Position numbers and translations under genes: made by a program. From Candidatus Bathyarchaeia archaeon (GTDB taxonomy: Archaea; Thermoproteota; Bathyarchaeia; Bathyarchaeales; Bathyarchaeaceae), in assembly GCA_035283685.1 (NCBI GenBank), contig DATETJ010000002.1:485362-549361 (forward strand): DNA of 64,000 bases, given 5' to 3'. This document shows, piece after piece, positions 1 to 64,000 of this stretch. The notes under the pieces are model-generated. The model was given only the letters and a program-made list of their open reading frames with translations, searched no databases and had not been told where the DNA came from. Each line of letters starts with the position of its first letter. Within the stretch, counting starts at the first letter, position 1.

Positions 1-2
1 GT

Positions 3-458
3 TTGGCGTTTGTGGATGAGGAGGGGTATTTGACTGTGGCGTCGGTTGAGTATGAGTTGGTTGACAATAATGTGTGGTTTGGCGTTTCTGACAGCGTTGT
101 TCCTGTGGCTGTTGCTGGTCCCGATGTGGCTGGTGAGGTGGGCGTGGCTGTGGGTTTTGATGCGGGTGGTTCGCGGGATAATGTGGGCATTGTTAACTTT
201 GCTTGGAGTTTTGGTGACGGTTCAACTGGTACGGGTCTTACGGCGTTTCATGTTTATGGTAAGGCTGGGGTTTATAATGTGACTTTGAGTGTTGAGGATG
301 TTGGTGGTAATCGTGTTAGTGATGTTTTGGTTGTGACGGTTAAGGAGGTTTCGGGTGGGTTTTTGTTTGTGTTGCCTTGGTTTGTGCCGCTGGTGGTTTT
401 TGTGGTTGTGTTGGTTTTGGTTTTGGTGTGGGTTCGGTTTAGGCGTCGGCGTCGTTGA
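3..458 (+). CDS. PKD-domain surface protein, C-terminal part (5' end outside window)
   Basis: The reading frame is open to the window edge, so only the C-terminal ~151 residues are seen. They contain one PKD fold (about residues 37-113) with the typical W-S-F-G-D-G motif, the H-x-Y motif (FHVYGKAG) and a final VTV strand, then one membrane helix (about 120-142) and an arginine-rich tail (RFRRRRR). PKD domains are extracellular Ig-like modules in archaeal surface proteins; this layout suggests a protein anchored by a C-terminal helix with the PKD outside. The coding strand is strongly G/T-rich. The true start and any catalytic or beta-helix part lie to the left of the window. Confidence 0.8.
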   Translation: MAFVDEEGYLTVASVEYELVDNNVWFGVSDSVVPVAVAGPDVAGEVGVAVGFDAGGSRDNVGIVNFAWSFGDGSTGTGLTAFHVYGKAGVYNVTLSVEDVGGNRVSDVLVVTVKEVSGGFLFVLPWFVPLVVFVVVLVLVLVWVRFRRRRR

Positions 459-483
459 TGTTTGTGCGCTGTTTTGCCGTGGC

Positions 484-961
484 TAGAGGGTTATCTTGCT
501 GCTGGAAAATTTTTTTGTATGGTGAGCGGTGCTGTTCTGTTTGTGTTTGTGGTTGTGTTTTTTGTTCTGATTGTTGATTTTCTCTCTGTTTAGTGTTGGT
601 TTGTGGTGCGTTTCAATGTTGGTATGCGTGACGTTTCATGTTGGTTAGCGTGACGTTTGCGTATGTTGGTGGCTCTGCGGGAAAAGAAATTTCAAAAGAA
701 GAAGGCGGCTTTTCCCTTTAGCCTTCTTCTACCACGCTGCGGCTGAAGCTGTATGGATGTCGTCGTCAGTCTGTTCCGGGTGACGTCAACGAGTCTGGGC
801 GGTGTTTTTTGGGGTCTGTTAGGGTTTTTGTATGGTGCTCTGGGTTCTGTTTGCGCCCTGTCTTGCGTCAGGTTTGGGCGTGGCTTCGTCAACAATGTCA
901 ATGGAGTGGGTTTCTGTTTCAGGTGTTATTAACTTCCGCTTAGAAACCGTAATAATACCGA
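484..961 (+). repeat. Long dispersed repeat, copy 1 (with conserved hairpin)
   Basis: This gene-free stretch aligns along most of its length with 4880-5366. Both begin with a TTATCTTGCTGCTGGAAA block, share the stem AGAAGAAGGC/GCCTTCTTCT (here 697-706 with 721-730), share a ~130-bp block starting ATGGATGTCGTCGTCAG, and end with GTAATAATACCGA. The loop of the hairpin differs between copies while the ten-base stem is identical. Short frames on both strands are partly shared, but substitutions fall at all codon positions, so a protein is not clearly supported. It could be a structured RNA, a small membrane peptide gene or a decayed mobile repeat. Orientation is arbitrary. Confidence 0.75.
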
Positions 962-1033
962 GCTGGTGTGCTTTGTGCTTGGGGTGGGTTTATGTTTTTT
1001 AGTCTCGTTTTGCTTTAGGTTTGGCTTCGGTTC

Positions 1034-1375
1034 TTGGGGTGGTGTGGCGTGGTGGTTGAGGTTGTGAGGAGGCGGGTGGGCGGTTCGAGGGCTGGTTCTG
1101 TGGGTATGTTTGCTTTTTCGATGGTTTGTGTTGGGCAGGTGTTCTCTTTGCTTGGCACTGCTATGAAGGGTTTTGCGTTGGCGGTGTGGGCTTGGGAGGT
1201 TACGGGTCAGGCGACTGCTTTGGCTGTGGTGGGTTTTTTTGGTTTTGCGCCTGTGGTGTTGGTTAGTCCTGTGGCGGGTGCGCTTGTGGATCGTTGGAAT
1301 CGAAAGTTGACTATGATGTTGAGTGATTTCGGATTGAACAGAGACATCAAACGAAAGAAGTTAGAAAGCGAGTGA
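1034..1375 (+). pseudogene. Truncated MFS permease N-terminus
   Basis: The frame encodes the first two membrane helices of a major facilitator superfamily exporter, with the loop 2-3 signature G-A-L-V-D-R-W-N-R-K at about residues 82-91. A full MFS protein has about 400 residues and 12 helices. Here similarity stops after LTMMLSD (near base 1330), followed by a lysine/arginine-rich tail and a stop at 113 codons. No continuation of the transporter is visible in any frame downstream. The simplest reading is a 5' gene fragment left after a deletion or insertion whose breakpoint lies near 1325-1335, next to other gene debris. The start is assumed at TTG 1034. Confidence 0.7.
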
Positions 1376-1721
1376 AGAAACTCACGAAACCTAGAAGAAA
1401 GCAAGCATTGAAGTGACATAGCGCGCGCGGTAAAATATCATCTGTTTGTGGTTAAATTTAATTCTCCATTCTGACTATCTCTATGTGGTGATTGAATTGG
1501 GTATGAGAAGTGCCAAAGACAAGCCAATGACCAAGAAGGAAAGAGAGGAGAAAAGAAGGAAACGCAAAGAGAAACGCTTAAAGAAATAAAGGCGTATGGA
1601 AGTAAGTATTGCTTTGGAGATTAGTGTATGCCTTCATTAGAAAAAAAGAATAAGAAAAAGAGACAAAAACATTTGGCTAAAATTGGGAAATAGCGCAGAT
1701 TTCCCAACTGCGCGCGAAATA
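1376..1721 (+). other. Short lysine/arginine-rich frames, gene debris
   Basis: No normal gene lies here. The stretch is A/G-rich and carries very short basic frames: 1503-1589 (28 codons, from ATG, ending KRLKK) and 1628-1693 (21 codons, ending AKIGK), with a similar basic tail ending ALK at about 1416 without a convincing start. None has a strong ribosome site. They could be tiny basic peptides or leftovers of larger genes; I cannot tell which. Confidence 0.3.
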
Positions 1722-1856
1722 ATTGACATAGCCAAATTCACTAGAGATCTAGAAGAAAAAGAAGGAAAGGCGACAGTCTTTGTTTGCCGAGACTACGTCT
1801 GCAAAACCCCCACAGCATATGCTTCCGCGATGCTGGAACTATTGGAAGGTCAATGA
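1722..1856 (+). pseudogene. C-terminal remnant of a DUF255/YyaL-type thioredoxin-domain protein
   Basis: In this frame the last 44 codons read with the motif ATVFVCRDYVCKTPT followed by a short helix ending LELLEGQ and TGA. This matches what I know of the end of the DUF255 (YyaL/SSP411) family, where an A-Y-V-C-x-x-x-x-C-x-x-P-V/T block precedes a final helix. The full protein is about 600-700 residues. The frame can be followed upstream for about a dozen further codons, but no N-terminal part is present, so this is a 3' fragment of a lost gene. It adjoins the truncated MFS gene, pointing to a deletion-prone site. Confidence 0.55.
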
Positions 1857-1865
1857 CGCAGGTGT

Positions 1866-2237
1866 CTAGAACCACATTGTGGCAGAAGCGTCGAGAGCAA
1901 GGTCGTTCAATGTAGCTGCGCCTACGATCTTCACGCCTGGGATCAACTTTACTTTTTCCCATCCCAGCATCTGCTTAGAGGCTTCACAAACATCGATCTC
2001 AATTCCCATCTGCATTGTTTTCTGGAGCATTTCCGCAACATTCGGGAAGGTTCCAAGCTTTATCTTATCAGCCGCTCCGGGAAGCAGAACCCTGAGCGCC
2101 TGACCCAAATAGTACACTTTAGGTTTCAGACCCATGCTTTTAGCAGTCTGGGCAAGAACCAAAGGCGAATATTGCCTCTCAGGGTTGTCGCTGGTCTGGA
2201 CGTAAAGAACGAATTTTTCATCTTTCACTCTTCTCAC
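1866..2237 (-). CDS. DsrE/DsrF-like family protein
   Basis: A 123-residue protein with the DsrE/F-like fold pattern: strand KFVLYVQTSDNPERQYSPL, helix SPLVLAQTAKSMG, strand PKVYYLGQALRVLL, then MQKTMQMGIEIDVCEASKQMLG with a cysteine (V-C-E-A) at the position used by many DsrE-type sulfur carriers, and a terminal A-L-D-A-S-A-T-M-W-F. Length fits the family (110-130 aa). Members act as sulfur-relay or small-thiol proteins in the cytoplasm; the partner here is unknown because no sulfur genes are adjacent. The ATG at 2237 is preceded by a GGAGG-type site on the minus strand. A palindrome and TATA-like box lie upstream at 2383-2412. Confidence 0.75.
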   Translation of the reverse strand: MRRVKDEKFVLYVQTSDNPERQYSPLVLAQTAKSMGLKPKVYYLGQALRVLLPGAADKIKLGTFPNVAEMLQKTMQMGIEIDVCEASKQMLGWEKVKLIPGVKIVGAATLNDLALDASATMWF

Positions 2238-2558
2238 CTCCTCTCTGACTCTCTTTTTTCATTCATTCTCACTTTCCGTCACCAACACCGGATCATACTC
2301 ATGAGGGCGCGGGTCATTGTACCAAGACCATATCTTGGTTGCAACAAACCAGAGTTCCTGCGCCTTCTTCGAGTACCCGGTTGTTTTAAGCGAATATGAC
2401 ATAAGTCATATTTATCTCTTGCCCACGAAACAAGTAGTGCGCGCTACATCCAGATGATCGGGGCGCGGGCTTTGACAGTTGTAGTTGAACACGTGAGCGT
2501 AGATTGTTTGTGCTTGGTGGTGAGAAAAATGAGTTGGGTGTGCGAGGTTGTCGCGGGT
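2238..2558. other. Intergenic region upstream of the DsrE-like gene
   Basis: There is no gene here. It holds the leader and probable promoter of the DsrE-like gene on the minus strand and the perfect palindrome annotated separately. I see nothing I can name between 2413 and 2558. Confidence 0.5.
2383..2412 (-). promoter_or_regulatory. Candidate operator palindrome and TATA-like box
   Basis: AATATGAC at 2393-2400 and GTCATATT at 2405-2412 form a perfect 8-bp inverted repeat around ATAA. On the minus strand it is followed at once by CTTAAAAC (2390-2383), which resembles an archaeal TATA box and would start transcription near 2358, about 120 nt before the DsrE-like gene. A dimeric repressor or activator site beside the TATA box is the natural reading. 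The regulator is not identified. Confidence 0.4.
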
Positions 2559-2855
2559 TTATTCTCGGTGTTTTGACATGGACAGGAAGGGTACTAGTGT
2601 GTTTGTGTCTCTTACGCCGTGGATTTTTCTGATTTTTTCGATTAGTTCTTGTGAGAGTTCTTGTACTGTGGAGAAGATGGCTTTGCCGTGGAGGTCTATG
2701 TCGGCGACGGCTAGTATGTCGTATTGGCCTGAGACGACATGGACTTCGGCGATTTCTTTTATTTTCAGGAGTTGTTCTTCGACTTTGACGTCTTTTGTGG
2801 GGTCTGTGTCGATGAATATGAAGATGTGGTACATGCCTTTCATTTGGGTTGCCAT
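2559..2855 (-). CDS. Stand-alone Lrp/AsnC ligand-binding (RAM) domain protein
   Basis: From the ATG at 2855 the product is about 98 residues and consists only of a RAM/AsnC ligand-binding domain: a first strand IFIFIDTDPTKDVKV, helix EEQLLKIKEIAEV, the V-V-S-G-Q-Y-D-I-L-A-V motif typical of Lrp-family effector domains, then helix STVQELSQELIEKIRKI and a closing strand TNTLVPF. There is no helix-turn-helix, so it probably binds an amino acid or joins a full Lrp protein rather than DNA. An in-frame ATG at 2900 would add 15 residues without similarity to the family, so I prefer 2855. The neighbours do not suggest a pathway. Confidence 0.75.
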   Translation of the reverse strand: MATQMKGMYHIFIFIDTDPTKDVKVEEQLLKIKEIAEVHVVSGQYDILAVADIDLHGKAIFSTVQELSQELIEKIRKIHGVRDTNTLVPFLSMSKHRE

Positions 2856-2979
2856 GGTTTGTGCACCTTGAGGTTTCAGTCTGATAGACCAGTGGGGCAT
2901 AAAAGTCTTGTGTGTGCTCTGGGTTGGTAATTCTTATTAGTCCTATTGTTGGTTTTACGTCTATAGGCTTTGGAGAGAT

Positions 2980-4785
2980 TTGTTGTCGCGTAGAGTATTG
3001 CTCTCGGCGATGTTTTGTCTTGTTTTAGGTGTTTTGTTAGTTTTTCCTGTTTCTTCTCTTGAATTTGGCGTTGCCAATTCTGAGGCGAGGAGCGTGGGGC
3101 AGTCTGATGGTTTGCGGGTGCATAACCTGAACACGACTCGCAGTTACTCGACAATTCAAGAGGCCATTAATGCTGTTGAGACTTTGGGCGGTCATGTGAT
3201 TAGTGTGGATTCTGGGGTTTATCGTGAGCGTGTGTCTGTGAATAAGTCTTTGTCGATTGTTGGTCAAGATCGAAGTTCGACGATTATTGATGGTTTCGGC
3301 GGAACCGTGGTTCATGTAACGTCTAATGATACGGAGATCAGGGATCTTACTGTGCGAAACGGAACGTTTGGGATTTTGGTTGAGCGTTCCGAAGATGTTC
3401 GCCTTGTTGGTAACGTGGTGTCCGAAGGGTCGTATGGCATTCGGATCTACCATTCAAAGAACGTGCAGGTTGTTGGAAACCGTGTGAGTGGATTTCGATT
3501 TTTTGGCATTGAACTCGATTCTTCTGGAAACAGTTTTCTTAGGAATAATCAGATGATGAGCAATAGGTACAATTTTGGTGTTGATGGGAACTCGCTTACT
3601 GATTTTCTCAATGACATTGATGAGTCTAACACCGTGAACGGCAAGGCGGTTCGTTATTTGATCAATCAGCGTGGGTTGGTTGTTGACTCTTCTGGTTTTG
3701 AGGATGTGGGTTTCATCGGTTTAGTTAACTCCACGAGGATTACTGTTGAGGAGCTTGATGTGCGGAATAATAAGCAGGGTCTTCTGTTCGCTTTTGTGAC
3801 GGACTCGTCGATTGTGGGTGTTAACGCGGTTGATAATTGGAATGGTGTTTATGTGGCGCATTCGAAGAATGTTTCTGTGAGTTGGGTTACCGCGAATTAT
3901 AATTTTGATTATGGGATTAAGTTCTTTAATTCGTCTCGTTCGGTTGCTATCAGTAACAATGTGGACAGTAATGGTTGGGGTGGTATTGGTCTTTTCAAAT
4001 CGTCTGGGTCACTTCTGGATAAGAATGAGGCGAATTTCAATTCTTATAACTTGCACATTGTGTTCACGAATAACTCTGTGATAACTCGTAACAATGCGTC
4101 TGGTCTTTCTCCGGAAAAACCTGGTAGCTATAGCATAGCTGTTTACTATTCGCATAACAGTCGCATTTTTCACAATGCGTTCTCAACCACTTTGCTGTTT
4201 GTCGAGTCGAGGAATGGGTCGAGGATTGTGCCGAAGAATAAGTGGGATAATGGTGTTGAAGGGAATTATTGGTTGTATTATGGTGGGCGGGATAGTAACC
4301 TTGATGGAATTGGCGACACTGTTTACAGGGTTGGAGAAAATAACACTGACAGTTTTCCTCTTAAGGGGAGGTTTTGGGATTTTATCGTGCTTCTTGGAGG
4401 CAGGTTGCATAGTCTCACTTTGATATCCAATTCGTCTGCGGCTCGCTTGGATTGGAACGCGACGGGGACAAGAATAAGTTTAGCCGTGAGTGGGCGGAAT
4501 GGGACTTTGGGTTTTAGTCGTGTTGCCCTTCCAAAAGGATTCGTCCAGAGTATTGAGCTTGGCAGCCTGAATTTTGTTATTGATGGTCTGAAGCCTACGT
4601 TGGTTCGTAATTGGAGCGATAGCGTTTATTATTACTGGTATTTTTCGTACATTCATTCAGCTGCGCCTTTGCCTGAAACCTCTGACTCGTGGCTTATCTA
4701 TGCGTTTGGAGTGTCAGCGCTCTTGTTGTCCGCTGGATTAGTGATTTTTATAGCTCTTAGAAAGCGGCGGGCACGGTTAAAATGA
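2980..4785 (+). CDS. NosD-like right-handed beta-helix surface protein, C-terminal membrane anchor
   Basis: The 601-residue product has a signal peptide (about 1-26), a pectate-lyase-like motif T-I-Q-E-A-I-N-A near 58-65, and then a series of PbH1 rungs (N-x-V or N-x-I turns, for example DLTVRNGTFGI and LVGNVVSEGSYGI) to about residue 430. A block GNYWLYYGGRD with D-S-N-L-D-G-I-G-D near 430 is the usual end of NosD-type helices. A single helix at about 568-590 followed by RKRRARLK anchors it in the membrane. Family members bind or process polysaccharides; no catalytic residues can be assigned. The start is TTG 2980 with GGAGAG six bases upstream. Its stop codon is supplied by the first bases of promoter-like repeat A. 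Confidence 0.85.
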   Translation: MLSRRVLLSAMFCLVLGVLLVFPVSSLEFGVANSEARSVGQSDGLRVHNLNTTRSYSTIQEAINAVETLGGHVISVDSGVYRERVSVNKSLSIVGQDRSSTIIDGFGGTVVHVTSNDTEIRDLTVRNGTFGILVERSEDVRLVGNVVSEGSYGIRIYHSKNVQVVGNRVSGFRFFGIELDSSGNSFLRNNQMMSNRYNFGVDGNSLTDFLNDIDESNTVNGKAVRYLINQRGLVVDSSGFEDVGFIGLVNSTRITVEELDVRNNKQGLLFAFVTDSSIVGVNAVDNWNGVYVAHSKNVSVSWVTANYNFDYGIKFFNSSRSVAISNNVDSNGWGGIGLFKSSGSLLDKNEANFNSYNLHIVFTNNSVITRNNASGLSPEKPGSYSIAVYYSHNSRIFHNAFSTTLLFVESRNGSRIVPKNKWDNGVEGNYWLYYGGRDSNLDGIGDTVYRVGENNTDSFPLKGRFWDFIVLLGGRLHSLTLISNSSAARLDWNATGTRISLAVSGRNGTLGFSRVALPKGFVQSIELGSLNFVIDGLKPTLVRNWSDSVYYYWYFSYIHSAAPLPETSDSWLIYAFGVSALLLSAGLVIFIALRKRRARLK

Positions 4786-4822
4786 AACTTTTGTATAGAG
4801 GTTAACGGCAAAAGGCTAAAAT
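4783..4822 (+). repeat. Promoter-like short repeat, copy A
   Basis: TGAAACTTTTGTATAGAGGTTA followed by a variable base pair and GGCAAAAGGCTAAAAT recurs at 7876, 8731 and 9679. It includes the inverted repeat CTTTTG/CAAAAG around TATAGAGGTTA and ends in CTAAAAT, which resembles a TATA box. This copy supplies the stop codon of the beta-helix gene; unlike the other three it has no gene directly downstream. Confidence 0.7.
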
Positions 4823-4879
4823 TTTTGATGTGGAACTAGATCACGTGTTTTTGGTCATTTTTATCCGAAGTTTGCTGTG

Positions 4880-5366
4880 GATAGGGTTTATCTTGCTGCT
4901 GGAAATTTTTTTTGGCGTGGTGAGGGGGTGCTGTTCTGTTTGTGTTTTTTGGGCTGTTCCTGTTTCTGTATGATGTTTTGGGTCCTGTTTAGTTTTGGTT
5001 TGTGTTTGCGGTTCAACATAGTTATGCGTGGCTATCGGGTATGTAGGGCGGCTGCGGGAAAAGAGATTTCAAAAGAAGAAGGCGTTAATTCCCTTTAGCC
5101 TTCTTCTATTATGTTGCGGGTGCGTTGTGCGGCTGAAGCTGTATGGATGTCGTCGTCAGAGTGTTCCCGGTGACATCAACGAGTTTGAGCATTGTTTTTT
5201 GGGGTCTGTTTGGGGTCTTGAATGGCGCTTTAGGCTCTGTTTGCGCCCTGTCCTGCGTCAGGTTTTCGTCACTGTTCAAGCATGGCCTCGTCGACGATGG
5301 CATTGCGGAGCTGGTTTCTGTTTCATGTGTCGTTAACTTCTGCTTTGAAACAGTAATAATACCGAT
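4880..5366 (+). repeat. Long dispersed repeat, copy 2 (with conserved hairpin)
   Basis: This is the second copy of the element at 484-961, with the same order of blocks: TTATCTTGCTGCTGGAAA, the hairpin stem AGAAGAAGGC (5074-5083) with GCCTTCTTCT (5098-5107), the ATGGATGTCGTCGTCAG block and GTAATAATACCGA at the end. A + frame from 5143 stays open for 109 codons with a hydrophobic stretch, but the equivalent frame in copy 1 breaks after about 80 codons, so I do not call a protein. The rest of the gap (5367-5574) shows nothing recognisable. Confidence 0.75.
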
Positions 5367-5574
5367 CCTCTGGATGTGCGTGGGTGTGCAAGTTGGGACA
5401 CTGATTCGGAATGCAGAGGACATTTTGCCCGATCATGAAGCTTTCTCACAAGCGCAGCAAGCACCGAAATGAACCGGCGCCTAGACTTGCGACTTGTTGG
5501 TGACAAAAGATTCCTCAAGGGGTTTTTCATTGTAGATTCGCTGAATAATTCAGCAACAAAGGTGGAAAAATGAA

Positions 5575-5787
5575 ATGACAACGAAGTCTAAGGTCGAGTT
5601 TGAGGAGGTCAAGCTGCGATTGCCCAAGGCACTCATTGACTATGTGCAGAGAATTTACGGGGACCCAAAGCGATGGCTTGAGTACTACGTAGTTGACTGG
5701 ATCAGAATTGACATAGAGACTAAGACTGGCGAAGAGCTCATTGATCTGTTCAACTTAGGACCTGCCTTCAAGCTGGTTCTTGGTTGA
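5575..5787 (+). CDS. Small hypothetical protein (70 aa)
   Basis: I do not recognise this 70-residue protein by name. It begins with a basic strand-like segment FEEVKLRLPKALIDYVQRIYG, a pattern seen in small archaeal accessory proteins whose opening strand and helix look like a ribbon-helix-helix half, and continues W-L-E-Y-Y-V-V-D-W-I-R-I-D-I. It has no signal peptide or membrane helix. The ATG at 5575 follows AAGGTGG at good distance. It stands alone among toxin-antitoxin genes and could itself be an orphan antitoxin or regulator, but this is only context. Confidence 0.5.
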   Translation: MTTKSKVEFEEVKLRLPKALIDYVQRIYGDPKRWLEYYVVDWIRIDIETKTGEELIDLFNLGPAFKLVLG

Positions 5788-5889
5788 AACAACAGTGGAC
5801 AGCGGCATCGCACGCATTCCCTTTTTTTTCATCGTGAGGGAGTTTGGGCCTAACGGCTGAAAAAGAAAGCACGCGACGGTGTTTTGGTT

Positions 5890-6110
5890 CTAAGATGCTT
5901 TTTCCAGAACTGTTTTTAGTTCTTTAGCGATGTCTTTTGATATTGTAGTATTGCGTTTTGAGAAGCTTTCCAGATTTCTATTCCAACAAAGTTTCCATCC
6001 TCGCTAATGTCTACGTAAACGTCTTCGCCTAGTATGCGTGTGTCAACTATTTTGGAGTCCTTGACCTTAATATACAGTATGTCAGCTTCTCTGTCGTATT
6101 CTACTCTCAT
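5890..6110 (-). pseudogene. DUF2283 protein with frameshifted C-terminus
   Basis: From the ATG at 6110 the frame reads MRVEYDREADILYIKV and VDISEDGNFVGIEIWKAS, the classic DUF2283 core (Y-D-x-E-A-D-x-L-Y-I ... G-x-I-V/I-G-I-E-I). The frame then closes at 5916 with an untypical tail. In the neighbouring frame the DNA continues as ISKDIAKELKTVLEKAS to a stop at 5890, which looks like the usual helical end of DUF2283. A single-base indel near 5945-5960 would join the two. DUF2283 proteins often pair with DUF4258 toxins; here the only DUF4258 gene is 2 kb away and also shifted. Confidence 0.7.
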
Positions 6111-6125
6111 TTGATTTTTACCCAC

Positions 6126-6348
6126 ATGTTGCTTGTCTGTTCTTTTAAGTAATTTCTTGAGCAGCTGATGTTATAAGGGCTGTTATAACTTGAATTCCGT
6201 GGTCTTTCGTGGAATAGACAACAGGCATCCGTTTCTCTTCATAAATGGGTGTTTCACTGTTTTGTCAACGCGTCTGTGGTCCACGGTTTGTGAGCATAAA
6301 ATGAAAGAATATAAATGTGGTAAACCAATGTTTAGTTAGGCAGGCAAA
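6126..6348. promoter_or_regulatory. Divergent promoter region with repeated GTTATAA boxes
   Basis: This gap separates the DUF2283 gene (minus) from the RelBE operon (plus). GTTATAA at 6170-6176 and GTTATAAC at 6182-6189 are spaced by five bases and could be an operator. AATATAAATG near 6308-6317 is a good TATA box for the RelBE operon, with ATG 6349 about 35 bases downstream. Confidence 0.35.
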
Positions 6349-6561
6349 ATGAACACTCGAGTGACGCTTGAAATGATTTACGACGAGGTTAAAAGAGTGA
6401 ATGAACGGTTAAGACTTCTTGAAGATATTATCGAGGAGGTTGTTTTAAGGAGCATTCCTGAAGTGGAGCTTAGCAAAGAGGAAATCAAAGAAATTAAGCG
6501 CTCCATCCAAATAATGAAGAAAGGAAGCTATGTAGCACTCGAGGAATTAAAGAGTGCCTAA
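6349..6561 (+). CDS. relB: RelB-like antitoxin
   Basis: A 70-residue mostly helical protein directly before and overlapping a RelE/ParE toxin gene by 8 bp. Residues 1-40 (TLEMIYDEVKRVNERLRLLEDIIEEV) predict a coiled, dimerising helix, and the C-terminal half ends KKGSYVALEELKSA, a motif common in archaeal RelB-type antitoxins (G-x-Y-V/I-x-L-E-E-L/F). It should bind and neutralise the downstream toxin and repress the operon through the upstream TATA region. No DNA-binding fold is obvious by eye. The pair and the overlap make the assignment fairly secure. Confidence 0.75.
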   Translation: MNTRVTLEMIYDEVKRVNERLRLLEDIIEEVVLRSIPEVELSKEEIKEIKRSIQIMKKGSYVALEELKSA

Positions 6562-6835
6562 ATACGGTGTGATTGCTCATCGAAGAGTTCTTAGGTTCAT
6601 TAGAGACTTAAAAGACGAGAACCTTAAAAATGTGGTCAAGGATGCTCTAACAAAACTTGAAGATTACCCCGCAGCATTAAGAGAGATGGATGTTGAAAAG
6701 ATTAAAGGTTTAGAGAGGGCTTTCAGAATTAGAATAGGGAAATACAGGATAATATTTCATGTCGATAAGACCGAAAAGACGATTTATGTTACACATGCAG
6801 AAGCCAGAAAAAGAGTATACGAAAAATTAGGCTAA
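6554..6835 (+). CDS. relE: RelE/ParE-family toxin
   Basis: The 93-residue product has the RelE/ParE core: helices FIRDLKDENLKNVVKDALTKLEDYP, then the strand pair IKGLERAFRIRIGKYRIIFHVDKTEKTIYVTHAEARKRVY, here cut into R-I-R-I-G-K-Y-R-I-I-F and the terminal R-K-x-V-Y motif. RelE toxins cleave mRNA on the ribosome; ParE members poison gyrase. R-x-R-x-G-x-Y-R-I and the final KRVY favour RelE. Translation starts at GTG 6554 inside the antitoxin gene, so the two are translationally coupled. It appears intact. Confidence 0.8.
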   Translation: MPKYGVIAHRRVLRFIRDLKDENLKNVVKDALTKLEDYPAALREMDVEKIKGLERAFRIRIGKYRIIFHVDKTEKTIYVTHAEARKRVYEKLG

Positions 6836-6902
6836 CTTCCCTTTTTCAATAGATTCATAGCTTTGCTTGTTCGTTAGCTCTGCTTTAACGAGAGTGTTTC
6901 TA

Positions 6903-6940
6903 AAGTATGTTTTTTGGAAGCGTGGTGTTGAAATCAGCCT
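6903..6940 (+). repeat. Direct repeat left of vapBC, copy 1
   Basis: GTATG then TTTTTTGGAAGCGTG and TGTTGAAATC here match a second copy at 7828-7875. The two copies bracket the vapBC pair. This one begins just beyond the 3' end of vapC. Confidence 0.5.
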
Positions 6941-6950
6941 GAAGAAAATT

Positions 6951-7388
6951 TTAGTAATTCGTTAAATATGTTTGCAGTCGTAGAATTTTGGCGAATTGTT
7001 TGGGTGTTCTATATTCTTCTATGTGTGCGAAGTGTTTATCGTATGAAACGAGGTATTTGATACCGAATTCTCTTGTGGCGGTAAGCTGTTCTATGTCTTT
7101 GCCGTTTATTTCGTCAATGTATTTCCTGAAGTGCGGTTGTAACTGATGTGAGAAGACGATTTTGCATGTGGTGAAGAGATAGATGCGGTATTGGTCGGCT
7201 AATTTTTTGGAGTGGTGTTTCCTAAAGTATTGGTAAACCTCTTTGAATGCTGATTCAGTAATTATTGCCTCAAACTGGTTTTGGTTTAAGGCATTCAAGA
7301 TGAGGTTAGAGTTTGATTTTGAAACTTCGAAAGCATATATGAAGACGTTGGTGTCCAGGAGCGCTCTAAGTTTGATGCTACTGCTCAA
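6951..7388 (-). CDS. vapC: PIN-domain toxin VapC
   Basis: A PIN-domain ribonuclease of about 145 residues. It starts with ALLDTNVFIYAFE, containing the first catalytic aspartate, has a conserved glutamate after TESAFKEV, and later acidic residues in KDIEQLTATREFGIKYLVSYDKHF, with D-x-x-x-x-x-A and the S-Y-D-K motif. VapC toxins cut tRNA or rRNA. No ATG or GTG lies near the domain start; TTG 7388 is the only start that yields a normal N-terminus, and it overlaps the end of the antitoxin gene by 11 bp. The operon runs vapB to vapC on the minus strand. Confidence 0.8.
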   Translation of the reverse strand: MSSSIKLRALLDTNVFIYAFEVSKSNSNLILNALNQNQFEAIITESAFKEVYQYFRKHHSKKLADQYRIYLFTTCKIVFSHQLQPHFRKYIDEINGKDIEQLTATREFGIKYLVSYDKHFAHIEEYRTPKQFAKILRLQTYLTNY

Positions 7389-7632
7389 GACGTTGTAGAT
7401 CCTTCTCGAGCTGTTCTGGGCTGACGCTTCTCCTCTTGTGAGCATTAATGCGCTTCCAAAGGTCTTCTCTACTCAAAAGCCCAGAGTCTACAGCGTACTT
7501 CATAACAGCCGCGCGGATAGCTTCGGACTTGGAATTGAAAAGCCCCAACCTAACCATCTCCTCAAGGAGCTCCGCCTCCAGCCCTCTGAATTTCAGCGTC
7601 AAAGTAGTGTTAGACACATTCTTAACCTCCAT
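7378..7632 (-). CDS. vapB: Ribbon-helix-helix antitoxin VapB
   Basis: The 84-residue protein has the layout of a ribbon-helix-helix antitoxin: strand TTLTLKFRG, helix EAELLEEMVRLGLF, then SKSEAIRAAVMKYAVDSG, where the N-S-K-S-E-A-I-R box is the typical second helix start. The C-terminal third (KRINAHKRRSVSPEQLEKDLQRLEQ) is the charged toxin-binding tail. It should repress its own promoter as a dimer and block VapC. ATG 7632 is followed within the operon by vapC with overlapping ends. Immediately upstream TTATAGTGG-like sequence provides the probable promoter. Confidence 0.8.
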   Translation of the reverse strand: MEVKNVSNTTLTLKFRGLEAELLEEMVRLGLFNSKSEAIRAAVMKYAVDSGLLSREDLWKRINAHKRRSVSPEQLEKDLQRLEQ

Positions 7633-7827
7633 TTTTATAGTGGTTTAATAGCTCTTAAATATTCCTTTCACCCGTTTAACGCACAAAAACAAAGCGGAGA
7701 CAAACTTTTGAAAACAGTTGTTTTGCGCCTTGAGAGTTTAAGTTGCCCTGAGTCCGGTTTATCGAGTGCTTGTTTCAGTTGAGTTTTGCTAACTATCATG
7801 CTCACTTGGTCACGTTACTTACTGGAG

Positions 7828-7875
7828 AAGTATGTTTCAAAATATTGTTTTTGGAAGCGTGTGTTGGAGTCGGAG
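7828..7875 (+). repeat. Direct repeat right of vapBC, copy 2
   Basis: GTATGTTTC, then TTTTTGGAAGCGTG and TGTTGGAGTC, match 6903-6940 with a 10-base insertion near the left end. It runs straight into promoter-like repeat B. Confidence 0.5.
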
Positions 7876-7916
7876 TGAAACTTTTGTATAGAGGTTAGCA
7901 GCAAAAGGCTAAAATA
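7876..7916 (+). repeat. Promoter-like short repeat, copy B
   Basis: This matches copies A and D almost base for base: TGAAACTTTTGTATAGAGG, TTAGCAGCAAAAGGCTAAAAT. The CTAAAATA end at about 7910-7917 would direct transcription from about 7940, ahead of the DUF4258/YgiT-type pair that starts at 8010. Confidence 0.65.
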
Positions 7917-8009
7917 TTAGTCACAAAGACAAAGCTGAGAAAATGGGGAAGTCGCGGGATTTTTTGAAGGGAATTTTCATGTCTTCCAAGGTGTTTTTGT
8001 GGGTTCAAG

Positions 8010-8406
8010 TTGAAAAATCTGCAGCGAAGCTTCAAGGATGCGTTAGCTTTTTATGAGAGGTTTGGGATGCCACGGGAAAATAGTGTTTCGGGAATTGTTT
8101 ATGAGATTCGTTTGAGGTTGAAGAGGCGTAATGTACGTCATACATTTCACGCTTTAATGGAAGAAATGGGGGAACGTTTAACGGCTCAGAAGGTTGAAGA
8201 TGCCTTGATGAAGGGATTTGAGTTGGTTGAGGATTATCCTGATGATCCGAGAGGACATAGCTGCCTAATTTTAGGTTGGGTTGCTGGAAAACCTGTTCAT
8301 GTGGTTTGCGCCCCTCATGAAGAAGCACTTATGAATAGTGACTGTGTATGTTCCTTCTAGAGAAGATTGGGAAAAAGACTTGAAAACTAGGAGACGGGGA
8401 ACTTGA
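8010..8406 (+). pseudogene. DUF4258 toxin-like gene with a late frameshift
   Basis: The frame from TTG 8010 matches DUF4258 proteins: RHTFHALMEEMGERLT, VEDALMKGFELVEDYPDD, RGHSCLILGWVAGKPVHVVC and PHEEAL. It then shifts into DCVCSF and stops at 8360. In the next frame the DNA reads IVTVYVPSREDWEKDL, the normal C-terminus of the family, ending at TGA 8404-8406, which overlaps the TTG of the downstream zinc-finger gene. One extra base near 8328-8335 explains both. DUF4258 proteins are RelE-like toxins, usually paired with YgiT/MqsA-type antitoxins as here. If the shift is real the toxin is inactive; it may be an assembly error. Confidence 0.75.
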
Positions 8407-8609
8407 AAACATGCTATCAATGTGGTGGTTCGGTTTCAAGGAAAGTCATTGATTTGGAGTTAGAGGGCATTATCATTAAGGATGTTCCTGCAGAAGTTTG
8501 CAATGAATGTAAGGAAAAATATTTCGACACCAAAACAGCGACAATCATTCAGGAAATAACGTCCTTCATTAAGAACAAGAAGGTTGAGTTGTCTTCATTA
8601 GCACGCTGA
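8403..8609 (+). CDS. YgiT-type zinc-finger antitoxin
   Basis: The 68-residue product has four zinc ligands in two pairs, C-Y-Q-C (residues 3-6) and C-N-E-C (35-38), separated by the V-x-x-V-P-A-E-V motif of the YgiT/MqsA N-terminal domain, followed by a short helix with TATIIQEITSFIKNKK. MqsA-type antitoxins use this domain to bind the toxin; the DNA-binding C-terminal HTH of MqsA is missing, as in many archaeal short forms. It starts at TTG 8403, overlapping the restored end of the DUF4258 gene, which supports a two-gene operon driven from repeat B. Confidence 0.75.
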   Translation: MKTCYQCGGSVSRKVIDLELEGIIIKDVPAEVCNECKEKYFDTKTATIIQEITSFIKNKKVELSSLAR

Positions 8610-8730
8610 AAATTGGATGGGTCAGTCTTCTGAATAAGCTGAATAGGCTCCAAGATGAAATTCATCATAAATAGAGTTTTGTTAGGGTTTAGGCGAATCT
8701 TCGTTAGTCTTTGTAGCAAGAGAGGATAGT

Positions 8731-8766
8731 ATTTTGGTATAGAGGTTAGTGGCAAAAGGCTAAGCT
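8731..8766 (+). repeat. Promoter-like short repeat, copy C
   Basis: ATTTTGGTATAGAGGTTAGTGGCAA and AAGGCTAAGCTTTA form the most diverged of the four copies; the left TGAAAC is lost. It stands about 60 bases before the HEPN/MNT operon. Confidence 0.6.
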
Positions 8767-8827
8767 TTATTCTTAACTTTGACGAGAGGGTGATGTTAAA
8801 GAACAGCTTGAGGTGTCTGGTGGTTTC

Positions 8828-9241
8828 ATGGTGGATACTGAATATTTGAGAAGCAGAATTAGAGAGTTGCGAGAAGTCATTGGGGAGGTTAAGAGGGTTA
8901 CGTCAAAGCAATACTCAGGGCTGAGCTTAGATGAAAAGTATTCGTTAAGGTATCATGTTGTAGTCTTGGCTGAAGCACTTGGAAGTATATGTTTACACAT
9001 GGCCATGGATGATTTTGGTCGTGAGCCTGAGTCGTATTCTGCGTGTTTTAAGCTGTTAGAGGAGAAGGGTCTAACGAGCTGCTGTGAGGAATTGGTCAAA
9101 ATGGCTAGGTTGAGGAATATACTCGTACATCGGTATTGGACTGTGGACGACGTGAAGGTTTATGATTTCGTTAAAGGGAACTTTAAATGTGTGGAGCAAC
9201 TCATTAAGGGTGTTGAAGAGAGATATGGAATATCAGTTTGA
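8828..9241 (+). CDS. hepT: HEPN-domain toxin (HepT-like)
   Basis: An all-helical HEPN protein (DUF86 type) of about 137 residues. The catalytic R-x4-H-x-Y motif is present as R-N-I-L-V-H-R-Y near residue 98 of the chosen frame, preceded by the helix ELVKMARL. HepT proteins are ribonucleases silenced by adenylylation of the tyrosine of this motif by the partner MntA. I chose ATG 8828 because GGTGG lies six bases upstream; GTG 8813 would add five residues. The gene overlaps the MNT gene by 17 bp. All catalytic residues are present, so the toxin should be active. Confidence 0.85.
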   Translation: MVDTEYLRSRIRELREVIGEVKRVTSKQYSGLSLDEKYSLRYHVVVLAEALGSICLHMAMDDFGREPESYSACFKLLEEKGLTSCCEELVKMARLRNILVHRYWTVDDVKVYDFVKGNFKCVEQLIKGVEERYGISV

Positions 9242-9662
9242 TGAAATATCGTATTATAGGCTTACTGAGTGGCAGAAGAAGAGAGTGGTTGAAACAGCTA
9301 AGAATTTGTTAGAAGTCGATGAAAGAGTGAAGTTAGCTTACATCTTCGGGGGTTTCACGCGAAGGAGTAGCATTAGAGATGTTGATATAGCAGTGTACGC
9401 GGTTCCGCCTTTTTCATTTGGTGAGCTTCTAAGTTTGAATGCCAAGATGGAGTTGAAGCTCGGTTTGCCTGTTGATTTGGTTCAGCTTCAAGACTTGGAT
9501 CCTGTGTTTAGGTTAAAGATTTTGAGATATGGGTTGTCGATTTTGGTAGGGGATGGGCAATTGTACCATAGCTTATTGGCTCAGGCTTTTTCCGAATCTT
9601 GGGATTTAGACGTGTGTCGTAAGGATGCATCTAGATTCGTTAATTCTTCATTGAGGCGTTGA
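9225..9662 (+). CDS. mntA: MNT-domain antitoxin nucleotidyltransferase (MntA-like)
   Basis: A minimal nucleotidyltransferase of about 145 residues partnered with the HEPN toxin. The catalytic loop reads FGGFTRRSSIRDVDIAV: the D-V-D pair is kept, but the family G-S is G-G and the loop between it and D-x-D is two residues shorter than the usual ten. The last third (VDLVQLQDLDPVFRLKILRYGLSI) is the normal MNT continuation with the third acidic residue in V-D-L. In known systems the enzyme adds AMP units to the HEPN tyrosine. ATG 9225 lies inside the hepT end with GAAGAGAG upstream. Activity with G-G is likely but unproven. Confidence 0.8.
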   Translation: MEYQFDEISYYRLTEWQKKRVVETAKNLLEVDERVKLAYIFGGFTRRSSIRDVDIAVYAVPPFSFGELLSLNAKMELKLGLPVDLVQLQDLDPVFRLKILRYGLSILVGDGQLYHSLLAQAFSESWDLDVCRKDASRFVNSSLRR

Positions 9663-9678
9663 TCTGAAAGTGCTATGA

Positions 9679-9719
9679 TGAAACTTTTGTATAGAGGTTA
9701 GTAGCAAAAGGCTAAAATA
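9679..9719 (+). repeat. Promoter-like short repeat, copy D
   Basis: TGAAACTTTTGTATAGAGG followed by TTAGTAGCAAAAGGCTAAAAT matches copies A and B. CTAAAATA at about 9712-9719 is well placed as the TATA box of the cohesin-dockerin gene, whose ATG lies 38 bases downstream, leaving a short leader with GGAGAG. Confidence 0.7.
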
Positions 9720-9757
9720 GTCGCCGGCGGTATCAAATATGGTGAGGCGACGGAGAG

Positions 9758-10543
9758 ATGAGAGGAAGAACAAAAGTCATTAGCTTAGCAGCTATGTTAC
9801 TGGTTATATTCGCCACTTCAGCGATTTTCACTTCCGGACTGGTCGACGTTTCACGTTTATCATTATTTAGCACACCTATAGTGCCGAATCAGGTCCCTAC
9901 CGTGTATGTTGATCCTGCAACGATCATTATGGATTACGTTAATGATCCAGGCTTTCAGATTGGCGACTTGCTTCAGGTCAGTGTCAATATTACAGATGCT
10001 ACCGACGTGTTCAGTTATCAGGTTAATGTTACTTGGACCACGAGCATGTTGAACTTTACGAGAGTTGTGTCGTACGGTGATTTCTTGGCGCAAACTGGGT
10101 CGCCTTATGGGACTTCTCGAATAGAGCCGACTTTCATTGCGAGCAACGCAACTGGTTCTGCTTCGGTTGCTGAGACGATTTTGGGGGATGTCGCTGGCGT
10201 GGGGGGCGGTGGACGATTGTTCACCCTTGAATTCTTAATACTTGATTATGGATGTGCTAACATAACTATCAGCAGTGGCGGCGACCTTCCAACAATGTTG
10301 CTTGACAGCGCAGGTGCGACAATCTCGTTCTCAAGTGCTGATGGTTATTTCAAGAACAAGCTTTTCGGTGATGCAAACAGCGACCGAATAGTTGACATAT
10401 TTGATGCTGCAACGCTTAGCTCACGGTGGACTGGGGCGCCTGGAGCTTTACCGTACAGTCGATGTGTTGACAACAATGATGATGGAGTCATAGACATATT
10501 CGACGCTGCAGTGACAAGTGCCAACTGGGGAAGAACCGCGTAG
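9758..10543 (+). CDS. Secreted cohesin-dockerin protein
   Basis: A 261-residue exported protein. Residues 1-27 form a signal peptide. Residues about 47-200 have the pattern of a cohesin domain: VSVNITDATDVFSYQVNVTW, a hydrophobic strand core, and LGDVAGVGGGGRLFTLEFL (glycine-rich turn plus closing strand). The last 58 residues are a type I-like dockerin with two calcium loops, D-A-N-S-D-R-I-V-D and D-N-N-D-D-G-V-I-D, each followed by F-D-A-A. A protein with both a cohesin and a dockerin can act as an adaptor in a chain of surface proteins. ATG 9758 follows GGAGAG. The next genes supply further cohesin-like and dockerin partners. Confidence 0.8.
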   Translation: MRGRTKVISLAAMLLVIFATSAIFTSGLVDVSRLSLFSTPIVPNQVPTVYVDPATIIMDYVNDPGFQIGDLLQVSVNITDATDVFSYQVNVTWTTSMLNFTRVVSYGDFLAQTGSPYGTSRIEPTFIASNATGSASVAETILGDVAGVGGGGRLFTLEFLILDYGCANITISSGGDLPTMLLDSAGATISFSSADGYFKNKLFGDANSDRIVDIFDAATLSSRWTGAPGALPYSRCVDNNDDGVIDIFDAAVTSANWGRTA

Positions 10544-10566
10544 TCCGAGGCGCAGCTACTTTTCCT

Positions 10567-11961
10567 TTATTTCTTTTTGAAGTAAATTAGAATCGCAATT
10601 GCGGAAATTGATATCAGAATTACAGTTGCTATTACTAGGAGAATAGGTTCCGAGCTGGTTTTGTTGAGGTTGGTTTCTTTAACCGTAGTGACGAGTGGGT
10701 AGTTGTCTTTGTTTGTTCGGTCGATGATGTAGGGGGTGTCGCCTGTTCCGTCTTTGTCGGTGTCTTCTCCGTTATAGTCACTCCAGTAGTTTCCGCTTAA
10801 AGGTTGGCCGCTGTCCCATTGGTTGGTTGAATCTTGTGTGAAGGCTTGGTATGTGTTGTTTATGAAGTTGTTTTGGTAGATCATGTTGTTGTTTGAAGCG
10901 TCGAGGTATATGCCTTTGCCGTTGGTTTTGACTGTGTTGTTGATTATTGTGTTGCTCTTGGAGGAGATTAGCGCTATGCCGCCCAAGTCGCTGTTTGTTA
11001 TGGTGTTGTTGAATATGTCATTGTTGTTGGAATTGACTATTTGGATGCCATAGTATCCGTTGTTTGTGATGTTGGAGTTTTCCACAATGCTGTTTTCCGA
11101 ACTGACTATCAGGACGCTTTGTCCGTTTCTGCTTAGTTGTAGGCTTCGAACTTTGATCTTGTAGGAGTTGATTATTGCCACGTATCCTGCATCTGCGGGG
11201 ACCTGCTTGTTTTGCTCGTTTATCCAGTAGTAGATTGGTTTGTTGTTTATTGTGTTTGAAGTGTCGATGTTGTGGATGAAGTCAACTGAGACTCCGAAGT
11301 TGTAGCTGTTATTCTTCATTTGATTGTATTGAAGCGTGGAACCGGATGAGTATCCTAGGTATATGCCCCATTTGTTATGGTTGGCAACTGTGTTGTTTGT
11401 GAGAACGCTGTTGGGTGAAGCGGTGATGAAGATGCCGTCCCACGCGTTGTTTGTTACGATGTTGTCAGTTATCGTAGTCTGAGGTGATCGGTCTATGAGT
11501 AGGCCATATGTGCAGTTTGTTACAATGTTGCTGGTTATCTTACTATTCGGGGATTCCTGAATGTAGACGCCTCGCGAGAACTTGGTTATTCTTAGGTTTC
11601 TGACAGTTAGATTGTGCGTGCCGCGAGAATAAATTCCCGAGTCTGTTCCATTGCCTTCCAAGGTGAAGTCTTTTCCATCGATTATTGTGTTGTTTCTCTG
11701 GATCACGATCGACCCGTAAATGTCGCCTCTAAATGTGTAAACATCTATGTCGCGTTGAATTTGAGCAGTTGAGGGGTCTACTGAACCGTCTGCTTTAATG
11801 TAAATTGTGTTCTCCGCACTGACTTTCTGTATGTTCATTGAAAATGTTAGAAGCATGAGGAGAAGTATGGTCAGTGTTGTTAGCGCGACGGTTCTGGTTG
11901 TCAAATGATGTGTCTCTTCTTGAGTAATGCGTCCATAAGCGACAATATTTGTGTTTTGCAA
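10567..11961 (-). CDS. NosD-like beta-helix surface protein with C-terminal membrane helix
   Basis: A 464-residue product with an N-terminal hydrophobic signal (about 20-45), a N-N-T-I-I-D-G-K motif near 95 and many PbH1 rungs with N-N-T/N-I turns. It ends in GNYWSDYNGEDTDKDGTGD and TPYIIDRTNKDNYPLV, cut here into the standard NosD closing block, and a membrane helix (about 440-460) with a KKK tail. It is similar in design to the protein at 2980-4785 and to the helix part of 14141-15916. Such proteins bind or process sugars outside the cell. The ATG at 11961 may be replaced by a TTG about 18 codons downstream, just before the signal. It diverges from the cohesin-like gene at 12072. Confidence 0.85.
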   Translation of the reverse strand: MQNTNIVAYGRITQEETHHLTTRTVALTTLTILLLMLLTFSMNIQKVSAENTIYIKADGSVDPSTAQIQRDIDVYTFRGDIYGSIVIQRNNTIIDGKDFTLEGNGTDSGIYSRGTHNLTVRNLRITKFSRGVYIQESPNSKITSNIVTNCTYGLLIDRSPQTTITDNIVTNNAWDGIFITASPNSVLTNNTVANHNKWGIYLGYSSGSTLQYNQMKNNSYNFGVSVDFIHNIDTSNTINNKPIYYWINEQNKQVPADAGYVAIINSYKIKVRSLQLSRNGQSVLIVSSENSIVENSNITNNGYYGIQIVNSNNNDIFNNTITNSDLGGIALISSKSNTIINNTVKTNGKGIYLDASNNNMIYQNNFINNTYQAFTQDSTNQWDSGQPLSGNYWSDYNGEDTDKDGTGDTPYIIDRTNKDNYPLVTTVKETNLNKTSSEPILLVIATVILISISAIAILIYFKKK

Positions 11962-12016
11962 CTTTGAGGCTAGCGTCTCATGTGGAACTGTGTTCTATAC
12001 GTCAATGAAAAAAAGG

Positions 12017-12023
12017 TTATATA
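12017..12023 (+). promoter_or_regulatory. TATA box of the PEFP cohesin-like gene
   Basis: TTATATA preceded by AAAAGG is a good archaeal BRE/TATA pair. Transcription would begin near 12046, which lies after the first in-frame ATG (12042) and before the ATG at 12072; this decides the start in favour of 12072. Confidence 0.6.
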
Positions 12024-12071
12024 GGCACTGACTGTATTAATATGAACAGAGTAAAAGAGAGTGAGAGAAAG

Positions 12072-13562
12072 ATGAAAAAATCATTCAAAGTAGCCATAGG
12101 CTTCACTCTGATTGTAGCAATGATTATCTCAGTAAGTCTAGTTTACGCTATGGATATAGGGACAACCAATCAAACTGTTCCATTTGAATCAAGCCCAACA
12201 GCGACTCTAACAGGAAGTAGCACAAGCGGAGCCGGCACTGCTGCGAGTGCTAGAGACACTATTCTTACATCACCTCAGAACATCCGCATCGCATCTGCCA
12301 CAGCCGGACTCAACAGCACTTTCGTTGGCCATATGACCTTCGAACAAGATCCTAGCCTATTCACCATTGGTTGGGTCGACATCAAAATGAGATACTCAGT
12401 CGCAGGAGGCGGAGCAACATTAACCACAGATGACATGTACAGAATCGAATACACCACAGTGGCCGCACCAGCTGCTGGCGATTGGATAATCATCCAACCA
12501 AACAGTCAAGGAACAGCTTCAAACGTAGCACTCGGCGGCGTAACCCTTGCTCGAACCTGGTATAACCAGCTTCCCAACGATGGGACATGGGATTGGACCG
12601 ACATAACGGACCTTAAAATCCGTATCTTCAGAATACAAAAGAACTCGCTTGACCTCACTTCCCATATCTTCGCACTATATGAAGTCTGGGCAACAATTTA
12701 CCCTGACACAGTACCACTTCCACCTGCCGCAAGTCCAGCACTATCCATTCAGCCCCCAGTTGTTCCAGCGTTGGCAAATGCCTTCGAAACCTTCTTTGTA
12801 GACATCTATGCAAGAGATATGCCCGCCCTTTGGGGATATCAAGTCAGAATCGATTTCAACACCACCGTGCTAACGCCACTAGAAGCATGGACATACTACC
12901 CATGGAACACCGAAACAGCCCTACCAGTGCTTGAAGACACACTAGGCTATGTAGAAATTGCCTACGCAACCTTCTTCGGAGATACTGTAGGATTCACCGG
13001 CAACTCACCAATAGCGCGAATATACTTCCAAGTTGACGAAGACCCCCTAAACCTCGGATCAGGGCTTCCACCTACACCTAACTTCTCCCTGCTAACGTTC
13101 TCAATATCAAAACTACCTGATGTCGCAGCAAATCCCATTCCGCACAATGACTATCATGGAATCTACGGAGATCTTCCACCAGATCTGATGATATTTGCCG
13201 GCGGAACCGACCTAGCGGACCCTGTCTCTTCAATATGGACAAAAATAGAGCCCGCGCCAATTGAACCCGGATGGCACCTAAGCAGCTGGATAGACAACGA
13301 CAACAGCGGTATACTTAACCCCTCAGACCAAGTTGACATGACAGATCCGAGAGGCGCCATAGTTTGGCTCCACGTCGACGCTATATGGGGAGTCGATCAA
13401 GGAGGAGACCCCCCAGTTATCAAACACTCCATGAGCGGAACAGTAAAACCACCGCCACCAATTCCAGAGTTTCCATTGGGCATAGGCGTACTAATGTCAA
13501 TAGTTGCACTCGTACCCATCGTCTACATGTGGCGCACACGACCAAAGAAGAAGGTGGCCTAA
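12072..13562 (+). CDS. Cohesin-like surface protein with PEFP archaeosortase signal
   Basis: A 496-residue exported protein. It has a signal peptide (1-27), a beta-rich N-terminal region, and about residues 215-340 with the cohesin pattern FFVDIYARDMPALWGYQVRI, VEIAYATFFGD and PIARIYFQV. Near 420 is a single calcium-type loop D-N-D-N-S-G-I-L-N-P-S-D. The C-terminus is a tripartite sorting signal: PEFPLG at about 465, one membrane helix, then R-T-R-P-K-K-K. Archaeosortases recognise such PEF/PEFP tails, cut near the motif and transfer the protein to a lipid or glycan. The archaeosortase gene lies 7 kb downstream. A second gene follows after 3 bases. The sense strand is strikingly A/C-rich. Confidence 0.8.
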   Translation: MKKSFKVAIGFTLIVAMIISVSLVYAMDIGTTNQTVPFESSPTATLTGSSTSGAGTAASARDTILTSPQNIRIASATAGLNSTFVGHMTFEQDPSLFTIGWVDIKMRYSVAGGGATLTTDDMYRIEYTTVAAPAAGDWIIIQPNSQGTASNVALGGVTLARTWYNQLPNDGTWDWTDITDLKIRIFRIQKNSLDLTSHIFALYEVWATIYPDTVPLPPAASPALSIQPPVVPALANAFETFFVDIYARDMPALWGYQVRIDFNTTVLTPLEAWTYYPWNTETALPVLEDTLGYVEIAYATFFGDTVGFTGNSPIARIYFQVDEDPLNLGSGLPPTPNFSLLTFSISKLPDVAANPIPHNDYHGIYGDLPPDLMIFAGGTDLADPVSSIWTKIEPAPIEPGWHLSSWIDNDNSGILNPSDQVDMTDPRGAIVWLHVDAIWGVDQGGDPPVIKHSMSGTVKPPPPIPEFPLGIGVLMSIVALVPIVYMWRTRPKKKVA

Positions 13563-13565
13563 ACA

Positions 13566-14036
13566 ATGAAACTCAACAGATTAGCCTTGATCTCAGCAGT
13601 TGCACTAGTAGCACTGCTCGCAGGCGCCATTGCCTTCAACGCACTCGCACCGCCCCAAGAACTGAAACTCAAAGTAAAATGGCGACCACCAAACTACATG
13701 CTAGGTAACCCCGCACCCGATCCATGGATAGCAGAAATCTTCTTTGCACCATCACGCCCACTTGAACAAATAGACCCCAATACACTATTGCTTGAAGGCA
13801 TTTACTCTCCAAGCGGCACACCATACCTACTACGAAGCTCACCAGACAGAATGGCAGTGCCCTTCGACGGCGACGACGTACTAAGAGCACTACTCACCAA
13901 GGCACCCCACCTAGCACCAGGAGAATACCGCATACTACTACAAATCACAGGAAACCTAAAACCCGAATACGGCGCAACACCTTTCAGCGGCGATGGCGGC
14001 ATCAACCTCATCGTACCCGATGTGCCCCCTCCATAG
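13566..14036 (+). CDS. Small exported protein of an IDP-x-T/S-L/I-L-L repeat-domain family
   Basis: A 156-residue protein with an N-terminal signal or anchor helix (about 5-27) and a compact beta domain carrying P-W-I-A-E-I-F-F, E-Q-I-D-P-N-T-L-L-L-E-G and R-M-A-V-P-F-D-G-D-D-V. The same set of motifs (I-D-P-E-S-I-L-L-D-D, L-M-V-K-F-D-A-E-R-V) occurs in the protein at 43678-44109, so the two share a domain. Comparable domains are found in archaeal surface proteins, but I know no function. It is co-transcribed with the cohesin-like PEFP gene (3-base gap) and may be its accessory or binding partner. Confidence 0.65.
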   Translation: MKLNRLALISAVALVALLAGAIAFNALAPPQELKLKVKWRPPNYMLGNPAPDPWIAEIFFAPSRPLEQIDPNTLLLEGIYSPSGTPYLLRSSPDRMAVPFDGDDVLRALLTKAPHLAPGEYRILLQITGNLKPEYGATPFSGDGGINLIVPDVPPP

Positions 14037-14140
14037 GTCCTTAAACCCCACCCCTTTTTTATTTTCATCCCCACTCATTCAAACACTTTGCTAGGCGGCA
14101 AAGGAGATTCCATCTCCAATAAGGCAGGGAAAAACCATCA

Positions 14141-15916
14141 ATGCTTTCTAACAAGTCCTTATTCATCCAAAGCCTCCGCGAAAACACAAAATTCCTGAAA
14201 ACAGGAAAACTCCTACTAATTATTTGGCTCTTGTTGGTCATCCCCTTCATAATTCATATCCAGCCAACATCAGGCGCAACCATACGCGTCCCAACACAAT
14301 ACGCGAGAATAAAAGATGCAGTAAACGCAGCAGTGACAGGAGACACCATTCAAGTAGATCCCGGCATCTACTATGAAAATGACATATTCATAGATGTCAC
14401 CATAACTGCCTTGACCATAATAGGTGCAAACCCCCAGACCACAATAATCGACGGAATGGGAAACGGCACAATCTTCAGCATAGACGGAACCAACGTGCAA
14501 ATCACCGGATTCACAATCCGCAACCCAGGAAACAACAACAACGCCATAGCATCGGAGAAACCAGGGCCTTCAGCCAGCAACGATTTCCACAGATTCACCA
14601 ATAACATCATAACGACAAGCGCATACGGCATATCCCTCAGTCTCTCAAACCGAAACACAATATTCAACAACACTTTCACCGACAACCCCTTTGGAGCCAT
14701 AACCCTGAGCAACTCCGCCACCAACAACATAACAGGAAACATCATTAAAGACAGCGCCTACGGCATCAGAATATTCAACTCAGCCACAAACACAATCGCA
14801 TCAAACCAAATAACACTCACATCATACTCCATACACATATCCGGAGCAACATCAACAGGCGTCGCCATAAGGAACAACGTGTTTGCCGGAAGAACCGCAG
14901 GTGTATACTCAAGCTCAGGCACGACAACCATTGAACGCAACACAATAATCGACGGCTCAGCAGCAATATATCTGCAAGGCACATCCGCCACGGTAAACTA
15001 TAACAAGGTTCTAAACAGTTCATACGGCATACGACTCTACTACTCATCAGCAACAACCTCAAGCCACAACATCAGAAACAACAAAATAACAGACTCCGAC
15101 TGGGCAATAGAACTCACAAACTCAAACGGCAACACATTCCAAGCCAACTGGCTCCAAGACAACACATACGGCCTTTTCATGTCATTCTCAAGCTCAAACC
15201 TCTTCTACAGAAACAACTTCGTCAACAACGCTTTACAAGCATACGCAGGAACAGGATCAAACACATGGAGCAGCGGCGGCCAAGGCAACTACTGGAGCGA
15301 CTACACCGGCATCGACGCAAATGGAAACGGAATAGGCGACACCCCATACCTAATATCACCAATAGGCCAAGACAGCTCTCCTCTAATGGACACGTGGAGC
15401 GAACACGACGTAGCAATAGAAAGTGTAAACACAGACGCAACCCAAGCCTACGTTGGAACAATCATAAACATCACGGTCATGGTCAAAAACAAAGGAAGAA
15501 TAGGCGCAGCAGAAACTTTCACCGTCACAGCCAAATACAACACAACCGCCATCCAAACCAGAACAGTCACCAACTTAGCAGCAGGCTCAAACCAAAACTT
15601 AACCTTCAACTGGAACACAGCACAACTCAACCGAGGCAACTACACCATAAGCGCAGAAGCCAGCCTAGTGACAGACGAACTCAACAGCGACAACAACAAA
15701 CGCAATGATGGCGCAGTAAGACTGAGAGAATCTCTGGCAGGAGACATCAACCACGACGACACAGTCAACAACCTAGACTTAAGCCTACTCACCCAAGCAT
15801 TCGGCGCCACACCGCAAAGCGGCAACTGGAACCCCGACGCAGACCTAAACACAGACAACATAATCGACGCTGAAGACCTACGCATACTCGGCGAAAACTA
15901 CGGCAGAACCGCCTAA
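14141..15916 (+). CDS. NosD-like beta-helix protein with CARDB and dockerin domains
   Basis: A 591-residue secreted protein. After a signal (about 25-46) comes PTQYARIKDAVNAAVTGDTI, the entry motif of parallel beta-helix proteins, then PbH1 rungs to about 390 and the closing GNYWSDYTGIDANGNGIGD block. Residues about 425-525 form a CARDB-type Ig domain (D-V-A-I-E-S-V-N, V-M-V-K-N-K-G, T-F-N-W-N-T). The last 59 residues are a dockerin with loops D-I-N-H-D-D-T-V-N and D-L-N-T-D-N-I-I-D, ending G-E-N-Y-G-R-T-A. The dockerin should attach it to a cohesin protein. Its last bases are duplicated further downstream at 16737 and 17435. Confidence 0.85.
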   Translation: MLSNKSLFIQSLRENTKFLKTGKLLLIIWLLLVIPFIIHIQPTSGATIRVPTQYARIKDAVNAAVTGDTIQVDPGIYYENDIFIDVTITALTIIGANPQTTIIDGMGNGTIFSIDGTNVQITGFTIRNPGNNNNAIASEKPGPSASNDFHRFTNNIITTSAYGISLSLSNRNTIFNNTFTDNPFGAITLSNSATNNITGNIIKDSAYGIRIFNSATNTIASNQITLTSYSIHISGATSTGVAIRNNVFAGRTAGVYSSSGTTTIERNTIIDGSAAIYLQGTSATVNYNKVLNSSYGIRLYYSSATTSSHNIRNNKITDSDWAIELTNSNGNTFQANWLQDNTYGLFMSFSSSNLFYRNNFVNNALQAYAGTGSNTWSSGGQGNYWSDYTGIDANGNGIGDTPYLISPIGQDSSPLMDTWSEHDVAIESVNTDATQAYVGTIINITVMVKNKGRIGAAETFTVTAKYNTTAIQTRTVTNLAAGSNQNLTFNWNTAQLNRGNYTISAEASLVTDELNSDNNKRNDGAVRLRESLAGDINHDDTVNNLDLSLLTQAFGATPQSGNWNPDADLNTDNIIDAEDLRILGENYGRTA

Positions 15917-15968
15917 CCAGTAACCTACAACTTGCGCTATGAGTTGCCGCGGTTAATCGATTAATTCA

Positions 15969-16367
15969 CTAGTGAAAGAGTCTCTTAATTTCCTTTACTT
16001 TGTCGAAGCCTTTGTCGTTAGAATATATTTCTGGGATTTTTAGTCTGTTCATTTGAGCAAGATAAACTCTGTCGAAAAATTCCAGTTTTGGATAATGAGA
16101 CTCTAAATCTTTAGCCTTAACTTCATCATTATATGTGGTTTCTATAACAGTTAAGGTTGAATAGGACTGCAGAATTTTGAAAAGAAGACCGATTTTGTCA
16201 TCCAATTTATGGTATTCAAGCCATGCACACACTTCGGCTACCACGAGACTCGAAGTTGCTGCTGCTTCTCCTTCCTCGATCCTTTGAAAGATAGCTTTAG
16301 CAACTGAACCGAAATTTGGATGAGCTGTTATAACGTATAGAAAAATGTTTGTCTCTAGGAATCTCAA
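15969..16367 (-). CDS. vapC: PIN-domain toxin VapC
   Basis: A 132-residue PIN ribonuclease. MRFLETNIFLYVIT holds the first catalytic position, although the usual aspartate (L-D-T-N) is glutamate here (L-E-T-N). A glutamate in VAEVCAWLEY and acidic residues in DEVKAKDLESH and FFDRVYLAQM follow in the expected order, as does the Y-S-N-D-K-G-F-D motif. Length is normal. The gene overlaps vapB by 4 bp. The D-to-E change in the first active-site residue could weaken metal binding, though E occurs in some PIN proteins. The pair is inserted between the dockerin gene and its first duplicated tail. Confidence 0.8.
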   Translation of the reverse strand: MRFLETNIFLYVITAHPNFGSVAKAIFQRIEEGEAAATSSLVVAEVCAWLEYHKLDDKIGLLFKILQSYSTLTVIETTYNDEVKAKDLESHYPKLEFFDRVYLAQMNRLKIPEIYSNDKGFDKVKEIKRLFH

Positions 16368-16618
16368 CTTATCTGCTCCAGCCTAGATTGTTTGGCAATA
16401 GCTTTGCGCGCAACTTTCTTCGGGCTTTCCTCCACTATTCCCTTAGCCATGCCCCATAGGGCTTCTGTGGGTTTTTGAATTGGAACCTTGGGTTTGAGAA
16501 TAATGACTCCCTTCCTCGATTCAGCTTCTAATATAGAACCCGCAGTAACTCCAAACGGTTTACGCAGTTCCTTAGGCAACACTATCCTATACTTTTTGTC
16601 TACACAAACCTCTCTCAT
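16364..16618 (-). CDS. vapB: AbrB/SpoVT-type antitoxin VapB
   Basis: An 84-residue swapped-hairpin protein. VDKKYRIVLPKELRKPFGVTAG, seen in pieces as Y-R-I-V-L-P-K-E-L-R, is the AbrB DNA-binding motif and is followed by I-L-E-A-E-S-R-K-G-V-I-I-L-K-P. The C-terminal tail (W-G-M-A-K-G-I-V-E-E-S) is the toxin-binding part. It should repress the operon at the inverted repeat just upstream (16632-16655) and neutralise the adjoining VapC. Start ATG 16618 is preceded on the minus strand by a short leader. Confidence 0.85.
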   Translation of the reverse strand: MREVCVDKKYRIVLPKELRKPFGVTAGSILEAESRKGVIILKPKVPIQKPTEALWGMAKGIVEESPKKVARKAIAKQSRLEQIS

Positions 16619-16682
16619 AATCCCACCATAGATATCCCACTCTTTTTGTGGATATAAACATTTCCCACAAATTCATCAGCCA
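16619..16682 (-). promoter_or_regulatory. vapBC promoter with operator-like inverted repeat
   Basis: ATATCCCAC (16632-16640) and GTGGATAT (16648-16655) form an inverted repeat with one bulged base. Read on the minus strand, TTTATATCC (16659-16651) is the TATA box and the repeat covers the region from it to the start of transcription, just what an autorepressed toxin-antitoxin operon needs. Confidence 0.45.
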
Positions 16683-16763
16683 GACGCTACCATAAACAAA
16701 GGCAACCTAATGGACGTGCGAAACTTGTTGCTGCTGGGCGAAAACTATGGCAAAACCGCTTAG
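16683..16763 (+). pseudogene. Orphan dockerin C-terminal tail 1
   Basis: The frame reads DATINKGNLMDVRNLLLLG then E-N-Y-G-K-T-A and a stop. This matches the second half of the dockerin at the end of 14141-15916 (D-L-N-T-D-N-I-I-D ... L-G-E-N-Y-G-R-T-A). There is no start codon, signal or first dockerin half, so it is a leftover or a duplicated tail. It lies 0.8 kb after the intact tail, with vapBC in between. The rest of the gap to 16935 shows nothing recognisable. Confidence 0.75.
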
Positions 16764-16935
16764 ACTTGTTTAATTTAACGCTTCTTGGAAAAGCACACGA
16801 AGAGATTTTAAAACTCAAAAAGCACGCTTCAAGTCCATAACATATTATGACAGTCACCCCAAAAAGGAAAAACCCGCAACTAGCAATAACAATATTACTG
16901 AGACGTTCAATATTATCCAACGGAGCGTTTGGCAA

Positions 16936-17136
16936 ATGGCGAAAGGGATAGTTATCCCCACTGAAATGTTCCAAAAAATGCTGAATACATATTATAGAAT
17001 GGAGCAAATAATCGCGACTCTTGAAACAATGGCAGACAAAGAAACAATGAAAGCCGTTAAAAAGAGCAAAGAAGAAATCCAAAAAGGAGAATTTATCGAG
17101 TGCAAAATCGACGAATTAAACAAGGTTTTGAGCTGA
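16936..17136 (+). CDS. RelB-like antitoxin
   Basis: A 66-residue helical protein directly upstream of a RelE-type gene: IPTEMFQKMLNTYYRMEQ, then TLETMADKETMKAVKKS and a tail G-E-F-I-E-C-K-I-D-E-L-N-K-V-L. This pattern (L-E-T-L-x-D-x-E-x-x-x-x-I-x-x-S-x-x-E-x-x-x-G) is common in archaeal antitoxins of RelE/ParE toxins. It should bind the toxin and repress the operon. ATG 16936 is the first start in frame. It lies between the two orphan dockerin tails. Confidence 0.7.
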   Translation: MAKGIVIPTEMFQKMLNTYYRMEQIIATLETMADKETMKAVKKSKEEIQKGEFIECKIDELNKVLS

Positions 17137-17139
17137 AGC

Positions 17140-17394
17140 ATGGCGTACAAAGCCTGATTCTCCAGAACCTTTCTCAAAAAAGAAAAGAAAATGCCAAAGC
17201 AAATAAACGATAGGATTGCAGAGGCTGTCAAACAAATCTTAGTAGACCCACACCGAGGAGTTGCGCTCATAGGCGACCTCAAAGGTTTATGGCGACACAG
17301 AGTGGGAGACTACAGAATCATATATGAAATCAATGAAAAAGAAAAACTCATCACATTTCATTTTGTAAAGCTACGCAAGAAAGTCTACCAATAA
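17140..17394 (+). pseudogene. RelE-type toxin with early in-frame TGA
   Basis: From ATG 17140 the frame reads M-A-Y-K-A, then TGA (17155-17157), then F-S-R-T-F-L-K-K-E-K-K-M-P-K-Q-I. In relatives the TGA position is normally tryptophan or another aromatic in the first strand, so this is probably a one-base nonsense change. The rest is a good RelE core: LKGLWRHRVGDYRIIYEI and the closing F-V-K-L-R-K-K-V-Y. Translation from ATG 17191 would give 67 residues lacking the first strand and the start of helix 1, likely inactive. Together with the upstream gene this was a RelBE module; the antitoxin is intact. Confidence 0.7.
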
Positions 17395-17410
17395 GTTGGA
17401 TGAATAAGCA

Positions 17411-17461
17411 ATAAACGTGCTCACTTATCTACTAGGCGAAAACTACGGCAAAACCGCATAA
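17411..17461 (+). pseudogene. Orphan dockerin C-terminal tail 2
   Basis: The frame reads I-N-V-L-T-Y-L-L-G-E-N-Y-G-K-T-A and a stop, a third version of the dockerin end at 15890-15916. The DNA GGCGAAAACTACGGCA followed by AAACCGCATAA differs from the intact tail at very few bases. It follows the RelBE module directly, just as tail 1 follows vapBC. Confidence 0.7.
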
Positions 17462-17540
17462 AAACTAACAATCTTCTAGAACATAATAAACCGCAATCTT
17501 ATAACACAGAGCAACAGCATTATTACACATACCAACAGAG

Positions 17541-17560
17541 AGAAAGGAGGAAAAACCATA
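17541..17560 (+). promoter_or_regulatory. Strong ribosome site before an ATA start
   Basis: AGGAGG (17545-17550) is a perfect match to the 16S rRNA 3' end and stands seven bases before ATA at 17558. ATA is in frame with the protease gene, and no ATG, GTG or TTG occurs in that frame between the upstream stop (17477-17479) and ATG 17759. Confidence 0.65.
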
Positions 17561-20386
17561 CCGCTCACACCATCGGACAGAATAAACCCCAAAACACACA
17601 GCAAGAAAAAACTCCTTTCCACACTCATCATAACATCACTTCTTCTCACCGCAACTATTTTCACCATTCAAAGCACAGGCTTCAGTCCAGAGTCACAAAA
17701 GAGTCAAACTCTCGAGCAAGTTCCAACTGAAACCACCAACCTCGAATTCAAACCCACCATGCAAAAACCACAATGGGCAGATCAAGACAACAACGCCATC
17801 GCAGACACACTTGACACAGAAATCCTACAACGAACGTTCAACCAGACAGCAGACAACTACGCAAACGTCACAGTAATGCTCAAAAACCCACCCACCTTCC
17901 AAAACGCCGACCTCTTCACACAAAACAACGGCTACCTCATCACACAACCGTGGACACACGCATTATACGGATTCGGCGGACACATACCCTACAACCAAAT
18001 CAACAACTACATCCAAGCCGATCAAAACGTTCTCCTGATAGAAAAACAACAAAGAAGCCAAGCCCACATCGCCTACGCAGCAAGACAAATAGGCGCACGA
18101 ACATACGTCTGGAACAACCTAAGCCTACAAGGCGACCCACAAACAAGCATAGCCATACTAGACACAGGCTTAGACGACTCACACCCAGACTTCACACCGG
18201 GCTACGGAGACCTAAACTTCAGCAAAAAAATAGTCGGCTGGAACGACCAAATCTCCCCCGGCACAACCTCACCGTACGATGATAACGGACACGGCTCACA
18301 CGTAGCCGGACTAGCCACAGGAACAGGATTCGTCCTCACAAACGCCAGCAACGGCAACGCACTCGCAACATGGAGCGCCGGACTCGGAGCTATTAGCCCC
18401 TCAGGTACCTACATAATAACGGGATTCATGGTCAACAAAACTGGAACGATAAGAGTCAACGTAAAATGGAGAAATGCAGGCATCCCAGGTACTGGAACGA
18501 TGAGCAGGTTAAGCCTAAGCGACGGAGACAAGTCGCTCGACCAACAATTTGATTGGCGAACAAGAGCCTTCGTTAATACACCCAGCGAAGACGTTTGGTA
18601 CGGAACCACGTACCCTGTTTCCACACTGCCAGCAGGTGGATATAACAAATGGCACATCTTACTCTCCTTTGCAGCTGGCCTAGGAGACAACTTTTACGTA
18701 ACCATAAGGCTGTCTTGGCCTTATACACCGCCATCTGACGGATACCAAGCTTGGACAGGCATAGCTCCACAAACAAGACTCGTGGGACTTAAAGTCCTAG
18801 ATAACACTGGAGGCGGATGGGACTACCAATTCCTCAACGCAATAGACTGGATAATCGCAAACAAGGAAACATACCACATAGTAATAGCTAGCATGAGCCT
18901 AGGCTTCGGCGCCGAAGTAACTGCGGCGAACGAAGCAATAGTCAACCTCGTCAATAGCGGCGTTACAACTATAGTCTCAGCTGGCAACAGCGGAGGAGAC
19001 GGCAACAACAGAATCCACACACCAGGATCTGTTGACGAAGCATTAACCGTAGCCGCCTTAAACCAATTCGACAACTTAGCCTCCTATAGCAGCGAAGGCG
19101 GCACATCCTACTACCAGGGCAACACAATAAAACCCGACATCGCCGCACCAGGCGGCAGCTTCCTCGCCACACCCTTAATGAGTGCAGACACAAACGACAA
19201 CGACGCCGAAGGCACATGGACAGACTTTCCACTCAACGACGCAGCACCAATGCAAGGAACATCCATGTCCGCACCCGTAGTCTCAGGCGCAGCAAGCATA
19301 GTTATACAAGCCATGGGCGGATTCTCCAACTGGCAATACACCAGAACCCAAGCCCTACAACCCAAAATGATACTGCTAATGACAGCCACAGAAACCTACC
19401 CATTATATCGCGAACCCTTCTCAGCATATTCACCCACGCTGCAACGCGGCGGCAAAGACCAACACGAAGGATACGGCAGACTCAACCTCGACGCAGCCGT
19501 AGACGCACTACTAAAAACACACCAAATCGGAACCACTGTCACAGCCACCTTAGGAAGACCACCCGCAATCACAGACATAGCCACGCTTGGGCAAAAACTC
19601 GCATGGGCACGAAAAGTCCAGCTTACACCCGACGTCAAATACAACTTCACGCTAACCGTGCCAGCAGGCGCCGACTACGACCTATACCTCTACAACAGCA
19701 CAGGCACCTCTTACGGAGAACCAAGCATCGTAACGAAAAGCACAACCGCCACAACAGGAGGACAAGAACAAATAATACTCAACAACGCACCCTACAACGG
19801 AACCTACTACCTCATAGTCAAAAGAGCCCGAGCAGACACAGGAACCGGCACATTCACCCTGCGAAGCAAAGCAACACCAAACCACGAAATAACCACCCAA
19901 ACAGTCGAACCAAATCCACTCTCAGTTTACCCCACCGACACGGTGAACATAACAGTCACAGTCAAGAATAATGGGCTAAGCACAGAATCATTCAACGTAA
20001 CCGCATTCTACAACACCACAGCCATTGACACCCAACCAGTTTGGAATCTACCCCCCAACAACACAACAACCCTCAACTTTACATGGAACACAGCAGGAGA
20101 TGCCCCAAGCCACTACACCATCAAAGCACAAGCAGACGCAGTGCCAAACGAATACAACGCCACAGACAACACCTACACATACATAGGAACAGTCACAGTC
20201 AAGCTACCAGGTGACGCAAACGGCGACGACACAGTGAACGCAGACGACCTTGCCATCTTCCAACCAACGTTCGGCGCCACGCTAACCTCAATCAACTGGA
20301 ATCCCGAATGCGACTTCAACAGAGACAACATCATAGACGCCCGCGACCTCAGACTGTTAGGCAGAAACTACGGCAGAGCAATATAA
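17558..20386 (+). CDS. Secreted subtilisin-like protease with PPC, CARDB and dockerin domains
   Basis: Starting at ATA 17558 the product has 942 residues and a proper signal peptide (K-K-K-L-L-S-T-L-I-I-T-S-L-L-L-T-A); the first ATG (17759) would leave it without one. After a propeptide-like region the S8 triad is Asp202 (A-I-L-D-T-G), His245 (N-G-H-G-S-H-V-A-G) and Ser569 (G-T-S-M-S-A-P). Between the His and GIAPQTRLVGLKVLD sits a beta-rich insertion of about 140 residues. Then follow a PPC-like beta domain (D-Y-D-L-Y-L-Y-N-S-T-G), a CARDB domain and a dockerin with loops D-A-N-G-D-D-T-V-N and D-F-N-R-D-N-I-I-D. It is probably displayed through its dockerin and could process surface proteins. 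Confidence 0.85.
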   Translation: MPLTPSDRINPKTHSKKKLLSTLIITSLLLTATIFTIQSTGFSPESQKSQTLEQVPTETTNLEFKPTMQKPQWADQDNNAIADTLDTEILQRTFNQTADNYANVTVMLKNPPTFQNADLFTQNNGYLITQPWTHALYGFGGHIPYNQINNYIQADQNVLLIEKQQRSQAHIAYAARQIGARTYVWNNLSLQGDPQTSIAILDTGLDDSHPDFTPGYGDLNFSKKIVGWNDQISPGTTSPYDDNGHGSHVAGLATGTGFVLTNASNGNALATWSAGLGAISPSGTYIITGFMVNKTGTIRVNVKWRNAGIPGTGTMSRLSLSDGDKSLDQQFDWRTRAFVNTPSEDVWYGTTYPVSTLPAGGYNKWHILLSFAAGLGDNFYVTIRLSWPYTPPSDGYQAWTGIAPQTRLVGLKVLDNTGGGWDYQFLNAIDWIIANKETYHIVIASMSLGFGAEVTAANEAIVNLVNSGVTTIVSAGNSGGDGNNRIHTPGSVDEALTVAALNQFDNLASYSSEGGTSYYQGNTIKPDIAAPGGSFLATPLMSADTNDNDAEGTWTDFPLNDAAPMQGTSMSAPVVSGAASIVIQAMGGFSNWQYTRTQALQPKMILLMTATETYPLYREPFSAYSPTLQRGGKDQHEGYGRLNLDAAVDALLKTHQIGTTVTATLGRPPAITDIATLGQKLAWARKVQLTPDVKYNFTLTVPAGADYDLYLYNSTGTSYGEPSIVTKSTTATTGGQEQIILNNAPYNGTYYLIVKRARADTGTGTFTLRSKATPNHEITTQTVEPNPLSVYPTDTVNITVTVKNNGLSTESFNVTAFYNTTAIDTQPVWNLPPNNTTTLNFTWNTAGDAPSHYTIKAQADAVPNEYNATDNTYTYIGTVTVKLPGDANGDDTVNADDLAIFQPTFGATLTSINWNPECDFNRDNIIDARDLRLLGRNYGRAI

Positions 20387-20403
20387 TCGGAAAGGAAAAC
20401 CTG

Positions 20404-20417
20404 CATATAGTTTAAAA
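20404..20417 (+). promoter_or_regulatory. TATA region of the archaeosortase operon
   Basis: CATATAGTTTAAAA contains two overlapping TATA-like boxes that would start transcription near 20436-20442, about 20-25 bases before TTG 20462. The following genes lie close together on the same strand. Confidence 0.4.
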
Positions 20418-20461
20418 CCAACAAAATCACCATTTACTATGAGAGAAGGGTTTCCTCCACG

Positions 20462-21373
20462 TTGAAAAACCTAAAGTTACACAGCACGTTCAGGGACAAG
20501 GTAAACGCGTTTCTAATCCTTGCCTTTATGCCCCTGCTTCCCCTGATGTACTACAGATACGCCTACTTCAACGACCCGGTCGGATCCCTCATACCCTTAT
20601 ATGGCCTCCTCATAATCGCAATGAAAAAAGACCAGTTTTCAAACCTTATGTTATCCGCAAACCACTTTCAAAGAGTCATCGGCATCATCATCGTTGTCAG
20701 CAGCTTTTTCATCTACTATGCAATTGCACCCATCATTCCAACCGCAGGCTTTTACGGACTGGCAAACTACACTGTCTATCTGTTAGGTCTCCTTCTGGCG
20801 TTCTTCAAAATCTCAGCGTTCAAGCAAGCATTTTCAGCCCTTTTCTTAATAACAGCCAGCGGTTTCACAGGTCTAACATTCCGATGGATTGAATATCAAA
20901 TAACGCCCACCGTTCCCAACTATGTATCTCTGTTCTCCTCTGTACTGGGGGTCTTCGGAATCAACAATGCAGTACGCACTCCATTGTCCATCGACCTCTA
21001 CACTCCACAGGGTCGTTTGCCCGTATATTTCGAAGCCGGATGTTTAGGAATCTATAGCGTCATCGTCTTTTCAATAATCATCGTAGTAACAATGGTTGAG
21101 ACGCCAGTCAGCAAACGAACAAAGTTGTTATGGTCTTTTGCTGGCGCGATAGGCGTTTACCTCCTCAACATTGTTAGACTGCTCATAGTTGTCGCGTCCA
21201 TGTATTTTTACGGCTACGACTTCGGACAACAGGTCCACCAAGTCATAGGCTACGCTCTATTCCTATCGTGGCTCGCAATCTTTCTCTTACTCTTCAATAA
21301 ACGACAGACCATCATTGGCAAAGTCCAACTAGTTCAACGAAAATTCACGGATAGCCTCAACCGAGCAATCTAG
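20462..21373 (+). CDS. Archaeosortase (exosortase/archaeosortase family transpeptidase)
   Basis: A 303-residue membrane protein with about eight helices. The three family residues stand in order: Cys194 in Y-F-E-A-G-C-L-G-I-Y, Arg239 in L-L-N-I-V-R-L-L-I, and His259 in Q-V-H-Q-V-I-G-Y-A-L-F. Archaeosortases cut C-terminal tripartite signals such as PGF, PIP or PEF and move the protein to a lipid or other anchor. The likely substrate in view is the PEFPLG-tailed protein at 12072-13562. Start TTG 20462 is the first in frame. The gene heads a run of glycan genes, as bacterial exosortases do in EPS loci. Confidence 0.9.
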   Translation: MKNLKLHSTFRDKVNAFLILAFMPLLPLMYYRYAYFNDPVGSLIPLYGLLIIAMKKDQFSNLMLSANHFQRVIGIIIVVSSFFIYYAIAPIIPTAGFYGLANYTVYLLGLLLAFFKISAFKQAFSALFLITASGFTGLTFRWIEYQITPTVPNYVSLFSSVLGVFGINNAVRTPLSIDLYTPQGRLPVYFEAGCLGIYSVIVFSIIIVVTMVETPVSKRTKLLWSFAGAIGVYLLNIVRLLIVVASMYFYGYDFGQQVHQVIGYALFLSWLAIFLLLFNKRQTIIGKVQLVQRKFTDSLNRAI

Positions 21374-21547
21374 CCGCATTATTAGATAGGATGCCGGCAC
21401 ATTTACTTCCATAACCTTTTCAGATGAAACAAAAACGTGATTCCACGCCAACCAGTATAGGACTAGCATATATCGAATTATGAAAGCAATCTTTATAGCA
21501 ACCGCTTTCATTCTTCTTAGTGAGGCAGAGACGAGAGGAAGGACTGT

Positions 21548-21889
21548 TTGTTTACGAGGCAAAGTCTGGCGGACTTTAAATCTAAAGCCATAAAAAAGGG
21601 AATCTGGTATGAAACACTGTCAAAAGCAGAAAGAGCCATCGTCGACCTGACAATAAAATGTGTAGAGAAAGTCAGAAGTCTAGTATTGTCCAGAACCATC
21701 GCAAGAATTCTCAACAAGATCGCCACCAGCCTCGAAAACACCTTTCTTCAAAAGGCAGATAGAATAGGCAACCAACTCGCCCAGCGACTCAGCCAAGTCG
21801 CTGAAAAATGGGGCAACAAGACCGCTCCAAAGTGGAGAACCGACAGAAAATTCATCAAGTTTCTCGGAGTCACAGCGCTCAACACATGA
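21548..21889 (+). CDS. Hypothetical helical protein next to archaeosortase
   Basis: I do not recognise a named family. The 113-residue product is basic and helical (G-I-W-Y-E-T-L-S-K-A-E-R-A-I-V-D-L-T-I-K-C-V-E-K-V-R), without signal peptide or clear membrane helix; the repeated spacing of leucine, isoleucine and valine suggests a coiled coil. TTG 21548 follows GAGGAAGG at normal distance. Its position between archaeosortase and the first glycosyltransferase suggests a cytoplasmic helper or regulator of the locus, but the sequence gives no direct clue. Confidence 0.55.
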   Translation: MFTRQSLADFKSKAIKKGIWYETLSKAERAIVDLTIKCVEKVRSLVLSRTIARILNKIATSLENTFLQKADRIGNQLAQRLSQVAEKWGNKTAPKWRTDRKFIKFLGVTALNT

Positions 21890-21929
21890 CTCCACGGCTG
21901 AGCTACCTAACGATAGGAGAGAGCAACAC

Positions 21930-22820
21930 TTGATAGTCGCATGCATCCCAGCACACAACGAAGAGAAAACAATAGCCCGCGTCATCTTAGAGGCGCAAAA
22001 ATATGTCTCCTCGGTAATTGTATGCGATGATGGCTCAACCGATTTAACCGGCACTATTGCCCACAGGCTAGGCGCTCTGGTTATTCATCATGAAGAAAAC
22101 CTAGGCTACGGAGCTGCTTTGCGCAGTCTATTTAAGAAAGCTAAGGAAATGGAAGCCGATGTAGTGTTAACCCTTGATGCAGACGGTCAACACGATCCCG
22201 GCGAAATCCCAAATTTAATCGAGCCCGTCTTGGAGCATAAAGCTGACATAGTGTTCGGTTCACGATTCCTCCAAAAACACAATCGCGTTCCAACATATCG
22301 ACGCTTCGGCATAAAACTGTTGACCAAAATGAGCAACGGGTCACTCAAGAACGGTGTCTCCGATGCGCAATGCGGCTTCAGAGTGTACAACAAAGCCGCA
22401 ATTCAAAAACTCGAACTATCCGAGGAAGGCATGGGAATTAGCGCAGAAATACTTCGGAAAGCCAAACAACTAGACTTGAGAATCGCAGAAGTGCCAGTGC
22501 AAGTAAACTACAAGACCGTGGAATCCTCAAGCCAGAATCCAGTTAGTCATGGTCTGGGCGTTCTGTCAACAATTATTCGGCTAGTTGTTGAAGAAAGACC
22601 TCTTTTGTGCCTGGGCGTTCCTGGCGCTATCCTTCTAGCTATTGGAGTAGGCTTCGGGATCTGGACGCTCCAGCTGTTCACCATTGAAAGGCGTATAGTT
22701 ACAAACGTGGCATTGGCTTCAATTTCTTTCGCCCTTGTGGGGATATTCACCTTGTTTACAGCCATAACACTGTACGCCATCGCGAGACTATTCCAAAAGC
22801 AAGCTGCTCAACGTTCTTGA
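21930..22820 (+). CDS. GT2 glycosyltransferase, polyprenyl-phosphate sugar transferase type
   Basis: A 296-residue DPM1/GtrB-like enzyme. The GT-A domain shows I-P-A-H-N-E-E near the N-terminus, VVCDDGSTD-like V-I-V-C-D-D-G-S-T-D, and the acceptor motif T-L-D-A-D-G-Q-H-D-P near 84-93. After the catalytic domain (about 1-215) come two membrane helices (about 225-290). Such proteins move a sugar from a nucleotide donor to dolichyl or polyprenyl phosphate on the inner membrane face, supplying GT-C enzymes outside. TTG 21930 follows AGGAGAG. The GT-C-like protein at 33038 could be its client. Confidence 0.85.
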   Translation: MIVACIPAHNEEKTIARVILEAQKYVSSVIVCDDGSTDLTGTIAHRLGALVIHHEENLGYGAALRSLFKKAKEMEADVVLTLDADGQHDPGEIPNLIEPVLEHKADIVFGSRFLQKHNRVPTYRRFGIKLLTKMSNGSLKNGVSDAQCGFRVYNKAAIQKLELSEEGMGISAEILRKAKQLDLRIAEVPVQVNYKTVESSSQNPVSHGLGVLSTIIRLVVEERPLLCLGVPGAILLAIGVGFGIWTLQLFTIERRIVTNVALASISFALVGIFTLFTAITLYAIARLFQKQAAQRS

Positions 22821-22851
22821 GTAAAGGTCGCGCACACAAGGATTATCATAA

Positions 22852-23694
22852 TTGGCGACAATGCTGAACATTCTGACAATCGATCTGGAAGAATTACACC
22901 ACGCGGAATATGTCAGAGCAAAGTCCTTTGAGCGCAAAGATGACAATTCGAAAAACGACCTCGAAAGAACCTTAACCCTACTTCGAAAACACAACGTACA
23001 AGCAACTTTTTTTGTTGTTGGCGAACTAGTGGAAAAACACCCGGAGCTCCTTTCTTCGATAAGAGAGGATGATCATGAAGTGGCTTTTCACGCGTTTTAC
23101 CACGAACCGATGTGGCAGAAATCTGCTGAAACCTTTAGACTTGAAATTGACAAGTTCAACAAGATCACAGGCGAGCCGAGCCTAGGCTTCCGTGCGCCAT
23201 CTTTCTCCGTCGACGAAAGGACCATATGGGTTCTAGACGTGCTCGAAGAGGCAGGGTTCAAATATGATTCGAGCATTTTCCCTGCGAGAACTCCCCTTTA
23301 TGGTGTCACTAACGCTCCATTGAAGCCCTACAAACCAAGCCATGAAAAAGTAAATGTTGAAGACAATGACGCGGAGTTATGGGAATTCCCCCTCCACGTG
23401 CATAAGTTGGCCTTTCTACGATTTCCAATGGCGGGAGGCTTCTATCTCCGTTTTCTACCCACGTGGCTCATGGCTAGATCTGTAGGAAAGGCAAACGATG
23501 ACGGCCGCCCTGCTGTGATATACGCTCACACATGGGAACTCAATCCAGAGACTCCGAAGCTTAATCTTGGACTGTACAGGTCATTTGTAACCTTTCACAA
23601 TTTGAAAAAAACCGTGTCAAGACTAGATCGACTGCTGTCCAAGTTCAAGTTCTCCAGCGTGGAAAACTACATGAATAAAGTGGGACTACTCTGA
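22852..23694 (+). CDS. Polysaccharide deacetylase (NodB-like), exosortase-locus type
   Basis: A 280-residue CE4-fold protein: I-L-T-I-D-L-E-E near the start (first metal/catalytic aspartate), A-T-F-F-V-V-G, D-H-E-V-A-F-H-A-F-Y-H-E-P with two histidines for metal, G-F-R-A-P-S-F-S and the late Y-A-H-T-W-E-L-N motif. The D-L-E-E start and W-E-L block are typical of the subfamily found in bacterial PEP-CTERM/exosortase EPS loci. It would remove N-acetyl groups from the surface glycan or a precursor. There is no signal peptide, so it may act inside. Its stop overlaps the next ATG by one base. Confidence 0.85.
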   Translation: MATMLNILTIDLEELHHAEYVRAKSFERKDDNSKNDLERTLTLLRKHNVQATFFVVGELVEKHPELLSSIREDDHEVAFHAFYHEPMWQKSAETFRLEIDKFNKITGEPSLGFRAPSFSVDERTIWVLDVLEEAGFKYDSSIFPARTPLYGVTNAPLKPYKPSHEKVNVEDNDAELWEFPLHVHKLAFLRFPMAGGFYLRFLPTWLMARSVGKANDDGRPAVIYAHTWELNPETPKLNLGLYRSFVTFHNLKKTVSRLDRLLSKFKFSSVENYMNKVGLL

Positions 23695-24329
23695 TGGGAT
23701 ATTCAGAGAAAGATTACTGGGACCAGGCGGCCCAAGAGTTCGATTCGTTCTACAGTGAAGAGAAAGCCGCGTTGAAGAGGACGATTGACAAGATTTTCCG
23801 CAAAGCCATGACTGAAAGATTCCATCTCACGCTTGAAGAATGCAAAAACGTAAAGGGAAAACAGATAGTCGACGTAGGCTGCGGAAGCGGCCGATTAGCT
23901 GTGGAACTGGCAAAAAGAGGTGCCTATGTAACCGGCATCGACTTCTCCCAGAAAATGATCGACATGGCAAAAACAATGGCTGAGGAAGCAGGGGTACAAG
24001 GCAACTGTACATTCATACGGGACGATTATGCAGACCACGTTTTCAAACAGAAATTTGACATCTCGATCGCCTTAGGATTCTTTGACTACACCAAAGATCC
24101 CGCTTTTTTTGTCAAGAAAATGAGATCGATGACCACAGGGAAATGCATAACATCCTTTCCAGCAAAGCTTGCATTTCAAGTTCCACTTCGAATGATCTGG
24201 TTGCGCTGCAGAAACTGCCCGGTTTATTTCTACACCAAAAACCAGCTAAAACGTCTTTTTGCTCCACACTTTTCACACTATAAAATAAAGAACATTAGCG
24301 CTGTGTACTTCTGCGTGGCTTCTGTCTAG
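23694..24329 (+). CDS. Class I SAM-dependent methyltransferase
   Basis: A 211-residue methyltransferase. Motif I is V-D-V-G-C-G-S-G-R-L (about 60-69), followed by V-T-G-I-D-F-S-Q-K-M-I-D-M-A for motif II and the D-I-S-I-A-L-G-F-F-D-Y strand. The C-terminal part (F-P-A-K-L-A-F-Q-V-P-L-R) resembles enzymes acting on lipids or sugars in cell-envelope loci. The substrate is unknown; methylation of a glycan sugar is plausible from its place between a deacetylase and a GT4 gene. Start ATG 23694 overlaps the upstream stop, so the genes are translationally coupled. Confidence 0.8.
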   Translation: MGYSEKDYWDQAAQEFDSFYSEEKAALKRTIDKIFRKAMTERFHLTLEECKNVKGKQIVDVGCGSGRLAVELAKRGAYVTGIDFSQKMIDMAKTMAEEAGVQGNCTFIRDDYADHVFKQKFDISIALGFFDYTKDPAFFVKKMRSMTTGKCITSFPAKLAFQVPLRMIWLRCRNCPVYFYTKNQLKRLFAPHFSHYKIKNISAVYFCVASV

Positions 24330-24341
24330 TCAGACTGGGCA

Positions 24342-25487
24342 ATGGTATCCAGTTTGAACGTTTTGTTGGCAGCTGAATACTACCTAGCAAACCCTGATTT
24401 TGTGAGGTTAGGAGAAGAGCTTGCCCTGAGAAACCACAACGTGACTGTTGCGTCGTCCCTAAGACCGGTGGATCGTTTTCCATCAAAGACTAATGTTAAA
24501 CTATCCGAAATCAACCCTATAATTTCAATCTACAGAATCCCCCACACACTATCATTTCCCGTAAGCAAAATCTGCAGAACAGCCAAAGCTCACAACAGCG
24601 ACGTGATTCATGCCATAAACGATCACTCCACGAATGTAGCTACTGCCGCCTTAGTTGCTGTCGCTACAAGGAGACCATTTGTGTACACAATTCAAGGCCC
24701 AGGCACACGAACTGGGAATCCACTAGTGGACACCGTTGTCTCGACTTATGATCTGACCTTTGAACGATGGATGGCTAAACAAGCTAGGAAGGTTATTTTG
24801 CTCTCAGGCGGCTTGTTCTCAACTGTGGAGAAGTTAAGGGTTAGGAAGGAAAAGGTCGCCGTTGTTCCCTCGGGCATTGATTCCACGATCTACGATCGTG
24901 AGCGTTCTGAAGTGAAAAAAGAGGCAACAAAGCTAAGGAACGAATTGGAAATCGGAGATGAAGTGGTTATAGGCTTCGCTGGAAGACTGGTTCCAGCCAA
25001 AGGCTTGACTTACCTTTTCTCAGCTGTCAAGCAAATCGAAGACAAGCATCCCAATATCGTACTTCTCATCGTTGGAGACGGCGCTCAGAGAAACGAATTG
25101 GAAGCATTAGCTAAGGGCATGAAGATAAGAACCATTTTTGCAGGTTGGCAGCGCAACATACTGCCCTTCTATGCTTTGATGGATATCTTTGTTTTGCCTT
25201 CTCTGTATGAAGGACTGCCAAATGTGGTTCTTGAAGCTATGGCCATGAAAACAGCTGTGGTGGCAACTGACGTGGGAGGTAACCCGGATGTTCTCGCTAA
25301 TGACGAAAACGGATTCCTTGTACCCGTGAAGAATGTTCCAAAGCTTGCTTCGGCTTTAGCGACACTTGTGGAGGATGAGGCTTTGCGTGAGAGAATGGGC
25401 ATCACGAATAGGCAAAAGGTCGAGAGCGATTTTCAGTGGAGCCGCACGGTTGAGAAGATTGAAAAGATTTATTATGAAGTCGTCTAA
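24342..25487 (+). CDS. GT4-family glycosyltransferase
   Basis: A 381-residue GT-B enzyme. The C-terminal half shows I-G-F-A-G-R-L-V-P-A-K-G, L-L-I-V-G-D-G-A-Q-R-N-E-L, and the E-x7-E motif in Y-E-G-L-P-N-V-V-L-E-A-M-A, all standard for GT4. The N-terminal half binds the acceptor. No membrane helix is present, so it acts at the inner face on a lipid-linked glycan. It lies 12 bases after the methyltransferase gene and ahead of the DegT gene, in the same operon-like run. Confidence 0.9.
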   Translation: MVSSLNVLLAAEYYLANPDFVRLGEELALRNHNVTVASSLRPVDRFPSKTNVKLSEINPIISIYRIPHTLSFPVSKICRTAKAHNSDVIHAINDHSTNVATAALVAVATRRPFVYTIQGPGTRTGNPLVDTVVSTYDLTFERWMAKQARKVILLSGGLFSTVEKLRVRKEKVAVVPSGIDSTIYDRERSEVKKEATKLRNELEIGDEVVIGFAGRLVPAKGLTYLFSAVKQIEDKHPNIVLLIVGDGAQRNELEALAKGMKIRTIFAGWQRNILPFYALMDIFVLPSLYEGLPNVVLEAMAMKTAVVATDVGGNPDVLANDENGFLVPVKNVPKLASALATLVEDEALRERMGITNRQKVESDFQWSRTVEKIEKIYYEVV

Positions 25488-25536
25488 TGTCTCTGAACAA
25501 AAGATTCTTTGATCTTTAAGTAAAGAGGAAGAATCG

Positions 25537-26673
25537 ATGAGCCGTAAGGAGATTCCGCCAGTCAAACCGTATTTCCCGCCTGAAGACGTCCAGACCATCC
25601 AGAAAGACGTTGAGAAAATCTTGAACTCGGGAATGCTGACTCTCGGCGAATATACAAGGCGTTTTGAGGAAGAATACGCCAAACTGTGCGGGACCAAGCA
25701 TGCCGTCGCTGTGAACTCAGGAACCTCTGCCCTTGAGATTGTTTTGCGTGCGTTGGGTCTAAAACCAAGCGACGAGGTTTTGGTTCCAACTAATACATTT
25801 AGCGCCACTGCAGCTGTTGTTGTCATCGTTGGTGGGAAACCTGTTTTTACGGACATTAGTGCAGAGTCGCTTTGCATAGATGCTGAAAGTGTGCAAAAGA
25901 ATCTGACAAACAAAACGAAGGCAGTGATTGCGGTACACATTGGCGGATTAGTCTGTCCAGATATCAAAGCAATTCGAGAAATATGCGAAGATCACAAGAT
26001 CTTATTGGTAGAAGATGCGGCTCACGCGCAAGGCAGCTTATTGGAGAGGAAGGCTGCAGGTTCATTTGGCAAAGCGGGCTGCTTTAGTTTCTATCCAACT
26101 AAGGTAATTACCACCGGCGAAGGCGGAATTATCACAACGGACAGCAGTGACTTGGCTCAAAAAGCAATGGTACTACGTGATCAGGGAAAAGAGAACTTCA
26201 GCAGCAACATCATAATTGAAATAGGCTACAATTGGAGAATGGACGAAATTAGCGCTGCTATCGGGTTAACGCAACTTCATCGCCTTCCCGACTTTATCAA
26301 ACGTCGAAACGGGATAGCGCATTATTTTGACAAGAATCTTGCGAATGCGGGTGGACTCAAGCCTTTGCGCATTCCCGAGAATGCGGTAAGCAATTACTAC
26401 AAGTACGTGGCTTTTGTCGCGCCTGAAATCCAGCGTGACATGTTTAAGCAAAGGCTGCGGGAGAAAGGCGTGAGGCCCAGCGGTGAGGTGTATTGGCCAC
26501 CGTTGCACATGGAGCCGGTCTACAAGCGTTTGCTTGAGGTTAAGGAAGGCGACTTTCCAGTGGCTGAAGACCTGTGTGCGAGGATGGTTTGCTTGCCCAT
26601 GTATAGTCAGATGACGTTTGATGAAGCTGAATATGTAGTTGAAAAAGTCAAAGAGGTTTTGGCGGAAATTTGA
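25537..26673 (+). CDS. DegT/DnrJ/EryC1/StrS aminotransferase
   Basis: A 378-residue PLP enzyme. V-N-S-G-T-S-A-L-E near 65-73, V-E-D-A-A-H-A-Q-G (PLP aspartate) and F-Y-P-T-K-V-I-T-T-G-E-G-G with the Schiff-base lysine at about 189 are all present; the end P-M-Y-S-Q-M-T is also typical. Family members aminate keto-sugar nucleotides to give amino-deoxy sugars for glycans. With the epimerase gene directly after it and a GNAT gene further down, it may make an N-acylated amino sugar for the surface glycan. Confidence 0.9.
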   Translation: MSRKEIPPVKPYFPPEDVQTIQKDVEKILNSGMLTLGEYTRRFEEEYAKLCGTKHAVAVNSGTSALEIVLRALGLKPSDEVLVPTNTFSATAAVVVIVGGKPVFTDISAESLCIDAESVQKNLTNKTKAVIAVHIGGLVCPDIKAIREICEDHKILLVEDAAHAQGSLLERKAAGSFGKAGCFSFYPTKVITTGEGGIITTDSSDLAQKAMVLRDQGKENFSSNIIIEIGYNWRMDEISAAIGLTQLHRLPDFIKRRNGIAHYFDKNLANAGGLKPLRIPENAVSNYYKYVAFVAPEIQRDMFKQRLREKGVRPSGEVYWPPLHMEPVYKRLLEVKEGDFPVAEDLCARMVCLPMYSQMTFDEAEYVVEKVKEVLAEI

Positions 26674-26697
26674 TGTGCACAAGGAGACATTGCTAGT

Positions 26698-27597
26698 TTG
26701 CGAGTTCTTGTAACTGGCGGTTCGGGTTTCATCGGCAGTCACGTAGTTGACAAATTAGTTGAGAACGGCTACGAAGTGCGCGTGTTTGACAGGGTTAAGC
26801 CTCTTCGCGAAGACGTGCAGTGGTTTAACGGTGACCTTCTCAACGAGAAAGATGTGCTGGAAGCCTGCAAAGACATAGAGGCTATCTACCATTTAGCCGC
26901 CATTGCAGACGTTAACGTGGCGCTGTCACATTTCGACGTATGTCTGATGGTTAACGAAATGGGCACGATGAATTTTCTGAAGTCGGCGACCGCTGAAGAA
27001 GTTGAACGAATAGTCCTAGCCTCTACCTCATGGGTTTATGGAAAAACCAAAGGCGTAGTTACAGAAGAAACGCCGATTCCCTTTCCCGACCACATTTACA
27101 CAAAGACAAAAATTGGGCAAGAGCACCTGCTGTTTTCATGGCATAAGCACCACGGCTTACCTTACACGATCTTAAGGTTTGACATTCCGTATGGACCCCG
27201 TATGAGGTCTAATATGGCAATTTCCATCTTTGTCCGAAGGGCACTGCGGAAGGAGCCAATCACCATTTTTGGTGATGGCAGACAGGGACGCTGCTGGATT
27301 TATGTTGAAGATTTGGCCGAGGGCAATGTTGCTGCATTGGCTGAAGGCGGCAAGAACCAGATTATCAATCTCGCTGGTCCTGAGTTCATAACAATGAATC
27401 AAATCGCTGACGCTCTGAAAGAGATTTTTGGCGACATTCCACTAAAGTACGAGCCTGCCCGTCCGCATGATTTTGAGGGTTCGATTACTAATATTGAGAG
27501 GGCTAGGGCACTACTCAAGTGGACACCGAAGACACCGTTTAGTGAAGGATTACGCAAGTACGTCGAACATGTTAAGAGTATCCCCACAGAGAGATAA
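26698..27597 (+). CDS. NAD-dependent sugar epimerase/dehydratase (extended SDR)
   Basis: A 299-residue extended SDR. The nucleotide motif V-T-G-G-S-G-F-I-G-S-H is at the N-terminus, with Y-H-L-A-A near 65, S-T-S-W-V-Y-G for the catalytic serine region and Y134-x-x-x-K138. The later P-Y-G-P-R and G-D-G-R-Q-G-R-C-W-I-Y-V-E-D-L motifs mark the UDP-glucose 4-epimerase or GDP-mannose dehydratase branch. It changes an NDP-sugar for the downstream transferases. TTG 26698 follows AAGGAGA. The short gap to 27719 holds no gene. Confidence 0.85.
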   Translation: MRVLVTGGSGFIGSHVVDKLVENGYEVRVFDRVKPLREDVQWFNGDLLNEKDVLEACKDIEAIYHLAAIADVNVALSHFDVCLMVNEMGTMNFLKSATAEEVERIVLASTSWVYGKTKGVVTEETPIPFPDHIYTKTKIGQEHLLFSWHKHHGLPYTILRFDIPYGPRMRSNMAISIFVRRALRKEPITIFGDGRQGRCWIYVEDLAEGNVAALAEGGKNQIINLAGPEFITMNQIADALKEIFGDIPLKYEPARPHDFEGSITNIERARALLKWTPKTPFSEGLRKYVEHVKSIPTER

Positions 27598-27719
27598 CAA
27601 GCTCTTATGCGCACTCCTCCCCTCTTCCTCAAAAGAGGCCGCAAGAAGCGAGAGCACGTTTGCCTCCTTCGGACACTGAAGTCAAGAGATAATGCCAAAA
27701 TCCTAGGAGACGGAGTTTA

Positions 27720-28448
27720 TTGAGTGAAAAAAACAAGAGAGCAAAGAGATGGAAAGAAGCTCAAGAGAGCGAGTTCAAATTTTACTCGCACATCAAAAAG
27801 GAAGAGAAATTTTCAAAAGATTTTAGCTACTCCCCGAATGCCTTGAACTACAAATTTGAACGATGGGGAATCAGAGATTTTGATGGAAATACAATACTGG
27901 AGGTGGGGTGCAACGTCTTTGGGCCACTTCACTACATTCGTGGCAAAGGAACTTTCAAAGTGGGTATCGACCCTTTGCTAGGGACACTGTATGAGGAAGT
28001 TGCGGCGAAAGACATTTTCTATATCAGGGGCGTCGGTGAGAACCTGCCGTTTGGCGATGAAGAATTCGATGTGGTACTATGCCACAATGTGCTTGACCAT
28101 GTGAATAACCCTAGGAAAGCTGTTGAGGAAATTCACAGAGTTCTAAAACCGCGGGGGGCATTCCTGCTTTGTGTAAATACCCACCCTAATATTATTCGAA
28201 TGTTTAGTCCTGTCTTAAACAGTCTCGATAAGGAGCACCCTTATCATTTGGGTTCAGGTCAGATCCAGAACATTGTCAGATCGCACCGCTTCAACATCAA
28301 CAAATTTGTCACGGTTAAAGGATTTGATACATCTGAGCCAAAATATGGCCTGCTGAAACGATTGCTGAAATCCTTTAAGTTGAAGCCCTTTTTTGCGTTC
28401 TTCTTGATAAGTACACTATACATCACAGCAACGAAGTCAAAAGAATGA
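27720..28448 (+). CDS. SAM-dependent methyltransferase
   Basis: A 242-residue methyltransferase. Motif I is modified, L-E-V-G-C-N-V-F-G-P-L, where most enzymes have G-x-G; motif II is V-G-I-D-P-L, then G-E-N-L-P-F-G-D-E-E-F-D-V-V-L-C-H-N-V-L-D-H-V and R-V-L-K-P-R-G-A-F-L-L, which are classic methyltransferase 11 features. A hydrophobic C-terminus (P-F-F-A-F-F-L-I) may contact the membrane. It probably methylates a glycan sugar or lipid carrier. TTG 27720 follows GGAG. Confidence 0.8.
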   Translation: MSEKNKRAKRWKEAQESEFKFYSHIKKEEKFSKDFSYSPNALNYKFERWGIRDFDGNTILEVGCNVFGPLHYIRGKGTFKVGIDPLLGTLYEEVAAKDIFYIRGVGENLPFGDEEFDVVLCHNVLDHVNNPRKAVEEIHRVLKPRGAFLLCVNTHPNIIRMFSPVLNSLDKEHPYHLGSGQIQNIVRSHRFNINKFVTVKGFDTSEPKYGLLKRLLKSFKLKPFFAFFLISTLYITATKSKE

Positions 28449-28500
28449 AACGCTTCCATGCTTCGCCTGTACAGCTTTCCATGAGAAGACGTGATTAATA

Positions 28501-29601
28501 GTGAAGACAAGATTCTGCTTCGTCACTGAAGCTGACCTTGACAGAAAGGGAGTAGGTGGAGTCATAACTGATCAACAAATGTTAAGGTGTCTGAGAAAGT
28601 CCGGCGATGTCGATGTAATCTACCTCAAGAGAATAAGACTAAGATCTACTTTCTTAGCTCTCATTGTCTTCTTCTTTCAGATTCTAAAAAGCTTCTCCAA
28701 ACCCTACCATGCATACTTTTCAAGAGGCTTGATCACGTCTTTTTTCCTAGTTTCGCTAAACTCATTTACTTTGAGAAGCAGAAAAATTGTGCACAGGGCG
28801 TTATCTGTTCCTTTAGGTTCCCGAGAGGTAAGGTTCTTGAGGTATGGAAGAATGGAATCTCTTCTTAGGCATACCCTGTTTGTTTTTCTTGAACGCATAG
28901 TGTACTCCAGGGTTGATATCGTAACTGTTGCGGCTGACATGTATAGACGAGAACTAATTAAGGCGGGTGTAGACGGAGAGAAAGTCTGTATAATGAACTT
29001 TACTGCGGGTGACGAGTTCTTCGATCAACCTCTCAAAGGCGATGCGAAGCCGGTATTCCGCTTCTGCTACGTGGGCGGCTTTCACCGTTACCAGGATCTG
29101 CAACCAATGCTTGAAGCCTTCGAAACATTCAGCAAAAAACGCAAAGATGTCGAGCTAGTTCTTGTGGGTGAAGGTCCACAAAGGCCTTTTCTTGAAAAAG
29201 AAGCAACAAAAAGAAGGTTAAGAAACAGTCTCAAATTTGCTGGAAAAATTTCTCACACATCTTTGCCTGATTTCCTGTCGAAAATCGATTGTTTTGTTTC
29301 GCTCACCCGCAAACCTGGCTTATCGATAAGCATAGTTGAAGCTGCTGCAGCAGGGAAGCCAATAATCGCATTTGCGCCTAAAAATAGTCTTAGTTATAGC
29401 AGCTATTTTACACACAAAAAGGAAATCTACTTAGTGCATTCTGTCTCCCCGGAGGAGATTGCTGATGCTATGACCCGATTGTATGAAGACTCAGATTTGA
29501 GAGGCACCTTAGGTCACGGGGCACGAAAGGTCGCAGAGCGGTACTTTAGCCAAGAAGTTGCACAAGTACAACTCGAGCAGCTTCTCCGGAAGGTTACATA
29601 A
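28501..29601 (+). CDS. GT4-like glycosyltransferase
   Basis: A 366-residue GT-B protein. The C-terminal domain has F-C-Y-V-G-G-F-H-R-Y-Q, L-V-L-V-G-E-G-P-Q-R-P-F-L and S-L-T-R-K-P-G-L-S-I-S-I-V-E-A-A-A-A-G-K-P, where the E-x7-E of GT4 is partly kept. A hydrophobic patch near 50-70 (F-L-A-L-I-V-F-F-F-Q-I-L) may tie it to the membrane. The acceptor and sugar are unknown. Start GTG 28501 directly follows TAATA; the ribosome site is weak. It belongs to the same run of genes. Confidence 0.8.
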   Translation: MKTRFCFVTEADLDRKGVGGVITDQQMLRCLRKSGDVDVIYLKRIRLRSTFLALIVFFFQILKSFSKPYHAYFSRGLITSFFLVSLNSFTLRSRKIVHRALSVPLGSREVRFLRYGRMESLLRHTLFVFLERIVYSRVDIVTVAADMYRRELIKAGVDGEKVCIMNFTAGDEFFDQPLKGDAKPVFRFCYVGGFHRYQDLQPMLEAFETFSKKRKDVELVLVGEGPQRPFLEKEATKRRLRNSLKFAGKISHTSLPDFLSKIDCFVSLTRKPGLSISIVEAAAAGKPIIAFAPKNSLSYSSYFTHKKEIYLVHSVSPEEIADAMTRLYEDSDLRGTLGHGARKVAERYFSQEVAQVQLEQLLRKVT

Positions 29602-29625
29602 AATTCCTCGCTGAGAGAGATAGGC

Positions 29626-30636
29626 TTGTTCGTCTTTCTGACCGAAGCCCGCATCAAAAGCTCTTCTGACAAAATCGTGGTTCGTCGCATTAGAACTTGT
29701 GATTTTGTTCGCTTAGCTGAGATTCTGAATACAGCGTTCCAAAGAGAAATAGCTATTGTGGGCTTGGAAACAAACAGATTAATGGACTTCAGGAAATACC
29801 ACACCTTCGTCGAAGTGCTCTATCCCATTTTTGATTTCTTTCATAGAGATTACTCAACAATTTTGGTTGCCTCCTTAAAGGACAAAGTTGTTGGCGAAGT
29901 ACATGTTGTTCCACTCGGAAAAAGAATATGGACTATAGACTCCTTAGCAGCAGACCCTAATCGCAGCGGAAAAGGCGTTGGATTCAGCCTGATCAAAGGC
30001 TCTGTCGAATACATAGCAAAGAAAGGCGGAAAAAGGGCACTTAGCTCCATTCGAACAGACAATATGCCTGCACTAAAAATAGCCCAGAAACTCGGATTTC
30101 AACCCTATCAAAAATCAACGATGCTCTTCCACAGCGTGAAAGCCTCATCGTCGACAGTTGGAACTTCCAAAGACGGGTCAATACGAAAGTTGAAGTCCAC
30201 TGACGCGCATAAAGTCTTCGAGATTTGCAAAGCTTCAAATCCAACGAGGGTATATGAGCGAGAGCTACAGCCCAAGGATTTTGAAATTCACTTGCTTAAC
30301 TCTCCGTCTGAGTGGATGCAAAACCGACTGACGCAAGTAAACTCTGAAAAGCTTGTGGTTGAGTCAAAAGGCGAAATCGTGGCATATGCTCACCTCACAT
30401 ACACATCACCAAACGAAGCCGCAAGAATAGATCCGCTCTGCATATCCCTAAGCTCCGATGTCCCCAAGATAGTGGACATGTTGTTGAGACATACCGCAGA
30501 TTTTCTTTCAGATAAAGGAATTACCACGTTAATCACAACCGTGAATGACGAATGCCAAGAGATGATCAAGGTTCTCGAGCAAAAAGGATTTCGAAAAGTC
30601 GCATCCTTCCATGAAATAGTCAAGAACTTGTATTAG
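29626..30636 (+). CDS. Tandem GNAT N-acetyltransferase
   Basis: A 336-residue protein built of two GNAT folds. The first (about 20-165) has I-D-S-L-A-A-D-P-N-R-S-G-K-G-V-G, where R-x-x-G-x-G is the acetyl-CoA loop, and L-K-I-A-Q-K-L-G-F. The second (about 185-336) keeps the fold (V-F-E-I-C-K-A, M-I-K-V-L-E-Q-K-G-F-R-K-V) but has a poor acetyl-CoA loop and may be structural. It could acylate an amino sugar made by the DegT enzyme. TTG 29626 is the likely start; the first ~18 residues are uncertain. Confidence 0.8.
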   Translation: MFVFLTEARIKSSSDKIVVRRIRTCDFVRLAEILNTAFQREIAIVGLETNRLMDFRKYHTFVEVLYPIFDFFHRDYSTILVASLKDKVVGEVHVVPLGKRIWTIDSLAADPNRSGKGVGFSLIKGSVEYIAKKGGKRALSSIRTDNMPALKIAQKLGFQPYQKSTMLFHSVKASSSTVGTSKDGSIRKLKSTDAHKVFEICKASNPTRVYERELQPKDFEIHLLNSPSEWMQNRLTQVNSEKLVVESKGEIVAYAHLTYTSPNEAARIDPLCISLSSDVPKIVDMLLRHTADFLSDKGITTLITTVNDECQEMIKVLEQKGFRKVASFHEIVKNLY

Positions 30637-30640
30637 AATC

Positions 30641-31765
30641 ATGGCTATCATCGCTTATCTTCACGATGGAACCAGCATCTACGACCACATGTTCCTAGAA
30701 CACTTGGTAAAGAGAAACACAGTGTTTTTCCTAACCTTTCATCCCAAACCACGCTTCATCCCCAAAGAAGCTAGAGTAACAATAATGCGAGAACCCCTGT
30801 TGTTCCTCGCTGACAAAGCATGGATAGAGGGCATACGCATGTACACCCTATTCTTGCTTAGAACTCTTTTGGTAAAACTGGAACTGCGACGGATCAAACC
30901 TCAACTGGTCATAGGCTGTATGGCAACAAAATACGGGTTCTACGCAACCGCCACAAGCTTCAAACCAACCATTGCAATTGTTTGGGGGACCGACGTTCTC
31001 ATCTCTCCCAGACGTTTCCTATTCTTCCGCTTCCTCGCAAAACACACGCTGAAAAAGGCAGACGCGGTCATACTGGACAGTAAGGTTCAAAAGAATGCCG
31101 CAGTACAACTCGGATGTAATCCGGACAAAATCCTCAAGTTTCCATGGTTCAATGAAGAGAGCGTCAAGTTAAAGTCGTCTCGAGAAGAAACCCGGGAAAA
31201 ATTAGGCTGGTCTGACAATGTTATCATCCTCAGTGCCAGAAGCCATGAACCCCTATACGGAATCGAACACCTCATCGAAGCGATCCCGGAAATCATAAAG
31301 ACCGAACCAAACGCAAGGTTTCTCATACTGGGACAAGGACGACTGACACCAACGCTCAAGGAACGAGTTAAACAACTTCAAGTGAGCCAGTACGTAAGAT
31401 TCTTGGGACACATTCCACGAGACGAAGTCATCACTTACCTAAACTCCTCGGACATTAATGTATCAACATCGTTTTCGGACGGCACCTCAGCCAGCTTACT
31501 TGAAGCAATGGCTCTAGCAGTCCCATCAGTGGTCACGGACATCGCGGGTAACAAAGAATGGATAGAAAGCAACTATAATGGAATTCTCACGGCAACCAGG
31601 AACCCGAAAGACCTTGCAGGAAAAATAGTACACCTCGCGCAGAACCAGGACACAAGAAAGAGACTTGGAAAAAACGCTCAGACGACTATTGAGCAAAAGG
31701 TCGACTGGCAAAGAAACATGCAAACCTTTGATAGCCTAATTCAAGCACTAATAGATAAAAAATGA
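30641..31765 (+). CDS. GT4-family glycosyltransferase
   Basis: A 374-residue GT-B enzyme with A-R-S-H-E-P-L-Y-G-I-E-H-L, L-I-L-G-Q-G-R-L-T-P-T-L and S-F-S-D-G-T-S-A-S-L-L-E-A-M-A-L-A-V-P-S-V, which hold the GT4 donor site and a form of E-x7-E with the first glutamate replaced by aspartate. The N-terminal half has V-I-G-C-M-A-T and a short hydrophobic segment. It begins 4 bases after the GNAT stop and its own end overlaps the next gene by 4 bases (ATGA), so these genes are clearly co-translated. Confidence 0.85.
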   Translation: MAIIAYLHDGTSIYDHMFLEHLVKRNTVFFLTFHPKPRFIPKEARVTIMREPLLFLADKAWIEGIRMYTLFLLRTLLVKLELRRIKPQLVIGCMATKYGFYATATSFKPTIAIVWGTDVLISPRRFLFFRFLAKHTLKKADAVILDSKVQKNAAVQLGCNPDKILKFPWFNEESVKLKSSREETREKLGWSDNVIILSARSHEPLYGIEHLIEAIPEIIKTEPNARFLILGQGRLTPTLKERVKQLQVSQYVRFLGHIPRDEVITYLNSSDINVSTSFSDGTSASLLEAMALAVPSVVTDIAGNKEWIESNYNGILTATRNPKDLAGKIVHLAQNQDTRKRLGKNAQTTIEQKVDWQRNMQTFDSLIQALIDKK

Positions 31766-33033
31766 AGCCTAAACCTCGCTCCCTGCTGATAATAACCGAA
31801 GATTCGCCTGAATCATTTAGTCCCGCAGGGGAAAGAGTTCATCATCTGGCTCTGGCAGGCAAATCCGAGTTCAGCAAGGTGGCAGTTCTCGCCCTAAGAC
31901 CATCGCAGAAACCAAAAGGCAGACATGCTAAGGGAAGCATTTCAGAATCAGGAGTTACGTTACACACCGTGAATTTCTCACGGGCTCTGCCTTACCCGTT
32001 TGTCAGTTTCTATGATCCAGTCAAAATGATAATGCTCCTAAGCCACGGACTAAGGATTGCGAGACGATTCAAACCCTCTCATATACTCGCTTCAATGCCC
32101 CCCTTAGAGACGGGCACAAGCGCTTGGTTGTTGGCAAAACTATTGGGGGTCAAGCTTCTTGTTGATCTTCGAGACGACTGGGAATCCTCCGTCAGCTCAC
32201 AGCTCAAGCGTTACTTTCCAACTTCGCTTACCCGCTCTCTTTCCCTGGTTGCAAAGGAAGTGTACACTTCTGCCTCTGCGATTCTTACTGTCACGCAGAC
32301 TATCAAAGACACTCTTCAAAGCCGCCTAGTTCAGACTCCGCTTCTATTGCTTCCAAATGGAGCTGATACCAGAATCTTCCATCCCATATCCAAAGAGGCT
32401 CGACACAAAGTAAGGATTGAATATTCGCTCCCGTTGGACAAGCTGGTAATAGCATATTGCGGTAGTGGCCTTACACCCTACTATCGCTTAGACCGACTCC
32501 TGACCTCAATGACACTGCTCTCCAAGAACGCTCTTGATAGCCTATTTTTTGTTTTTTACGTGTACAACGGCCACGCTCAATTGGACTCGCTCAAGCATCA
32601 GCTCAAAATCCAAGAGGGCGTCGTCGATATACGCAGTCCTCTGCCACGTTCCCAATTGGCTAAAGCTCTGGCTGCCTGCGACGTAGGGTTGGTGCCATTC
32701 GACTCCAAACCTTATCTTCTCTGCGCCCGTTCCACCAAACTGTACGAATACTCGAGTTCTGGGCTGTATGTCATCTGTAGTGGACCAAGAGGAGGAGAAC
32801 TCGACACCTTCTTTTCGTCGAATCCTGAACTAGGATTGTTCACTTTGCCAGACGCCTCGAACTTCGCCCAAGTCTTCGGTCTAGTTTCTGAAAAAGCTGA
32901 GAACCTGTTAGAGGACTCTTCGAGGCAGTCGCGCTATGGGTTTATTAGACAGAATTATGATAGACAAACATTGATGCGAAAGAGCTTTAGAGAGCTATTC
33001 GAAACCGTAGAGAAAGCGAGAAGGCATCAATAG
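31762..33033 (+). CDS. GT4-like glycosyltransferase
   Basis: A 423-residue GT-B protein. The N-terminus has S-P-A-G-E-R-V-H-H-L-A near 20-30 and the C-terminal domain I-A-Y-C-G-S-G-L-T-P-Y-Y-R-L-D, D-V-G-L-V-P-F-D-S-K-P and K-L-Y-E-Y-S-S-S-G-L-Y, the pattern of WbuB/TuaC-like transferases where K-L-x-E-Y replaces the last part of the donor motif. It should add a sugar to the lipid-linked chain. Start overlaps the previous stop; the next gene follows after 4 bases. Confidence 0.8.
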   Translation: MKPKPRSLLIITEDSPESFSPAGERVHHLALAGKSEFSKVAVLALRPSQKPKGRHAKGSISESGVTLHTVNFSRALPYPFVSFYDPVKMIMLLSHGLRIARRFKPSHILASMPPLETGTSAWLLAKLLGVKLLVDLRDDWESSVSSQLKRYFPTSLTRSLSLVAKEVYTSASAILTVTQTIKDTLQSRLVQTPLLLLPNGADTRIFHPISKEARHKVRIEYSLPLDKLVIAYCGSGLTPYYRLDRLLTSMTLLSKNALDSLFFVFYVYNGHAQLDSLKHQLKIQEGVVDIRSPLPRSQLAKALAACDVGLVPFDSKPYLLCARSTKLYEYSSSGLYVICSGPRGGELDTFFSSNPELGLFTLPDASNFAQVFGLVSEKAENLLEDSSRQSRYGFIRQNYDRQTLMRKSFRELFETVEKARRHQ

Positions 33034-33037
33034 CGCA

Positions 33038-35899
33038 ATGAAAAGAACCGATTGGATCGTTCTAACACTAGCTTTATCGACCGCACTTCTTTCCCTCAAT
33101 ATTGTAGTGCAATCTCCAGTTATTGGAATAATTGCATCCATCATCTTCATTGGCGGCGCATCGGCGATTCTTGGCAGATGGTTCTTCACATCTGAAAACA
33201 AGGCATTCAGATTTGCTTTAGGAATGCTCACGCTACTGATGCTATTATCTCTTACAGGCGCGGCTTTCGTCATCATGGGTAGTTTCACAGAACCAGTTTC
33301 GCTATTCACGTTTCTCGCCTTGTATGTTGCGTTAACAATCATGTTAAGAAGGCTGGAAGAGAAGGGTTCAGCAGAGGTCGATAGCTCATCTGACGCAGAA
33401 TTATCAACGAAAGACACAAAGAACACTTTCCGATCTTTTGTTTCCCTCTTGCCTTTCGCATCATTCGTGACTGTTGCCTTTATGCTTCTTTGGCTTGCAC
33501 GAACAGGCGAGGGCGTCGCCTCGGTGTGGCTAACAATTCCCAGCATCTTCGGCGCGATGTACTTGATAAGCGGCTTTTCTCTCTTTGTTGTTGTCTTCTC
33601 CAACCGGCTCGGCAATAACGTCAAGTTAGCCTCGATTTGCTTTTTCTCATTGTTGTCTCACAGTCTTTTCCTGCTGGTTTGGTATCCGGGCAGATACGGT
33701 GACCCGTGGTCACATCTAGGAGAAGTAAGATACATCGTCAGAACGGGGATGCCATATGCACATTCCTGGATGCTGCAAGAATCCTTGTGGGTTGATCTTC
33801 TGAAATTCCGGGGATTCCACTCGCTCGTCGCATTCCTTGAGAGAATGCTGTATTTTGATTTGTACTGGATTTACATTCTTCTCGTTCCCGTCCTCTGGTC
33901 GGTTTTCACCCCTCTGTTGGCGTACAAAACAGCCGCTACTCTGGCTATCAAGAAAAGCAAGATGTTCCCATACCTTGCCGCCTTGGCGACACTTGCTTTT
34001 CCTACACTCATCGCATGGGGAGCGGTTTCCGTACCCAATTCTCTGGGCTTTGTATTCTTCTTCGCGTCAGCTTTGCTTGCCCTTATGTGGATTCGCCAAG
34101 GAGACAAAAAGACCTGGCTCTTGGCTGCCTTGGCAGCGCTTGCTTCTTCCTTCGCTCATCCTCAAGCCGGGATTTTTGCAGTTATGTTCCTTTTCCTCGC
34201 AACTGTCATTCAGAAAACTAAACGAAAAGTTGTCTGGGTCCTCTGTCTTTTGGTACTATTTGCGGTCTACCCAACAGCTCTGCGTTTCCAAGACGCAACA
34301 TTCGCATCTGTTGGTTTGTATCAAATCAACAATTTCCTAAACTTTCAATCCGAAATATCCACGCTTCTTCTAATATTCGGGTTAGTGGGCCTGATTTTAG
34401 GAATTCGCGGAAAATACGTCGATTCGAAGACCACGCTGCTTCTATTCTGCTACTATGTCATCATACTTTTCGAATACTATTTCACAAAATATGGCATGGC
34501 TAACCTTCCTTATGGCCCAGTTAGGATCCTAGCAATGGCGGATTTGCTCTTGGCGCCTTTAGTGGCGTTAGGTTTCTGGGCTCTTATCACTTCCATGAAG
34601 AGAACTATCCGGCAAACCACTGTACCTCCCCAAGCTTTTATGAAGTTGCTCAATGTGAAGTCTAGGTCGCGTTTTAGCAGTCTAATCCTTATTGGACTGT
34701 TTCTGTCGTTTCAGTTCACAGCCGTTCTGTACCAAGCTTATCCGCAGAACGAATTAGTTAAAGTTCAGCCTTCTGTTTACGAGCTTGAGGCCATACGGTA
34801 TATTGACTCAAACGCTCCCACTCGTTACGTGGTTCTGTGCGAGCCTGGATTCGCGAGTTTAGCGATTGGATTCTTGGGAACAGATTATGGCTATCTTGGA
34901 GGTGGAAAAGGACTTTTCGGCTATCCTGAATGGTGGTATCCCACCGTTCAAATGTATCTTGAAATGACCAAGAATCCATCCATTGGCATTCTCAAAGAAG
35001 CCATGAACTTCACAAATGCTGAGATGAGTTTTTTTGTGATTTCCGAGAGAAACCCCGATTTTGACAAAATCGTGGCGCGTTCCTTGGACATCTTTCCCGC
35101 CTATCAAGCTTTTGGCGATGACAAGCTTTACGTGTTCTGGTATCCTCTTCCAGTCTTTGAGGAAGACGGGCCTTCGGTAAGGGTTGTCTTTGATGACGGT
35201 TTAGGAGGAGAACAAAACGTTACAACCAAGCTCTCCTACATGATCGAGAGCGAAATTAACTCCACGCTCACACTCATTGGATATACAAGTTACAGAGTAA
35301 CCAGTTTTCCGACCCATTGGACTTTTCTAGATCTAAGGATAAACAGCTTGTCCAGTGAATTTGATGGCACGAGCGATGTCAACTCGTTCATATATGTTCG
35401 CGGGCTTCAAACAAGCGATGTGGTCACATTAAAGTGGCTTTTCAACCGGCGTTACACGAACGTTGGATGGAAAGAAGACTCGTTTAAAGGTCGAGTGTGG
35501 AGTCAAGGACCGTACTATAGCAATATTACACCCATAATCACGACTGATGGTAATGTATTGAGCATTTCGTTTTCCCTCACCCCTGATTCCTACCAGTACT
35601 ATTACCATTCAACATCCGTCGACCTTTCTACAACTGACTACCCATATCTGCTGATGAGATGGAGAGCGGATCAACCCGTAGCGGTTTCGGCAATCTACTT
35701 TGATGCAGGAGGGTCATACGAAATTATACAGTTTGGGAGCATGAGTACAGAATGGAGTTCGATCATCGTGACTCTTCCGCCGAACGCTTTCGTACGGACA
35801 ATTATGGTTGGATTCAACAATGCACGCAACCAACGCTTGTCAGGACCAGTCCAAATGGAAATAGACTATATACTCTTTAGTGCTAGATCAACACCATAG
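33038..35899 (+). CDS. Large GT-C-like membrane protein with extracytoplasmic beta domain
   Basis: A 953-residue protein. Residues 1-115 hold about four helices, then a charged linker (K-R-L-E-E-K-G-S-A region), then helices from about 140 to 565, with an outside loop W-Y-P-G-R-Y-G-D-P-W-S-H-L-G-E-V-R whose D-P-W motif resembles the acidic first loop of GT-C transferases. Residues about 570-700 are soluble and the last ~250 form a beta-rich module that looks like a carbohydrate-binding or jelly-roll domain. It may use polyprenyl-phosphate sugars to extend or transfer glycan outside. The pair at 41350/41762 is a split relative without the last module. Confidence 0.7.
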   Translation: MKRTDWIVLTLALSTALLSLNIVVQSPVIGIIASIIFIGGASAILGRWFFTSENKAFRFALGMLTLLMLLSLTGAAFVIMGSFTEPVSLFTFLALYVALTIMLRRLEEKGSAEVDSSSDAELSTKDTKNTFRSFVSLLPFASFVTVAFMLLWLARTGEGVASVWLTIPSIFGAMYLISGFSLFVVVFSNRLGNNVKLASICFFSLLSHSLFLLVWYPGRYGDPWSHLGEVRYIVRTGMPYAHSWMLQESLWVDLLKFRGFHSLVAFLERMLYFDLYWIYILLVPVLWSVFTPLLAYKTAATLAIKKSKMFPYLAALATLAFPTLIAWGAVSVPNSLGFVFFFASALLALMWIRQGDKKTWLLAALAALASSFAHPQAGIFAVMFLFLATVIQKTKRKVVWVLCLLVLFAVYPTALRFQDATFASVGLYQINNFLNFQSEISTLLLIFGLVGLILGIRGKYVDSKTTLLLFCYYVIILFEYYFTKYGMANLPYGPVRILAMADLLLAPLVALGFWALITSMKRTIRQTTVPPQAFMKLLNVKSRSRFSSLILIGLFLSFQFTAVLYQAYPQNELVKVQPSVYELEAIRYIDSNAPTRYVVLCEPGFASLAIGFLGTDYGYLGGGKGLFGYPEWWYPTVQMYLEMTKNPSIGILKEAMNFTNAEMSFFVISERNPDFDKIVARSLDIFPAYQAFGDDKLYVFWYPLPVFEEDGPSVRVVFDDGLGGEQNVTTKLSYMIESEINSTLTLIGYTSYRVTSFPTHWTFLDLRINSLSSEFDGTSDVNSFIYVRGLQTSDVVTLKWLFNRRYTNVGWKEDSFKGRVWSQGPYYSNITPIITTDGNVLSISFSLTPDSYQYYYHSTSVDLSTTDYPYLLMRWRADQPVAVSAIYFDAGGSYEIIQFGSMSTEWSSIIVTLPPNAFVRTIMVGFNNARNQRLSGPVQMEIDYILFSARSTP

Positions 35900-35924
35900 C
35901 GCAACTGAACACTCCCAAGGTTGT

Positions 35925-36986
35925 GTGAGCACGAAATCACTGATTCTTGGCGGACTTAGACTCCTCGTAGCCATGCCATTCTTCAGCTTTTCCTCTCTCA
36001 AGTCAACTCTATATCGAATGCTTGGCGCAAAGATCGGTACACAAGTGAAGTTTGGATCAGGCGCCTTCATCCAGGTTTACGATTTCAAGAGACTTACAAT
36101 AGGCGACGGTGTCGAGTTTGGTAGGAATGTCAGAATCAGCTGCGACGCCATCGAGATAGGAGACGACACTCGCGTAAGCCATGGCGTCGTCGCTGTTGGG
36201 CCTTCAGCGTTGAAAGTTGGAAGAAGCTGTTACCTTGCTCCGAAAGTGTACATCGACCTGAACGAAGCAGTCATCATAGAAGATGACGTTGGCATTGGGG
36301 CAGACTATATTTTCACCCATTCTGTTTGGCATCCTGTAACTGAAGGCGGACCTCGCAAGTTTGCGCCAGTGCATCTAAAAAAGGGCGCATGGATTCCCGC
36401 AGGGGTCTTCATAATGCCTGGGGTCACCATTGGCGAGCGAGCCACAGTGGGTGCTAGGTCGCTCGTTATAGACGATGTGCCTGATGGCTGTCTCGCTGTT
36501 GGCGTTCCAGCGCGGGTTGTCAAAACGGCGGCCGAAAACTTCACGCAGGTTTCATCAGAACAGAAAGATCGACTGGTTCGTGGCATTATTGACGAGTATT
36601 TGAAAGTCATGGGAAAATCGACCAGAATTACTGAGAATAGACATGCCGATGGCGATCTTGAGGTAATAGAAATCGAAAGCAGAGGCAAAGGCTTTCTTAA
36701 GAGAACGAATAGTCTGGTTTTGGTTTATACCTCGCAGGTTCTAGATGATTCTCTTCTGGAGCATTTAAGAGCGTTCTGCAGACGATTTAACTCTGTGCTC
36801 CTTGTTTCGCTTGGGCCGATTCCCCAAGGCATTCTTGACACCTTTCGCGCGTCCGAGCTCAAGAACATGGTCTGGTTTAGTATAGCGAGCAAAGTGCGCA
36901 GGAAGAGTTGGAACCCAGACGCTGTGGCGTTGCATAATTTTTTCAGGAGTCATTATGGCATCAGATTCAAGTTTTATCAGGCTTAG
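35925..36986 (+). CDS. Hexapeptide-repeat acyltransferase with extra C-terminal domain
   Basis: From GTG 35925 the product has about 353 residues. Residues about 45-205 are a left-handed beta-helix with hexapeptide turns (I-G-D-G-V-E-F-G-R-N-V, V-G-R-S-C-Y-L-A, I-E-D-D-V-G-I-G-A), a H-S-V-W-H loop carrying the usual catalytic histidine, and V-G-V-P-A-R-V-V-K at its end. A C-terminal alpha/beta domain of ~130 residues is added, of unknown role. Such enzymes acetylate sugars. GTG 35880 in the same frame would overlap the upstream gene by 20 bp and add 15 residues outside the fold, so I prefer 35925. Confidence 0.8.
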   Translation: MSTKSLILGGLRLLVAMPFFSFSSLKSTLYRMLGAKIGTQVKFGSGAFIQVYDFKRLTIGDGVEFGRNVRISCDAIEIGDDTRVSHGVVAVGPSALKVGRSCYLAPKVYIDLNEAVIIEDDVGIGADYIFTHSVWHPVTEGGPRKFAPVHLKKGAWIPAGVFIMPGVTIGERATVGARSLVIDDVPDGCLAVGVPARVVKTAAENFTQVSSEQKDRLVRGIIDEYLKVMGKSTRITENRHADGDLEVIEIESRGKGFLKRTNSLVLVYTSQVLDDSLLEHLRAFCRRFNSVLLVSLGPIPQGILDTFRASELKNMVWFSIASKVRRKSWNPDAVALHNFFRSHYGIRFKFYQA

Positions 36987-37008
36987 AGTGACCTTGGTGC
37001 TCAGGTGA

Positions 37009-38043
37009 ATGATGATTAACCAACAATCAAAGCAGCATCACGGCATTGTGCTGGACGTTTCCAAAAACGAATTCGACCAAGGCAGCGCTTCTTTTGGTTC
37101 GATTTTTGTCGATGACGACGATCCACGTACAAAACTACTCTTTTACTCCGGCGCGTTGAATGGACAAATGACGAAATCTGGCATAGGGTTAGCCACTTCA
37201 AAAGAAGGATTCCTATTCCATAAGGAGAGCAACGAACCAGTATTTCGTGGAGACCTCGGCTCTTTTTGCCACTTTCAGGCTTTGGTGCCAATTGTGATGA
37301 AGGTCAAGCATCGATTCTACATGATCCTATCAGGAAAGCCATCTCCAAACGAGCCTCGAAGAATCGGCATGGCTTATGCTGACGATCCCAAAGGCCCATG
37401 GCACATAATCGGTGAGCTGATTAGACCTGGACAGTTTTGGGAAGGAAATGGCATAGATAACGGATGCTCTGTTGCAAGGATTGATGAAGAAACAATACTA
37501 GTGTACTATAGCAGCATTACCTCGCCCAAAACCTGCGATGTTTTCACCTTTCTTAGACGTTATCCTGTTCGGCGCATAGGAATATTGAAAATACGAATCC
37601 GCGGGACATCGCGCTCAAACATAGAGGCTATGCGATTCTCAGGCAACCCACTTAAGCATTTGAACGGTCAGAAAGGCACATGGAATGAGTCTGTATTCTG
37701 CCCCGGGTACATTAAGCTAAATGACTTGCATCTCTTGTTCCCAGCTACCTCTACCTATTCGACAGGATTTCCATACAAACAATACATAGGATTGGCCACA
37801 AGCAAATCACCACACTTTCCAAGAGAAACACTCAAGGTAAGGAAACTGATTGATGGGCCCCTAGAGAAGAGCAAGATAATGCCTGGCATACAAAGCGAAA
37901 TTGCTTTGGACACAGCCTCACCTTATCTAGACGCTGGGAAACACAGACTTCACTTGTACTATTCTGTTGCTGATCGAGCAAACGAATCTTGGAAAATAGC
38001 CCTCACGACGTTTAGCACGGAAGGTGATCAACTAGATCGGTAA
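37009..38043 (+). CDS. Five-bladed beta-propeller glycosidase-like protein
   Basis: A 344-residue protein whose repeated W/Y-rich blades (L-F-Y-S-G-A, I-G-L-A-T-S-K-E-G, G-M-A-Y-A-D-D-P-K-G-P-W, L-V-Y-Y-S-S, I-G-L-A-T-S-K-S-P) match the GH43/GH130-like propeller superfamily. The clan acts on glycosidic bonds by hydrolysis or phosphorolysis; the catalytic acids cannot be assigned safely by eye. No signal peptide is visible, so it probably acts inside, perhaps trimming or recycling the glycan. It is the last gene of the plus-strand run that starts at 20462. Confidence 0.65.
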   Translation: MMINQQSKQHHGIVLDVSKNEFDQGSASFGSIFVDDDDPRTKLLFYSGALNGQMTKSGIGLATSKEGFLFHKESNEPVFRGDLGSFCHFQALVPIVMKVKHRFYMILSGKPSPNEPRRIGMAYADDPKGPWHIIGELIRPGQFWEGNGIDNGCSVARIDEETILVYYSSITSPKTCDVFTFLRRYPVRRIGILKIRIRGTSRSNIEAMRFSGNPLKHLNGQKGTWNESVFCPGYIKLNDLHLLFPATSTYSTGFPYKQYIGLATSKSPHFPRETLKVRKLIDGPLEKSKIMPGIQSEIALDTASPYLDAGKHRLHLYYSVADRANESWKIALTTFSTEGDQLDR

Positions 38044-38238
38044 CACGCTGTTTCCTGTAAAATGTAAACTCCGTGATCTTCTCTGTTGGGCAGAACTTCG
38101 GAAAGGTCTTTTTCGAAAGTCGGCTTTTCATCATAACCCAACAAAATGATCTTTTATGACTTGATGAGTCTTTCACTGCACAACGTTTTTATGGTCAATG
38201 GTAAGCACGAGGCGAACACAACAGCCAACTCATGAGAA
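38044..38238. other. Convergent intergenic gap
   Basis: The gap separates the end of the glycan run from the large exported protein on the minus strand. I see no gene, clear terminator hairpin or repeat; short T-rich tracts could end transcription from both sides. Confidence 0.4.
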
Positions 38239-47402: not shown

Positions 47403-48503
47403 TCACTTTCTCCTCAATACCTCTGCAACAATTCTTTGTGAGGCTTGGCCATCACCAAAAGGATTCTTCAGCTTTCGAAACTTATTTTTCACGTCGGGTG
47501 ATTTCATTATTTCTCTGGCTGCTTTAATGATTCTTGCAGGGTTGCTTCCAGCTAGGATGTTCGAATGTATTCCCACAGTCTCCGTCCACTCTGTGGTATT
47601 CCGCAATGTTATGCATGGCGTATGGAGCCAGAAAGCTTCCTTTTGTAATCCACCGGAGTCCGTGAAAACCATTTTCGCATGTTCAGTCAACTGCAGCATT
47701 TCATTGTAGCCAACTGGGTCGATGAGCTTCATGTGACCAGTCGCCTCAATTCTCTTAAGTAAGTCTGCATTTGCCAAACGTTGTCTAGTTCTTGGGTGAA
47801 CTGGAAAAACTACGGTCAACTTGCTCAAGATCATCATTGCTTTCACTATCCGTTCAAGCGTTGCTCTGTCGTCTACGTTTTCCGGTCGGTGAAGGGTCAA
47901 TGCAGCGTATTTTTCGCTTCGAAGTCCGAGTCTCTTTAAAATGTTGTTTTTCGATGCGATTGGCATGTGTTGAAGCAGTGCATCGTACATGGTGTCGCCT
48001 GACACCTTAATGTTCTTTTTCGGCAGCCCCTCGGTGGTCAGGTTTGAGGCACAGTTTCGGGTTGGCGCAAACAATAGTGAGGAGCAGTGGTCTGTTAGGC
48101 GGCGGTTGATTTCTTCAGGCATTCTCGTGTCGAAGCTTCGGGCGCCAGCTTCCACGTGAGCCACGGGCAAATGAAGTTTCACGGCTGTCAGCGCACCTGC
48201 TATTGTGGAGTTTGTGTCGCCTGGCACCATGACCATATCTGGCTTATGTGCCGCGATTGTCTCCTCGAGTCTTATCATCATGGTGCCTGTTTGCCACGCA
48301 TGGGTGCCTGAGCCTACACCCAGATTGGCTAAAGGTGCTGGTAGTTCCATTTCATTGAAGAAAATTTTGGACATCTCAAAATCGTAGTGTTGACCAGTGT
48401 GGATTAGTTGAAGTTCGATTTCTTTGTGATTCTGAGCTTCGCGGATTATCGGCGCTGACTTGATAATTTGGGGACGTGCGCCTATCACAAGCATTAGACG
48501 CAT
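47403..48503 (-). CDS. wecB: UDP-N-acetylglucosamine 2-epimerase (copy 2)
   Basis: From ATG 48503 the product has about 366 residues, normal for WecB. It starts L-V-I-G-A-R-P-Q-I-I-K-S-A-P, and keeps H-T-G-Q-H-Y-D, V-P-G-D-T-N-S-T, H-V-E-A-G-A-R-S-F-D, R-M-P-E-E-I-N-R-R-L-T-D-H and F-T-D-S-G-G-L-Q-K-E-A. It differs strongly from copy 1 (for example H-T-P-C-I-T-L-R-N-T-T-E-W-T-E-T near the end), so it is not a recent duplicate and may use a different derivative. AAGGAGAG precedes ATG 48503; an upstream start at 48590 would add residues outside the family. Confidence 0.85.
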   Translation of the reverse strand: MRLMLVIGARPQIIKSAPIIREAQNHKEIELQLIHTGQHYDFEMSKIFFNEMELPAPLANLGVGSGTHAWQTGTMMIRLEETIAAHKPDMVMVPGDTNSTIAGALTAVKLHLPVAHVEAGARSFDTRMPEEINRRLTDHCSSLLFAPTRNCASNLTTEGLPKKNIKVSGDTMYDALLQHMPIASKNNILKRLGLRSEKYAALTLHRPENVDDRATLERIVKAMMILSKLTVVFPVHPRTRQRLANADLLKRIEATGHMKLIDPVGYNEMLQLTEHAKMVFTDSGGLQKEAFWLHTPCITLRNTTEWTETVGIHSNILAGSNPARIIKAAREIMKSPDVKNKFRKLKNPFGDGQASQRIVAEVLRRK

Positions 48504-48590
48504 GCTGGCTCTCCTTGTTGACGCATTGAGTTTCTGTACACAAAAGGTCTTTGTCGTACTAAGGTTTTGGCTTCGAGTCAACCATGGCAA

Positions 48591-48600
48591 AGCTTAAAAT
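48591..48600 (+). promoter_or_regulatory. TATA-like box of the Ig-domain surface protein
   Basis: AGCTTAAAAT would start transcription near 48622, about 50 bases before ATG 48675, which has GGGAGATC as ribosome site. The gap to 48503 is the divergent promoter region shared with wecB copy 2. Confidence 0.4.
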
Positions 48601-48674
48601 AGACACTGCGGAAAGGATTCACAACTTCGGACTTGCATACTTGGTTTGGGGCAGACTGCATTCGGGAGATCGAC

Positions 48675-50804
48675 ATGAAAACTAATGCGTTGAAAACCTT
48701 GACACTTTTTCTAGCTCTGACAAGCGTGCTCTCAGCCTTGGAAATATTTCCAGGGCCAAGTGTGATGGCGACACCCTCGATCTTGCTTGACCCAACAAGC
48801 GGCCACGTGGGAGACATTGTGGCAGTGACAGGGACGATAGGTACAGTAAATGGAACTTTCACGATAAGATGGGATCAGGCCAAAAACCTCACTACGGGCA
48901 AAGCTGTTAGCACCCAAGTTACCACATCAATTGCCATCCCTCCGACTAACGCCTCGCTTCCAGGTCGAACTATTCTTGTGGAGCTGATTGACAACAACGC
49001 TACCATAGACAATGTAGGTTCAACTACCTTCACTCTTCGCACAGAGTTCATATTACAAGTGGAGACTCCGTTACCGCCAGAGCAGCTTCAGCAGGGCGCC
49101 ACAACAAGCATAAGAGTCAACGTCACTGGAGGGGCACCCAACACGGTTTATTCTGCAAACGTCACAGTGAAAAAACCGGCTAATCAAACTAACCAAGCAA
49201 TTGTACAACTTTCAAACACAACCTCAACAGGCTCAGGCGGAGCAGTCAAGACCTATCCAAACGACTTCAGCGCGCACACAAACCTCACTGGAACATATTT
49301 CGCGGCTTTCAACGACACAATTGCTGCGACGCAGTTCTCAGTGGGCTTGACTGACAAGACTGTGTATCGCAGGAATGAGAACGTCCAGATTCAGGCTGCT
49401 GGATACGAGCCATCAGAAGTAGTCACCGTGAACGTGGAGACTGGGTCATCGTCTGTTTCTGGATTTCCTAAGAACTTCACAGCCAACGCTGGCGGACTCG
49501 TTACGCTGTCTTGGAAGGTTCCCGTGAATGCTACACCCGGAACTTATCACATTTCATTTGCAAACACAACTTCGACCGGGACTGTCAAAACGCCAAGCGA
49601 TGCTCAAGACTTCAACGTTACTGGGGTAGTATGTCTTGTCCAGGCGAAGAATCTGGCGGCTGAAGCGGTTGAAGGCGCATTAATCGAAGTTTACAATCAG
49701 ACTGCTCCAAGCGTAGTCCTGGTGAAAGGAAACACGAACTCAACGGGCTGGTTGCGGTTCAATCTTGACGGTGGCAACTACACTTTCAAGGGTGTGATCA
49801 GGAACAAGGAGGTAGGTCTACTCTTGAACCAGACGATAAGAGTAGACACGCAGTTGGTCTTTCCGCTTCGCTTGGTCAATTTCCTGACAACCGTTAAGAC
49901 AGAAGATGATGTGGCGGTCTCGTTAATCGATATTGCGCTAAGGTACAACTTCACCACACGAGACAACAAGACAGCGACAGATGTCACAAATGGTCAAACC
50001 AATGCAACCGGGATGGCAACGCTCAAAAATCTATTCACAAACACCGCGTATCAAGTCGAAGCCTCGCGGTATGGCTTGCTCTTCAGTAACACATCGGTAA
50101 GCGTCGAGTCTCAGCCCGCATCGCCTTGGGTAACCCTTAATCTTACCTTGCCGACCCACGAGTTGAACGTTCATGCTTTAGATTCCAAGAATGGCGATGC
50201 TGCCGGGATCAGTATCCACGCTTATGAATGGACTTCGGGAGTCACGACGCCACTTGAGTCAAAGGAGACGAGCCTGAGCGGCGATGCTTTCTTCTCGTTA
50301 CCGTTCGGAAGATACATACTAAGGGCTTATAGGGGCGAGGATCTTCTCAGTGAAACTGTACTAGACCTGATCAAGCCTTTGGCGTTCACTTTCAATCTTG
50401 GAACATTGAACGTTGATGTCGCTGTTTGGGTTTTCGACTTTTTCGGTCAGCCGATGGCGAATGCTGAAGTGAGGATTGAACGCCCGACTGATCAGGGTTT
50501 CGTTTTGGTTTCTAGCCAGACCACGGGTGGCAGTGGCTCGGCACGGTTTGTCTCTTTGTTGGGTGGTGACTCTCGGGTATCGGTTTATTTGGCTGGCAAG
50601 CTTGTGGGAGTCAAAACGCAGTTCTTGGGAGCAGGGTCGAATGAAGTGGCTTTCAATGTGGGTGAGTATGTTGCATTGATGGGTTATCCGATCGCTGCTA
50701 GCGTTTTTGTCCTAATGATCTTCATTGTACTCTTGATTGTTGTTTTGCTCGTCTTGACTAGAGCGCGCATTTTGAAGGTTTTGCGAAAACAAACCAAGCG
50801 GTGA
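48675..50804 (+). CDS. Multi-domain Ig-like surface protein with C-terminal membrane helix
   Basis: About 709 residues. It has a signal peptide (1-27), then P-S-I-L-L-D-P-T-S-G-H-V-G-D and repeated beta-sandwich units: IPT/Ig-like strands, then units with G-A-L-I-E-V-Y-N-Q-T and S-T-G-W-L-R-F-N-L that look like carboxypeptidase regulatory-like (CnaB-type) domains, several times. A single helix (about 678-702) and a basic tail (K-V-L-R-K-Q-T-K-R) anchor it. Such proteins are stalks or adhesins. Start ATG 48675 fits the ribosome site; GTG 48633 would add 14 residues before the signal. Confidence 0.75.
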   Translation: MKTNALKTLTLFLALTSVLSALEIFPGPSVMATPSILLDPTSGHVGDIVAVTGTIGTVNGTFTIRWDQAKNLTTGKAVSTQVTTSIAIPPTNASLPGRTILVELIDNNATIDNVGSTTFTLRTEFILQVETPLPPEQLQQGATTSIRVNVTGGAPNTVYSANVTVKKPANQTNQAIVQLSNTTSTGSGGAVKTYPNDFSAHTNLTGTYFAAFNDTIAATQFSVGLTDKTVYRRNENVQIQAAGYEPSEVVTVNVETGSSSVSGFPKNFTANAGGLVTLSWKVPVNATPGTYHISFANTTSTGTVKTPSDAQDFNVTGVVCLVQAKNLAAEAVEGALIEVYNQTAPSVVLVKGNTNSTGWLRFNLDGGNYTFKGVIRNKEVGLLLNQTIRVDTQLVFPLRLVNFLTTVKTEDDVAVSLIDIALRYNFTTRDNKTATDVTNGQTNATGMATLKNLFTNTAYQVEASRYGLLFSNTSVSVESQPASPWVTLNLTLPTHELNVHALDSKNGDAAGISIHAYEWTSGVTTPLESKETSLSGDAFFSLPFGRYILRAYRGEDLLSETVLDLIKPLAFTFNLGTLNVDVAVWVFDFFGQPMANAEVRIERPTDQGFVLVSSQTTGGSGSARFVSLLGGDSRVSVYLAGKLVGVKTQFLGAGSNEVAFNVGEYVALMGYPIAASVFVLMIFIVLLIVVLLVLTRARILKVLRKQTKR

Positions 50805-50912
50805 GTTCAAGAAAACTTTATTATCCACATTTCACTTTAGCGATCTGTTGAGGAACGGTTAGAGAAACAACACTTGGAAATATGAGTTAGTTTTCACGAC
50901 GAGGTGTTGGTT

Positions 50913-51200
50913 TTGGCTGGAGTTCAATATTGTTCTCCAAAGTGTAGCTTGTTCAGATGCGGCAAGAACGCGATGATGTATCGTGGCGATGCAATCTGGT
51001 GCAGATGGACCGAGGATAACTGCGATGTTGTCAGCTGTAACTTTGCCACATGTGTAAAACGCCGTTTGCTGCCTCATGGCGTGTGTGGCGAAAGCGTTAG
51101 AAGAAAAACTGTGGAGACAGAGCCTGAAAAAACCACGATTCCAACCGTGAGGTTGAAGGGCAAGGCTTTGCGAAAACTTGGGGAAAGAGAAATCTTCTAA
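50913..51200 (+). CDS. Small cysteine-rich protein, probable metal binding
   Basis: About 95 residues with eight or more cysteines in the first 60: Y-C-S-P-K-C-S-L-F-R-C-G, I-W-C-R-W, D-N-C-D-V-V-S-C-N-F-A-T-C-V and G-V-C-G. The spacing suggests zinc or iron-sulfur sites. Proteins with C-x3-C-x4-C-G and I-W-C-R-W followed by C-x5-C are conserved in several archaea, but I know no function. TTG 50913 follows GAGGTG at the right distance; GTG 50904 is the alternative. It stands alone between the surface protein and the ArsR gene. Confidence 0.6.
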   Translation: MAGVQYCSPKCSLFRCGKNAMMYRGDAIWCRWTEDNCDVVSCNFATCVKRRLLPHGVCGESVRRKTVETEPEKTTIPTVRLKGKALRKLGEREIF

Positions 51201-51401
51201 GAAACCCTTGTTTAACTGTTGAAATCGTCCCCTTGTGATCTCCGTCGGTCTGCTGCCACGTATACACCGTAGGTTCGGTATCCCGTCATGATGGATAGAT
51301 TCATAACAACTGTGCCTGTCCAAAAACCTCTGCGTGAAAAGTGAGCAAAAATGTCATAAATTAAATGTGAAAATACTAAAGAAGAACGGAGTGAATGCCC
51401 G
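51201..51401. other. Intergenic gap before the ArsR gene
   Basis: No gene is seen. AAATTAAATG near 51357-51366 is a possible TATA box for the ArsR-type gene, about 36-45 bases before its ATG. Confidence 0.35.
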
Positions 51402-51701
51402 ATGTCAAATAAAGGTGAGCTGAGTCAAGAGCAGCTGTCCGTTGTGTTCAGTGCCTTGGGGAATCCGGTTCGGCTCAAAATTCTTGCAATAATCAATGAG
51501 ACAAAGCGTCCACTTCACATCAAGGCAGTTGCCAAGGCTCTGCAAATGGACTATGCTGCTGTCTACCGTCATGTGGACGTTTTGAAAAGGGCGGGGTTGG
51601 TGCAGATCTTTGAGGTGGGGCGTTCTCGTGTCCTGTCACCGTTGCACCCTGATTTGGTAAGAGAAATTCTCTCACTAGCGCAACAGATAGAGCACGAATG
51701 A
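51402..51701 (+). CDS. ArsR-family winged-helix regulator
   Basis: A 99-residue winged HTH: F-S-A-L-G-N-P-V-R-L-K-I-L-A-I-I is the ArsR signature, followed by H-I-K-A-V-A-K-A-L-Q-M-D-Y-A-A-V-Y-R-H-V-D-V-L (recognition helix) and L-V-Q-I-F-E-V-G-R-S-R-V-L-S-P for the wing. There are no metal-binding cysteines. The C-terminal part is short, so it probably dimerises by its end helices. It may control itself and the ECF-like gene 105 bases downstream, where G-C-A-A-C boxes recur (51705-51714 and 51767-51771). Confidence 0.8.
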   Translation: MSNKGELSQEQLSVVFSALGNPVRLKILAIINETKRPLHIKAVAKALQMDYAAVYRHVDVLKRAGLVQIFEVGRSRVLSPLHPDLVREILSLAQQIEHE

Positions 51702-51783
51702 GTGTTGCGCAACTCTATTATGACTTTATAGACATAAAAATTCAGACAAAAAGTTAATATAGTTTCGCAACAACACCAAACGC
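51702..51783 (+). promoter_or_regulatory. Promoter with GCAAC boxes before the ECF-like gene
   Basis: GTTGCGCAAC at 51705-51714 is a perfect 10-base palindrome right after the arsR stop. TTAATATA (51754-51761) is the TATA box, and a further CGCAAC lies at 51766-51771, between TATA and the transcription start near 51783. Another GCGCAAC lies at about 51679 inside the arsR end. The spacing suits a repressor that covers the promoter. Confidence 0.4.
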
Positions 51784-51805
51784 TAAAAGTGAAGGTGTCG
51801 GCGAT

Positions 51806-52378
51806 TTGACTCAGCTTTACATTAAGCGAAAAAGCGTCTTCATTGCAGGGACCGCCCTTTTGGGCTCAATGGTGGCTGTCCTTGACTGGGCATTCAAGAT
51901 TGGAGGGCTGAAAATCCCTTTTCCAATTCTACCGATGCTCAGATTTGATGCGCTTGGTGTCCTGATGCTGCTCTCATACTTTCTTTTTGGCTTCCTTTCT
52001 GGAACTATAACCGGGTTGGTGGCGTGGGGAAGCATATCTTTGCGGGATCCAACTGGGTTCAGCGGGTTCATGAAGTTTCTCGCTGAGTTCTCCACGATTG
52101 TTGGTGTTTATTTGGTTTTGAGAGCTCGCAGACCTGCCAGTCGATGGTGGAAGACTTTGTCCATGGCTTCTGGCGTTTTGGTGCGCGTGATTGCCATGGC
52201 TGCTGCAAACTATCTTCTTCTTCCAGTCTTTACAACAGCCCGGATTGAAGTGGTGGTTGCTTGGCTTCCGGCGATAAGTATCTTCAATGCCATTCAAGGT
52301 GCTGTTAGCGTTTTTGGCGGTTTTCTATTGTATGAAGCTGTCATTCTAAGATTGCCGTCTTTGAAAGTGAATGGTTGA
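51806..52378 (+). CDS. ECF transporter S-component-like membrane protein
   Basis: A 190-residue protein with five or six helices. F-P-I-L-P-M-L-R-F-D-A-L-G-V-L-M-L-L-S-Y-F-L-F-G-F-L-S-G is the hallmark of RibU-like S components, cut here: P-x-L-x-F-D in loop 1-2 and F-L-F-G-x-x-x-G in helix 3. Such proteins bind a vitamin (riboflavin in RibU) and join an EcfAAT module encoded elsewhere; none is in view. TTG 51806 is the first start after the promoter. Regulation by the ArsR protein upstream is likely from gene order and boxes. Confidence 0.7.
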   Translation: MTQLYIKRKSVFIAGTALLGSMVAVLDWAFKIGGLKIPFPILPMLRFDALGVLMLLSYFLFGFLSGTITGLVAWGSISLRDPTGFSGFMKFLAEFSTIVGVYLVLRARRPASRWWKTLSMASGVLVRVIAMAAANYLLLPVFTTARIEVVVAWLPAISIFNAIQGAVSVFGGFLLYEAVILRLPSLKVNG

Positions 52379-52515
52379 TTTCGACCAGACACTTTCTAAT
52401 GTTTCGAATGCCATTTTGATCCATTTTTTGATGTTGCTCGGGTTTCTTATTTATGTTGTAGTAAGACGCAAGATTTAAGAGAAGGACCTTTTACTACATG
52501 TATAGGAGAACTACA

Positions 52516-54099
52516 ATGGTACACCTCAAACTCTCAGGGATAAAGATAGGTCTAGGTAAGAAGCCAAAGGTTGACGCAATTCCTCCCGCGCCGCCATTGT
52601 CCATTCCACGCGGTTATAATGTTGTTGAAAGAACTAGCCTGTATGAACCGTTCGCTCATGCGGTTATCGTGCAGAACCCCGCGACAGGCGAGTACAAGTA
52701 CATTCTAGACGAGTTGCAATTGGACACTTTTGAACGAGAAATCTACAACAAGATATTGGAAGTTCTGCTCGCTGAGATCAAGTCGCCACGGGAAGAAATA
52801 AAGAATCCAAGAGAGTTCTTCGACAATGAAGCTAAGAAGATAGTGGACAAGTACCGCATCAGCTTGGGATGGCTACCGGACGTATCATGGTCAAAGATCA
52901 TTTACCATGCTGAGCGTGATTTGGTCGGCTTCAGCCATATTGATGCTCTCATGCATGACCCCAACATTGAGGATATTTCCTGTGACGGTGTTACCAAACC
53001 AGTTTATATTTGGCATAGAAAGTTCGAAAGCCTTGAAACCAACATGTCTTTCAAAGACGATGAAGAACTTGACAACCTAATCGTCAAACTAGTTCACATG
53101 TCCGGCAAGCATGTAAGCTCAGCTTTCCCCATTGTCGACGCTTCACTGCCAGGTAAACACAGGCTCGCAGTCTGCTATAGACGAGAAGTAACGCCTTTCG
53201 GTACAACGTTTACCATCAGGAAGTTCAGGGAAGATCCATATTCAATCATCGACATGATCAATTTGGGCACACTTTCAGAAGAAGTGGCAGCATACTTCTG
53301 GATGGCCCTTGAGAACAGAGCATCAGTCATGGTGCTGGGCGGAACGGGTGCCGGCAAAACCACTGCCCTAAATGCTTTGGCTTGTCTAATTCGTCCAGGC
53401 AGCAAGATTCTGACTATCGAGGAGACAGCTGAGCTTAATCTGTCGCATGAGAACTGGGTTGCCTTCATAGCCCGTCAAAGCTACGGTCTCGGCGAGAACC
53501 ACAGCGGCGAAGTTTCATTGTTCGACTTAGTCAAAGCAGCTATGAGACATCGTCCAGACTATCTTGTCGTAGGAGAGGTTCGAGGTAGCGAAGCTTACGT
53601 GTTGTTCCAAGCTCTGGCGACAGGTCACGGTGGCATGTGTACCATGCACGCTGAAAGTGTTAATTCAGCGGTTAAACGGTTGACTTCGAAACCAATGGAT
53701 ATTGCTCCTGCCTACATATCCTTGATGAACGTTATTGCTGTGGTTCAGCGAGTGCATTTGCCAAAGGGTGGTGAAATGAGAGCTTATCGACGCCTGACCG
53801 CGGTTGAGGAAATAGCGGACTATGAAAAGTACAAGAAAGCTTACAACTGGAGTCCAGCTGATGACGACTTTGCTTCCTCGATCGATAAGGGCGTGCTTAT
53901 TCCTACGATAGCGAAGAAAAGTGGCAAGACCGAGCAGGAGGTCTTAGATGAGCTTGAGAAACGGAAGAATGTCCTCAAGTGGATGCGTGCGCATAAGATA
54001 CGAAGTTACCGTGACGTAGCAGCCATCATCTCCGAGTATTATGCAAGACCAGATGAATTCTACCAGAAGAGGGTGGAAGCATTTGCCACTTCTCAATAG
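52516..54099 (+). CDS. Type II/IV secretion ATPase (TadA/ArlI-like)
   Basis: About 527 residues. The N-terminal domain (about 40-230) includes P-N-I-E-D-I-S-C-D-G, as in archaeal GspE-type ATPases. The motor domain has L-G-G-T-G-A-G-K-T-T (Walker A, about 275-284), I-E-E-T-A-E-L (Asp/Glu box), V-V-G-E-V-R-G-S-E-A (Walker B) and T-G-H-G-G-M-C-T-M-H-A (His box). It powers assembly of a type IV pilus-like fibre at the membrane. I chose ATG 52516, which has AGGAGA six bases upstream; ATG 52498 would add six residues. It is the first gene of the seven-gene operon. Confidence 0.9.
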   Translation: MVHLKLSGIKIGLGKKPKVDAIPPAPPLSIPRGYNVVERTSLYEPFAHAVIVQNPATGEYKYILDELQLDTFEREIYNKILEVLLAEIKSPREEIKNPREFFDNEAKKIVDKYRISLGWLPDVSWSKIIYHAERDLVGFSHIDALMHDPNIEDISCDGVTKPVYIWHRKFESLETNMSFKDDEELDNLIVKLVHMSGKHVSSAFPIVDASLPGKHRLAVCYRREVTPFGTTFTIRKFREDPYSIIDMINLGTLSEEVAAYFWMALENRASVMVLGGTGAGKTTALNALACLIRPGSKILTIEETAELNLSHENWVAFIARQSYGLGENHSGEVSLFDLVKAAMRHRPDYLVVGEVRGSEAYVLFQALATGHGGMCTMHAESVNSAVKRLTSKPMDIAPAYISLMNVIAVVQRVHLPKGGEMRAYRRLTAVEEIADYEKYKKAYNWSPADDDFASSIDKGVLIPTIAKKSGKTEQEVLDELEKRKNVLKWMRAHKIRSYRDVAAIISEYYARPDEFYQKRVEAFATSQ

Positions 54100-55789
54100 C
54101 CTAGAAGGCTGGTCATACCGCCTCTTCGGCAACATCGCTCCAAAATTCTTGAGCACCATCTTCGAGTTCAAGGGCAATCTCAAAAGAGCAGGAATGAAAA
54201 TCTATCCGGAAACCTACGTCACATTGATGTTTCTCTCAGCAGTTCTGACAATACCAGTGACAGTGGCAGCTCTGATCCTGCTTTATCTCTTCAAGTTTGT
54301 TTTCCTTGTCTTCTTGGTTCCTATGCCATTATTCATTATGATAGTGTTCATGATCACGCCTTCAATGAAAGCAGGCGAGAGAGCGAGTTCGCTAGAACGG
54401 GAAATACCTTTCGCGTCAGCGTACATTACTGTCATGGCAACGGGCGGCATATCGCCTTACATGAGCATCAAGCGATTGTGTAATGTTCATCTGATGCCTG
54501 CTATGAGACGTGAAGCTAGAGAGATCATGCGTGATGTTGAAATCTTTGGCGTTGACCCTCTCTCTGCTCTCGAAGACTCGGCCAAGAACCATCCGTTGGA
54601 CACATACCGAGATTTCATGGCGGGTTACGCCTCCACAGTCATAACTGGGGGAGACATCAGTCACTTTCTCGAAGCCAAGACGCATGACATCTTCAAGCAC
54701 AGATCTCTGAGAATCAAGGCTGCAGCGGAACGCCTAGGTACATTGCTTGAGTCTTTCGTCATTGTCATGGTTCTGATGTCGCTGTGCTTCTATATCCTGT
54801 TCAGCGTTGATGCAATTTACAGCACGGGCGTAGGGATGTACTCGACCATGATCTTGTACACATATGTGTTCGCGCCTATGCTCTCTCTTGTGTTTATATA
54901 CTTGGCTCACGACATGCAACCGAAAAGCCCCATAACCGAATACCGACCATACAAAGTTGCTGCTATATCATCTGCAGTTGCTGCAGTGCTCTTTCTTTCG
55001 CTCACAGGTTTCGGCGGCTTCATTCAGATTCCAGTTTTCGATGCAATTAAAAGCATTGTTGATCTGCCCACTGCTCTTGCAGTCTGTTTGTTCATAGCTA
55101 CAATGCCTGCTGCAATTGTGCACACTCGACTAGCCAAGAAGAAGTCAGAAGTTGAAAAAGGGATTGCCAGCTTTCTCAGAGACCTAACCGAAATCAGAAA
55201 AACAGGTATGGCGCCTGAGAAATGCATTGAGAATCTGTCTAGAAGGAATTACGGTGAGTTCACCAATGATTTGGAGAGAATTTCATCGCAGCTTTCTTGG
55301 GGTATACCGTTGAGGCAGGTGTTTATGGATTTCATCAAGCGGACTAAGAGCTGGCTTTCTCAGCTAGTCATATTCCTGCTGGTTGAAGGAATCGATGTGG
55401 GCGGTGGAACTATCGCGATGATTGAATCGTTGACCCGTTTCAACAACATGACGCAGGAAGTTGAGAGGGAGAAGAAGAGCAACTCTCGACCATTCCTCTT
55501 GATCCCATACTTCGCTGCTATTATGCTAGTGTCGACAACTCTCTTGACACTCATATTCGTGACCAAGACCTCAAGCATGGCCACTGAAGGCGTTGGCGGA
55601 TCACGCATTGACATATCAGGCCTTTCAATGACTTTCAGCGTGTCTGTGATGATTCATGTTTTCATGATTGGCTTGGTAGCAGGCAAAATCAGTGAGGAAT
55701 CGATTGCAGCGGGCTTCAAGCACTCAGCTTTGCTCGTGATACTCACGTTGGTGGCGTCAGTTATCGTTCCCAAGATGGTGACTTTTTGA
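54083..55789 (+). CDS. Type II secretion F-domain membrane protein (TadC/ArlJ-like)
   Basis: A membrane platform protein of about 568 residues with two GspF-like halves: the first around E-R-E-I-P-F-A-S-A-Y-I-T-V-M-A-T-G-G-I-S-P, the second around F-L-R-D-L-T-E-I-R-K-T-G-M-A-P-E-K-C-I-E, each followed by membrane helices, and a final group of helices at the C-terminus. It recruits the ATPase and pilins. TTG 54083 has GGGTGG seven bases upstream and leaves a 17-bp overlap; ATG 54041 would overlap the ATPase gene by 59 bp. The next gene overlaps its stop by 4 bases. Confidence 0.85.
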   Translation: MPLLNSLEGWSYRLFGNIAPKFLSTIFEFKGNLKRAGMKIYPETYVTLMFLSAVLTIPVTVAALILLYLFKFVFLVFLVPMPLFIMIVFMITPSMKAGERASSLEREIPFASAYITVMATGGISPYMSIKRLCNVHLMPAMRREAREIMRDVEIFGVDPLSALEDSAKNHPLDTYRDFMAGYASTVITGGDISHFLEAKTHDIFKHRSLRIKAAAERLGTLLESFVIVMVLMSLCFYILFSVDAIYSTGVGMYSTMILYTYVFAPMLSLVFIYLAHDMQPKSPITEYRPYKVAAISSAVAAVLFLSLTGFGGFIQIPVFDAIKSIVDLPTALAVCLFIATMPAAIVHTRLAKKKSEVEKGIASFLRDLTEIRKTGMAPEKCIENLSRRNYGEFTNDLERISSQLSWGIPLRQVFMDFIKRTKSWLSQLVIFLLVEGIDVGGGTIAMIESLTRFNNMTQEVEREKKSNSRPFLLIPYFAAIMLVSTTLLTLIFVTKTSSMATEGVGGSRIDISGLSMTFSVSVMIHVFMIGLVAGKISEESIAAGFKHSALLVILTLVASVIVPKMVTF

Positions 55790-56619
55790 GAAGGCTGAAG
55801 CTTCTCCCTTTTCTCAAACACAACAGAGCCGCTTCGTACACCTTATCAGCCATGATCATGACGGCAGTGACGGTTGCCTTGGTGTTGGCAGCGTTTATCT
55901 ATGCCTATCAAATGCTAGACCAGCAAAGAGGAATATCTGAGTGGGAAGTTGCCAAGAAATCCATTTTGGCCTATAACGACGCGTTAGAGAACGTCGCATG
56001 GAAGCCAGGCGCAACCCGCTCAGCAAGATTCGCAGCACAATATGGTTACTTGCAGCTAATTCCCAATGCAAACAGCATTACAATAAGTGCCACTGTTAAC
56101 GGTGTGGCTCGGTCGCTTTCCAATGCTACCTATCCGGGCATGACTGGCATAGTAAAGTATTGGCTCAGCACCGACTACGTCTCATTCGACCCGAACTATG
56201 AATCATACATCTTGGGCAACAGCAGCTCACTGATCTCCAGCAGTTCGGACGGCTACGGCAGAGCCGTCATCCGTCAACAACCGGGCATGGTCAGCATGAC
56301 TCTGGACTATCGAATTCGCGCCATGCGAACCTCAGTTATTCTTGTAAACGGTACGCAAACCAACTACGTGGACATTTGGGTAATCAAGCTCTCAATGTTA
56401 GTCCCAAGTGCATGGTCATATGTCAACGAATTCGATCTACAAGCCAAGACCTTGAGTGTGACAACCGCGTCTCATCGTTTCACTGGAGTTACTAATCAAA
56501 CGAGTGTAGTTTCGGTTCAGATAGGAAGCGCTCCTGCAAGCCAAGTGCCAGTTACGCTAACAGTTCCTGGAACAGTTGTGTACAACGTTGTTGTCGCCAA
56601 TGTGCAGGTAAACGTTTAG
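55786..56619 (+). CDS. Pilin-like secreted protein 1 of the pilus operon
   Basis: A 277-residue protein with a short basic start (R-R-L-K-L-L-P-F-L-K-H-N-R-A), then a hydrophobic helix A-S-Y-T-L-S-A-M-I-M-T-A-V-T-V-A-L-V-L-A-A-F-I-Y, the typical N-terminus of archaeal class III signal peptides (cleavage plausible between R-A and A-S). The rest is a beta-rich domain with several N-x-S/T sites. It is the first of five consecutive genes with the same design. It may be a major or minor pilin. TTG 55786 overlaps the platform gene stop. Confidence 0.65.
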   Translation: MRRLKLLPFLKHNRAASYTLSAMIMTAVTVALVLAAFIYAYQMLDQQRGISEWEVAKKSILAYNDALENVAWKPGATRSARFAAQYGYLQLIPNANSITISATVNGVARSLSNATYPGMTGIVKYWLSTDYVSFDPNYESYILGNSSSLISSSSDGYGRAVIRQQPGMVSMTLDYRIRAMRTSVILVNGTQTNYVDIWVIKLSMLVPSAWSYVNEFDLQAKTLSVTTASHRFTGVTNQTSVVSVQIGSAPASQVPVTLTVPGTVVYNVVVANVQVNV

Positions 56620-56631
56620 GAGTGAGATTGC

Positions 56632-57099
56632 ATGGCGGCGCCAACCCTAAGCCACCTCATTTTGACCGGTGCCTTAATTGCAGTGGTATTCGCTGTCCAG
56701 GTTTTTTACTTCTATGTTGTTGACAACATTTCATCTGAGATGCTTAGGAGAGAGCTGCGGGAACTCACAGACTATGTGGCGGATACAATAGCCAATCTGT
56801 ACCTGCTGCTAAATGCTACTAACACGAACCCCCCCTTGGAAAAGAGTCTCAGGTTGCCATTGGATGTTGGCGGATCATTCTATTCTCTTGATATCACTTA
56901 CGATGCAGGCAATAATGCCCAGACAGTGAAAGGCGTGATCCAAGGGAAGTCTTGGCTCAATGTGACTTCGTGGCTTCCAAGAGGTCTGAAAGTGGACACT
57001 ATGAAGACGCAGACTATTGGATACAGTGTTAAGGCTGCTGTTGCTGGGTGTCAACGCGCTGCCCAAAACGTCTACGTATGGATAGCCTATAAGGGGTGA
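56632..57099 (+). CDS. Pilin-like membrane-anchored protein 2
   Basis: A 155-residue protein with one N-terminal helix (H-L-I-L-T-G-A-L-I-A-V-V-F-A-V-Q-V-F-Y-F) and a small outside beta domain. The layout (short start, helix, V-D-N-I-S-S-E-M-L-R-R-E-L-R-E-L coiled region, beta domain) recalls ArlF/ArlG-type accessory proteins of archaella, although no classical class III site is visible. ATG 56632 follows GGAGTGA. It is likely a minor component or stator-like part of the fibre. Confidence 0.6.
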   Translation: MAAPTLSHLILTGALIAVVFAVQVFYFYVVDNISSEMLRRELRELTDYVADTIANLYLLLNATNTNPPLEKSLRLPLDVGGSFYSLDITYDAGNNAQTVKGVIQGKSWLNVTSWLPRGLKVDTMKTQTIGYSVKAAVAGCQRAAQNVYVWIAYKG

Positions 57100-57130
57100 C
57101 GCGCAACGAAAACGCAGATCATCAAGCGTG

Positions 57131-57199
57131 CGAAGACTGCAGACGCCACGATACGTTTTTATGGTGGCAAGGGTAGGTATATGGTGTCGCAAGTCTTCG
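57131..57199 (+). other. Nested inverted repeats in the pilus operon leader
   Basis: CGAAGACT (57131-57138) pairs with AGTCTTCG (57192-57199); inside, GCCAC (57145-57149) pairs with GTGGC (57164-57168). The gap of 136 bases is the only larger one in the operon. It may fold in the mRNA and set the level of the following gene, or end part of the transcripts. Confidence 0.35.
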
Positions 57200-57235
57200 G
57201 TGATAATATATGCGCGGACCTAGGAGATGGGCTAA

Positions 57236-58399
57236 ATGACCGGCGAAGCATATGACCATATGATGGCTGCTGTAGTTTTGGGCGCCATATTCATTGCCGC
57301 TGTATTCGTAGTGCCCAGCCTCAGCTACGTGAACCTTTTGTATCTGGATCAGCAGCAACTGCAAAACGTAGCTCTATCAGTCATGAAGACGATTCTCTTT
57401 GATGAGGGCTATCCGAATAACTGGGGATCTATGCATGGCACAGGCATGTTCAATGAGAGTGATGTGAAGCGTTTTGGTTTAGCTGCTCTGAACGATCCTT
57501 CATTGTACGTTCTGGACTCAAATAAGGTTCAAAGGCTTGCATACAATCCTATGGGAAACATTTCCTTTCAAAGGGCTCAGGAGCTGCTGGGGCTGTCTGG
57601 CTACGCCTTTGGTCTTGTTTTTCGTCCTCTGTTCAATGTGTCCCGAAACGTGAACATCGCGAGACCCAACGACAATACCGCAACTATCACGTTCACCGCC
57701 AACGTGTCACGTTATGACGGACAACCTGTACCTAATGCTATTGTGCGTGCAACAATAGTCTACGCTGTCGATTCCAGTAGCTATATGACATATACCTCGA
57801 ACGTCGTGACAAATACGGACTCTCTTGGAAGAAGCGGTGGAAGTCTGACAGTCAGTGTGAGTGGAAACGATAAGATCAAAGATGTCTTGGTTATCTTCCG
57901 AGTTACTGTTGCTGACAGAGCGACACTGGTTGTGTCAGCCCAAGATACGCATGATCCAGATGACATTGCCAAGATCAACGTTGTCGGCAACACGATAGTA
58001 CTTAGCATGCCTGAAGATGTCCCTGGTTCAAATGATGCACGATGGATAACTAACATCATGATGTACAATTTCGAAACATCGATTTCTCTATTGAATGGCA
58101 CTGGAACAGGCAACGACAACAAACTGAATTACGGTAGCCAAACTCTTTGGAGCCAAGCCTTCAACGGACTTTATGAAAGTGAACCAGGAGTGTTGATCAT
58201 AACCTTCCGCACAGAGACAGATGAGCCAGGCGGTCGAACTTTGGCAGTGCTGATTGGTCCTTATGGGTTGTGGGGACAGAGTGGCATAATGCGGTTCAAC
58301 AATGTGCCTGTTAGCAGTGGGGCTTCGGCGTCTATTTCGAGAGATGTCATAATTGCAGGGATGGCTTACGTTGCAGAGTTACGGCTGTGGAAGACTTGA
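57236..58399 (+). CDS. Pilin-like secreted protein 3 (large, Ig-like)
   Basis: A 387-residue protein. The N-terminus is M-T-G-E-A-Y-D-H-M-M-A-A-V-V-L-G-A-I-F-I-A-A-V-F, a helix without a preceding basic run. A long beta-rich part follows, with a bacterial-Ig-like segment around 145-210 (F-T-A-N-V-S-R-Y-D-G-Q-P-V-P-N-A-I-V-R-A-T). It may be the tip adhesin or a minor pilin. ATG 57236 follows GGAGATGGG. Its end overlaps the next gene by 13 bp. Confidence 0.6.
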   Translation: MTGEAYDHMMAAVVLGAIFIAAVFVVPSLSYVNLLYLDQQQLQNVALSVMKTILFDEGYPNNWGSMHGTGMFNESDVKRFGLAALNDPSLYVLDSNKVQRLAYNPMGNISFQRAQELLGLSGYAFGLVFRPLFNVSRNVNIARPNDNTATITFTANVSRYDGQPVPNAIVRATIVYAVDSSSYMTYTSNVVTNTDSLGRSGGSLTVSVSGNDKIKDVLVIFRVTVADRATLVVSAQDTHDPDDIAKINVVGNTIVLSMPEDVPGSNDARWITNIMMYNFETSISLLNGTGTGNDNKLNYGSQTLWSQAFNGLYESEPGVLIITFRTETDEPGGRTLAVLIGPYGLWGQSGIMRFNNVPVSSGASASISRDVIIAGMAYVAELRLWKT

Positions 58400-58860
58400 C
58401 AACAAAAATGACAAAAGTGAGGAATCGTAGAAGCGTCAAAGGTCAAATGCGTGTCGTTGAGGCCATAATGGCTTCACTGATCGTAATCTCAGCACTCACG
58501 TTCCTCTACTTTTTTGCTGCAACTCCTTCCAGTCAAGCGCATGATACAAGCGAGCTGGAGAAAATCGGTCACAACATTCTGCATGATATCGATGAACAGC
58601 AGTTGTTGGCACGGTATGTTTACAATTCTGAGTGGGCGAATTTCACTTCTGCTCTCGTGGTCTCACTACCTACTAACGTTTACTTCAACTTGTCCATCTA
58701 TGACATAAACTATAATCGGATTAGCCATCCTTTGATGCAGTACGGAGATCAGCAGGTTTTCAGCTCTTCAGGAGCTGTTGCTTCGGTGACGTACATTGTG
58801 CCAGGATATCGGACGAATTACAACCCAAGAATTCTGCTTCTAAAGCTGGTGACTGGGTAA
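58387..58860 (+). CDS. Pilin-like protein 4
   Basis: A 157-residue protein with a basic N-terminal stretch (R-N-R-R-S-V-K-G-Q-M-R) and a helix V-V-E-A-I-M-A-S-L-I-V-I-S-A-L-T-F-L-Y-F; the K-G|Q-M-R-V-V-E-A pattern with glutamate at +5 or so is close to the class III (prepilin) signal. The rest is a short soluble domain. It is probably a pilin or minor pilin. GTG 58387 gives a 13-bp overlap; ATG 58408 is possible. Confidence 0.6.
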   Translation: MEDLTTKMTKVRNRRSVKGQMRVVEAIMASLIVISALTFLYFFAATPSSQAHDTSELEKIGHNILHDIDEQQLLARYVYNSEWANFTSALVVSLPTNVYFNLSIYDINYNRISHPLMQYGDQQVFSSSGAVASVTYIVPGYRTNYNPRILLLKLVTG

Positions 58861-58862
58861 GA

Positions 58863-59654
58863 ATGAGGCTGGCTAGGGAAACGAAAGGGCAGTTCATAAT
58901 CATCGGGGCTATGTTGCTTTCCATCATGATAGTGTCGGTTAGCACGGTCATTTATGGAACCGTCACTTATTATAGGCAGGAAAGATGGGAAGAGTACGTC
59001 ACAATAGTAGACAGCGTCAAAACAGCATCATGTAATATTCTTCAAGTCGGACTGGCTAACTATGCGCAAACATCAAACTCCACCGTTCTGAGGGACTATT
59101 TTAACCAATGGATTAGGGATGTGAGAAATGCGTATCCCGGTTTTGGCGTTGACGTAGGTTATGCACTGGCAAATGAGGCTCGTTCTGCATATGGAGTTAG
59201 TCTGAAGTACAGTTTGGGTTTGAATCGCACTTGGAACCAACCCGCGTCGTATGTTGCTTCAAATGCCACGGTGAGCATTGATATTGCGTCGGCGGGTTTG
59301 ACGGGATACAATTTCTCATCTCATGTATTTCTGAAAATGAGTATTCGGGATGCTATATGGTACACCAAATCAAGCAAACGCTATGTACTCATTTATGTGT
59401 CAGTAGACAAGGAAGGGCCAGAACCTGTGATTAATCTGCAAGCAAGCAATTTTCCTAGTGTGAAGTTAAGTGGTGCAAACCAGAGTTTTACCGCTAAGCG
59501 CTATTACAGCTCTACGTACAATTACTTCATCTATGAGATTAAGATAAGCTGGGATGGTCCTTTGGTGCCTTCAAGCGCTGAAGTGACACTGTTAGATAAT
59601 CGGGGCATAAAGACTGTGTCTTACACGACTACCGTGTTGCAGGACAGTAGCTAA
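58863..59654 (+). CDS. Pilin-like protein 5
   Basis: A 263-residue protein with R-E-T-K-G-Q-F-I-I-I-G-A-M-L-L-S-I-M-I-V-S-V-S-T-V-I-Y, a good class III signal: basic residues, glycine before the cleavage point (K-G|Q-F), then a helix. The outside part is beta-rich with several sequons. It ends the seven-gene operon, 3 bases after the previous gene. The K-G-Q start is shared with protein 4, which suggests that both are cut by the same prepilin peptidase, not found in this window. Confidence 0.65.
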   Translation: MRLARETKGQFIIIGAMLLSIMIVSVSTVIYGTVTYYRQERWEEYVTIVDSVKTASCNILQVGLANYAQTSNSTVLRDYFNQWIRDVRNAYPGFGVDVGYALANEARSAYGVSLKYSLGLNRTWNQPASYVASNATVSIDIASAGLTGYNFSSHVFLKMSIRDAIWYTKSSKRYVLIYVSVDKEGPEPVINLQASNFPSVKLSGANQSFTAKRYYSSTYNYFIYEIKISWDGPLVPSSAEVTLLDNRGIKTVSYTTTVLQDSS

Positions 59655-59815
59655 CACAGTAAGTATGACGTGGGCTGAGTAGTTTTTTCCAGTTGATTTT
59701 GATATCTGCGTGATTCATAGTTTTGTTGCATGTCGCCTTTTTTTTGGAGTTGCATAGTAAGGTTTATCCATTGTTGAAGAATATTTCATCTGAGTCCGTT
59801 GGGCTGGTCTAGTCC

Positions 59816-60175
59816 TTGAAACAAAGTCTAGCCGAGACTTGCTATAGGTTCTTCTCGGTTCTAGCCAATCCTACGCGATTAGCCATCCTTGAAAACTTGC
59901 GCAGAGGTCCCATGAACGTCAAACAGGTTGCGGATGCGCTGAAACAGGAGCAGAGCATGATCTCGCATAACTTGAAACCATTAGTGGAGTGTCGATTTGT
60001 ATTTGTTGAAAGGAAATGGAAAGAACGAATCTACTCAATCAACAGGGAAACAATGGAGCCGGTGTTTAAAGCTTTCAATTTTCATGCAGAGAAATACTGC
60101 CCAACGAAGGGCAGATGCCTCAAGAACCCTAGGAAGCGGTCTAGGGCAAAACTAATCTATGTAAGACATGAATGA
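59816..60175 (+). CDS. ArsR-like winged-helix regulator
   Basis: A 119-residue protein: F-F-S-V-L-A-N-P-T-R-L-A-I-L-E-N-L (ArsR signature), M-N-V-K-Q-V-A-D-A-L-K-Q-E-Q-S-M-I-S-H-N-L-K-P-L (recognition helix) and V-F-V-E-R-K-W-K-E-R-I-Y-S-I-N (wing). A cysteine pair C-P-T-K-G-R-C-L lies in the C-terminal part and could bind metal. TTG 59816 is the first start in frame. Targets are unknown; it follows the pilus operon at 160 bases. Confidence 0.8.
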   Translation: MKQSLAETCYRFFSVLANPTRLAILENLRRGPMNVKQVADALKQEQSMISHNLKPLVECRFVFVERKWKERIYSINRETMEPVFKAFNFHAEKYCPTKGRCLKNPRKRSRAKLIYVRHE

Positions 60176-60201
60176 GAGGACGAATCAGAGGAGATGAGAA
60201 A

Positions 60202-60312
60202 GTGACGCAAACCAAATCGTGTTTGGTTAGTTTGTTCCTTGTTCTGCTGTTCTTGTCTTCGGGCATGTTGTTCGCGAATCTGTTGTTGAGACCAGCCGTC
60301 TGTGTTTCTTGA
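60202..60312 (+). CDS. Possible 36-residue signal-like or membrane peptide
   Basis: GTG 60202 opens 36 codons with a basic start and a hydrophobic stretch (C-L-V-S-L-F-L-V-L-L-F-L-S-S-G-M-L-F-A), ending C-V-S and TGA. GGAGATGAG lies just upstream. The frame also covers the hairpin AACCAAA/TTTGGTT at 60210-60228, which could be a terminator for the ArsR gene instead. I hold both readings open. Confidence 0.25.
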   Translation: MTQTKSCLVSLFLVLLFLSSGMLFANLLLRPAVCVS

Positions 60313-60383
60313 ATTTAACATAGCTTTCGTGATCGTCTTCAGAGGTGTATTTTTGTCTTGACATTGCTGCAGGACAGCGAAAA

Positions 60384-60956
60384 TTAGTCCCGTGAACGCA
60401 AACTACCTCTGCACCCGTTTTCATCAAACCACATACATTTTGGCCCCAAACAGTTGATTAACGATCCACCAATTACAATTTGTGGGCATCTTCTTTCTTC
60501 TAGGTCAACGTCATACAATTCGAGAGTCTTTTTGAAATTGCTTGGTGCATTCTTTAAAGAAAGCTTAACGCCTGCATTGTTTTTTCTCAGCGCCGAGGCT
60601 ACGTCTGTGAGGCTCAGAATACCCATCAGGCGCTCATTCTTCATTACAATCAATTTCTTGATTCGCTGTCTGATCATCACGTGCGCAGCTTTGTTTAGAG
60701 TTATGTTGGGGGCGACATACACGAGTGGTTTTGACATTATTCCATGTAGCCGTATTTTGCCCGGGTCCTTTCTGGAAAAAAGTACTCTTTTTAGCAGATC
60801 CCTTTCGGTTACGATGCCGACTGGTTTTTCTTTGTTGACGACTACTATGCAGCCGATTTCGTGTCTGTTCATTATCTCCGTCGCTGTTAGAACGGTTTCT
60901 TCAATGTCTGCAGTCTTGACATTTTGAACCATAACGTCCTTTACTTTTATTGACAA
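60384..60956 (-). CDS. CBS-domain pair protein with C-terminal cysteines
   Basis: From TTG 60956 the product is about 190 residues: two CBS domains (V-K-D-V-M-V-Q-N ... G-I-V-T-E-R-D-L-L-K-R and I-M-S-K-P-L-V-Y-V ... G-I-L-S-L-T-D-V-A) and a short tail with R-C-P-Q-I-V and C-L-G-P-K-C-M-W-F and N-G-C-R-G, which may bind zinc. CBS pairs sense adenosine nucleotides and regulate partner proteins. The longer frame to 61073 adds residues without family similarity. The gene is alone on the minus strand between the ArsR gene and the tRNA. Confidence 0.8.
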   Translation of the reverse strand: MSIKVKDVMVQNVKTADIEETVLTATEIMNRHEIGCIVVVNKEKPVGIVTERDLLKRVLFSRKDPGKIRLHGIMSKPLVYVAPNITLNKAAHVMIRQRIKKLIVMKNERLMGILSLTDVASALRKNNAGVKLSLKNAPSNFKKTLELYDVDLEERRCPQIVIGGSLINCLGPKCMWFDENGCRGSLRSRD

Positions 60957-61094
60957 CTCGAGCCCGCCGAATCCAAATTGCCTCTTTTCTCTGAGCGCAC
61001 AAAAAAAAGGTTTGCGAATCGGGAATTCTGCGTGAGCATTCAGATTTAACTTCAATCTTCTCGTGATGTTCACAGCTATGGTTCACGCGAGGCT

Positions 61095-61181
61095 GGTGCG
61101 GGGGGTGGGATTTGAACCCACGAAGGCCTACGCCACAGGGTCCTAAGCCCTGCTCCTTAGACCAGGCTTGGAAACCCCCGC
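61095..61181 (-). tRNA. tRNA-Leu (anticodon UAG)
   Basis: The minus strand folds as a class II tRNA: acceptor GCGGGGG/CCCCCGC, a D arm with A-G-C-C-T-G-G-T, anticodon stem CAGGG/CCCTG with loop CTTAGGA (anticodon TAG), a long variable arm, and T arm with GTGGG/CCCAC around TTCAAAT. The long variable arm and UAG anticodon identify leucine. CCA is encoded at 61095-61097. No intron is visible. Confidence 0.9.
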
Positions 61182-61617
61182 TCCCATAACAACCTGCGCG
61201 TGGTGAATGTCAAAGCAGAGATATTAGAGTTCATACTAAACTTAAGAATAGTGGATTATCTGTGGCGCTGAGTTTTCAGATGTTATTAACTCCAGCTTAG
61301 ACAGTGTAATACTGACTTCTTGGTTCTCGATTAATATTGAAAAGAGGATGGAAGTTTTTCATCAGTCAACTTTTTTCTATCATGACAGCCGGGAACTGTT
61401 CTAATCCCTGCTCGTCTTCATCATCTGAAAAATATTATCAAGCGTAGCCTCCCCAGAGTTGAAATGCTTTTACGCTTGCTTCGGTTTCAGGCGCGCACGA
61501 ACTATGCATGTTCAGGTTGTTTGCATAAAATTCTTTTGGTGTGTTGGCGCCCAGCGGATTTGGCGGGAAACCTTAATTTACGGTTAACGTGAAAATAACG
61601 TGCGCTGAGCATATTGT
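61182..61617. other. Gap between two tRNA genes with a repeat fragment
   Basis: No gene was found. At 61271-61313 a short part matches the right end of the long repeats (see 484-961): TTTCAGATGTTATTAACTCC and GCTTAG then GTAATAC. The remaining bases show nothing I can name apart from the probable tRNA-Thr promoter just before 61618. Confidence 0.5.
61271..61313 (+). repeat. Fragment of the long dispersed repeat (right end)
   Basis: TGTTATTAACTCCAGCTTAG followed by GTGTAATAC aligns with TGTTATTAACTTCCGCTTAG and CCGTAATAATAC at about 923-958 in copy 1. Only the right-hand ~40 bases are present, without the hairpin. Confidence 0.5.
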
Positions 61618-61694
61618 GCCTCGGTAGCCTAGCCTGGTGGGGCATCGCCTTGGTAAGGCGGCGGTCGCGGGTCCAAATCCCGCCCGAGGCTCCA
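61618..61694 (+). tRNA. tRNA-Thr (anticodon GGU)
   Basis: Acceptor GCCTCGG/CCGAGGC, D arm with T-A-G-C-C-T-G-G-T-G-G-G-G-C, anticodon stem TCGCC/GGCGG with loop TTGGTAA (anticodon GGT), a short variable loop, and T arm GCGGG/CCCGC around TCCAAAT. CCA is encoded at 61692-61694. The anticodon assigns threonine. No intron is visible. Confidence 0.9.
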
Positions 61695-61725
61695 AAAGCC
61701 TTAAGAACAAAATGGAATCGAAGAT

Positions 61726-62070
61726 GTGAACGGAGAGCATACAGAATTGGTTTACTGTTCAAAATGCGGCACGAAGAACGAAGACGCGGCAGCGTACTGC
61801 GTAAAATGCGGCATGAGCCTGCAGACTGGAACAACTGAATCACGACGATATGAGAGGAAACGAGCTGAAGGCGAATGCTTTGGGCTTCCCCACGGCGGCG
61901 CTATAGCAGGCATAGCCATCGGCTCATTGATACTTCTCTGGGGCATATTCACACTAGCTGAACAACAACGTTGGATTTCTCAGGCACCTGAACTCTGGTG
62001 GCTAGTAATCATCATCATAGGCATACTCATAATAGCAGGCGGAATCTACCGATCAACCCGCCGCTACTAA
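61726..62070 (+). CDS. Zinc-ribbon protein with two membrane helices
   Basis: A 114-residue protein with a zinc ribbon at the start (V-Y-C-S-K-C-G-T-K-N ... A-Y-C-V-K-C-G-M-S-L), a charged linker and two membrane helices (I-A-G-I-A-I-G-S-L-I-L-L-W-G-I-F and W-W-L-V-I-I-I-I-G-I-L-I-I-A). This is the common archaeal and bacterial design of zinc-ribbon membrane proteins with unknown function. GTG 61726 is the start; the gene begins 32 bases after the tRNA-Thr CCA. Confidence 0.75.
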   Translation: MNGEHTELVYCSKCGTKNEDAAAYCVKCGMSLQTGTTESRRYERKRAEGECFGLPHGGAIAGIAIGSLILLWGIFTLAEQQRWISQAPELWWLVIIIIGILIIAGGIYRSTRRY

Positions 62071-62077
62071 CCCTTCT

Positions 62078-62818
62078 TTATTCCTCGGGATTTCCCTTCG
62101 CGTCACAGGATTCCGTTGCGCAACGCAAGCAAGTTCGCTCATGATCCCATTTTGAAAATGATATTTTTGTCGTAATCCAAAGAATGCTCAGGGCTGCGAT
62201 GAAGAAGTCCGCAAAAACGTCATGTGTCAGCTCTTCGACGCCTAACAGGATGAGAAACGCTCCAACCACAAAAAAAGCGCCCGTGAACAAACGCATAACA
62301 CCTTTTTGAATGGGTAGCAGGGACTGCAACAATCCTAGCGCAACGCCCACAACACCGACGGCGACAGCTGGTAGCGCATTCTGACCTATCTGCAAATTCC
62401 CGAAGAAATAGGCGGCAACGCCTGCAAGTGCAAGCACTGCGCCTGACAGCAGTCCGGAACAAGTGGCGCAGAACACTCTTCCACCTACAGTGAAAACGTG
62501 CCCCGAAAATTGGCTGCACTTAGGGTGATGCCCACTTAGAGCAGAGGCAGAGGCATGAGAAATTTGTGGAAATGGCTTCGTCTTTTTCAAATCGCTTCTG
62601 AACCTTCCTGAACATCTACCGGGCGACAGGGCAGCTAAAATTCCTAGTGCACAAACGGTTGCGAAAGCGGTACCGACTAAAGGTTTGCGCCAAGCAAAGG
62701 CTTCTGGTGAAACTTGCGGGTTGACTGCAAGCAAGACTACAAGGGCTAATCCGAAGAATGAAACTGAAGCTTGAAAAAGAAAACTAGCCTTGCTCAGTTT
62801 GGGGTTGCGTCGCTGCAA
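62078..62818 (-). CDS. DUF2085-like membrane protein
   Basis: A 246-residue membrane protein. The core G-H-H-P-K-C-S-Q-F-S-G-H-V-F and F-C-A-T-C-S-G-L-L-S-G match the DUF2085 motif H-x2-C...H...C-x2-C-x-G at the start of its helices, so it may bind a metal at the membrane. Two helices precede this block and three or four follow; the tail (W-D-H-E-R-T-C-L-R-C-A-T-E-S-C) has three more cysteines. The function of the family is not known to me. It starts at TTG 62818, seven bases after the radical SAM gene on the same strand. Confidence 0.65.
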   Translation of the reverse strand: MQRRNPKLSKASFLFQASVSFFGLALVVLLAVNPQVSPEAFAWRKPLVGTAFATVCALGILAALSPGRCSGRFRSDLKKTKPFPQISHASASALSGHHPKCSQFSGHVFTVGGRVFCATCSGLLSGAVLALAGVAAYFFGNLQIGQNALPAVAVGVVGVALGLLQSLLPIQKGVMRLFTGAFFVVGAFLILLGVEELTHDVFADFFIAALSILWITTKISFSKWDHERTCLRCATESCDAKGNPEE

Positions 62819-62825
62819 ACTTGGG

Positions 62826-64000
62826 TCAACCTGGGACTAGGCTCTTTAACTGTCTCAGGACGCCTTGGCGCATCATGTAGCGGTAGGTTCTTCTCTTTAT
62901 GGCATTACGTGAGAACACGCCTTGAAGCTGCCTGCGCCACGATCCGAAGTAACTTCGGTAGCATCGATAAAGCTCGTGCTGAAGTTCTTCTCGGGTCAAT
63001 GTTTCTGTGGGCATTATGGCGTGGACCATGTCGTAGTTAGCCCAGTTCCAGTCTTCGATCCAGCTGTTGCGTTTGGCTTCTTCGAAAAGGTCGGTGCCTG
63101 GATACGGCGTTAAAATCATGAATATAGCGAGGTCGGGATCTATGAAGTTGATGAACTCCCTCAGGTCATTGATTGTCTTCTCTGTGTCGCTTCGTTCTCC
63201 GATTATGCATGTGGCTTGTGAAAAGATGCCGTTTTCCTTCAGCAATCGAACTGCTTTTCTGTTGTCGTCTGGGTTGGTTCCTTTTCGGAAGCTGTTGAGC
63301 GTGAACTTGCTGTGGCTTTCAACGCCGAGGAGCAGAAAATTGATTCCCGCCCTGTACATCTTTGGCAGCAGGTCCTTGTTGTTCACAACGTCGTCGCATC
63401 GTCCCTGCATAAAGACGATTAAGTCATCTGAGAATCTGCGAGCAGTCAGTTGATCGCAGAGTTCTTCCATGCGTTTGCCAAAGCCGAAGTTGTCATCGGT
63501 CAGCCACATTAACCGGATTCCATAATTATTATACAGATGTTCGATTTCGTCGGCGACTCGTTTGATCGACTTGTGTCTCCAGACGCCTTGCCAATGTTTC
63601 CATTGGGAGCAGAAAGTGCATCGGTGAGGGCAGCCGCGTGATGCTTCCACCATGCCGTAGCCCTTGCGCCCCGCCATCATCGTGAAGTGATACTTGTGGA
63701 CATAGTCTTTGACGAAATGATATCCCGGAAAGGGCAGAGCATCCAAGTTTTCCATCAAAGGTCTGTCCGGGTTGTGTCTAATTGTCTGTCCATGCCTGAA
63801 GGATATGCCCTTGATCTTTGAGAGATCTGGTTTCTTATGCGCTTTGTCGACCGCTTCCACTAGTTCCACAAGCGTCTGCTCGCCTTCTCCCCTGACGATA
63901 ACATCGATTTCGGGATAGGCTTCAAGGCTTTCTTGGGCAGTAACCGTATAGTGTTGTCCGCCTGTAACTGTCACGGCGTCTGGACTGATTTTCTTGGCTG
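62826..64000 (-). CDS. B12-binding-type radical SAM protein (5' end outside window)
   Basis: The frame is open to the window end, so the N-terminus is missing. The visible ~390 residues start at the end of a cobalamin-binding-like domain (D-A-V-T-V-T-G-G-Q-H, D-V-I-V-R-G-E-G-E-Q-T-L), followed by the radical SAM core with S-R-G-C-P-H-R-C-T-F-C-S-Q-W (C-x3-C-x2-C), W-L-T-D-D-N-F-G and L-G-V-E-S. The end (R-R-Q-L-Q-G-V-F-S-R-N) resembles BchE/HpnJ-type enzymes, including magnesium-protoporphyrin cyclases and lipid-modifying radical SAM proteins. The substrate is unknown; a role with the DUF2085-like protein is possible. Confidence 0.85.
   Translation of the reverse strand, partial: AKKISPDAVTVTGGQHYTVTAQESLEAYPEIDVIVRGEGEQTLVELVEAVDKAHKKPDLSKIKGISFRHGQTIRHNPDRPLMENLDALPFPGYHFVKDYVHKYHFTMMAGRKGYGMVEASRGCPHRCTFCSQWKHWQGVWRHKSIKRVADEIEHLYNNYGIRLMWLTDDNFGFGKRMEELCDQLTARRFSDDLIVFMQGRCDDVVNNKDLLPKMYRAGINFLLLGVESHSKFTLNSFRKGTNPDDNRKAVRLLKENGIFSQATCIIGERSDTEKTINDLREFINFIDPDLAIFMILTPYPGTDLFEEAKRNSWIEDWNWANYDMVHAIMPTETLTREELQHELYRCYRSYFGSWRRQLQGVFSRNAIKRRTYRYMMRQGVLRQLKSLVPG

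Follow-up and report, generated by a model that had tools for sequence, protein, structure and literature searches.

We consider it plausible, if just short of probable, that the predicted archaeosortase encoded in our window (the whole stretch of 64,000 nucleotides that was analysed, from a Candidatus Bathyarchaeia archaeon) cuts a cohesin scaffold protein at its PEFP[L/F]G tail and anchors it on an amine acceptor, that dockerin proteins dock on this scaffold, and that the acceptor is an amine-bearing sugar, as the nearby sugar genes suggest. The 16.5 kb of sugar genes downstream, on the same strand, look like a separate surface-glycan operon that the archaeosortase does not head. Sugar genes adjoin this archaeosortase clade repeatedly, and the linkage is closer in most relatives than it is in the window. 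The archaeosortase and the genes upstream of it are as follows.

9758-10543, forward strand: secreted protein with a cohesin-like domain and a weak dockerin match (14.1 bits, below cut-off); a homologue adjoins the archaeosortase in genome G026.
12042-13562, forward strand: predicted substrate, with an N-terminal hydrophobic signal, a cohesin (about residues 231-374; nucleotides 12732-13163) and a C-terminal tail of PEFPLG, a hydrophobic stretch, VYMW and basic residues (profile, AlphaFold model and tail).
13566-14036, forward strand: secreted protein of 156 aa without a family, starting 3 nt past the PEFP gene; G023 has these genes in the same order.
14141-15916, forward strand: beta-helix (NosD)-CARDB-dockerin protein (domain matches).
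17759-20386, forward strand: S8 subtilase-CARDB-dockerin protein (domain matches), ending 75 nt ahead of the archaeosortase.
20462-21373, forward strand: predicted archaeosortase-family membrane transpeptidase/protease of 303 aa, unnamed subfamily (PF09721, TIGR04178, motifs).

The product of 20462-21373 scored above the cut-offs of the exosortase/archaeosortase superfamily models PF09721 (43.8 bits, cut-off 25.7) and TIGR04178 (48.9 bits, cut-off 23). The superfamily motifs C-x-G, N-x-x-R and H-x-x-x-G, as set out in passages of PMC1569441, are represented by C194-x-G196, N236-x-x-R239 and H259-x-x-x-G263, all invariant across 8 aligned orthologs, and the predicted catalytic triad is C194-R239-H259. 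Membership of three named families was rejected. The ArtC model (TIGR03762) was the nearest archaeosortase model, and the PEFP tail resembles that of the ArtC/PEF-CTERM system, but the score of only 43 bits missed the cut-off of 100 and the PEFP protein had no match in the NCBIfam scan. The ArtA model (TIGR04125) was not among the matches up to E = 1, and that of exosortase A (XrtA, TIGR03109) was not matched. A PDB profile search with the archaeosortase returned 0 matches, and a fold search with its model (pTM 0.64) gave no match at E < 0.001. Close orthologs were found in nine genomes, all within one family, a restriction that speaks against our preferred reading. Judged by its sequence, the protein is an archaeosortase, presumably active, of an unnamed, family-restricted subfamily. 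A genome-contig scan gave a single short Lachnospiraceae match, taken as spurious.

The profile for 12042-13562 (A6) matched cohesins in 20 of 20 PDB matches (best 5e-11), and the AlphaFold model (pLDDT 78) had cohesin entries as its top Foldseek matches; the Pfam cohesin model gave no match with the single sequence. By profile and predicted fold we class the domain as a cohesin, with putative dockerin binding. G023 has the same succession of genes ahead of its archaeosortase: the PEFP gene, a 13566-like gene, then beta-helix-dockerin and subtilase-dockerin. Partners of superfamily members carry a tripartite C-terminal tail. Within the family, a candidate tail of this kind, PEFP[LF]G...Y[IML], was detected at E < 1e-5 in 4 of 9 genomes with the archaeosortase versus 0 of 18 without it (p = 0.007; three of those four built the profile), namely near the window archaeosortase and in G023, G025 and G026. 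Two observations count against the preferred reading: five of the nine archaeosortase genomes had no tail at this threshold (G003, G015 and G016 are merely 62-79% complete), and G144, whose only archaeosortase is a distant one, matches the tail strongly (9.5e-12).

Downstream of the archaeosortase lie the following features.

21492-21499, forward strand: TATA-like box TTTATAGC, a short pattern match, in the 174 nt that separate the archaeosortase from the glycan genes.
21548-21889, forward strand: protein of 113 aa without a family; a 38% identical homologue precedes GT2-deacetylase in G156.
21930-22820, forward strand: GT2, AglJ/PpgS-like, with C-terminal membrane segments (47% to G023, 55% to G156).
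22852-23694, forward strand: NodB-type deacetylase, Polysacc_deac_1 + DUF3473, TIGR03006-like (profile matches).
23694-24329, forward strand: SAM methyltransferase (profile match).
24342-25487, forward strand: GT4 glycosyltransferase (profile matches).
25537-26673, forward strand: DegT sugar aminotransferase, outside the archaeosortase-coupled clade (62% to a DegT in G024).
26698-27597, forward strand: SDR epimerase/dehydratase (65% to G024).
27720-28448, forward strand: SAM methyltransferase (profile match).
28501-29601, forward strand: GT4 glycosyltransferase (profile match).
29626-30636, forward strand: GNAT acyltransferase (GNAT Pfam models match both halves).
30641-31765, forward strand: GT4 glycosyltransferase (profile match).
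31762-33033, forward strand: protein with a GT4-type N-terminal domain (profile match).
33038-35899, forward strand: GT-C-like membrane protein without Pfam or NCBIfam match (26% to a G024 protein).
35880-36986, forward strand: hexapeptide acyltransferase, WcaF/HpsU-like (profile matches).
37009-38043, forward strand: GH43-like protein (28.3 bits, below the cut-off of 32.2); a 45% homologue lies near a DUF3473 gene in G046.
41350-43648, forward strand: 139-aa membrane protein plus PMT_2-like GT-C (41350/41762 pair); G003, G023, G024 and G026 have GT-C homologues in their archaeosortase regions.
47403-48590: UDP-GlcNAc 2-epimerase.

AglJ and PpgS are polyprenyl-phosphate sugar synthases. The gene content given in the earlier note was confirmed (helical unknown, GT2, deacetylase, methyltransferases, GT4s, DegT, epimerase, GNAT, GT-C-like protein and acyltransferase on one strand); the gaps of the run measure -20 to +174 nt. 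Its deacetylase "of the exosortase-locus kind" matched TIGR03006 ("XrtA system polysaccharide deacetylase") at 208 bits, under the cut-off of 276 (213 bits for the G023 counterpart), and the assignment stands as a likeness only. The span to 38043 needs amending: its last open reading frame is the GH43-like one below cut-off, and glycan genes continue past it with the 41350/41762 pair and the UDP-GlcNAc 2-epimerase. The NCBIfam matches of 12 scanned locus proteins (five others lay outside the scan) included neither FemAB (TIGR03019) nor asparagine synthase (TIGR03108).

The claim that the archaeosortase heads the glycan locus was not supported, and we rejected it on several grounds. The largest gap in the run, 174 nt, directly follows the archaeosortase and holds the TATA-like box. 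In its C3-G3 third-codon bias the archaeosortase (0.26) resembles the secreted-protein block upstream, which spans 0.19-0.42 from 12042 on, and differs from the operon, which reaches 0.16 at most. Nor are the glycan genes tied to it, for they are found as separable sub-clusters: in G024 a homologous DegT/epimerase/deacetylase/GT cluster lies about 145 kb from the archaeosortase, and G156 has the trio unknown-GT2-deacetylase in a 12 kb stretch where no archaeosortase was seen. The glycan operon likely has a promoter separate from the archaeosortase; a bacterial promoter scan led to nothing.

Linkage between archaeosortase and glycosyltransferases is real but loose, because glycosyltransferases lie within 10 kb in five of the nine ortholog genomes and no GT2 or GT4 does in the other four: G002 (contig end), G016, G024 and G025. 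Twelve were observed versus 2.4 expected. The chance of at least five such genomes is P = 0.059 (conservative probabilities) and the Fisher-combined p = 0.025; since the nine genomes share ancestry, these values overstate the significance. The input was 101 of 103 GT2 rows (one second gene fragment and one row below cut-off were dropped) and all 94 GT4 rows, and the chance control covers the glycosyltransferase counts and the DegT clade. Neighbour counts are low for G002, G003, G023 and G026, which lie near contig ends. In eight of nine genomes one or more recognised genes for sugar enzymes (of DegT, GT, GT-C-like or SDR type) lie within 5 kb, a count without chance control; G025 has none within that distance. 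G023 retains the window order archaeosortase-GT2-DUF3473 deacetylase. Carriers of DUF3473 were not enriched for archaeosortase relatives (7/10 versus 78/152 in the order, p = 0.33), and a general co-occurrence of the two was therefore rejected. Around 20 distant archaeosortases (flanks about 1.5 kb) only the enzyme itself was recognised, and as this comparison set is small no conclusion is drawn from it. In the neighbourhood comparison proposed in the earlier note, linkage recurs (an abutting DegT in six of nine, a sugar gene in eight, the G023 order), and the separation that would tell against the note's claim is seen in part (four of nine without GT2 or GT4 within 10 kb, separate clusters in G024 and G156).

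In six of the nine genomes the gene abutting the archaeosortase (gap -4 to +15 nt) belongs to one DegT sugar-aminotransferase clade, which among 162 genomes of the order was found only beside the archaeosortase (at least 732 bits in five genomes, next best 401; the sixth, in G016, is partly masked). This DegT scores 341 bits with perosamine synthetase, its nearer relative, and 204 bits with WbpE. The pairing raises the possibility that a sugar, rather than a lipid, holds the protein, and its presence in most relatives suggests an amine-bearing sugar as acceptor. The window genome is an uncoupled variant with no match to the coupled DegT at 1e-100, an observation against the preferred reading; its own DegT, 25537-26673, was rejected as an ortholog and lies on a separate branch.

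As we picture it, the archaeosortase would cut the tail of 12042-13562 (and of a few other proteins) by Cys-thioester chemistry and join the C terminus so exposed to an acceptor amine, which would fix the cohesin on the cell surface. The subtilase- and beta-helix-dockerin proteins, encoded between the PEFP and archaeosortase genes, would dock there. The acceptor may be a lipid- or glycan-linked sugar bearing an amine, as the recurring sugar genes and above all the coupled DegT suggest; in the window genome such a sugar, a polyprenyl-phosphate hexosamine whose amine is free, could come from the GT2-deacetylase pair.

A precedent is ArtA/PGF-CTERM with PssA-PssD in Haloferax and Methanosarcina, where, according to passages of PMC7157517, a Cys-Arg-His membrane enzyme acts on a C-terminal tail, neighbouring genes make an amine-bearing acceptor, and the artA-pssA-pssD linkage predicted the amine lipid required by ArtA. 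By analogy, the genes neighbouring our archaeosortase may supply an amine-bearing sugar. The systems differ in that the window enzyme lacks an ArtA model match, the tail is PEFP rather than PGF, and the neighbours make sugars rather than lipids. That the acceptor is a lipid (archaetidylethanolamine) here too, with sugar genes close by merely since surface genes cluster, is a possibility we rate as somewhat unlikely. ArtA is the best experimental precedent in archaea, and the separable operon, the four genomes without GT2 or GT4 within 10 kb and the DUF3473 result all fit a lipid; what it leaves unexplained is the DegT clade exclusive to the archaeosortase.

A sugar acceptor has a parallel in the T9SS, where, in sections of PMC7468200, PorU with the Wbp/Vim linking sugar joins a protein C terminus by an amide bond to an amino sugar. 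WbpE of that route is a DegT-type aminotransferase (PDB matches), VimE is a putative carbohydrate esterase 4 and VimA matches N-acetyltransferases; PorU, unlike the window enzyme, is gingipain-related and not an exosortase. The same sections (Veith 2020) speculate that the exosortase acceptor is an amino-acid-modified sugar.

It is improbable that the archaeosortase serves other surface glycoproteins, the PEFP cohesin protein being processed by another enzyme or only membrane-anchored via its tail. The tail of G144 would fit, as would two further PF09721 proteins of the window genome (C9 and C11), each about 4 kb from a PE-tail gene. Each lacks one triad residue, however (C9 has Ser in place of the Cys, C11 has Glu in place of the His), and the tail beside C9 is of a different type (PEVPFGT). 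That these two could act on PE tails also counts against the preferred reading.

Attachment of the sorted protein to a long glycan or polymer from this operon, proposed in the earlier note after the bacterial model, we find quite improbable. In bacterial XrtA (EpsH)/PEP-CTERM/EPS loci, too, a sortase-like enzyme has GT4s and a deacetylase of TIGR03006 type as neighbours; epsH lies almost always among EPS genes (passages of PMC1569441). The window deacetylase and GT4 are nearest to XrtA/PEP-CTERM system models, and the G023 order agrees. But the likeness to bacteria holds for gene types and not for family membership: 20462-21373 has no XrtA match and the deacetylase falls below cut-off. Both sub-clusters are also found apart from the archaeosortase, the operon likely has its own promoter, and the annotated genes include no recognised polymerase or export gene. 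A neighbourhood due to chance, without function, is hardly credible given the exclusive DegT pairing and the G023 synteny, even if the glycosyltransferase linkage alone reaches just p ~0.025-0.06.

Cohesin and dockerin proteins without cellulose are known from ANME archaea (PMC9012536) and Archaeoglobus; unlike in the passages on these, the window cohesin carries a sorting tail and is encoded close to an archaeosortase. In its fullest form our reading would make this a second archaeosortase acceptor chemistry, in which the cohesin C terminus is bonded to an amino sugar, itself linked to a lipid or glycan, through the free amine that the dedicated DegT (or GT2-deacetylase here) provides, giving a cellulosome-like archaeal surface platform anchored via sugar and not archaetidylethanolamine; we think this rather unlikely. 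The attachment partner of exosortase and archaeosortase substrates is open in bacteria and inferred even in Haloferax. A sugar aminotransferase that occurs solely with one clade of archaeosortases points to a definite kind of acceptor, testable by mass spectrometry, and with a cohesin as the predicted substrate one could account for the way in which dockerin enzymes of archaea stay on the cell.

In the earlier note the archaeosortase (window 20462-21373, + strand, 303 aa) was described as heading a glycan locus (20462-38043) like bacterial exosortase/EPS loci. ORF calling and family scans confirmed the gene content of that run except for its last ORF, which was GH43-like and not an acyltransferase. 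The archaeosortase and the run all lie on one strand with gaps of -20 to +174 nt, and glycan-type genes continue beyond it to approximately 48.6 kb. The archaeosortase does not, however, appear to head this locus. The widest gap (174 nt) directly follows it and contains a TATA-like TTTATAGC (pattern match), and third-codon composition groups it with the secreted-protein block upstream, not with the glycan operon.

At 41350-43648 the genes for a 139-aa membrane protein and a GT-C-like one form a pair; both recur in the regions of relatives G023 and G026, and the latter also in G003 and G024. A lone phage-type terminase large subunit (45421-46749, - strand; PHROG 2, 143 bits; Terminase_6N) has a UDP-GlcNAc 2-epimerase gene on one side and, on the other, a 383-aa gene judged WecB-like by eye. 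Strand asymmetry is strong over 1-22000 and flips near 12 kb, the + strand being G/T-rich before and A/C-rich after, as are third codon positions whatever the gene direction.

Family scans placed the archaeosortase above the cut-offs of both PF09721 and TIGR04178. Among named models ArtC came closest, at 43 bits, far short of its cut-off of 100. Cys194, Arg239, His259 and their motif partners were invariant in an alignment of eight orthologs. Protein searches yielded some match in 17 of 27 family genomes and close orthologs in nine (our own, G000, plus G002, G003, G015, G016, G023, G024, G025, and G026), and extension to 162 order genomes added G142 only, weakly. Among 256 class genomes, 115 held some relative at 1e-9, and scores fell from at least 248 bits (best segment) in the nine orthologs to 78 bits. 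Ortholog surroundings were inspected over 14-40 kb each (20 kb for G002).

The G002 archaeosortase lies in two frames near a contig end (L055 1027-1949, - strand), from assembly error or decay. A broken N-terminal fragment with one TAG (G026:C8:10044-10247, +) lies about 1.3 kb from the intact G026 gene. Our genome encodes two further proteins of the exosortase family, 685 and 694 aa long. The triad is complete in the corresponding proteins of G024 and G026, and each of the two here has a PE-tail gene approximately 4 kb away and one triad residue missing:
L002 373-2427 (-), contig C9, Cys to Ser
L001 337-2418 (-), contig C11, His to Glu

The linkage to glycan genes proposed earlier held in part of the relatives. 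Glycosyltransferases (GTs; genome-wide PF00534 and PF00535 matches) were counted within 10 kb of the archaeosortase. Five of nine ortholog genomes had them (own 3, G003 2, G015 3, G023 3, G026 1) and none was found within that distance in G002, G016, G024, and G025, giving 12 observed vs. 2.4 expected (combined p = 0.025; p = 0.059 for five or more of nine). The archaeosortase-GT2-deacetylase order of the window reappeared in G023 alone. In the distant G142 the archaeosortase is flanked on one side by a secreted, membrane-tailed protein and on the other by two same-strand GT2 genes. Glycan genes occur on their own as well: G024 carries homologues of the window SDR (65%), DegT (62%), GT4 (40%), and GT-C-like protein (26%) with a DUF3473-like deacetylase at C1:1355-1375 kb, away from its archaeosortase at 1212 kb, and G156 has the window's 113-aa unknown, GT2 (56%), and DUF3473 deacetylase together, with no archaeosortase within the 12 kb examined. 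In three genomes the DUF3473 deacetylase is found together with an ATP-grasp protein and a PHP-type metallohydrolase (53-57% alike):
L053 13771-16879 (G023)
L107 4944-6819 (G156)
L110 10897-12810 (G150)

Linkage between archaeosortase and glycan genes is thus generally loose, yet in most relatives a single sugar aminotransferase is linked tightly and exclusively. A DegT aminotransferase lies immediately upstream of the archaeosortase in G002, G003, G015, G016, G023, and G026 (gaps -4 to +15 nt). These six make up a single clade, distinct from both the DegT of the window and the other one in our genome, and keep the presumed PLP lysine of the family wherever the sequence is readable. A profile built from five copies scored at least 732 bits in its five source genomes only, with a next best of 401 bits among the 162 order genomes; the partly masked G016 copy was not recovered. 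The pair is missing in G000, G024, and G025, in whose archaeosortases the Cys motif reads FEAGC; in a small tree that includes G142 these three are separate from the rest. Because perosamine synthetase is the closest solved enzyme and an SDR is the next gene downstream in G026 and G003 (the G026 one nearest to a LegB-type 4,6-dehydratase model), a 4-amino-4,6-dideoxy sugar can reasonably be proposed as the product.

Within the secreted-protein block upstream of the archaeosortase, which G023 keeps in that position, the predicted substrate (12042-13562) ends in PEFPLG-hydrophobic-VYMW-basic. Residues 231-374 of this protein could be aligned to 11 domains taken from relatives and from the window; a profile of this domain matched 20 PDB sequences, every one a cohesin, and the predicted structure (pLDDT 78, pTM 0.73) resembles cohesins. 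Dockerins scored above the Pfam cut-off at the C-terminal ends of 14141-15916 and 17759-20386. G026 has a cohesin protein with the same type of tail, encoded 38 kb away from the archaeosortase gene. Searching with a tail profile made from three genomes picked up new members in G025 and G144. At E < 1e-5 the tail occurred in 4/9 archaeosortase genomes vs. 0/18 others in the family (p = 0.007), three of the four positives having built the profile. G144 has the tail and no close archaeosortase, which is evidence against strict tail-enzyme pairing. Its PEFP-tailed protein (L184, 426 aa) carries a long insertion inside the cohesin.

According to PMC7157517, ArtA requires PssA and PssD, whose genes adjoin artA in Methanosarcina, and the authors propose archaetidylethanolamine as the amine resolving the ArtA thioester. 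The coupled DegT offers the same kind of clue from neighboring genes. T9SS bacteria use a sortase to couple C termini to an amino sugar, and the authors of PMC7468200 speculate that exosortases with deacetylase and VimA-like neighbors do likewise; the sugar acceptor idea is therefore not new. We found no description of the archaeal DegT-archaeosortase pair or the cohesin substrate in the mostly open-access archaeosortase, cohesin-dockerin, and Bathyarchaeota exosortase literature covered. The window DegT is itself not coupled; there, a PpgS/AglJ-like GT2 and the NodB-type deacetylase encoded after it could yield a polyprenyl-phosphate hexosamine. By analogy with ArtA, the DegT pair points to an amine-bearing sugar as the acceptor.
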